DNA of 22,114 bases, taken from a virus. This document shows, in pieces, positions 1 to 22,114 of the stretch (position 1 is the stretch's first letter; every line of letters starts with the position of its first letter). The notes beneath the pieces were generated by a model. It made no database searches, was not told where the DNA came from, and saw only the letters and a list, made by a program, of their open reading frames with translations. Where the stretch lies: the IMG/VR virus record IMGVR_UViG_3300042544_001297, positions 1-22,114 of that record. One strand, given 5' to 3'. Made by a program: the position numbers and the translations under genes.

Positions 1-2
1 AC

Positions 3-101
3 CGAGAACTCAATGAGAGTGCTTGGCCCAAAGGCAAAAACCAATTTGTAGATGACTCAAGCCGTCTTATAAAAAAGCTTGAAGAATTCCTCGATGTGTG
101 A
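3..101 (+). CDS. C-terminal end of an unidentified protein (5'-partial)
   Basis: An open frame runs in from the left edge and stops at TGA 99-101. The visible tail is 32 residues, with an aromatic/basic stretch (SAWPKGKNQF) followed by an amphipathic helix ending KKLEEFLDV. No gene signals contradict it and the frame is open from the first full codon. Too little is present to assign a family. Being just upstream of a holin-like gene, it could be the end of an endolysin, but that is only a positional guess. Confidence 0.5.
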   Translation, partial: RELNESAWPKGKNQFVDDSSRLIKKLEEFLDV

Positions 102-317
102 ACGACACGCCATATAAAAACACTTTTTATTCAGCATTTTTTATGTGTCGTACAAGACCAAAAAAGGTATTAAATCACGCTCATTTCAACCCAGTTGGGT
201 TGTAACTTCCTTTATAGAGAGTGTGTTTATCACAGCATTTTTGAAAAAAACTTTTCAACTATGTATGTTATTTTATATTTCAAGTAGAAACTAGAAAACC
301 CTACTTAGAGAGATAAC
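102..317. other. Intergenic leader, AT-rich, with inverted repeat
   Basis: I find no gene in this stretch. It holds an interrupted inverted repeat: ACGACAC at 101-107 faces GTGTCGT at about 144-150, each flanked by A- or T-runs. Further on, a TTGAAA at about 241 and AT-rich words such as TATGTT could form a weak promoter for the gene at 321. A short AGAGAG ribosome-binding site precedes that gene. Confidence 0.35.
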
Positions 318-320
318 GTG

Positions 321-632
321 ATGAACAAAGCAGCACTCGAGTCCTACCTCCGTAACCTTGCAGGTCAGGTCATCGGCGCAGTAATGATTGTCAGCCAGAC
401 CAGCGGAGTGGGCTCCCCACTTGACTTCGGTTCTGGCGAATGGCTACTTGTAGCCAACGCCCTATGGGCATCTATCATCCCAACGGCACTCCGCTGGGTT
501 AACAAGAAGGATCCTGCCTTTGGACGTATCGCAACCGTAGCGGCTGCCGAAGTGTCCAAGAAGATTGAAGCTGAAATCGCAAAGCCTAAGAAGGCTCCAG
601 CGAAGAAGGCTCCTGCAAAGAAGAAGTCCTAA
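321..632 (+). CDS. Holin-like small membrane protein with Lys/Ala/Pro tail
   Basis: This 103-aa protein has two hydrophobic stretches, a weak one at about residues 15-30 (QVIGAVMIVSQ) and a clearer one at about 41-60 (WLLVANALWASIIPTALRWV). A basic, low-complexity tail of KKAPAKKAPAKKK type follows. The SPLDF...W..V....W...P...R..NKKDPAFG pattern is familiar from small actinophage membrane proteins found near lysis genes, some called holins. An in-frame GTG three bases upstream could also start it; AGAGAG lies about 9 bases before the ATG. A holin would oligomerise in the inner membrane to release endolysin. That role is inferred from size, topology and phage context only. The cationic tail could instead contact DNA or membrane phosphates. 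Confidence 0.6.
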   Translation: MNKAALESYLRNLAGQVIGAVMIVSQTSGVGSPLDFGSGEWLLVANALWASIIPTALRWVNKKDPAFGRIATVAAAEVSKKIEAEIAKPKKAPAKKAPAKKKS

Positions 633-634
633 GT

Positions 635-820
635 ATGGCAATGACACCAGAGCAACTAGAAGCTCACGTCGAAAAAGAGCTTGAACTTAAAGCCGAGATT
701 GAGGCTTTGGTGGAGAGGCTGCGTAACTCGGAGTACCGTACCAAAACGGAAAAAGCGTACTACGCAGCCCAACTTGCCGACAAGCGTCAGGAACTGAGAG
801 CGCACCTCGGCTTGGACTAG
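635..820 (+). CDS. Small coiled-coil protein, function unknown
   Basis: A 61-aa, highly charged, almost entirely helical protein. Heptad-like spacing of Leu, Ala and Ile (EKELELKAEIEALVERLR) suggests a short coiled coil, and the C-terminus ends HLGLD. It starts two bases after the stop of the upstream membrane protein, so the two are almost certainly co-translated; a second ATG two codons later is possible. I do not recognise the family. Packaging or tail chaperone proteins and lysis regulators can have this appearance, but nothing here decides between them. Confidence 0.65.
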   Translation: MAMTPEQLEAHVEKELELKAEIEALVERLRNSEYRTKTEKAYYAAQLADKRQELRAHLGLD

Positions 821-835
821 TTCGGGGGTAAAAAA

Positions 836-1837
836 ATGAGTGACCTCGAACTTTTTGATGAACCGTCTGACAAAGAACCAGACGAACCTTTAATTCAAAC
901 GGCCTCCGATATGCGGCCCGATTTGTCCGAACTCGGACTCATCGAGCATGACCGCGGCATCGTTGAGGATACCTACGAGAACCGTGCCATCCTACGTGGC
1001 AACAACTACCAATGGGTTCCCGTCTACACATCTAACGGACACGCCACCAACCTCATCGAGGCTCGCTCGCTTGAGCAGATGAAGGAACGGCGTCTCATCA
1101 GCATCTCAGCAAAACGAGCTCTGCTGTCAGAACCACTTCAGAATAACTCCGACTACTTGACGGGCCTCGATCTGGTTGTTGACCAAGAGGCTTGCAAACT
1201 TGTACCCCCTTGGGTACTAGCGGCAACCCGCGCTTGGATAAAAGAGCAGGAAGCTGGCGGCCCGCCTACTGATCGGCGAGCGCCGAGAACATTACCTACC
1301 CGCTGTCGAGCCCAGACCCCAGAGGGTATGCGCTGCATGCTGTGGTCATCGGGACGGATTAAAGATGACGGCTTGTGTCGCCTCCACCTCGGCGGGGTAA
1401 AAAAGACAGGCGTGGACATCGAACGGGCTCGCGCAAAACTTCTACAGTCTGCCCCATACGCTGTGGACAAACTTGAAGAACTTATGGAGACCGCTGTCTC
1501 TGAACCCGTCCGCCTCAAAGCGGCAACGGAGATACTTGACCGTGCTGGCGTGCGAGCAGGTATGGAGATTGACATCGGCGTGGAGTTAAAGGATTCCCGT
1601 ACGCCCGCTGAAATTATTGCTGAACGGCTTGCCCGCCTGAAAGCAGGAGCCAACATTATTCAAGGCGAGCTCGCAGCTGCGGACACTTCCGTACAAGATG
1701 CGGAAGTTGTTCTGGAGCTGGATCAGGATCCGCCTAAAATTTTTACCCCCCCAACAACAGCTGGAGCTGCAGTACCAACAACGGAACAACTTGACCAACC
1801 AACCATCTCAGACGAGGAGCTCGACGAGCTACGATGA
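836..1837 (+). CDS. Terminase-small-subunit-like protein with a zinc-knuckle motif
   Basis: A 333-aa soluble protein. The N-terminal 60 residues are acidic. At about residues 155-185 there is a Cys/His cluster (RCRAQTPEGMRC ... GLCRLHLGG) that could bind zinc. It is followed by a helical segment (about 195-245: ARAKLLQSAPYAVDKLEELM, then VRLKAATEILDRAGVRAG). A helical repeat ending in 'AAxxILDRAG' is common in actinophage proteins annotated as small terminase subunits or terminase-associated. The C-terminus is acidic and proline-rich. Translation starts after GGGGGTAAAAAA, which acts as the ribosome-binding site and is also a copy of the dispersed motif. The gene overlaps the next by four bases (ATGA). 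No large terminase is visible beside it, so the packaging role is family-based inference. Confidence 0.6.
   Translation: MSDLELFDEPSDKEPDEPLIQTASDMRPDLSELGLIEHDRGIVEDTYENRAILRGNNYQWVPVYTSNGHATNLIEARSLEQMKERRLISISAKRALLSEPLQNNSDYLTGLDLVVDQEACKLVPPWVLAATRAWIKEQEAGGPPTDRRAPRTLPTRCRAQTPEGMRCMLWSSGRIKDDGLCRLHLGGVKKTGVDIERARAKLLQSAPYAVDKLEELMETAVSEPVRLKAATEILDRAGVRAGMEIDIGVELKDSRTPAEIIAERLARLKAGANIIQGELAAADTSVQDAEVVLELDQDPPKIFTPPTTAGAAVPTTEQLDQPTISDEELDELR
1740..1792. repeat. Composite mosaic element, inverted G-module, inside a CDS
   Basis: TTTTTACCCCCCC (the GGGTAAAAA motif on the minus strand, 1740-1748) is followed by palindromic AGCTGGAGCTGCAG and then GAACAACTT at 1784-1792. The layout matches the composite elements elsewhere, except that the G-rich module is flipped. 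It lies in the Pro/Thr-rich tail of the terminase-like protein, where insertions would be tolerated. Confidence 0.5.
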
Positions 1838-2040
1838 CAAACCAACAACTTTTGGAATTAGCACAGCTGCATGCAGAGCGGCTCGAGAACGACATCAAGC
1901 TGGCCCGCACAAGAGATGAACACATTCGGGTAACGGCTCGCGCCAATGAAGCAGCGGAGATGGTTAACGGATTGTTAAAACTTGAATCAAATGAGCCGCA
2001 GCCTGTTCGCAACATTAGCGGCATGGGATTTATAGATTAA
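1834..2040 (+). CDS. Small helical protein, function unknown
   Basis: A 68-aa protein whose start overlaps the stop of the terminase-like gene (ATGA), giving translational coupling. The first 50 residues are predicted helical (LLELAQLHAERLENDIKLAR). A short tail ends NISGMGFID. It could be a partner of the upstream protein, since coupled pairs are often produced in fixed ratio. I recognise no domain. The stop codon lies in the left arm of a large palindrome that probably ends the transcript. Confidence 0.7.
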   Translation: MTNQQLLELAQLHAERLENDIKLARTRDEHIRVTARANEAAEMVNGLLKLESNEPQPVRNISGMGFID

Positions 2041-2080
2041 TTACTAAACTATGCTAGGTGCTAGCATAGTTAGTAATTAA
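2037..2080. terminator. 44-bp near-perfect palindrome after the left operon
   Basis: A left arm at 2037-2056 and a right arm at 2062-2080 are complementary over 19 base pairs with a single bulged A and a five-base loop (GGTGC). The left arm includes the TAA stop of the preceding gene. It is AT-rich apart from GCTA/TAGC and has no T-run after it. It may be a terminator or mRNA-stabilising hairpin, or equally a dimeric protein-binding or recombination site. Confidence 0.55.
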
Positions 2081-2103
2081 CGGTTTGTCAAGAGGAGAAC
2101 GGC

Positions 2104-2181
2104 ATGGGACGGCAAGAGGGCGACTGCACTAAAGAACCTGTGCCAAAAGACGGCGTGAGTGAGATGGACGACCTGCTATGA
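2104..2181 (+). CDS. 25-aa peptide, function unknown
   Basis: A very short frame starts at ATG 2104 behind a good ribosome-binding site (AAGAGGAGAA, spacing about 6). It encodes a charged peptide beginning MGRQEGDC and ending EMDDLL. Its TGA overlaps the ATG of the next gene (ATGA). The ribosome-binding site and exact coupling argue for it despite its size. It may be a leader that sets translation of the zinc-ribbon gene rather than a working protein. Confidence 0.5.
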   Translation: MGRQEGDCTKEPVPKDGVSEMDDLL

Positions 2182-2279
2182 CAACGGATTGTTTCTGGTG
2201 CGGCGAGGAACTTAATGCGGACGGCGTGTGTAAAAGCTGCGCAGCAACCCAACGGCACGCTTCCACCACTTCCGAATAA
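2178..2279 (+). CDS. 33-aa zinc-ribbon microprotein
   Basis: Coupled by ATGA to the upstream peptide. The sequence has two CxxC knuckles, CFWC near residue 5 and CKSC near residue 18, separated by GEELNADGV. This is the classic spacing of a single zinc ribbon that pins two beta-hairpins around one zinc ion. The tail is Thr/Ser-rich. Such proteins often bind DNA, RNA or RNA polymerase, but the partner here is unknown. It is one of at least eight tiny Cys-pair proteins in the window. Confidence 0.6.
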   Translation: MTTDCFWCGEELNADGVCKSCAATQRHASTTSE

Positions 2280-2397
2280 CGGCTCGCCCTAGAACGAGGT
2301 ATGTCCCAACGGTTCCAGCGAAAGCGGCGAGGAACGGTAAGACGTGGTGTAGACCCCAGTCACCTGACGGGTCGGCATGCGCAAGAATCGAAATCAT
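2212..2397 (-). CDS. Possible antisense 61-aa membrane peptide
   Basis: On the minus strand a frame beginning MISILAHADPSG encodes a convincing membrane segment (VLPFLAAFAGTVGTYLVLG, about residues 19-37) followed by a positive flank (RKWWKR). This positive-inside layout is not expected from a random frame. Against it: it is opposite to every neighbour, overlaps the tail of the zinc-ribbon gene, and has only a weak ribosome-binding site. It may be a real orphan, a relic, or chance. Confidence 0.35.
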   Translation of the reverse strand: MISILAHADPSGDWGLHHVLPFLAAFAGTVGTYLVLGRAVIRKWWKRAVGLLRSFYTRRPH

Positions 2398-2669
2398 TCT
2401 TAAATACTAACGGCATGCGCCTGTGCGTGCGTATAAATACAACGGCATGTCACGTAGTAACTTACACCTAAATTACAACGGTATTAATGCAGGGAGGTTT
2501 AGCTGCAGCTTAAGTCCAGATCTCAACATCCAAATAACTTTGCCAAGCTACAGCGGCCAGCTTAATTCGCACGTTCGCACGAAAAAGCAGGAAGGTCACC
2601 AGCACGTAGCTGCAGATCGCCGCCAACATCCAAACAACTTGGGATGACGGCCCGCCGCCAGATCAATAA

Positions 2670-2715
2670 TTTTTACCCCCCAGAAGCTGGCCAGCTCCAG
2701 ATCGCTAAACAACTT
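2670..2715. repeat. Composite mosaic element, inverted G-module
   Basis: TTTTTACCCCCC (minus-strand GGGTAAAAA, 2670-2678), then the palindromic AGCTGGCCAGCT, then GATCG and AAACAACTT at 2707-2715. The second module keeps plus orientation while the first is flipped, as at 1740-1792. Confidence 0.5.
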
Positions 2716-2876
2716 ACGAACAACTTCAGCCGCAGCATTGACAAAACTTGACAGACCGAGTAGGATTAGGTTTCGCAACCTAGCGGCCGCGAAACTAAAA
2801 AGGGCCCTTCAGCTTGCAACTTCCAAATAACTTTTTCCCATCCCAGGTGCAGCACCAGGTGCCAGGCTTTTACGGG

Positions 2877-2931
2877 GGGTAAAAAAATCTGATCGGATCG
2901 GGCCCGAAGCTGTCGAACTTTCAAATAACTT
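2877..2931 (+). repeat. Composite mosaic element
   Basis: GGGTAAAAA (2877-2885, within a G6 run) is followed by ATCTGATCGGATCGGGCCCG, a nested palindrome, and then by CTTTCAAATAACTTT (AAATAACTT 2923-2931). The spacing from first to second module is 46 bases. It lies wholly between genes. Confidence 0.55.
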
Positions 2932-2992
2932 TGGCGTGCGGCCTAGAGCTGCAGAGCGGCGCGACACGGAAATAACTTTTTATATTTAAGAG

Positions 2993-3021
2993 TTGCATGT
3001 TTGTCAGAGAGGTACTACAAT
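2993..3021 (+). promoter_or_regulatory. Promoter for the 3066-3902 operon
   Basis: TTGCAT (2993-2998) and TACAAT (3016-3021) are separated by 17 bases. The spacer contains TTTGTCAGAGAG, also present in the promoter at 4292, so these two form a pair distinct from the GCAGGAA-type promoters. Confidence 0.7.
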
Positions 3022-3065
3022 AATTATCAGAGCAACCGCTCTAACAAAATGACGGAAGGACACCC

Positions 3066-3371
3066 GTGTCAACAATTACAAAAGTAGCGGCTTTACCTCA
3101 ATGCGACTTCTGCACTGAGAAGGCAAGATTCGACGGCATGACAACATACGGCCCGTGGGGCAATATGTGTGAACCACACTTTGATACATACGGCGTCGGC
3201 TTGGGAACAGGCAAGGGGCAGCGGCTGGTCGAAGAAGGAGAAGATGTTGTGATGTCATACAGCGAGCTAGCGGATCTGACGCACGGCACGCAAGTAGAAC
3301 TGTTTGGGTTCTGTTCCTGCGAAGACCTAGAACCGCATGAGTACCCGTACGAAGATTGCGGGCGTGCGTAA
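3066..3371 (+). CDS. Zinc-ribbon-like actinophage hypothetical protein
   Basis: A 101-aa protein starting at GTG after ACGGAAGGA. The N-terminal 45 residues have CDFC (about residue 14), then a glycine/tryptophan turn (TTYGPWGNMCEPHF), giving Cys-Cys...Cys-His ligands. A YGVGLGTGKGQRL segment follows. I recognise this arrangement from a common small family in actinobacterial phages and their hosts, of unknown role. The C-terminal half is acidic and ends with a second Cys pair (FCSC). It is first in a promoter-driven operon and overlaps the next gene by TAATG. Confidence 0.75.
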   Translation: MSTITKVAALPQCDFCTEKARFDGMTTYGPWGNMCEPHFDTYGVGLGTGKGQRLVEEGEDVVMSYSELADLTHGTQVELFGFCSCEDLEPHEYPYEDCGRA

Positions 3372-3505
3372 TGCGTGGATATGTTGAGTGGCTTGAGAGC
3401 CAAGAACGGGACGGGCTAGGAACTAGCCACGAGGATTGGATTGAGTCGCATCTAGAAAAGGCTGATGCGGCACGGGACGAGGAGACGGATGAAAGTACCC
3501 AGTAA
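3371..3505 (+). CDS. 44-aa acidic protein, function unknown
   Basis: It starts at the ATG within TAATG at the end of the zinc-ribbon gene. The peptide is very acidic and Trp-containing (MRGYVEWLESQERDGLG ... EDWIESHLEK) and likely helical. It overlaps the following gene by 17 bases in another frame. The coupled start and dense overlaps are typical of phage operons. No family recognised. Confidence 0.6.
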   Translation: MRGYVEWLESQERDGLGTSHEDWIESHLEKADAARDEETDESTQ

Positions 3506-3902
3506 GTTGTACCACGCCGCACCTGAATGCGTGTTTGAAAATATTAACGGCGAGGGATTGAAGTCTAACTTCGGTGAGATATATGCGGCGAGTAGTCCAG
3601 CCGATGCAATGAACTTTATGTGGTTCAGACTTCTTGACCACCCGCACTACAAGTTAGAGAGCGGCAAGATAGTCGGCATGGACTTAGAGCGGCATGACCG
3701 CATCTACGTATTTGAAATTTCAACTAACCGCACACAAAAAGATTATTGGGAAGTTGGAACGGATCACAGCTCAGCGTTCTTTGGCGGCGCGGGTAGTTGG
3801 GTGTACGGAGGTAAAAATATGGAACGGCGTGCCATAAGCGATGTCACGTACTTCACCCGTGAGATGGTGGAGGAAGCCAGATCCGCTGCGGCGAGCATCT
3901 GA
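3489..3902 (+). CDS. Possible ADP-ribosyltransferase-fold protein
   Basis: A 137-aa protein. I place the start at ATG 3489 because ACGAGGAGA lies just upstream; longer in-frame starts lack a site. The N-terminus reads LYHAAP...FENINGEGL, then IYAASSPADAMNF, then RIYVFEIS. This order (xYHA, I..eGL, 'Y.a.s...A..F', V-F-E-I) resembles Tpt1/KptA-like and other small ART-fold proteins that open with an H-containing strand and use a beta-strand Tyr or Ser to hold NAD. A Gly-rich FFGGAGSWVYGG and an acidic tail follow. I see no certain catalytic glutamate, so enzymatic activity is a hypothesis. It is last in its operon, followed by a terminator. Confidence 0.55.
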   Translation: MKVPSKLYHAAPECVFENINGEGLKSNFGEIYAASSPADAMNFMWFRLLDHPHYKLESGKIVGMDLERHDRIYVFEISTNRTQKDYWEVGTDHSSAFFGGAGSWVYGGKNMERRAISDVTYFTREMVEEARSAAASI

Positions 3903-3920
3903 CATTCAAATAACTACGGT

Positions 3921-3961
3921 AAGCCCGTGGAGCTCACTGCGAGCCCACGGGTTTATTATTT
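3921..3961 (+). terminator. Rho-independent terminator
   Basis: Arms AAGCCCGTGG (3921-3930) and CCACGGGTTT (3945-3954) pair over ten bases with one G-U. A T-rich run (TTTATTATTT) follows. It closes the operon begun at 2993. Confidence 0.8.
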
Positions 3962-3965
3962 ATGC

Positions 3966-4145
3966 ATGGGTAAAAAAGAACGGGATGAACTCAAGCGTCG
4001 CATCAAAGGCGTGCCTGGAAACTACGTGCAGAACCAGAAAGCGCAGGTCTTTGAAGACCGCCGCACGAAGCGTCGTCGTACCCGTGGGGTAAAAAATCTT
4101 GAAGCGATCAGTGAATCGGCCGATCAGGATTCAACTTCCAAATAA
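3966..4145 (+). CDS. Small basic protein, possible nucleic-acid binder
   Basis: A 59-aa protein rich in Lys and Arg (MGKKERDELKRR, later RRTKRRRTRGVKN). Its start is just after the upstream terminator with no clear ribosome-binding site; a GTG at 3927 would extend it through the hairpin and seems less likely. Codons 1-4 and the 'RGVKN' segment are both encoded by copies of GGGTAAAAA, and its stop codon lies within the AAATAACT motif. Most of the second half is therefore repeat sequence. It may be a real basic peptide or a frame captured by repeats. Confidence 0.45.
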   Translation: MGKKERDELKRRIKGVPGNYVQNQKAQVFEDRRTKRRRTRGVKNLEAISESADQDSTSK

Positions 4146-4147
4146 CT
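4087..4147 (+). repeat. Composite mosaic element at a gene end
   Basis: GGGTAAAAA (4087-4095), then GATCAGTGAATCGGCCGATC with inverted GATC words, then AACTTCCAAATAACT (AAATAACT 4140-4147). The spacing is 53 bases. The TAA in the second module is used as the stop codon of the 59-aa gene. Confidence 0.55.
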
Positions 4148-4291
4148 CAAAACCACAGAACCACAGCAAAAACCTAACAACTCAGATTTTTACTCACGCT
4201 CAAAATCGCCAGGGCCCCAGGCCAGTCCAAACTTCCAAACAACTTCTTCTTCTCGACCTCGCATTTGCTGACATCAACGAAACGCCCTGAC

Positions 4292-4320
4292 TTGCTTTTG
4301 TCAGAGAGATGATGTAATGT
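4292..4320 (+). promoter_or_regulatory. Promoter for 4355-4784
   Basis: TTGCTT (4292-4297), 17-base spacer with TTGTCAGAGAGATG, and TAATGT (4315-4320). It shares the GTCAGAGAG spacer with the promoter at 2993. The ribosome-binding leader ACGACGAAGGGA follows. Confidence 0.65.
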
Positions 4321-4354
4321 TTGTTATGCCAAGTAAAACGACGAAGGGATACAA

Positions 4355-4552
4355 ATGGCAAAGGTAGTGAACATAAGCACCATCTCGAAAGATGATTTCG
4401 AGGGAATGATTTCTGCGTTCATCACAGATGAGCAGTGGGAAAAAGTTGCTGACGAACTAGAAGGTCGTGCCGAAAACTTTCTTGATGGGTTGTTGTCAGA
4501 CCTCATTGAGGATTTCAAAGAAGGCGTAGGTGTCTTTGATGGCGACCTATAA
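4355..4552 (+). CDS. Small acidic protein, function unknown
   Basis: A 65-aa acidic, helical protein (VVNISTISKDDFEGMISAF ... LLSDLIEDFKEGVGVF). It starts after the conserved leader AAACGACGAAGGGA with seven bases to the ATG. It overlaps the next gene by 14 bases in another frame. No recognised domain; the charge and size fit a protein-protein inhibitor or DNA mimic as well as anything, but that is speculation. Confidence 0.7.
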   Translation: MAKVVNISTISKDDFEGMISAFITDEQWEKVADELEGRAENFLDGLLSDLIEDFKEGVGVFDGDL

Positions 4553-4784
4553 AATCTATGCGACCCTCACCAGAGAGTATGTGGTTGAGGTGGGCGAGGC
4601 AGAGAGTGAAGACGACGCCATCAACAAACTTGATGACTGGATTTCAGATGACTTCGAGGATTATGAAATCACAGCCAAGTGGGATTTTGTTGCTGTCAAT
4701 ACAGATTGCTGTTCCCACGACTCTCACGAAAACTATTGCGATTGTTGTATGAGCACTTGCGATAAATGCAAAGATGTGAAATAA
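4539..4784 (+). CDS. Small protein with Cys/His-rich tail
   Basis: An 81-aa protein. The start at ATG 4539 (MATYKIYATLTREYVVEV) gives a natural beta-strand opening; an upstream GTG is less likely. The N-terminal 50 residues read like a small alpha/beta domain in which alternating hydrophobics precede an 'A.sEDDAINKLDDW' helix, a pattern seen in short phage proteins. The last 25 residues carry paired cysteines (CCSHDSH, CDCC, CDKC), enough for one or two zinc ions. It overlaps the preceding gene by 14 bases and shares its promoter. Confidence 0.65.
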   Translation: MATYKIYATLTREYVVEVGEAESEDDAINKLDDWISDDFEDYEITAKWDFVAVNTDCCSHDSHENYCDCCMSTCDKCKDVK

Positions 4785-4791
4785 TAAAACT

Positions 4792-4805
4792 GTTCCGAAG
4801 GGAAC
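4792..4805 (+). other. Short leader hairpin
   Basis: GTTCC-GAAG-GGAAC forms a five-base-pair stem with a four-base loop between the 4784 stop and the ribosome-binding leader of the next gene. It could be an RNA-stability or weak terminator element; there is no T-run. Confidence 0.4.
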
Positions 4806-4832
4806 TATCCAAAAACGACGAAAGGATAAACA

Positions 4833-5552
4833 ATGCCAAACTGGGTATTCAATAGTATGACTGTTTCAGGAAAAGAAGAAGACCTCAAGAAGTTTGTTGA
4901 GAAGGCGACCAAGCCTCACACGACTTACTGGATGGACTGGAAAACAAATGAAACAAAAGAAGAAGTTTCAGAAAAAGAACTTTCATTTTGGAACTTCATA
5001 GAACCAGAGAACAAGCAACTTTACTTTGGGGCAAGCGATTACAAGCCAGAGGGCTATGACGAACTAAGTGTTGAAGAGAAGATGGCTGTCTCTATGCAGT
5101 TCAAGTCAGATGGTTGGTATGACTGGAACATCCGCAACTGGGGAACTAAGTGGGACTGTAGCGACCTCTACTTCGAGGACAACAGTTCTAAAGGCAACAT
5201 TCGTTATCAGTTCTCTACGGCTTGGTCTCCTGCCGAAGGTGCTTACCGAGCAATGGTTGAACAGCACCCAGAACTTACCTTCGAGTTTGATTGCGAAGAG
5301 GAGCAAGGCTGGGGCGTGCGGTATGTCAGCGAAGACGGCGAGTTGATTGTTGCCGAGGAGTGGGACATCCCAGACAGCCACGCTGACTACAAGGCTCGGG
5401 ATAACGAGGACGGATGCCGTTGCTCTTGGGATGATGATGCTGAAGATTGGTTTGACGACTGCCCGAACAAGGCGGAGAAGGTCGGCGAGTTGGTCGAGCA
5501 GACAGAGCAAGTTGTTGAGAAGTTCGAGGACATCAGCGAGATGATTGTCTAA
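4833..5552 (+). CDS. YubB/Api92-like ferredoxin-like-domain protein
   Basis: A 239-aa protein beginning MPNWVFNSMTVSGKEEDLKK, the hallmark opening of the YubB/Api92-like family (DUF1281-type, ferredoxin-like fold) found in phages and plasmids. The family signatures continue in order: FWNFIEPE, then a W.d...WGTKWD segment (about residues 95-110), then FSTAWSPAEGAYRAM..QHPELTF (about 125-150). The C-terminal 60 residues are acidic with a Cys/Trp patch. The family function is unknown. The start follows the conserved leader AACGACGAAAGGA. No own promoter is obvious, so read-through from 4292 is likely. Confidence 0.8.
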   Translation: MPNWVFNSMTVSGKEEDLKKFVEKATKPHTTYWMDWKTNETKEEVSEKELSFWNFIEPENKQLYFGASDYKPEGYDELSVEEKMAVSMQFKSDGWYDWNIRNWGTKWDCSDLYFEDNSSKGNIRYQFSTAWSPAEGAYRAMVEQHPELTFEFDCEEEQGWGVRYVSEDGELIVAEEWDIPDSHADYKARDNEDGCRCSWDDDAEDWFDDCPNKAEKVGELVEQTEQVVEKFEDISEMIV

Positions 5553-5565
5553 GAACGGCACGGCG

Positions 5566-5590
5566 TGGGTGGGGTAAAAAGCCCCACCCA
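5566..5590 (+). terminator. Perfect hairpin with the G-motif in its arm and loop
   Basis: TGGGTGGGG (5566-5574) pairs perfectly with CCCCACCCA (5582-5590) around the loop TAAAAAG. The left arm plus loop spell GGGGTAAAAA. There is no T-run after it, so it may be a weak terminator or processing site. Confidence 0.55.
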
Positions 5591-5641
5591 ATGCCAACGG
5601 CAAGGTAAGATTAGATTTACAAACGGAAGGGTAAAAACGGC

Positions 5642-5986
5642 ATGGCTAAAGAAGAAGACATTGTTGATGCGGAGCTCGTCGTAGAAGACGGCTCGCTAGA
5701 GGTAAAAATAATCGATCCGCAGCCAATCGAGCGCTCGCTACACTACTTTGCGCTTGACGGGAACTACGGTGACGCGAGTGGCATGCTCGTATTGGAGACC
5801 ACATACTGGAGAGAAATCGACTGGGAGATTCTGGAATCCGCTAGTGATGACCAGCGTGCAAACGTTGCACGTCTGATTACGGAGTCATACGAGAAGCCCG
5901 AGGACATGTCGGTGTTGTACGACAAGTTTGAGCAGTACGGTGTAGACCTTGATGACTTCATGCCACGTGACCAGCTTGACAGCTAG
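5642..5986 (+). CDS. Acidic hypothetical protein
   Basis: A 114-aa, strongly acidic protein (MAKEEDIVDAELVVEDGS ... ALDGNYGDASGMLVLETTYW). The middle is predicted mixed alpha/beta and the last 50 residues helical, ending DLDDFMPRDQLDS. The ATG follows GGAAGGGTAAAAACGGC, so the dispersed motif overlaps the ribosome-binding region. Codons near 5701 also contain an AGGTAAAAA variant. No family recognised. A terminator closes the transcript downstream. Confidence 0.7.
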   Translation: MAKEEDIVDAELVVEDGSLEVKIIDPQPIERSLHYFALDGNYGDASGMLVLETTYWREIDWEILESASDDQRANVARLITESYEKPEDMSVLYDKFEQYGVDLDDFMPRDQLDS

Positions 5987-6015
5987 GCCACACGTAGGGT
6001 AAAAATAAGAACTGC

Positions 6016-6042
6016 CGCGGGTTTCTTCGTCGTTATCCCGCG
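6016..6042. other. GC hairpin downstream of 5986
   Basis: CGCGGG (6016-6021) pairs with CCCGCG (6037-6042) around a 15-base loop. It lies between a GGGTAAAAA copy (5997-6005) and the terminator at 6052 and may protect or process the transcript end. Confidence 0.4.
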
Positions 6043-6051
6043 TGCCACACC

Positions 6052-6085
6052 TGAGCATGTGTTGAAACTGCTCACCATCTTTTTT
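6052..6085 (+). terminator. Rho-independent terminator
   Basis: TGAGCA (6052-6057) and TGCTCA (6069-6074) form a stem followed closely by CCATCTTTTTT. A second short GC hairpin (6086-6097) with TTTTT follows at 6098-6102, so two may act in tandem. Confidence 0.65.
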
Positions 6086-6152
6086 CCGCGCTCGCGGTTT
6101 TTATCCCCCAAAGAGGGGACAGGAAATAAATCAAAAAGTTATTGCGTTCTAC

Positions 6153-6181
6153 TTGACACGATTGCAGGGAGATGCAATAAT
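6153..6181 (+). promoter_or_regulatory. GCAGGAA-family promoter
   Basis: TTGACA (6153-6158), 17-base spacer containing TTGCAGGGAGATG, then AATAAT (6176-6181). It drives the 6221 gene and possibly the AAA+ gene downstream. The spacer box is a variant (GCAGGGA) of the common GCAGGAA. Confidence 0.75.
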
Positions 6182-6220
6182 CATCTCAATGCGAAAGCAG
6201 AAACGACGAAAGGATAAATC

Positions 6221-6712
6221 ATGGGATACACCCATTATCTAAAAAGAAGTCTCGATAGTAATGAGCCTGAACTTTATGACAAGGTTCGTAAAGGTTTTAT
6301 CGAGTTGGTAAAAAAAGCTGAACTCAATGGCATAACAGTTGCAGATGCTTTTGGAGAAAAAGCAGGTGCGTGGCAAGCAGATGGCGAGCGCATCGCTTTC
6401 AATGGCATTGAACCACAAGCGTGTGAAACTTTTCATTTCTCTCAGATAGTGCCACCTGCACCTGATTGGGATAAAGATGCAAAAACTTCTTTCAACTTTT
6501 GCAAAACACAAATGCACCCTTATGACACTTTAGTTTGTGCAACCCTAATACTCATCAAAGATGTTTTTGGGAAGCAAGTTGAAGTTTCCTCAGATGGTGG
6601 GTGGGAAGAGTGGTCTGAGGGTCTAGCCCTTTACACCTCAGTTTTCGGAAAGACCACGACACCTGAAAATCTTTTTGCTGAAGAGTTTGCACATTTAGCA
6701 GAGAGATGGTAG
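6221..6712 (+). CDS. 'MGYTHY' family hypothetical protein
   Basis: A 163-aa protein opening MGYTHYLKRS, a widespread bacterial and phage family of unknown function. The typical later blocks are present: ETFHFSQ near residue 70, FCKT...PYDTLVCATLIL around 90-110, and SSDGGWEEWSEGLALY around 125-140. Conserved His, Tyr, Cys and Asp residues suggest a binding or enzymatic pocket, but none is characterised to my knowledge. It starts after AAACGACGAAAGGA behind its own promoter. Codon use is more AT-rich than in the left operon, and this holds to 10182. Confidence 0.8.
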   Translation: MGYTHYLKRSLDSNEPELYDKVRKGFIELVKKAELNGITVADAFGEKAGAWQADGERIAFNGIEPQACETFHFSQIVPPAPDWDKDAKTSFNFCKTQMHPYDTLVCATLILIKDVFGKQVEVSSDGGWEEWSEGLALYTSVFGKTTTPENLFAEEFAHLAERW

Positions 6713-6750
6713 ATTAGTTTTCACTAGCAACAACGACGAAAGGACACCCA

Positions 6751-7206
6751 ATGCTAGATAACACGAAAGATGTTCAGGGCGTAGGCGTTTATGCCGAGTT
6801 CCGTAAGCCCGGAGCAACAATGCAAATCATCATCACACCTGATGGATACACAACTGATGGGAAAGAAGTTCCTGCCAATTTGTTCCGTCGAGTAGTAACA
6901 CCAGCGTCACCTAAGAAACAATGGCGCAACTCTCCAATTCCTAATCACGCGATTACAGAATTAGGTGGAGTTCCACTCTCAGATGAGAAGAGAGAAGCGT
7001 TTGCAAACCAGCGTATGTTTTTCGCGATTGACTTATTCGATGCGATAAATAATGGTGGTTGGCAGATTGTAAAAGATGCGTTTGTTATCGAAGTCTCGAA
7101 AAAAGATTTAGAGGACATACGAACAAGCAAGACACCCAACAAGTTGCTTTACCGAATTGGTTTAGTTCGTGAAGCAACAGAGTTCCCAACAGAACTGATT
7201 GCGTAA
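6751..7206 (+). CDS. Hypothetical protein upstream of the AAA+ gene
   Basis: A 151-aa protein preceded by CAACGACGAAAGGA. The sequence is mixed alpha/beta (GVGVYAEFRKPGATMQIIITPDGY, then FAIDLFDAINNGGWQIVKDAFVIEV) and resembles no family I can name. It sits 20 bases before the MoxR-like gene without a separate promoter, so the two are probably co-expressed, and it may be an accessory of that ATPase system. The C-terminus ends REATEFPTELIA. Confidence 0.7.
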   Translation: MLDNTKDVQGVGVYAEFRKPGATMQIIITPDGYTTDGKEVPANLFRRVVTPASPKKQWRNSPIPNHAITELGGVPLSDEKREAFANQRMFFAIDLFDAINNGGWQIVKDAFVIEVSKKDLEDIRTSKTPNKLLYRIGLVREATEFPTELIA

Positions 7207-7226
7207 AGAGAAAAGGACATAGGGAA

Positions 7227-8270
7227 ATGGAAAATACAAATCTTCGTGAAAGATACAAGTCTCTAGGTGGAAGTTCCACACTATGGGATTTAGCTGAAAA
7301 TGTAATTGCTCAGGCAGTATCAGAAACTTCAACTACAAGTCTGTCTGCAAGTGTCGCACCTGCGGGGCGTTATGTTGCAAGAGCGAGTGGTGCGGAAAGA
7401 GCGCCACGCAAAGATAAGCAGACAGTTATCGTAGATGGCATGGAAGGTGAAGAGTCTTATGTTCGACCAAATGGTGATTTGTATTTTGGTCGCAAGTGGG
7501 GCGAACACTCAGATGTAATGGCGCTACGCAAATCACGCGAAATGACTTCTAAGTCTTTCTCAGGTGAGGGTGGCTCTCCAATGTTCGCCATGATTTATGG
7601 CGCACCGGGTTGCGGAAAAACTGCGATGGTTGAAGCAGCGTTTGGCTCAGATGTTGTCACCTTGATGGGAACTGGCGATACCGAAGTTGCAGACATGGTT
7701 GGTGGTTATGTGCAGACACCTTCAGGTGGTTTCGATTGGGTTGATGGTGGTTTGATAGATGCCGCCGTCAATGGCAAAGTTTATTTCATTGACGAAATTG
7801 GTTTGATTGACCCAAAGGTTTTGTCACTTGCTTATGGTTTGATGGACGGACGACGCGAGTTAGTTGTCACCGCAAATCCAGAGCGTGGCACTATCAAGGC
7901 TCACCCAAACTTTTATGTAGTTGCCGCGACTAACCCAAATGCTCCGGGAGTTCGTTTGTCTGAAGCGTTGCTATCGCGTTTCACTATTCAAGTTGAAATG
8001 ACAACTGATTGGGCGCTCGCTAAGAAGTTGGGAGTTCCAACTGCGATGGTTACTGCGTCTCAAAATCTTGCTAAGAAGCAAGCATCAAATGAAGTTTCAT
8101 GGTCTCCACAAATGCGAGAACTTATCGCTTTCCGAGATGTGGCGAAAACTTTTGGCAATAGTTTCGCTATCTCGAACCTACTTGCCTCAGCCCCCGAAAT
8201 AGACAGACCTGTTGTTGCCGATGTGCTAACAAGGGCTTATGGGGAAGAGGTCAAGCCAGCGAAAATCTAA
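7227..8270 (+). CDS. MoxR/CobS-like AAA+ ATPase
   Basis: A 347-aa AAA+ protein. Walker A is GAPGCGKT (residues 125-132) and Walker B is VYFIDE (165-170). ATNPN (about 214-218) is the sensor-1 region and LSEALLSRF (about 224-232) the arginine-finger segment, which together fit the MoxR/CobS clade. About 120 N-terminal residues precede the ATPase core, including a Ser/Thr/Ala-rich stretch, a basic linker and a charged segment. MoxR ATPases usually remodel or load metal and cofactors into partner proteins through a neighbouring VWA protein, and a VWA gene follows here. Phage CobS-like genes are known but without a settled role; there is no cobalamin pathway in the window. A strong hairpin after the stop could reduce read-through. 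Confidence 0.88.
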   Translation: MENTNLRERYKSLGGSSTLWDLAENVIAQAVSETSTTSLSASVAPAGRYVARASGAERAPRKDKQTVIVDGMEGEESYVRPNGDLYFGRKWGEHSDVMALRKSREMTSKSFSGEGGSPMFAMIYGAPGCGKTAMVEAAFGSDVVTLMGTGDTEVADMVGGYVQTPSGGFDWVDGGLIDAAVNGKVYFIDEIGLIDPKVLSLAYGLMDGRRELVVTANPERGTIKAHPNFYVVAATNPNAPGVRLSEALLSRFTIQVEMTTDWALAKKLGVPTAMVTASQNLAKKQASNEVSWSPQMRELIAFRDVAKTFGNSFAISNLLASAPEIDRPVVADVLTRAYGEEVKPAKI

Positions 8271-8300
8271 CCCTATGTCGGATTTTTGCTGAAAAGGGTG

Positions 8301-8328
8301 GGGGGCGCTTCATGGGTGTCGCGCCCCC
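8301..8328 (+). terminator. GC-rich hairpin between the AAA+ and VWA genes
   Basis: GGGGGCGC (8301-8308) pairs with GCGCCCCC (8321-8328) around a 12-base loop. No T-run follows, so this may be a partial terminator that sets the ratio of the two proteins; the VWA gene has its own promoter just after. Confidence 0.55.
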
Positions 8329-8340
8329 TACTTCCCCTAC

Positions 8341-8370
8341 TTGACACCCAAAGATGTTTCATTATAGGAT
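8341..8370 (+). promoter_or_regulatory. Promoter for the VWA gene, lacking the GCAGGAA box
   Basis: TTGACA (8341-8346) with TATAGG (8363-8368, 16-base spacer) or TAGGAT (8365-8370, 18-base spacer). The spacer reads CCCAAAGATGTTTCAT and has no GCAGGAA element, so this gene may escape the common control. Confidence 0.65.
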
Positions 8371-8412
8371 TTACCTGTCTCGGACAAAGACATAAATGGA
8401 AGGAACGACGAA

Positions 8413-10182
8413 ATGGCACACATAAAGGTTTCTGCGACCAGAGCAGAAAACACTCCGAAGGAGTGGCTAGTAACAGGCGCACAGATTGGCGAACTTGTAA
8501 ATACTTGGTCTGAAAGGTCAGACCTAATCGCTTATGTTGGTGAGGGCGCAGGTGGTATTGCACCAGCGTGTTACAACCCAGCACTTGCAGAGGTTGAAGT
8601 AAATACACAGATTGCTTTTGGTGGCGCGACAACTCCAGCGATGGTTGGCGACCTACGCGAGCGCAAGCAACAATTTGAGTTTCCAAAAGCGACAGGTGCA
8701 ATTCTGCACGAAGCGTTTCACGCAAAGTTTTCTATCTTCGACATAGAAAAGGCTCACAAAGATTTAGCGCAAGATGAGGCTTCAGCGTTGATGCTACTTG
8801 AAGAGGGTCGCATTGAAACTCAGGGCGTATGGCACAAACCTGAGTCAAAAAACTTTCTACGCAGTTGCGCGATTGAAATTGTTATTACAGATGCTAAAGA
8901 GATGGAAGCAAGTGCTTCAACAACTCAAACTTGCGCGAGTGCGATTGGTTTAGTGTTGGCTCGCGTTGATGCGGGTATTTTGGATTTGGCAGATGTAGCA
9001 GGAATTGAAAAACAAGTTGTCAGCTTTTTAGGTGAAGAAGTTGTTTCTAAGTTGCGAGAGATTTCTAAAACTTTCCGCGAAACTATTATTGACTTCCCAA
9101 CTCAGGCAGAAACTCTTCTCTACCCACTAGCAAAAGAGTGGGCGAAGATTGTTCGCGATGTGAAAGAAGAGAAGGGCGAGAAAGATGAGCAGATGGCTCA
9201 GGCTTTCGCTCAGGCACTTGCAGAGGCTTTAGAAGAGGCTTCAGAAGAAAACTCTATTTCAGTTGGTATGGCGCTCGCAGACCAGCAAGAACAAGAAGAG
9301 TCAGAGGCAGAAGCGCAAGCAAAAGCCAAAGATGCAAAAGAGCAAAATGAAAACAAAGATGTTGCTAAAAAAGTTTTCAACAAATCTACAACTGAGATTG
9401 GTGGCGACACTTCTTCTCGATTAGTAGAAACTAGAAAACCAACTAGCGCAGAGCGAGTCGCGGCAGTTACGATTTCTAAGATGTTTGAGAAAGCAAAGTA
9501 TCGCGACAGAGATGCAACTGAGATTACTTCAATTACTCCACCCGGAAGATTGCGCTCTCGCGCACTTGTCCAAAATGCCGCGATGAAGTCACGCGGAATT
9601 GTGCAACAAACAGAAGCGTGGCGTCGCACAGTTCGTAAGCAGACAGACGACCCAACACTTACAGTTGGAGTTATGGTGGACATTTCAGGTTCAATGGGAA
9701 GTGCTATGAAGCCAATGGCGACAACTGCGTGGGTTATGTCTGAAGCAACTCGCAGAGTGCAAGGTAAATGTGCGATGGTTTATTACGGCTCAGATGTATT
9801 TCCAACTCTCAAAGCAGGACAACACCTTGAAGAGGTTCGTGTTTATTCTGCAAGTGATGGAACTGAAAAGTTTGACAAAGCATTTCGCGCACTTGATGGC
9901 GCACTCAACCTTCTCAATGGAAGTGGCGCTCGATTGCTTGTGATTGTTTCAGATGGGCAATACACAGGTGAAGAGAAGCAAAACGCTCGCAGATGGACAA
10001 AGCGTTGCGCTGAGTCAGGCGTTGCGGTTCTATGGCTTCCTTTCGATGGCGGGCATTATGCGAGTCGTATCCTTGAAGAGCGAAATGGCGTAGTAATGTC
10101 AGGAGTGCTTGACCCAGTATCGGCGTCCGTCGAGATTGGAAAAGCGGCAGAACGAGTTCTAACAAATGTGGGGACGCGGTAG
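8413..10182 (+). CDS. HExxH zincin-like and VWA-domain protein, partner of the AAA+ ATPase
   Basis: A 589-aa protein starting after AGGAACGACGAA. At residues 99-103 it has HEAFH in ILHEAFHAKF, an HExxH zinc-metallopeptidase-type motif, and about 27 residues on LLEEGRIE offers a possible third ligand. The middle (about 245-320) is a charged, Gln/Glu/Ala/Lys-rich helical linker. The C-terminal 180 residues form a VWA domain: MVDISGSMGS with the DxSxS metal-ion (MIDAS) motif at 423-427 and VIVSDGQY later. This HExxH-linker-VWA order resembles DUF2201/CobT-like proteins encoded next to MoxR-type ATPases. In such pairs the VWA protein binds a target that the ATPase remodels. Whether the zincin part is catalytic cannot be told. 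It has its own promoter. Confidence 0.85.
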   Translation: MAHIKVSATRAENTPKEWLVTGAQIGELVNTWSERSDLIAYVGEGAGGIAPACYNPALAEVEVNTQIAFGGATTPAMVGDLRERKQQFEFPKATGAILHEAFHAKFSIFDIEKAHKDLAQDEASALMLLEEGRIETQGVWHKPESKNFLRSCAIEIVITDAKEMEASASTTQTCASAIGLVLARVDAGILDLADVAGIEKQVVSFLGEEVVSKLREISKTFRETIIDFPTQAETLLYPLAKEWAKIVRDVKEEKGEKDEQMAQAFAQALAEALEEASEENSISVGMALADQQEQEESEAEAQAKAKDAKEQNENKDVAKKVFNKSTTEIGGDTSSRLVETRKPTSAERVAAVTISKMFEKAKYRDRDATEITSITPPGRLRSRALVQNAAMKSRGIVQQTEAWRRTVRKQTDDPTLTVGVMVDISGSMGSAMKPMATTAWVMSEATRRVQGKCAMVYYGSDVFPTLKAGQHLEEVRVYSASDGTEKFDKAFRALDGALNLLNGSGARLLVIVSDGQYTGEEKQNARRWTKRCAESGVAVLWLPFDGGHYASRILEERNGVVMSGVLDPVSASVEIGKAAERVLTNVGTR

Positions 10183-10249
10183 CAATACGGCGAACTCTCA
10201 ACCCGAAACCTTGTTAGCGTCCTTCCAACGCATTGTCCAAACAGGGATA

Positions 10250-10294
10250 GGGTAAAAACGGAAGCCCCGTCTGAAACCAAGAGGCGGGGCTTCC
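10250..10294. terminator. Strong hairpin, polarity suited to the minus strand
   Basis: GGAAGCCCCG (10260-10269) and CGGGGCTTCC (10285-10294) pair perfectly. On the plus strand no T-run follows. On the minus strand the hairpin is followed by CGTTTTTACCC, which is the GGGTAAAAA copy at 10250-10258 read backwards. It probably ends the VWA transcript but would work better against antisense transcription. Confidence 0.6.
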
Positions 10295-10325
10295 AACCTA
10301 AAACAAAACGACGAAAGGAAAAATA

Positions 10326-10775
10326 ATGGACGGCATACAACCACTACTCGACCACGTTGGTGCGAGCGTCGAGTGGGATAGCGGATTGCCGATGCACGAA
10401 GATAAACGCGATGCGATGTTTTATTGTGATGGCGGTTCGTCACGATTTGTGGCGAGGGTAAAAATAGCTGAGTTCGCGGTTGATGTTTATTGTGACGGCA
10501 TTACCGATGTGCGTGATAGAACAAATGGCGAGCGCTACAGATACGGCGGAGACTTCATAATGAACGACTACACAACAGACGAGTTGCTAAATCAGGCAAC
10601 AGAAAGCGGCGACCTTGAAGTAGTCAATAACAGTTGGTTTGATTTGTATTGCGAAGGCGAACACCTTGATACGGTAAGCCACGATGTGTGGGACGCAATA
10701 CGAGATGCAATTACTTTTCTCCAGACGGAGAAGCAGAACGCTCAGGCGATTGAAAACGTCGGCGTAGATTTCTAG
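10326..10775 (+). CDS. Acidic hypothetical protein
   Basis: A 149-aa acidic protein behind the conserved leader AAACGACGAAAGGA. The first half contains beta-rich segments (MFYCDGGSSRFVARVKIAEF); the second half is helical (DVWDAIRDAITFLQTEKQ). Residues RVK at about 44 are encoded by a GGGTAAAAA copy. I recognise no family. It has no clear promoter of its own; the next gene starts 12 bases after its stop, so the two form an operon. Confidence 0.68.
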   Translation: MDGIQPLLDHVGASVEWDSGLPMHEDKRDAMFYCDGGSSRFVARVKIAEFAVDVYCDGITDVRDRTNGERYRYGGDFIMNDYTTDELLNQATESGDLEVVNNSWFDLYCEGEHLDTVSHDVWDAIRDAITFLQTEKQNAQAIENVGVDF

Positions 10776-10787
10776 GGGAGTAAAAAA

Positions 10788-11270
10788 ATGGCGAGAGTTA
10801 TTCAGTTGATGTTGGTTGAAGCAGAGACAGCAGAAGACGCGGCGAACCATGTGTCAGGTCTTCTTGATAATGAAACCCCTACACCTCATTGGTCGGACTA
10901 CCACGACCTTGTTGATGAGTTTGATGGTAAGAGTGCGGTCGCGTATTCAGAAACCGTTGGCCAGATGAAGTTCAAGGAGTTTCTTGGCTACCGCGAGGAA
11001 GAGCTGAAGAGACTTTACGACAGGGTAAAAAATTTCGATCTTGCAAATGCTGTTGATAGATACGATCCGTTTCGGTCAGGTGGCTACACAGATAACGACT
11101 TCCGAACCTACGAGGTTAGAAAGATTGCCAGCATCTTGGAAGACAGTTGGACTATGGACACAGGTATCTATGACTTGGAAACTTGGTCAGCAAACCTCAA
11201 AGCCTTCAGAGAGCGTTGCGAACTCGCACCTGAGATGCAGTTCCTAGTTGCGGTGAGTTTCCACCACTAA
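10788..11270 (+). CDS. Hypothetical protein
   Basis: A 160-aa protein starting after TAGGGGAGTAAAAAA, which provides the ribosome-binding site. The N-terminus (ARVIQLMLVEAETAEDAANHV) looks like a short strand plus helix. The rest is acidic and aromatic-rich, with YDPFRSGGYTDNDFRTYEV in the middle. A GGGTAAAAA copy encodes RVKN at about residue 79. No family recognised. It is followed directly by a new promoter. Confidence 0.65.
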   Translation: MARVIQLMLVEAETAEDAANHVSGLLDNETPTPHWSDYHDLVDEFDGKSAVAYSETVGQMKFKEFLGYREEELKRLYDRVKNFDLANAVDRYDPFRSGGYTDNDFRTYEVRKIASILEDSWTMDTGIYDLETWSANLKAFRERCELAPEMQFLVAVSFHH

Positions 11271-11271
11271 G

Positions 11272-11322
11272 CGACACGCCCAGCAAAATGTGTTTGACAA
11301 GAGTGCAGGGAAGTGCAAGAAT
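11272..11322 (+). promoter_or_regulatory. GCAGGAA-family promoter with shared upstream element
   Basis: TTGACA (11294-11299), spacer GTGCAGGGAAGTG, and AAGAAT (11317-11322). Upstream CGACACGCCCAGCAAAAT is nearly identical to the sequence before the promoter at 12753, so the two promoters share more than their core. Confidence 0.75.
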
Positions 11323-11348
11323 ACTTCCAACGACGAAAGGAGTATGAA

Positions 11349-11459
11349 ATGGCGAAAAGAAAGCCCGTCATTATTTACATACATTGTTGGAGATGCGGAA
11401 GCCCGTTCTCCATCAAGGAAAGTGATTACACCCATCACGCAGGGTGCGGTAAATGCTAA
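11349..11459 (+). CDS. 36-aa zinc-ribbon microprotein
   Basis: I choose the frame starting at ATG 11349, eight bases after AGGAG, because it encodes an obvious zinc site: CWRC near residue 13 and the tail HHAGCGKC. An overlapping frame with ATG 11344 encodes a basic peptide without recognisable features and is rejected. The protein begins MAKRKPVIIYIH. It is first in a two-gene cassette and its end overlaps the next start by seven bases (ATGCTAA). Function unknown; zinc-ribbon peptides often contact nucleic acid or RNA polymerase. Confidence 0.68.
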   Translation: MAKRKPVIIYIHCWRCGSPFSIKESDYTHHAGCGKC

Positions 11460-11605
11460 GCGTTTGCGTTAGATGCGGTTGGGAACTCCATCAAGACTTT
11501 GGGTGGGTAGATACCTTTGGTGAACTCACTTGTTCAGATGGTGTAGCCCATCAACCATCAAAAGCATCAAAAGTTGTTACCAATTCGTTACAAAAAAGTG
11601 CTTGA
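11453..11605 (+). CDS. 50-aa zinc-binding-like protein
   Basis: It starts within the end of the upstream zinc-ribbon gene (ATGCTAA overlap). CVRC at residues 5-8 is followed by LTCSDGVAH at about 25-33, giving three Cys and one His in a plausible zinc site. A polar tail (HQPSKASKVVTNS) follows. The stop codon lies in TTGACTTGACTTGACA, the -35 region of the next promoter, so the gene and promoter are packed end to end. Not in any family I can name. Confidence 0.6.
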   Translation: MLSVCVRCGWELHQDFGWVDTFGELTCSDGVAHQPSKASKVVTNSLQKSA

Positions 11606-11611
11606 CTTGAC

Positions 11612-11641
11612 TTGACAGATGTCAGGAAGGTCGTGTAATGT
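11612..11641 (+). promoter_or_regulatory. GCAGGAA-family promoter with tandem TTGACT repeats
   Basis: TTGACA (11612-11617) preceded by two TTGACT copies at five-base steps, spacer GATGTCAGGAAGGTCGTG, then TAATGT (11636-11641). The spacer box has TCAGGAA in place of GCAGGAA. Confidence 0.7.
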
Positions 11642-11647
11642 TTTATC

Positions 11648-11700
11648 TATCAGGGAAACCTGAGAACCTCTCTGAGGAAGTCTCCGAGAGAAATGACAAA
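11648..11700 (+). other. Structured leader of the 11720 gene
   Basis: The roughly 75-base leader contains TCAGG-GAAA-CCTGA, a five-base-pair stem capped by a GNRA tetraloop. CTCTC...GAGAG arms around TGAGGAAGTCTCC follow. The gene's AAAAGGAG ribosome-binding site comes after. The leader may fold into two hairpins that stabilise the message or bind a regulator. Confidence 0.45.
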
Positions 11701-11719
11701 ATGAAAAGGAGTCTTAGTT

Positions 11720-12079
11720 ATGTCTAAGGCAACAGTTACAAAGACAATAGCAACACCAGTAGTAGAAGTAACAACCACAGTTGAGACAAAGGCAAATGCG
11801 GTTTATCTCGACAAGACAACCCAGATTGTGATTGAGCAGTTCATTGAAAAGCGTGACCTCATCACAAAGATGGAAAAAGAAAAGAAAGAACTAGAGGCAC
11901 AAATCAAGTCTTATCTTGGTGAGGCTACACAGGGACTTCTCCCAGACGGAACTCTCCGCCTAGAGGTTTCACACCGCGAACGACGCGGTATTGACACCGA
12001 AGCCCTAAAGACCGCCTTCCCAGAGGCATACGAAGCAACACAGACCCTTAGCAAGTATGTGGTGCTAGTCGCCAAGTAA
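11720..12079 (+). CDS. Helical phage protein, possibly recombination-associated
   Basis: A 119-aa protein. A Thr/Val-rich N-terminus is followed by a charged coiled coil (IEQFIEKRDLITKMEKEKKE) and then an 'LLPDGTLRLEVSHRERRGID...LKTAFPEAYEATQ' block. A similar helix plus 'R..r.GiD...l...~P..~~' pattern occurs in phage proteins that accompany, or form the end of, YqaJ-type viral exonucleases. The similarity is weak and no nuclease residues are present. It has its own promoter, structured leader and a strong terminator, so it is a self-contained cassette. Confidence 0.65.
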   Translation: MSKATVTKTIATPVVEVTTTVETKANAVYLDKTTQIVIEQFIEKRDLITKMEKEKKELEAQIKSYLGEATQGLLPDGTLRLEVSHRERRGIDTEALKTAFPEAYEATQTLSKYVVLVAK

Positions 12080-12106
12080 AACCTAACCCCCCAATTAGGA
12101 GTGAAG

Positions 12107-12136
12107 CCCCCGCAGAGATGCGGGGGTTTTTCTTTT
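12107..12136 (+). terminator. Rho-independent terminator
   Basis: CCCCCGCA (12107-12114) and TGCGGGGG (12119-12126) with a GAGA loop, followed by TTTTTCTTTT. A textbook terminator. Confidence 0.9.
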
Positions 12137-12159
12137 GCCCAGATGCGTGCGGAGATGCG

Positions 12160-12222
12160 GGGTAAAAATTCCAGGAGCTGAGGCTGCGTCAGCAAAAAAC
12201 CTGCACCAGGTGCAAACAACTT
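12160..12222 (+). repeat. Composite mosaic element
   Basis: GGGTAAAAA (12160-12168), a palindromic middle including TGCACCAGGTGCA, and AAACAACTT (12214-12222) continuing TTTAATGATGC. The same ending (ACTTTTYAATGATGC) closes the copy at 12623, and GCACCAGGTGC also occurs at about 2850. Confidence 0.6.
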
Positions 12223-12263
12223 TTTAATGATGCGCCGCTATTTGGTGACATGAACGAAGATGC

Positions 12264-12292
12264 TTGACAAAGATGCAGGAAAGTGTTAGATT
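12264..12292 (+). promoter_or_regulatory. GCAGGAA-family promoter
   Basis: TTGACA (12264-12269), 17-base spacer AAGATGCAGGAAAGTGT, TAGATT (12287-12292). This is the clearest example of the promoter family. Confidence 0.85.
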
Positions 12293-12319
12293 ACTTTTAA
12301 CAACGACGAAAGGATTGTT

Positions 12320-12538
12320 ATGGCAAAGCCAAGTGTTACTAAGGTAAAGAACTGGGAAGTTGTCTATGACAGCGACTTAGTATCAGTTTCAGTAGGGACA
12401 GCAGAGTTTTATCAGGACTACTGGGCAGTTACAAACAAGGAAACAAAGAAGAAGAAGTATTACTACGGAGAGATGGCTTGGGCAGACTCCCGTCGTGAAG
12501 CAAGTGACATTGACTTCGGAGCGTGGAGTAATAACTAA
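12320..12538 (+). CDS. Small hypothetical protein in its own cassette
   Basis: A 72-aa protein with a beta-rich, aromatic pattern (VKNWEVVYDSDLVSVSVGTA, YWAVTNKETKKKKYYYGEMAW). It looks like a small folded beta domain with a lysine hairpin. It starts after CAACGACGAAAGGA and is flanked by its own promoter and terminator. Unknown function; the cassette layout suggests a moron-type gene expressed independently of phage stage. Confidence 0.68.
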   Translation: MAKPSVTKVKNWEVVYDSDLVSVSVGTAEFYQDYWAVTNKETKKKKYYYGEMAWADSRREASDIDFGAWSNN

Positions 12539-12553
12539 GCGTCGAAGAACAAG

Positions 12554-12590
12554 AACTCCCGTGTCGAAAGATGCGGGAGTTTTTCTTTTG
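12554..12590 (+). terminator. Rho-independent terminator
   Basis: AACTCCCG (12554-12561) and CGGGAGTT (12574-12581) with a 12-base loop, followed by TTTCTTTTG. It ends the 12320 cassette. Confidence 0.85.
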
Positions 12591-12622
12591 TTGGGAAGCT
12601 GCGGCCGCGGATCGTAATCAGG

Positions 12623-12678
12623 GGGTAAAAATTCTTGATCGTTCAGTTCCTCCAGGTCCTGCAAGATGCAGATAACTT
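12623..12678 (+). repeat. Composite mosaic element
   Basis: GGGTAAAAA (12623-12631) with ATTCTTGATCG, a middle with CCTCCAGG, and GATAACTT (12671-12678) continuing TTCAATGATGC. It is preceded by GCGGCCGCGGATCG. Alignable with the copy at 12160. Confidence 0.55.
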
Positions 12679-12732
12679 TTCAATGATGCAAAGATGTCGG
12701 TGGTGGTGGGTATGGTGGTGGTGGCGCTCGCC

Positions 12733-12781
12733 GACACGCCAGCAAAATAAACTTGACAAAGTTGCAGGAAAGTGAAATGAT
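12733..12781 (+). promoter_or_regulatory. GCAGGAA-family promoter with shared upstream element
   Basis: CGACACGCCAGCAAAAT, then TTGACA (12753-12758), spacer AAGTTGCAGGAAAGTGA and AATGAT (12776-12781). It drives the structured leader and the 12893 gene. Confidence 0.75.
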
Positions 12782-12788
12782 TACTTTC

Positions 12789-12864
12789 ATACACGGAGTC
12801 CAGCAGTGGTCACCTGAACGACTTGAACTCTAGAGGGTCGGAAACAAGATGTTGCTCCGTGTAT
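12789..12864 (+). ncRNA. Structured leader RNA, tRNA-sized cloverleaf-like
   Basis: ATACACGGAG (12789-12798) and CTCCGTGTAT (12855-12864) pair perfectly over ten bases and enclose 56 bases. The interior can form three short hairpins: CAG...CTG with loop TGGTCAC, CGACTT...GGGTCG with a 10-base loop, and AACA-AGA-TGTT. It starts a few bases after the predicted transcription start and ends 28 bases before the start codon. A canonical tRNA is excluded: no five-pair T-arm with TTCRA lies before the acceptor strand and the anticodon arm is irregular. It may be a regulatory leader or a degenerate tRNA-like fold. Confidence 0.5.
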
Positions 12865-12892
12865 ACCTAAAAATGACGAGAGGACAACTCAA

Positions 12893-13138
12893 ATGGCAAC
12901 ACTAGAACTCAATGAAAAAGAAGCAGAACTTTCTGCGATGGGCATGGCGATGTTACTAACTTTCTTTCAAGAAAGAATTAACAAGCACAAGAACCACAAA
13001 GATTATTCAATGGATAAGTTGTTTGCGATGATGGAAATGTATGCAACAACAGGAGACTTGTGGGTGCGGTTTCAAGAGGCAACAGGAGCAACAAGAGAAG
13101 AGATTGCTCAATACTTACAAGAGCAGGAAGGTAAGTAA
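12893..13138 (+). CDS. Small helical hypothetical protein
   Basis: An 81-aa, mostly helical protein with Met-rich segments (SAMGMAMLLTFFQERINKHK, KLFAMMEMYATTGDLW). It begins after AAATGACGAGAGGA, a variant of the common leader, behind the cloverleaf-like RNA. It could be a small regulator whose translation is set by that RNA. No family recognised. It leads a four-gene run ending at 13880. Confidence 0.68.
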   Translation: MATLELNEKEAELSAMGMAMLLTFFQERINKHKNHKDYSMDKLFAMMEMYATTGDLWVRFQEATGATREEIAQYLQEQEGK

Positions 13139-13145
13139 AAATCTG

Positions 13146-13310
13146 ATGGCAAGAAAACACTTGCGGGACATGTCTATTCAAGAGTTAGAAAAGATTGTTT
13201 GCGAAGATTGCAAAGAACCTGAGAAGACACTAGACCAGTATCTCTGTCCTAATTGTTCTAAAGATGATGACAGACTCTGCGTAGATTGTTGCGGTTGTTA
13301 CGATGACTGA
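13146..13310 (+). CDS. 54-aa cysteine-rich zinc protein
   Basis: A short helical N-terminus (MARKHLRDMSIQELEKIV) leads into CEDC, CPNC and CVDCCGC, enough for two zinc ions. I start at ATG 13146, just after the upstream stop; the open frame extends further but has no better start. It overlaps the next gene by eight bases. The layout is like a double zinc ribbon or a rubredoxin-like knuckle; function unknown. Confidence 0.65.
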   Translation: MARKHLRDMSIQELEKIVCEDCKEPEKTLDQYLCPNCSKDDDRLCVDCCGCYDD

Positions 13311-13662
13311 ACCTTTTTATGGTTACCAAACTTGCGATGCGTGCGGTGTTCCTAAAGAGTGTCACAGTCAAGAAGAAGTTGTTGATAATGGCATCGCGTT
13401 TAACTTTCAAGAGTTGGGTTACTACGGGGGTTTCATAGACAATGCTCCAGCGTTGGGGGATAAAAATTTGGAGTGGAATTTATGCCACGAGTGCATACTG
13501 AAGATGCTGAAGACTTTCCCGATGCTTGCGGCTAAACTACCAAGAGGTCTTCACCCAACTGATGACAAAGCCAAGCCTTGCTGTGATTGGGCGTGGAAGC
13601 ACGAAGGAGATGCTATGACAGGAAGAACTTATTTTGCTGATGGGTTAGGGGGTTGGAAATAA
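13303..13662 (+). CDS. Cys/His-containing actinophage protein
   Basis: A 119-aa protein with CDAC at residue 11, then NLEWNLCHECILKMLKTFPML near 65-85, then PCCDWAWKHEG near 97-107. The 'ALGD.N.EW.LCH.C...ML..FP.LA..LP.G.HP.....PCCDWAW' block belongs to a hypothetical family I associate with actinobacterial phages. The paired cysteines and histidines suggest zinc. It overlaps neighbours at both ends (ATGACTGA and TAATG), so the operon is translationally coupled. Confidence 0.75.
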   Translation: MTEPFYGYQTCDACGVPKECHSQEEVVDNGIAFNFQELGYYGGFIDNAPALGDKNLEWNLCHECILKMLKTFPMLAAKLPRGLHPTDDKAKPCCDWAWKHEGDAMTGRTYFADGLGGWK

Positions 13663-13880
13663 TGAGCGAGTCTATAGATGAGATAAACCTTTCTCGAACA
13701 GTTTTGTTTGTTGGTGATTACTTCTCAATGATGACGACAGTTGTTCTAAACGAGGAGTTGCGTGCCGAAGGTGAAGACGACGATGAGTTTGCCATTAGAT
13801 TGGCAAAGCAATTTATGTTGGGTCACTACGGGTGGGATTTGGAGTCAGTTTCCAACGAAATTGGCATCGTCGAGGAGTAA
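13662..13880 (+). CDS. Small acidic hypothetical protein
   Basis: A 72-aa acidic protein starting in the TAATG at the end of the previous gene. The first part alternates hydrophobics (NLSRTVLFVGDYFSMMTTVV) and the second is acidic/helical. I see no family. It ends the run started at 12893 and is followed by a repeat-rich gap. Confidence 0.65.
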   Translation: MSESIDEINLSRTVLFVGDYFSMMTTVVLNEELRAEGEDDDEFAIRLAKQFMLGHYGWDLESVSNEIGIVEE

Positions 13881-13882
13881 CA

Positions 13883-13966
13883 GCGCTCGCAGCAGCAAAT
13901 CAGGGGTAAAAATTTGTTTTATTCTAGAGTTCCAGCTCTGGCTGGAGCTTCGCGCTCGCTGAGCTG
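13883..13966. repeat. Repeat-rich gap with the G-motif and GCGCTCGC copies
   Basis: Two GCGCTCGC octamers (13883 and 13952) flank a GGGTAAAAATTT (13904-13914) and the palindromic TCCAGCTCTGGCTGGAGC. No second AAYAACTT module is present, so this is an incomplete composite element. Confidence 0.5.
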
Positions 13967-14074
13967 ATGAGGCGGGATTGCTACCCCTGCCGCACCCTTT
14001 CCTGCACACCCTATGCGGGGAAGAGGTGTTTCGCGTGCCGCCGTATCACCTTGCTAAAGCAGGTCTACGATTGA
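13967..14074 (+). CDS. 35-aa zinc-ribbon microprotein
   Basis: ATG 13967 opens a frame with CYPC, a further single Cys, then CFAC and a basic tail (MRRDCYPCRTLSC ... GKRCFACRRITLLKQ). The two CxxC pairs are about 17 residues apart, as in a compact zinc ribbon. The ribosome-binding site is weak (GGAGCTT is far upstream). It ends four bases before the next ATG. Codon order is consistent with coding, but its start lies next to repeat DNA, so I am cautious. Confidence 0.5.
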   Translation: MRRDCYPCRTLSCTPYAGKRCFACRRITLLKQVYD

Positions 14075-14077
14075 GGT

Positions 14078-14326
14078 ATGTCTGAAATAGAAATTCTTGA
14101 TTCCTCTGTTCATACGAATTCCGATGGACAGCAGTTTGTTGTTGCCATAGTTGATGATACGAATGATGGCAGGGTAAAACTTGTAGTTATGTTTGATGAA
14201 GAAGGCTATACGGCTGTTCTTGATTTAGACACAATTATTGAAGAAGAAGACATTTCTGCAAAGAAGCACACCCATTGTGGTGCGGAGTATGACGAATTAC
14301 TTCGAGAGGCTCTCTGGGACAACTAA
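14078..14326 (+). CDS. Small acidic hypothetical protein
   Basis: An 82-aa protein of beta-rich, acidic character (QQFVVAIVDDTNDGRVKLVVMFDEEGYTAVLDL), ending in a short helix. It starts four bases after the previous stop, behind GAGGT, and its TAA overlaps the peptidase start (TAATG). Being coupled to the proteasome-like gene, it could be an adaptor or inhibitor of that peptidase, but I recognise no family. Confidence 0.68.
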   Translation: MSEIEILDSSVHTNSDGQQFVVAIVDDTNDGRVKLVVMFDEEGYTAVLDLDTIIEEEDISAKKHTHCGAEYDELLREALWDN

Positions 14327-14910
14327 TGACAACGATGGTGGCTGTGCAAGGACCTCATTGGTCTGTGGTTGGTTGTGACAGCCAAGTAACTGAAGATGAC
14401 AGGGTTTTCCATCTTCCAAAAGATAATCCAAAGATAGTAAAAAATGGGCCCTTTTTGCTGGGCGCAGCGGGTGACATGCGGGCTATCAACTTATTGGCTT
14501 ATCAATTCAAGCCACCTGCGCCGCCTATCAATTGCTCTGGCAATAAACTTGACAGATTTGTAGCAACTAAATTTATCCCTGAACTTAAATCATTGTTTGA
14601 TGATGTGCAGTATGGCGAAAAAGGTAGTCAGGACTCAACAATTCTCTGCGTAGTGCACGGTGCTACATACGAAATTGGATCAGGCTATGACTGGGCAAGA
14701 GATGTTTCTGGGATCTACGCTTTTGGATCAGGCGGATCGTATGCGCTGGGATCGCTGCACAACGAGCTAGAGGGTAAAAAATTCACGGTTTCTTCAGTGC
14801 GTGCTGCTGTGCGGCGCTCGCTAGAGGTCGCGGCGAAACTTGACCCCAACACAGGCGGGCAGTTTTTGATTTTCGTTCAGCAAGACGAGTGCCATCAGCC
14901 AACTAGATAA
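14326..14910 (+). CDS. Proteasome/HslV-like Ntn-hydrolase peptidase
   Basis: A 194-aa protein starting MTTMVAVQGPHWSVVGCDSQVT. Removal of the initiator Met would expose Thr, the catalytic N-terminal nucleophile of proteasome-beta/HslV peptidases. Family features follow: GCDSQVT matches the G.D.r.t region, PKIVKNGPFLLGAAGD the strand-turn with the conserved Gly, and GIYAFGSGGSYALGSL the signature GSG turn (about residues 127-142). Small Ntn-hydrolases of this type occur in actinophages, with no proven role. No partner ATPase is adjacent; the MoxR-like gene is 6 kb away. A GGGTAAAAA copy encodes EGKKF near residue 150. Confidence 0.82.
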   Translation: MTTMVAVQGPHWSVVGCDSQVTEDDRVFHLPKDNPKIVKNGPFLLGAAGDMRAINLLAYQFKPPAPPINCSGNKLDRFVATKFIPELKSLFDDVQYGEKGSQDSTILCVVHGATYEIGSGYDWARDVSGIYAFGSGGSYALGSLHNELEGKKFTVSSVRAAVRRSLEVAAKLDPNTGGQFLIFVQQDECHQPTR

Positions 14911-15013
14911 AGTTATTGGGAAGTTAAAAAGCCCCCCTCAGCCTTAGCCTCAAAAGTGTTAAGACAATTCGGACATTTTTGATGTGGTTTTAATCACAAA
15001 AAATTTATTTTAT
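14911..15013. other. AT-rich spacer before the 15030 promoter
   Basis: No gene is seen. It contains AAAAAGCCCCCCTCAGCC and a poly-A/T tract (CACAAAAAATTTATTTTATTTT) directly upstream of the operator-like repeats, which may act as an UP element for the promoter. Confidence 0.35.
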
Positions 15014-15057
15014 TTTCCTGCATTTGGACTTGACTTTCCTGCACTTTCGTATAAAGT
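15014..15057 (+). promoter_or_regulatory. Promoter with two operator-like repeats, inverted box
   Basis: TTTCCTGCA at 15014-15022 and again at 15035-15043, 21 bases apart (two helical turns). TTGACT (15030-15035) and TAAAGT (15052-15057) form the promoter with a 16-base spacer. The box in the spacer is the reverse complement of the usual TGCAGGAAA. Confidence 0.7.
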
Positions 15058-15093
15058 TATCTATGTAAGGAAGAAACGACGAAAGGAAAGACA

Positions 15094-15267
15094 ATGCGAG
15101 GACTACCAGACAGCGCAGTTTATGGCTCATACCGACGCCTATCAGGTGGGGTGCGCCGTAGAGCAAAGTCTCAGGTGAGTATTCTTGATGTAATCACCGA
15201 GTGGCTAGAAGGCTATGAGGAGCGCATAAAGGAAGAGCAAAGAATAAAAGAAATTAGAGGCTACTAA
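15094..15267 (+). CDS. 57-aa basic/helical protein
   Basis: Starts after AAACGACGAAAGGA, the conserved leader. Arg-rich N-terminal half (SYRRLSGGVRRRAKSQ), then a long charged helix (ITEWLEGYEERIKEEQRIKE). The basic half suggests nucleic acid or membrane contact. It has its own promoter and is followed within four bases by the next one, so it is a single-gene cassette. No family recognised. Confidence 0.65.
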   Translation: MRGLPDSAVYGSYRRLSGGVRRRAKSQVSILDVITEWLEGYEERIKEEQRIKEIRGY

Positions 15268-15270
15268 GAC

Positions 15271-15300
15271 TTGACAAAGTGCAGGAAGATGTAATAAACT
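15271..15300 (+). promoter_or_regulatory. GCAGGAA-family promoter
   Basis: TTGACA (15271-15276), AAGTGCAGGAAGATG in the spacer, then TAATAA (15292-15297) or TAAACT (15295-15300). It drives the 15335-16957 operon. Confidence 0.78.
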
Positions 15301-15334
15301 TATCCAGTAAGACAAAATGACGAAAGGAAACAAA

Positions 15335-15544
15335 ATGTTCGACAAAGTGCTAGAGGCAGTATTTATGTTCGACACTTCCAAGTGGAAGCAAGAGCGCAAG
15401 TATGTAGTGCGCCGTAATGTTGTATTCGGTCTAATCGCAGTAATCGCGTTCGTAGTTATCTGGACAGTTGCCAAGAACCTTTGGTGGACAGAGAACGGGT
15501 ATTGCTGGGGCGACATGGTTGAGTGCTACTTTGGGGGTAAATAA
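15335..15544 (+). CDS. Single-span membrane protein
   Basis: A 69-aa protein whose start (ATG 15335) follows AAATGACGAAAGGA. A soluble basic segment (SKWKQERKYVVRR) precedes a transmembrane helix (VVFGLIAVIAFVVIWTVA, about residues 29-46) and an aromatic, Cys-containing external tail (WWTENGYCWGDMVECYFGG). The N-in/C-out layout with two outer cysteines could permit a disulfide. It might be a spanin-like, holin-like or superinfection-exclusion protein. The stop overlaps the next start (TAATG). Confidence 0.7.
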   Translation: MFDKVLEAVFMFDTSKWKQERKYVVRRNVVFGLIAVIAFVVIWTVAKNLWWTENGYCWGDMVECYFGGK

Positions 15545-15723
15545 TGCGTAAAGGAAAATTTGGTCAAGACTTATCTCAGACTTCAGATAGCGATTTCGCG
15601 GACTTCCTATTGAAGTTTGCCTACATGACTCCAGAGCAGATGGAAGAAAGAGACGCTCTACCAACAAGAGAAGCGCGGAAGGCTTACATGAAGAACCTTC
15701 CTCTTCCAAAGATTGGGGGCTGA
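15544..15723 (+). CDS. 59-aa hypothetical protein
   Basis: Starts in the TAATG overlap. The sequence is helical (DFADFLLKFAYMTPEQMEER) with a 'LPTREARKAYMKNLP' block, then a Pro-rich end. The next gene starts two bases after its stop. It has the look of a phage tail or head chaperone fragment, but I cannot place it. Confidence 0.65.
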   Translation: MRKGKFGQDLSQTSDSDFADFLLKFAYMTPEQMEERDALPTREARKAYMKNLPLPKIGG

Positions 15724-15725
15724 AG

Positions 15726-16217
15726 ATGGCAAAGGGTAAAAAAGCTGGCACAACAGCGCCGACTTGGGACGAGTTCGTAGAAGCGATGCCGATGGTTGAT
15801 GGCAAGCCTCGAAAAGATTTGTTGCAAGAAGGCGAAACCATGTGGCAGAACAGGTTCTATGTTGTATTCAGAACCTACTTGATACCGCATCAGGGACATG
15901 ATGGTCCTATGCACCTAAGCATCAGACATCAACAGCGCAAGGCGATTAGGGATTGGCGTCATTTCCAACGCATCAAGAACGAACTTGCGGGTCCACAGCG
16001 AGAAGCAATAGAGATTTTCCCACCTGAAGCCATGTTGGTTGATGGTGCGAATCAGTATCACCTATGGGTTTTGCCGATGGGAGATACGACACCCTTTACT
16101 TGGAAGAGCGGTCGCGCCGTTTCAGGTGAAGAAGGTGGGCAGGAGTTGGAACGCAAAATGCGTGACATGGGTTTCGACCCGAAGCAGACAGTTCAAAGAC
16201 CAAGAGACGAGGAGTAA
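15726..16217 (+). CDS. DUF7694-like phage protein
   Basis: A 163-aa protein. The central region LSIRHQQRKAIRDWRHFQRIKNELAG...EAIEIFPPEAMLVDGANQYHLWVLP (about residues 64-117) matches a hypothetical family widespread in phages: 'DWR..QRIKNEL.G.E.EAvE.fP...~LvD.aNQYHLWVl'. The family is of unknown function; the regular Asp/Trp/His/Tyr residues suggest a binding site. The start is preceded by GGCTGAAG and is coupled to the gene before it. Codons near the start include a GGGTAAAAA copy (encoding GKK). Confidence 0.78.
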   Translation: MAKGKKAGTTAPTWDEFVEAMPMVDGKPRKDLLQEGETMWQNRFYVVFRTYLIPHQGHDGPMHLSIRHQQRKAIRDWRHFQRIKNELAGPQREAIEIFPPEAMLVDGANQYHLWVLPMGDTTPFTWKSGRAVSGEEGGQELERKMRDMGFDPKQTVQRPRDEE

Positions 16218-16219
16218 AA

Positions 16220-16420
16220 ATGAAGAGTCAGCGCCTTGCTGAAGAAGCAGCGAAGATGTATTCAGATGGTTTGGCAGTTGAGGCAGTAGCCCAGAAGTTG
16301 GGCGTTGCCTACAGGACAGCACGCAAAGCCATTAAAGCAGGTGGGATTGAGTTCAGAGACCCGTCCCAGAGATTGGTGGGTAGAACCCGCCCAGACAGAA
16401 AGATAGTGACTAATGCCTAA
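16220..16420 (+). CDS. Small helix-turn-helix DNA-binding protein
   Basis: A 66-aa protein beginning two bases after the previous stop with AGGAG as its ribosome-binding site. AAKMYSDGLAVEAVAQKLGVAYRTARKAIKAGGI (about residues 10-43) is a classic helix-turn-helix of the 'G.s...iA..lgvs..Tvrr..k..gi' type found in resolvases and small phage regulators. The C-terminus is basic. It may regulate this operon or bind the repeated operator in the promoters, but there is no direct evidence. Confidence 0.75.
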   Translation: MKSQRLAEEAAKMYSDGLAVEAVAQKLGVAYRTARKAIKAGGIEFRDPSQRLVGRTRPDRKIVTNA

Positions 16421-16559
16421 GAACATTGTTTGGACAGCGCTGATTTCGGCGCTCGCAGGAGCAAGTGCGGTTGTATCTGCATTTGTAGGAGCATCAGATT
16501 TCGTGGTGGCATTTGGTGCAGTAGCAATTTCGTCCGCCGTCCTAAGTGGAAGAGAGTAA
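16413..16559 (+). CDS. 48-aa protein with two transmembrane segments
   Basis: I read the frame from ATG 16413, within the end of the HTH gene. The protein is almost wholly hydrophobic: TALISALAGASAVVSAFVGA and FVVAFGAVAISSAVLSG make two helices joined by SD. A basic MPKN start and SGRE end give a hairpin topology like small class II holins. Longer frames over this region have no membrane character. It ends just before the next gene. Role unproven, but position two genes before the transglycosylase supports lysis. Confidence 0.65.
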   Translation: MPKNIVWTALISALAGASAVVSAFVGASDFVVAFGAVAISSAVLSGRE

Positions 16560-16561
16560 TT

Positions 16562-16957
16562 ATGTGGCTATTTACTGATACAGGTTATGTAAGTGCGGTT
16601 GTTTCAAAGGAAGACCGAACAAAGATTTCAGTTCGCGCTCGCGATAAGAAGTCCCTCGAAGGATTTGTGAAGAAGTTCGGGGTAAAAATTGTGGAACTCC
16701 AGGGACGCGACTATGAGTATCGCGTCTACATTACGAAGGAGCAGTTGAATCTCTGGGTTTCCGAACGCATTGAGGAGATGAACTACGACAATTTCAAGAC
16801 GCAGGTGACAAAGACCCGTGGTTATGATTTCGCGGAACCTCTGCACGGAGTCTGGTATGAGATGCTCGAAGTCTCTGACAAGCGTAAAAAGACCAAAAAG
16901 GGGAGCAGTTTAGGCTCACGCTGGTATGAAGAAGAACACAGTCTCCCTTACGCATAG
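16562..16957 (+). CDS. 'MWLFT' family hypothetical protein
   Basis: A 131-aa protein starting MWLFTDTGYVSAVVSKEDRT, the opening of a common bacterial and phage family ('MW.FT..G..S.V......l.VRaR'). The blocks VRARDKKSLEGF, DYEYRVYITKEQ and MNYDNFKTQV...RGYDF..PLHGVWYEML follow in the order seen in that family. Its function is unknown. The long upstream open frame is ignored because the membrane gene at 16413 occupies it. GGGTAAAAATT encodes GVKI at about residue 41. Confidence 0.8.
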   Translation: MWLFTDTGYVSAVVSKEDRTKISVRARDKKSLEGFVKKFGVKIVELQGRDYEYRVYITKEQLNLWVSERIEEMNYDNFKTQVTKTRGYDFAEPLHGVWYEMLEVSDKRKKTKKGSSLGSRWYEEEHSLPYA

Positions 16958-16972
16958 GCGGAGTGTCTGTGT

Positions 16973-17003
16973 TTGACAGACTTTCCTGCATGTGTGCTAT
17001 GGT
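16973..17003 (+). promoter_or_regulatory. Promoter for the transglycosylase operon, inverted box
   Basis: TTGACA (16973-16978), TTTCCTGCATGTG (reverse-complement box) in the spacer and TATGGT (16998-17003). The spacer is 17-19 bases depending on the -10 register. Confidence 0.65.
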
Positions 17004-17007
17004 TTTC

Positions 17008-17075
17008 ATGATGAAACGACACATTAGACAGAACGAAGGGCGTCCTAGCCCATTGGTTGCGAGTAACTAGCAACC
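17008..17075 (+). other. Leader with possible leaderless peptide and alternative hairpins
   Basis: ATGATGAAACG begins within a few bases of the predicted transcript start and encodes a 20-aa peptide ending at TAG 17068-17070. GGTTGC (17055-17060) pairs with GCAACC (17070-17075). GGGC (17038-17041) can pair with GCCC at 17048-17051 or with GCCC at 17077-17080, so two mutually exclusive folds exist. Confidence 0.35.
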
Positions 17076-17105
17076 TGCCCATGTCCCCTAACAAAGGAGA
17101 AGCAA

Positions 17106-17753
17106 ATGCGAAGTCCTTTATTTCGCCATGCCGAAACTACTACGTTTGGTGTGATAGCAGCAGTGCTAGCAGGAGCAGTCGTATGGAGTGCGGCAGCAAG
17201 TGCAGAAACTAATGAAACGAATGCAGGAGCAGCAGCACCCGCTGTTGTATTGGAAGAAGTGCGGCTCGTCAATCTGGCAGCAGCACGGATAGCTGGAGCT
17301 AAATCCCAGGAGGAGAAGCTCGAAGAGGTAAAAAATCTGAAAATTCAGATGCAGTTAGAGCTGTTTGAAGACAGGTCTATACCTCTAGCCCCAGTTGAAT
17401 TGAAGAACTTGCTCAAACTCGTTGGGTTTGAGGGTCAAGGGCTGAAGACAGCGTGGGCTGTGGTGATGACTGAGTCTAATGGTCGTCCTAAAGCGCATAA
17501 CTCAAATACCCGAACAGGTGATAATTCATACGGGCTGTTCCAAATCAACATGATAGGAGCACTTGGAGATGCACGCATCGAGAAGTATGAACTAGCAAAG
17601 AACTCAGACTTGCTTGACCCTGTGACCAATGCAGAGATTGCCTTTCACATGAGTGCTAAAGGAACTAACTTCTCGGCTTGGAAGGTTAGCGGTTATAATA
17701 AAGGCAGTGAAAGGTTTGAATCTTTCCTTGCTGAATACCCAACCAAAGGATAG
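17106..17753 (+). CDS. Membrane-anchored or exported lytic transglycosylase-like protein
   Basis: A 215-aa protein. Residues 13-33 (TFGVIAAVLAGAVVWSAAASA) form a signal peptide or membrane anchor. A charged helical stretch (about 48-90) follows. The C-terminal domain (about 108-215) has AWAVVMTESNGRPKAHN with Glu-123 as the likely catalytic acid, then GDNSYGLFQIN and AEIAFHMSAKGTNFSAW, the usual order in SLT/lysozyme-like domains that cleave the glycan backbone. Ribosome site AAAGGAG precedes ATG 17106. It could be a virion-entry or lysis enzyme. It is paired with a peptidoglycan-binding-like protein two bases downstream. Confidence 0.83.
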   Translation: MRSPLFRHAETTTFGVIAAVLAGAVVWSAAASAETNETNAGAAAPAVVLEEVRLVNLAAARIAGAKSQEEKLEEVKNLKIQMQLELFEDRSIPLAPVELKNLLKLVGFEGQGLKTAWAVVMTESNGRPKAHNSNTRTGDNSYGLFQINMIGALGDARIEKYELAKNSDLLDPVTNAEIAFHMSAKGTNFSAWKVSGYNKGSERFESFLAEYPTKG

Positions 17754-17755
17754 TT

Positions 17756-18244
17756 ATGAGTCAAGAACCAGAGCGTTTGTATCAGATGGAAGAGCCTAAG
17801 GCGCTCGCAGTTGAGCCTGAGACTCTCCCTGTTGTGATGGCTGAGCCAGCACCTGAGATGGTCAAGGTTGAAGAACCAGTTGCCATCGTAGTTGAGCCTG
17901 AAGTTGTTGCGGTTGAAGAACCAGGTGCAGCAGCTGAGAAGAAGAACAGGGGTAAAAAATCTGTGGTCGGATCGCAGATCGCCGATGGAACTTCTGTTTA
18001 TCTTTCTAAGATTGTGTTTGAATCTCTGTATTCAAAGAACAGTAACTCTGTTGCGGTGCTTCAGGAACGCCTCATTGAACTAGGTCATGTGACTGCTGGA
18101 GATGACAAGCGTGGCTGGATTAGTGTCGGAACTGCACAAGCCCTTGAAGACTTCAAGAGCGACAGTGCGGTTAAGGCTGGACTCTACTCAGAGGAACTTA
18201 TCAAGGCTGTATTTGCTGGAACCTCAGTCGAAGTATTGCCGTAG
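17756..18244 (+). CDS. Peptidoglycan-binding-like protein with Glu/Pro/Val-rich region
   Basis: A 162-aa protein. Residues 10-60 are a low-complexity EEPxxVxVEPE stretch, like a flexible spacer between cell envelope layers or domains. After a basic patch (KKNRGKKS, encoded partly by a GGGTAAAAA copy) the C-terminal 80 residues contain VAVLQERLIELGHVTAGDDKRGWISVGTAQALEDFK, a PG_binding_1-like repeat of the 'V..LQ..L...G......~G..~~T..Al..fQ' kind. The domain is divergent, so binding is inferred. With the transglycosylase it could form a split endolysin. A strong terminator follows. Confidence 0.7.
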   Translation: MSQEPERLYQMEEPKALAVEPETLPVVMAEPAPEMVKVEEPVAIVVEPEVVAVEEPGAAAEKKNRGKKSVVGSQIADGTSVYLSKIVFESLYSKNSNSVAVLQERLIELGHVTAGDDKRGWISVGTAQALEDFKSDSAVKAGLYSEELIKAVFAGTSVEVLP

Positions 18245-18260
18245 TCTTACAAAATAAAGA

Positions 18261-18290
18261 ACCCCGCCTTTTGGGCGGGGTTTCTTTTTT
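18261..18290. terminator. Bidirectional rho-independent terminator between convergent genes
   Basis: ACCCCGCC (18261-18268) and GGCGGGGT (18274-18281) with a TTTTG loop; TTTCTTTTTT follows on the plus strand, and T-rich sequence (TTCTTTATTTT) follows on the minus strand. It separates the plus operon from the minus-strand genes. Confidence 0.88.
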
Positions 18291-18296
18291 TAATCC

Positions 18297-18527
18297 TTAT
18301 TCGACATTTCTTTCAATGTCTCTAGTTGCTTGGCAAGTTGGACACTTCCACTCGTAATACTCCATGTCGTGATACAACTCGATTTCAACCTCTGCCTCTA
18401 CATCTTCAACCTCGAACATCTTGCACTCTTCGTTGTAGCAAGCCTCTGCACGAACTGAATCGAAGTTATGTCCACCTGCGATTTGGTATTCGTTTCCTGT
18501 AACACCTGCTGGGTAGTAGCCTGACAT
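18297..18527 (-). CDS. 76-aa zinc-ribbon-like protein
   Basis: Start set by AACGACGAAAGGA on the minus strand. A Gly/Tyr-rich N-terminus (SGYYPAGVTGNEYQIAGGHN) is followed by CYNEEC (about residue 30) and an acidic stretch. CPTC near residue 62 completes a possible Cys4 zinc site. Function unknown. It has its own GCAGGAA-type promoter and is the last gene before the convergent terminator. Confidence 0.7.
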   Translation of the reverse strand: MSGYYPAGVTGNEYQIAGGHNFDSVRAEACYNEECKMFEVEDVEAEVEIELYHDMEYYEWKCPTCQATRDIERNVE

Positions 18528-18562
18528 TTGTTTTCCTTTCGTCGTTTGCCTCTATACGGATA

Positions 18563-18590
18563 ACTCTAGCACCTTCCTGCACTATTGCAA
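18563..18590 (-). promoter_or_regulatory. Minus-strand GCAGGAA-family promoter
   Basis: On the minus strand, TTGCAA (-35, 18590-18585), spacer TAGTGCAGGAAGGTGC of 16 bases, TAGAGT (-10, 18568-18563), then the AACGACGAAAGGA leader of the 18297-18527 gene. Confidence 0.75.
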
Positions 18591-18626
18591 GTCGAATCGC
18601 TGTTTATTACATCACATTTTGATAAC

Positions 18627-18662
18627 AAAAAACCCTCCCCTTGAATGGGGGAGGGGAGGGTT
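18627..18662 (-). terminator. Minus-strand rho-independent terminator
   Basis: Read on the minus strand, AACCCTCCCC pairs with GGGGAGGGTT (arms 18662-18653 and 18640-18631), followed by TTTTTTGTTATC. It closes the 19003-18674 operon. Confidence 0.82.
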
Positions 18663-18673
18663 TCCTGCGGATA

Positions 18674-19003
18674 CTAGGAGGCAACCAGTATCTCTCGTAC
18701 TCGTTGTGCGGTGTCGTCGCCCAGAGCGAGGGTCTCCCCCTCGTTATCTGTGCCACCAGTGAGAACGACATCACCAACGACGAAGTCTGAACCAACCCAG
18801 AAAGTCTTATCCCAGAGTTTCTGTGCGGTTGTGTTGTGCGGTAGCCCTACAAGTTTGCCTTCTTCGTTGAGCCACATTGTCAAGTCATCTGCTAGGTCTA
18901 CGGCTTGCACCCAGCCACCTACTGCAGTTTGTAAAGCTTGAAGCCCTGTGTTGTCTAGGGTCTCGATTGTGCCGTCTGCCTTGAGAACTAGTGCGGTCTT
19001 CAT
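18674..19003 (-). CDS. DUF3846-like phage protein
   Basis: A 109-aa protein. MKTALVLKADGTIETL, LQTAVGGWVQAVDL (about residues 24-37), LNEEGKLVGLPHNTTAQKLW (about 45-64) and DFVVGDVVLTGGTDNEGE (about 73-90) follow the typical order of the DUF3846 family. That family is common in actinobacterial phages and plasmids; its function is unknown. Its start overlaps the stop of the upstream minus-strand gene (TAATG), so they are coupled. A terminator follows. Confidence 0.82.
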   Translation of the reverse strand: MKTALVLKADGTIETLDNTGLQALQTAVGGWVQAVDLADDLTMWLNEEGKLVGLPHNTTAQKLWDKTFWVGSDFVVGDVVLTGGTDNEGETLALGDDTAQRVREILVAS

Positions 19004-19212
19004 TAGGCAGCCCTTCCCCAGATAATGTCCTGCACTTCAACATCGTCCATCTCACGGGAAGTGAATGTCGTGAACTCGTGTGTCTGCTCAGTTACGGCGA
19101 ACTTTGTAATGTATCGAGAGCCTGTAAATAACTCACGAACCTTCTTGATTGAATCCACATGGAAGTTGTATGAAACTCCACCTGCGGTGATTGATACTCC
19201 ATAAGTTTTCAT
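19003..19212 (-). CDS. 69-aa hypothetical protein
   Basis: I choose ATG 19212 (MKTYGVSITAGGV) rather than 19230, because the conserved leader ATGACGAAAGAGG lies just upstream of the former. The protein is beta-rich (VSYNFHVDSIKKVRELFTGSRY) and ends WGRAA. It leads a two-gene minus-strand operon. No family recognised. Confidence 0.7.
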   Translation of the reverse strand: MKTYGVSITAGGVSYNFHVDSIKKVRELFTGSRYITKFAVTEQTHEFTTFTSREMDDVEVQDIIWGRAA

Positions 19213-19259
19213 CTTTGCCTCTTTCGTCATTTATGCGGTGAGCCTCTCACCACATGCTT

Positions 19260-19287
19260 AATCTAACACCTTCCTGCATAATGTCAA
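19260..19287 (-). promoter_or_regulatory. Minus-strand GCAGGAA-family promoter
   Basis: TTGACA (19287-19282), spacer TTATGCAGGAAGGTGT, TAGATT (19265-19260). It drives the DUF3846 operon and lies about 43 bases from the CIRCE-like repeat. Confidence 0.82.
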
Positions 19288-19329
19288 GCCCAAAGCCAGT
19301 GAATTAGATAACAGTTTGGTAACAAGTTT

Positions 19330-19355
19330 TTAGCACTCTAGGCTCAGAGTGCTAA
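19330..19355. promoter_or_regulatory. CIRCE-like inverted repeat
   Basis: TTAGCACTC (19330-19338), an eight-base spacer, and GAGTGCTAA (19347-19355). Both nine-base arms equal the canonical CIRCE operator recognised by HrcA, which normally has a nine-base spacer; here it is one shorter. The nearest promoter is the minus-strand one at 19287. Confidence 0.7.
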
Positions 19356-19888
19356 TCCCAACATCACAATAACTTAGCCCCCAGCCAGTAGCCTAGCCAG
19401 ACTTAGCCAGGCACACATGTACCAGGCCAGACATTTGTAAGTTGTTTGTATCTATAGCCAGATTATTTCCTACTCGCCAGTAGCTTGACCAGACATTGAC
19501 CAGCCCACTTAGCAACAACTCAATAACCTAGCCAACCAAGATTGCTAGTAGCCAGGCCAAAGCCAACAACCTAATAACTTTCTAGCCTTGACAAGTCAAG
19601 CCCACCTTGACAAGACAAAGCAAGCACAAGATGACAAGCACCTGTTTGTATAAGCACCTAACCTTTTTGCACAAGTCTTTCTAAAGAGTTTTTTTGTTAT
19701 ACATAACTAGCCCAATAGCCAGAGAAAAATAAAAAACATGAAGCATTGTTTGAACCTGGTAACAAAAAATCCTAGAGGAGAAAGCCAGACGCAAAGCAAA
19801 AAAAGCCCGGAACGATTTGCAAAAGGCTGAAATATAAGCACTGCCGTCTCGCACCCCAAAGTCAAAAAACGTAAAGGTTCAGTAAATC
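19356..19888. other. Gene-free control region, strand-biased CCAG-rich tract
   Basis: No gene is seen. From about 19379 to 19560, CCAG occurs about eleven times on the plus strand, often as TAGCCAGA or CCAGACATT, with almost no CTGG on that strand. CTTGACAAG is repeated at 19587 and 19606, followed by ATGACAAG. CTAG is frequent. The region has strong A/C over G bias and lies between divergent transcription units. It is a candidate replication origin, packaging or regulatory region. Confidence 0.5.
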
Positions 19889-19889
19889 G

Positions 19890-19941
19890 ATGCTGCCGTA
19901 CAATGAAAAAGATGCTGTACGCCACTTTTAAAATGCTGTAC
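19890..19941 (+). promoter_or_regulatory. Three iterons before the HTH gene
   Basis: ATGCTGCCGTAC (19890-19901), ATGCTGTAC (19912-19920) and ATGCTGTAC (19933-19941) recur at 22- and 21-base steps, two helical turns. The last ends ten bases before the GTG start of the next gene. They look like operators. Confidence 0.65.
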
Positions 19942-19950
19942 TCTAAATAA

Positions 19951-20445
19951 GTGAAGATTCCCCACCTCCCTACAGATGAAGTGGCCTTTATCCAGTCTTT
20001 GGATAAGTCCACCTCTGAGTCGCGCATGCGAGCTTTGTGGGAGGCTGGTTGGTCTCTACAGTCCATTGGGTCATCTCTTAATCCCCCAAAACCTAAAACC
20101 ACCGTCCACTTCTGGGTGCGTAGGGCAGCCTCTGTTGAACAGCACCGCTCTGTGCCAACTCCACCTCCACGCTCTTTTACGGTTTCGACTCCTGTTAAGA
20201 CAGCGCCCCGTTTGAGGACCGTTTCTCCGGGCGTCCCTTCCCATGTAAAAGACCAACTTCGAGACCTTTCAAATCAGGCTAGGAGATTCCGAGCAAAGAC
20301 CCCTGCGGGTCATCCTGTGGCTATTGCCAATGACCAGTTGACTACGATGGTTAAGACTCTCTACACAATGGGTGTGCCTACTCAGGCTATTGCTGAGGCG
20401 GCTGGTGTTTCGTATCGAGCTATGGCAAGAAGAATTGCCAAATGA
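19951..20445 (+). CDS. DNA-binding protein with two helix-turn-helix segments
   Basis: A 164-aa protein starting at GTG 19951, with hardly any leader and a weak ribosome-binding site, as in leaderless actinobacterial genes. An N-terminal HTH (MRALWEAGWSLQSIGSSLNPP, about residues 26-46, then TVHFWVRR) is joined by a Pro/Thr/Arg-rich linker and a helical region to a second HTH (LYTMGVPTQAIAEAAGVSYRA, about 137-157). It is first in the structural operon. It could be the operon's regulator, reading the iterons upstream, or a small terminase subunit binding packaging sites. It ends with ATGA overlap. Confidence 0.72.
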   Translation: MKIPHLPTDEVAFIQSLDKSTSESRMRALWEAGWSLQSIGSSLNPPKPKTTVHFWVRRAASVEQHRSVPTPPPRSFTVSTPVKTAPRLRTVSPGVPSHVKDQLRDLSNQARRFRAKTPAGHPVAIANDQLTTMVKTLYTMGVPTQAIAEAAGVSYRAMARRIAK

Positions 20446-20777
20446 ATACGACCTTTAAAAACAAGACAGGTTCTTATGCCCCTGAAGAGTTAGCCATCGT
20501 TGTGTGGTCTAACCCTAAAACTAAGACAGGTAAACAAGTTCGAGCCCTTGAGACTATGACTACCACCGACTCAACTCTGCCTATGGTTTTCCCAATTACC
20601 CTTCTTAAGAAAAAGCGAGAGTGGCGAAATGCCAAATTTGTCTACTCTTCTTCCGAAGTCCTAGACCTACTACCCTCCAGTGGAAGAGCTTTTCCTCTGA
20701 TAGTTCCAATGCCTATAGCCAAACAAGCTTTGGGTTGGAACGATTTCTACATCCCAACCGAATACACAGAGGAATAA
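20442..20777 (+). CDS. 111-aa hypothetical protein
   Basis: Starts in the ATGA overlap with the HTH gene and ends in a TAATG overlap with the next. It mixes basic and hydrophobic strands (LAIVVWSNPKTKTGKQVRAL, PMVFPITLLKKK, AFPLIVPMPIAKQALGWNDF). Hydrophobic stretches are too short to span a membrane. Position in the portal operon suggests a head or packaging accessory. No family recognised. Confidence 0.68.
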   Translation: MNTTFKNKTGSYAPEELAIVVWSNPKTKTGKQVRALETMTTTDSTLPMVFPITLLKKKREWRNAKFVYSSSEVLDLLPSSGRAFPLIVPMPIAKQALGWNDFYIPTEYTEE

Positions 20778-21142
20778 TGAGAAAACAACTAGACGTATTT
20801 CCAGCCATTGTAAAAGTCATTTCTCCGGGCTCCCTTTCCGATCTCAGCCAAGCCAATGTCACAGGGGATTTGCCCCAAGGGACAAGGAAAGTGGATAGGT
20901 GTCGGGTTGTGGTTCTCAATAACCAGATTTTGATTGCTGTGGATTCTCCTGAAGGTCCCCAGTTGGTCTTCCGCGAGAAGGTCGAAGAGATGATTAATGA
21001 GAAGGGCTTAGACCGCGTAAAAACCGAATCAGGCAAAATGTTGGCCTTCATTAAAGACACTAATTGCGGTTGTGGCTCAAGACTTCGCAGTTGGAACCCT
21101 TTTGGCAGCATTGTCTCCTCTTCAGAGGACCCAAGTAAATGA
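20777..21142 (+). CDS. 121-aa hypothetical protein
   Basis: I start at the ATG in TAATG (MRKQLDVFPAIVKVISPGSL); longer upstream frames overlap the previous gene. The core is beta-rich (KVDRCRVVVLNNQILIAVDSPEGPQLVFREKVEEM), and a short Cys/Gly motif (CGCGS) is near the end. The size and position just before a DUF1360 gene match small proteins of actinophage structural operons. It overlaps the next gene by ATGA. Confidence 0.68.
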   Translation: MRKQLDVFPAIVKVISPGSLSDLSQANVTGDLPQGTRKVDRCRVVVLNNQILIAVDSPEGPQLVFREKVEEMINEKGLDRVKTESGKMLAFIKDTNCGCGSRLRSWNPFGSIVSSSEDPSK

Positions 21143-21423
21143 CACTCCTTGAATTTGCAATTCTTGGCCTTGCAACGTTTCGCATAACCAGACTAATAAC
21201 GCGAGACGTTATTACCGAGCCTATTAGAACTAGAGTCTGGAAAAAGCGTCCTCCAGAGTCCTCAAAGGTAGGTTATCTATTCACCTGCGAGTGGTGTATG
21301 TCGATTTGGACAGCATCACTTATCTACGGATGCTTTATGATTACATCAGTAACTGCTATTCTTTTAGTGCCATTCGCACTATCAGCCATAGCGGGACTGT
21401 TGACTGCGTATGAGGACAAATAA
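21139..21423 (+). CDS. DUF1360 family membrane protein
   Basis: A 94-aa protein. LGLATFRITRLITRDVITEPIR near the N-terminus and FTCEWCMSIWTASLIYG (about residues 48-64) are the hallmarks of DUF1360, in which a short N-terminal helix with Thr/Arg and the 'CxxCxxxW' segment recur. Hydrophobic helices lie at about 1-20, 55-70 and 72-88 (TAILLVPFALSAIAGLL). The function is unknown; in actinophages it often lies just before portal, as here. Confidence 0.82.
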   Translation: MTLLEFAILGLATFRITRLITRDVITEPIRTRVWKKRPPESSKVGYLFTCEWCMSIWTASLIYGCFMITSVTAILLVPFALSAIAGLLTAYEDK

Positions 21424-21456
21424 CTCGTGCTCCGTAACAAAGTGAAGGGTTAGACA

Positions 21457-22114
21457 GTGGCTGTATTCAAAAAAGAAGAACCACAAGAGCCAGCAAAGGC
21501 TGTAGTTACGCCGAAGCCTCGCTCTTCTAGACGTACTCGTACCACTCGCTCCCCTCAAGTTATTGCAAAGCCTCAGCAGCAAACTCCTTCAGGCATTCTT
21601 TCAGTTTTCACTTCCACTACACCTGCTTCGTCAGTTGCATACAACGTTCCTCGCTCTCTTACTGCAGCAGCAGTTCAAGTCAAAGTAAATGACAAAGGCG
21701 AGTTTGAGCAATTTAAAAATCGTAGAAGTGCATCTTCTAGTGCATGGCAAGCAGAAGCTTGGGAATACTACGACGCAATTGGTGAAATCAAATACGCATT
21801 TAATCTTGTTGCATCTGTTGTTTCACGCATTCGTATTTACGCAGCAGCAATTGATGATGCATCGCAAGCTCCAGTTTCAGTAAAAGAATCTCGAGTTGTT
21901 GAAGAGCGTCTTTCATCTGCAGCAGAACGTGCACTAGACCGTCTTAACTCTGCATACGGAGGACAAGCAGGTCTTCTTAAGGATGCAGCTCTTAATCTTT
22001 CTGTCGCTGGTGAGTGTTACTTAGTACAGATGCCAGCACGTCCAGGTTCAGGAATTCCTGAATCTTGGGACGTCCGTTCCGTTGACGAAGTTGTAACAGA
22101 TGCACGTGGTGGAT
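21457..22114 (+). CDS. Portal protein, N-terminal part (3'-partial)
   Basis: From GTG 21457 the frame stays open to the window edge (219 residues seen). AGTGAAGGG is the ribosome-binding site. A basic, Pro/Thr-rich N-terminus is followed by YYDAIGEIKYAFNLVASVVSRIRIYAAAI and later DAALNLSVAGECYLVQMP. That 'WxYYd.vgEi.yA.n..a~.~sR.rly' ... 'l.vaGEcylv' pattern is the start of actinophage portal proteins. The portal would form the dodecameric ring at the capsid vertex through which DNA is packaged. The C-terminal two thirds lie outside the window. Confidence 0.8.
   Translation, partial: MAVFKKEEPQEPAKAVVTPKPRSSRRTRTTRSPQVIAKPQQQTPSGILSVFTSTTPASSVAYNVPRSLTAAAVQVKVNDKGEFEQFKNRRSASSSAWQAEAWEYYDAIGEIKYAFNLVASVVSRIRIYAAAIDDASQAPVSVKESRVVEERLSSAAERALDRLNSAYGGQAGLLKDAALNLSVAGECYLVQMPARPGSGIPESWDVRSVDEVVTDARGG

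Follow-up and report, generated by a model that had tools for sequence, protein, structure and literature searches.

A strand-oriented nine-base word confined to one gene module of uncultured actinobacterial phages, possibly a stoperator-like array

Dispersed short sites have been described in several phage groups. Cluster A mycobacteriophages carry 20 to 30 asymmetric sites of 13 to 14 bp that are oriented with transcription and whose consensus differs between subclusters; at these stoperators, the repressor acts on elongating RNA polymerase (PMC6550527, PMC9283540). Microbacterium phages of clusters EC, EG, and EI contain dispersed motifs of unknown function, of which the EC motif is an asymmetric 18-bp sequence in 12 copies, all in the same orientation and each 21 to 30 bp before a start codon (PMC7302621). 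The Start-Associated Sequences of cluster K mycobacteriophages lie almost without exception directly upstream of gene starts (PMC3203893), and in Bacillus phage SPbeta a single phage repressor, MrpR, binds the SPBRE elements, some 10 promoter sites each 15 bp long (PMC10516654).

The DNA analyzed here (the window; 22,114 nucleotides) comes from a large phage of actinobacteria and covers part of its genome. Its closest named relative is the 129-kb Actinomycetia phage DSL-LC01, assigned to Actinomycetia and lysogenic by its authors' prediction (PMC10611076). One related contig sits in an Aquiluna metagenome-assembled genome; judged from relatives alone, the hosts are probably freshwater actinobacteria. 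Like the systems above, the window carries a short dispersed word, GGGTAAAAA, and we compare its distribution, conservation, and orientation with theirs.

A nine-base word in the window

The window contains exactly 20 copies of the non-palindromic word GGGTAAAAA, 18 on the plus strand and 2 on the minus strand (1740 and 2670), spanning positions 826 to 17958; an earlier reading of this DNA from sequence only had given this count and strand split correctly. Among all 9-mers in the window, GGGTAAAAA is the most over-represented, and 100 dinucleotide shuffles yielded a mean of 0.21 copies and a maximum of 2. The sequence-only reading had named two outcomes that would speak against a recognition site, a full-genome count at the level of chance, or absence from related phages together with copies that align as one duplicated block. 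With 20 copies against 0.2 expected, flanks that do not align and share nothing beyond the word, and conservation in diverged strains, an origin by chance, by composition, or from a single duplicated block is hardly credible.

One-mismatch forms are near background in the window, except for AGGTAAAAA (3 copies), GAGTAAAAA (3), and GCGTAAAAA (2). Across 66 non-redundant copies, the flanks add only a weak purine at -1 (G in 35, A in 23) and a weak T after the word (38 of 66); of the preceding run of Gs described earlier, only this purine preference stood, and the proposed following segment ATTC/ATC...GATCG is found at a few copies and fails for the rest. Copies within genes are read as GKK, GVK, or RVK, as had been noted. 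Of the 16 V-K pairs that in-gene copies encode in the module of one relative (G005), 8 are spelled GTAAAA, and all 3 GKK are spelled GGTAAAAA; this exceeds the level of codon usage and supports the earlier proposal that selection acts on nucleotides rather than on protein. Two further words are also dispersed across the window: AACGACGAAAGGA, which is probably a ribosome-binding leader, and GCGCTCGC.

The copies and the module's anchor gene are as follows; window genes, promoters, and terminators are predictions, with gene calls made in this analysis.

826-834, plus: GGGTAAAAA, immediately 5' of the start of gene 836; same place in G005, G006, G007, and G025, and in G012 and G009, where it is written AAAAAGTAAAA
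1395-1403, plus: GGGTAAAAA, within gene 836-1837; not conserved
1740-1748, minus: reverse GGGTAAAAA, near the end of gene 836; conserved in four strains
2670-2678, minus: reverse GGGTAAAAA, control region; inverted partner of 2877
2877-2885, plus: GGGTAAAAA, control region
3968-3976, plus: GGGTAAAAA, start of a small ORF (ATGGGTAAAAAA); conserved in four strains
4087-4095, plus: GGGTAAAAA, small ORF shared with the 3968 copy; conserved in four strains
5572-5580, plus: GGGTAAAAA, 5' arm and loop of a strong hairpin; conserved in four strains
5629-5637, plus: GGGTAAAAA, 4 nt 5' of gene 5642; conserved in four strains
5997-6005, plus: GGGTAAAAA, directly 3' of gene 5642-5986; conserved in four strains
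7227-8270, plus: MoxR-like AAA ATPase gene, module anchor in relatives; no motif copy inside
10250-10258, plus: GGGTAAAAA, gap between gene 8413-10182 and gene 10326; not conserved (G005 has GGGGCAAAA there)
10456-10464, plus: GGGTAAAAA, within gene 10326; same place in G005, G006, and G026
11023-11031, plus: GGGTAAAAA, within gene 10788-11270; conserved in four strains
12160-12168, plus: GGGTAAAAA, preceded by a terminator (12107) and followed by a promoter (12264); conserved in four strains
12623-12631, plus: GGGTAAAAA, intergenic spacer with the order terminator, motif, promoter
13904-13912, plus: GGGTAAAAA, 24 nt past a 72-residue ORF; same place in G005, G006, G007, G025, and G026
14772-14780, plus: GGGTAAAAA, HslV-like gene at +446; same place in G005, G006, G007, G025, and G026
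15734-15742, plus: GGGTAAAAA, 8 nt into gene 15726; conserved in four strains
16680-16688, plus: GGGTAAAAA, within gene 16523-16957; present also in G006 and G025
17950-17958, plus: GGGTAAAAA, within a peptidoglycan-binding-like gene; near this position G026, G012, and G008 carry their own words

Confinement to one module and replacement between clades

The relatives are metagenomic contigs, some of them partial, apart from named phage records; one (G002) is apparently a joined or redundant assembly. In the longer relatives, the word is confined to an 18- to 30-kb module of small genes around the MoxR-like ATPase, with about 20 to 34 copies per module. G005 has 21 copies in a 19-kb module (0.47 expected) and 4 in the other 117 kb (1.39 expected), G001 has 20 inside and none outside, and G025 has 33 inside and 1 outside. 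The end of the copies at 17958 in the window reflects this, the motif being a feature of a single gene module and not of the genome as a whole. Around a related ATPase in cultured Microbacterium and Gordonia phages, no comparable dispersed word was seen.

This confinement bears on the analogies first offered for the word, namely Chi, polarity of the replisome or a translocase, and uptake. A genome-wide polar motif of this sort (Chi-like, replisome or primase, packaging, or uptake) would agree with the orientation bias and with the positive GC skew across the module, but it is contradicted by the module limit, since long contigs are at or near background outside the module, and reverse copies accompany minus-strand genes. 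We regard it as very unlikely.

Within the module, the sites are conserved: three diverged strains, with 79 to 83% aligned identity to the window, keep 14 of its 20 sites intact, whereas 10.5% of 9-mers matched for composition are kept (P = 4e-10). In sister clades, this module contains one-way words of other sequence: AGGTAAAAA, AAAAAGTAAAA, GTAAAAAGTAAAA, and GGAAAAAAA. Relatives about 53% identical in a marker protein have 0 or 1 copies of GGGTAAAAA and carry AAAAAGTAAAA in the module instead; in G012, AAAAAGTAAAA occurs 26 times in the module (0.19 expected) and nowhere outside. Other relatives have AGGTAAAAA(A), GTAAAAAGTAAAA, or GGAAAAAAA, and the clade words of G032 (27 copies in the module, 0.02 expected) and G037 (26 copies, 1.1 expected) are likewise absent outside it. 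T-rich words in more distant clades (GTATTTATTTTTTC and others) may represent a separate system, and the main claim does not rest on them. At L104, L106-L108, and L118, the module has about 40 copies of TTAGTAGCA, a word with almost no polarity.

Several orthologous positions retain a site while its letters differ. Recurrence at positions orthologous to window sites was seen for 5 of 22 sites in G012 (1.0 expected by shifting, P =.005), 5 of 26 in G009 (P =.004), and 3 of 11 in G008 (P =.001); in G026 (7 of 21) and in G025 (8 of 26), the latter with the window's own word, neither value was reached in 1,000 shifts. Recurrence is not clear in G032 (P =.05), and the positional match between G037, which uses GGAAAAAAA, and the window clade is 1 of 22 (P =.37). 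Replacement of the word with positions retained suggests a fast-changing control site.

Orientation, placement, and the readings they bear on

With gene strand as a proxy for transcription, our own gene calls, and related genomes pooled, the ratio of forward to reverse copies is 236:27 for plus-strand genes and 1:10 for minus-strand genes (Fisher 6e-9). G008, G009, G012, G025, and G032 each have minus-gene contexts of their own that carry reverse copies. Several of the orientation exceptions cluster near a control region:

1838-3065, unstranded: control region in which few genes are assigned; contains predicted promoters that diverge, repeats AACWTCCAAAYAACTT, and motif copies in inverted orientation
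2063-2091, minus: predicted leftward promoter TTGACA-17-TATGCT, inside a palindrome; also in G005, G006, and G007
2738-2766, plus: predicted rightward promoter TTGACA-17-TAGGAT

The reverse copy at 1740 lies downstream of the predicted leftward promoter at 2091(-) and in sense with it, and a reverse copy so placed was found in all six genomes scanned (the window, G005, G006, G007, G025, and G026). The reverse copy at 2670 is about 60 bp upstream of the predicted rightward promoter at 2738(+). The palindrome, TTAATTACTAAACTATGCTAGGTGCTAGCATAGTTAGTAATTAA (about 2037-2085), overlaps the predicted leftward promoter that is common to G005, G006, and G007, and an 18-nt repeat, AACWTYCAAAYAACTTKK, has four copies between 2525 and 2933. 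In DSL-LC01 (L063 18000-46000), about 20 TATAAT-type promoter words lie on a single strand, many beside GATTCTA/TAGAATC inverted words.

Copies are enriched between genes in every clade tested. In the window, 11 of 20 are intergenic, compared with 24% noncoding sequence (P =.003), and the other 45% lie in genes; the values are 22 of 26 in G012 (P = 5e-10) and 24 of 27 in G032 (P = 2.5e-10). The distance from a copy to a gene start ranges from 0 to hundreds of bases. Taken with the enrichment, conservation, module confinement, and codon strings, the intergenic excess supports the earlier proposal of a recognition site at the nucleotide level. A phage promoter, also suggested at that stage, fits poorly with mid-gene copies, variable start distances, and the presence of separate TTGACA/TANNNT-type promoters.

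Some spacers have the order terminator, motif, promoter (2 in the window, 4 in G012, and 6 in G032), as expected of a promoter-upstream or insulator element that lies mainly between a terminator and the next promoter and acts on initiation or blocks read-through between single-gene units. Nearly all copies in the T-rich clades G038, L125, L143, and L152 also lie past a terminator and ahead of a promoter; however, the T-rich words may be unrelated, promoter distance is not fixed, and in GTAAAA clades many copies sit in the middle of genes or where two genes adjoin tightly. We consider such an element improbable.

A translation-start element, like the Start-Associated Sequences, would account for the roughly one-third of copies in G012 and G009 whose ends are no more than a few bases from a start codon. 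In the window, however, copies at starts are limited to 826 and 5629, with 3968 and 15734 overlapping a start, and the rest are mid-gene or past stops, so that this role is decidedly improbable.

The word could instead act in RNA, with sense copies marking module transcripts for an RNA-binding regulator, a sequence-specific RNase, or an antisense RNA. T4 RegB, for example, is a sequence-specific RNase that acts at GGAG. Such a role would fit the sense orientation, which holds outside the main plus-strand block too, as well as the copies within genes, the near-invariance of the word, and the copies that abut or overlap start codons (AAAAAGTAAAAATG in G012 and G009; GGGTAAAAATG in G005 and G007). 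It fits less well with the copies in terminator-to-promoter gaps, where transcription should be low. Rfam gives no known RNA element at the sites; the Rfam and tRNA search returned one sub-threshold Rfam match and no tRNA. Enclosure of the word in hairpin loops, compared with shuffled flanks, is at chance (7 versus 4.7 expected in the window, 6 versus 5.9 in G006, 9 versus 8.8 in G012, and 8 versus 10 in G009), and without a conserved hairpin context, we rejected hairpin-loop recognition and a structured RNA element. Action in RNA is, overall, unlikely, if still a serious contender.

A stoperator-like reading and its comparison with known systems

A site that is module-limited, strand-oriented, conserved, and clade-specific is best explained by a phage factor that acts on transcription of the module. 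By analogy with cluster A phages, we tentatively favor, at a little under an even chance, a stoperator-like array in which a phage-encoded protein would bind double-stranded GGGTAAAAA in a fixed orientation and act on RNA polymerase during elongation across this run of small genes, most of which share one orientation; the module might thereby be damped or shut off at some stage. Several observations speak against this reading: the searches described below found no repressor; the sites are nearly invariant, whereas an ordinary operator would predict single-mismatch sites; 45% of the window's copies lie within genes, while stoperators are mostly in short intergenic spaces; most intergenic copies in the window clade have no recognized terminator or promoter in the same gap; and G037 lacks a clear positional match with the window clade. 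We give appreciable but clearly minority weight to the possibility that this is a module-wide, strand-oriented site system distinct from stoperators, with a word repeatedly replaced, several positions kept, and a partner that possibly acts at the RNA level.

Among the Pfam families listed for many G005 proteins of up to 420 aa (in one list, the best 25 of 38), there was no helix-turn-helix (HTH) repressor; matches in one G005 alignment (A1) include a Thoeris inhibitor (Tad3), a Dam methylase, a serine recombinase, and a cobalamin adenosyltransferase. The window contains one weak candidate binder:

19951-20445, plus: 164-aa protein with two predicted HTH domains and a flexible linker

AlphaFold models this protein with a mean pLDDT of 83 and a pTM of 0.44. 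Its C-terminal HTH resembles 2x48 (a small HTH), the sole strong structural match among those listed, which include no stoperator repressor. Its candidacy as binder is weakened by its presence also in relatives without the word and by a second recognition helix that hardly varies. In a search for the binder by gene presence, a 72-aa ORF (about 13665-13880) was found only in loci with GTAAAA-type words, yet it is acidic and shared ancestry explains its distribution equally well. A WhiB-type gene is more similar among genomes with A-rich words, but ancestry may explain this too; the WhiB-type protein at L024:3762-4307 (G005 23762-24307) has an extra C-terminal segment with two CxxC pairs.

If the stoperator-like reading is right, these uncultured phages form a natural series of one control array with altered recognition words, in which one could trace, site by site, how a regulator and its roughly 25 sites evolve together. 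This would offer a route to the partner molecule and allow the phages to be divided into regulatory groups.

Like the Start-Associated Sequences, GGGTAAAAA is a short asymmetric word, mostly in one orientation and with some copies at start codons; unlike them, few window copies are at starts, and mid-gene and 3' copies are common. SPBRE was also a repeated phage element first found by sequence alone, and it is bound by one phage repressor; here there are 20 to 34 sites, many away from promoters. The EC, EG, and EI repeats are dispersed motifs in actinobacteriophages as well, and the EC motif is asymmetric and in one orientation, whereas GGGTAAAAA also has mid-gene and 3' copies and is replaced between clades. 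The cluster A stoperators (L5, Bxb1, TipsytheTRex) share several features: 20 to 30 short sites without dyad symmetry (20 here, about 20 to 34 in relatives), orientation that follows transcription (here with gene strand as proxy), a consensus that differs between related groups, and an excess in short intergenic spaces. Stoperators lie mainly in such spaces; here 22 of 26 copies in G012 and 24 of 27 in G032 are intergenic, but 11 of 20 in the window. Stoperators are genome-wide, whereas these sites are confined to one 18- to 30-kb module, nearly invariant, and often within genes; the stoperator repressor has two DNA-binding domains, and the putative counterpart here is the weak candidate at 19951-20445. 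With this module confinement and no repressor found in these searches, the relation is one of likeness to stoperators, not of membership. The kind of element is already known from the dispersed asymmetric repeats of unknown function in Microbacterium phages (PMC7302621); what is new here is that, inside a single module, the word has been replaced serially from clade to clade.

Follow-up and report, generated by a model that had tools for sequence, protein, structure and literature searches.

Phage cobS and cobT genes have repeatedly been counted among the vitamin B12 auxiliary metabolic genes. The viral DNA analyzed here (positions 1 to 22,114 of IMG/VR record IMGVR_UViG_3300042544_001297; 22,114 nucleotides, hereafter the window) encodes a MoxR/CobS-type ATPase next to a CobT-like protein that carries an HExxH motif, which raises the question of whether such a pair serves cobalamin synthesis or another task during infection. 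The window, a piece of a virus record, agrees at 100% protein identity with a 41-kb IMG/VR contig. Gene pairs of this kind are already known in phages, usually labelled as B12 genes (PMC7824862, PMC8651126). Group 2.2 jumbo phages were reported in 2021 to have a MoxR ATPase and a vWA domain fused to an N-terminal metallopeptidase (PMC7824862), and in the same year cobST clusters were described in tailed viruses whose hosts span eight orders, the ‘peptidase’ label on cyanophage cobT being deemed mistaken and viral CobST being proposed to borrow the CobN of the host (PMC8651126). Literature searches found no paper joining the metallopeptidase-vWA pairs of the former study with the viral cobST of the latter.

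The ATPase gene

The two open reading frames of a first-pass annotation made from the sequence alone were recovered at 7227-8270 and 8413-10182. The first had been described as an ATPase with intact Walker A, Walker B and ATNPN motifs, and the key residues of all three were invariant among 17 homologues:

7227..8270, + strand: MoxR/CobS-type AAA+ ATPase, 347 aa (Pfam, PHROG and PDB sequence matches)
7599..7622, + strand: Walker A GAPGCGKT, residues 125-132 (G125, G128, G130, K131 and T132 invariant in 17 homologues)
7779..7796, + strand: Walker B VYFIDE, residues 185-190 (D189 and E190 invariant in 17 homologues)
7926..7940, + strand: sensor 1 ATNPN, residues 234-238 (A234, N236 and P237 invariant in 17 homologues)

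The deduced protein matched AAA_5 in Pfam (5.1e-18) and, among PHROG families, both 16448 (‘ATPase’, 7.9e-50) and the CobS-like 249 (‘porphyrin biosynthesis’, 8.4e-24), while Midasin, CbbQ and NorQ were its best matches among solved structures in a PDB sequence search. R251 and R297 were also invariant in the 17 homologues, and the Walker A, Walker B, sensor 1 and arginine finger elements that characterize MoxR AAA+ proteins were all present. The C-terminal tail GEEVKPAKI (window 8241-8267) was kept to the last residue in close relatives, most of which end in -KI or -RI. This conserved terminus is possibly a docking tail, but its codons also build the stem of the first hairpin in the gap downstream.

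The HExxH-VWA partner

The second gene encodes a protein with the following layout:

8413..10182, + strand: CobT-like partner, 589 aa, with, from the N-terminus, a zincin-like domain, a helical linker, a finger and a VWA domain
8413..9177, + strand: N-terminal helical domain with HExxH, residues 1-255 (AlphaFold model, profile match)
8707..8721, + strand: HExxH zinc-site motif HEAFH, residues 99-103
8800..8817, + strand: EEGRIE, residues 130-135, which may supply the third zinc ligand
9517..9633, + strand: segment 369-407 (PPGRLR...) ahead of the VWA core, probably a finger that enters the pore (analogy with NorD, PMC13036017)
9679..9693, + strand: MIDAS DxSxS, here DISGS, residues 423-427
9805..9807, + strand: MIDAS threonine T465
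9952..9954, + strand: MIDAS aspartate D514

The combination of HEAFH and a DxSxS MIDAS in one 589-aa protein, already pointed out by the first-pass annotation, was thus found at residues 99-103 and 423-427, and the MIDAS of the VWA domain is complete (D423, S425, S427, T465 and D514). The annotation had also proposed following H99, E100, H103 and D423 across phage homologues. All four were invariant in 17 homologues (freshwater contigs, phage DSL-LC01, Microbacterium phage Pumpernickel and three Gordonia phages; 23-87% identity), together with E130, E131, R133, E135, R184, S425, S427, T465 and D514. The element E130-E131-x-R133-x-E135 is a motif beyond those noted before, and its four residues were invariant in a 45-row alignment as well. 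Even the Gordonia and Microbacterium phage versions (23-37% identity) keep HExxH, EExRIE and the MIDAS. Loss of HExxH or MIDAS residues in most homologues had been named as an outcome that would speak against a remodelling or protease machine; HExxH and DxSGS were instead kept in 73/73 translated IMG/VR relatives (44 once near copies were removed), and the idea therefore survives.

The partner itself gave no significant match in Pfam and none in a PDB sequence search, where the matches obtained were discarded as chance coiled-coil only; some of its relatives reach Pfam VWA_CoxE and VWA. Membership in DUF2201, to which a likeness had been suggested earlier, was not supported, no Pfam match to it being obtained at E ≤ 1 in any of the 17 members. 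A pattern scan of genome contigs with the window family returned no cellular relatives.

An AlphaFold model of the full partner, built with 45 natural sequences, had a mean pLDDT of 85. Its top Foldseek match in the PDB was the VWA of NorQ-bound NorD (E 5.7e-7 to 1.1e-5), the region that holds the finger included, followed by Rea1-MIDAS (2.4e-5). In both NorQD and Rea1-MIDAS the VWA domain docks on the AAA+ ring and inserts a finger into its pore (PMC13036017, PMC9976466). By analogy, segment 369-407 of the partner, which folds as strand-helix-strand in the model and contains P376, G378, A390 and G395 invariant in the 17 homologues, is the probable finger entering the ATPase pore. The N-domain modelled alone reached a pLDDT of 90.8 and a pTM of 0.88, and among viral models it matched VWFA- and CobT-labelled phage proteins (E 3e-6 to 3e-4). 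Its top PDB fold match was selecase, which we take to be a small HExxH metallopeptidase; the Foldseek probability was 0.77 but the E value 0.83, so that the match is read as a hint, and no solved zincin was significant. It is likely that the HExxH of the partner binds a metal, and the chances that it cleaves protein are about even.

Gene surroundings in the window and its relatives

Two further features flank the ATPase gene:

6751..7206, + strand: companion gene, 151 aa, immediately preceding the ATPase gene (21 invariant columns, 13 syntenic homologues)
8271..8412, + strand: ATPase-VWA gap with two stable tandem hairpins, then a CTTGACA promoter-like box at 8340-8346

The ATPase gene adjoins the partner gene in 20 relatives, while in Pumpernickel the two lie 30 kb apart. 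The gene at 6751, which the first-pass annotation had tentatively called an accessory, behaves as a companion: it is syntenic in those relatives with upstream sequence available, and a distant homologue adjoins the ATPase in Pumpernickel (hhalign E 3.8e-8). Conservation and synteny of the pair and its companion are well beyond chance. A gene located between the ATPase and the VWA gene in Gordonia phage Phendrix proved not to be homologous to the gene at 6751. Pumpernickel gp228 (786 aa; 5830-8190 of locus L025) also adjoins the ATPase homologue and shows a domain like the ATP-binding one of sacsin/HSP90 (E 8.5e-9, short of the model cut-off).

The first gap hairpin straddles the stop codon of the ATPase (hairpin region 8250-8412). 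Hairpin stability in the gap had a z of -4.6 in the window and of -2.8 to -7.4 in 8 relatives, where stem sequences differ and pairing is kept in single-sequence folds; RNAalifold on a MAFFT alignment of the gap recovered 4 pairs only, because the stems were misaligned. These hairpins are probably terminator-like. No Rfam match was obtained anywhere in the window. Hairpins also occur in other gaps of the window, and CTTGACA is found 14 times in it (4.2 expected), mainly in intergenic positions and on the coding strand, so that separate promoters may serve many of the genes.

Elsewhere in the window, 14326-14910 encodes an HslV-like (proteasome-type) Ntn hydrolase with Thr at position 2 (PHROG 1040, 3.9e-23), no HslU-like gene being detected among the proteins scanned. 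This protein was discarded as an obligate partner of the ATPase, since it was found in only 11/19 carriers and in 0/3 of the Gordonia carriers searched. A possible terminase small subunit at 836-1837 was weakly indicated (PHROG 2538, E 0.0027).

In close relatives, most neighbouring genes have no assigned function, and this setting gives no indication of its own that the pair belongs to replication. In DSL-LC01 the pair lies approximately 14 kb upstream of the terminase, and in Gordonia phages a WhiB gene precedes it. In other phage types the pair is found among replication genes: the cyanophage order is gp46 - ‘peptidase’ - cobS - gp45 - gp44, and in Rhizobium, Pseudomonas, ICP2 and SSU5-type phages it lies near DNA polymerase, primase or ligase.

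Relationship to viral and bacterial CobT

Profile alignments and the Pfam and PHROG matches above agree with the earlier description of a MoxR/CobS-type ATPase with a CobT-resembling HExxH-VWA partner. The N-domain profile aligned with the Gordonia/cyanophage CobT-like set (E 1.1e-7) and with the Rhizobium/SSU5-type CobT-like set (6.5e-7), HExxH falling on HExxH and EEGRIE on EDxRIE, and the two sets aligned with each other at 2.1e-10. The HExxH motif was present in 79/80 cyanophage sequences (the exception is 5'-truncated), in 24/26 Rhizobium/SSU5-type sequences (both exceptions are fragments) and in 9/9 DalanDe-type sequences. It was replaced in Pseudomonas phage hairong (SEIAK), Acinetobacter plasmid pORAB01-1 (QEVAK) and Stenotrophomonas phage BUCTxx99 (REVST); with three phage or phage-plasmid lineages keeping the pair and lacking HExxH, the site is therefore dispensable in some. 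No loci were found when IMG/VR was scanned with the ICP2 and CRP-810 proteins. A CobT-like relative was also found in 995 plasmid records, mostly from Klebsiella, Escherichia and Acinetobacter, and those inspected resemble phage-plasmids.

In contrast to its presence in nearly all phage versions, HExxH was found in 0/76 bacterial CobT ORFs among the matches listed (one motif scan, mainly alphaproteobacterial; ORFs with the full N-terminal part were counted), a difference that is reported here as new. At the corresponding position Sinorhizobium and Cereibacter CobT have SMALR and AFALR, respectively, while an EQARVE-like motif is retained and aligns with EEGRIE of the partner. In a tree of the VWA part, bacterial CobT fell within HExxH-bearing phages, with Roseobacter phage CRP-810 as its neighbour (98/91), and at least two changes are needed on this tree to account for the loss of HExxH. 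This nesting within the phage radiation, also new, is suggested by sequences on a small tree; as the tree is unrooted, has 36 rows and contains long branches, the direction of descent is given as a suggestion.

The pair in the window thus has counterparts in several known systems. With group 2.2 jumbo phages it shares a MoxR gene and an N-terminal metallopeptidase-vWA, compared by description (PMC7824862), and the combination that marks the phage metallopeptidase-vWA proteins (N-terminal HExxH fused to vWA, MoxR gene nearby) was found here; the clade of the window is, however, related to actinobacterial phages, and its relatives are roughly 100-190 kb. Like viral cobST and the cyanophage ‘cobS’ and ‘peptidase’ genes (PMC8651126, PMC3037559), it places a CobS-like ATPase beside a CobT-like VWA protein, and the N-domains align. 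Unlike them, its partner is too divergent for Pfam CobT or CobT_C, the ATPase comes first rather than second as in cyanophages, and the pair has its own upstream companion gene. With bacterial CobS/CobT it shares the MoxR ATPase, the CobT-type N-domain, the MIDAS VWA and the aligned E-x-x-R-x-E-like motif, whereas bacterial CobT works with CobN and lacks the HExxH of the window partner. In N4-like phages the neighbour of gp25 (gp24) is presumably an ATPase. Gp25 itself is listed as a core vWFA-domain protein (PMC4193335), a likeness by description only. We regard the window pair as a new and divergent example of a phage module that is already known, within the phage-type MoxR/VWA class (CobS/CobT-like, NorQ/NorD-like).

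Cobalamin-related genes in carriers of the pair

CobN (PF02514) was absent from all 19 phage carriers searched; the same search gave no match in an E. coli control, although phages of E. coli and Salmonella have the pair. Of 18 carriers, 8 had no ribonucleotide reductase large subunit of any kind. An adenosylcobalamin-dependent (class II) RTPR was above the cut-off in 12/14 IMG/VR relatives and was also found in DSL-LC01, and adenosylcobalamin-dependent reductases were detected in 13/19 carriers, none of them Gordonia phages. The Pfam CobT models PF06213 and PF11775 matched none of the 17 partner family members at E ≤ 1, and PHROG CobT reached just 2 members (0.0037). The missing CobN and the 8/18 carriers without a reductase large subunit make a general cobalamin role unlikely, while the adenosylcobalamin-dependent reductase in most close relatives keeps a cobalamin link possible for the clade of the window alone. 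The claim that there is no cobalamin pathway here accordingly stood as regards CobN, but not in full, given those reductases. Membership of the pair in a cobaltochelatase was not supported; a NorQD/CobST-like way of working was.

Proposed mechanism and alternative explanations

The ATPase and the partner very likely work as a MoxR/VWA pair. Our preferred reading, to which we give slightly less than an even chance, is that the pair is a remodeller powered by ATP and directed by its MIDAS, to which a zincin domain is attached, and that it acts in the early or middle phase of infection. This reading builds on features seen directly in sequence or model, namely the conserved motifs, the homology with CobT-like phage proteins and a VWA fold like that of NorD, and on the mechanism given for NorQD (PMC13036017). 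The ATPase would form a hexameric ring, into whose pore the finger of the partner would be inserted, while the MIDAS of the VWA domain would grip a client protein. ATP hydrolysis would then twist the partner, pulling the linker and the N-terminal domain, and the client would be remodelled. The zincin-type HExxH site and the downstream EExRIE helix, if zinc is bound, would most likely cut the client and, less likely, metallate it.

The timing of this scheme bears on an alternative that we consider unlikely, namely that the MoxR/VWA chaperone and its peptidase domain help to assemble and process structural proteins of the virion. This is precisely what was proposed for MoxR and metallopeptidase-vWA pairs in PMC7824862, where an archaeal virus MoxR-vWA system required in tail assembly is cited, and the distance of about 14 kb to the terminase in DSL-LC01 would agree with it. 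However, cyanophage, ICP2, Rhizobium, Pseudomonas and SSU5-type pairs lie amid replication genes (gp46/gp45, DNA polymerase, primase, ligase) and not structural ones, so that an early or middle role is favoured over virion assembly. Gene position in several phage types, together with the lack of CobN, likewise argues for early or middle infection rather than cobalamin synthesis, and the proposal that the pair replaces CobS/CobT and borrows the host CobN, yielding more B12 for class II ribonucleotide reductase, appears quite improbable. Although it was put forward for viral cobST (PMC8651126) and fits the RTPR of 12/14 relatives and DSL-LC01, phages of E. coli, itself negative for CobN, and of Salmonella have the pair, 8/18 carriers have no reductase large subunit, and genuine CobT lacks HExxH (76/76 among the matches listed). 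More widely, viral ‘cobST’ genes are probably not B12 genes.

Two further explanations concern the HExxH site itself. The pair might open a phage or host metalloenzyme and insert a metal, with HExxH binding or delivering it and not cleaving; NorQD, the closest solved structural relative, puts non-haem iron into nitric oxide reductase, its known client (PMC13036017), and CobT-like relatives serve cobalt insertion. Yet bacterial CobT has no HExxH (0/76 among the matches listed) and still fulfils its known role, and no single metalloenzyme goes with the pair, even the adenosylcobalamin-dependent reductase being confined to 13/19 carriers and missing from Gordonia phages; we hold metallation to be as unlikely as virion assembly. 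Alternatively, HExxH could be a structural remnant of a pseudo-enzyme in which MoxR/VWA remodelling alone is used, as the three lineages that kept the pair and lost the motif would suggest, but both histidines, the glutamate and the downstream E-R-E are strictly invariant across very divergent phages, and this explanation is very improbable. A broader version of the remodeller-zincin reading, in which viral ‘cobST’ is an ATP-driven metalloprotease of many unrelated tailed phages, not a set of B12 genes, and bacterial CobT was derived from it by loss of the zinc site, is put forward as a doubtful, though not negligible, possibility.

Implications for phage biology

The HExxH motif provides a clean sequence mark, which nearly all phage versions have and all 76 bacterial CobT among the matches listed lack; as it splits the phage from the bacterial group, the phage versions are argued to have a different task. 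Should they act as an ATP-driven protease or remodeller, this would be a take-over or replication tool common to cyanophages, enterobacterial phage-plasmids and actinophages, and the client of this shared tool could then be sought directly.
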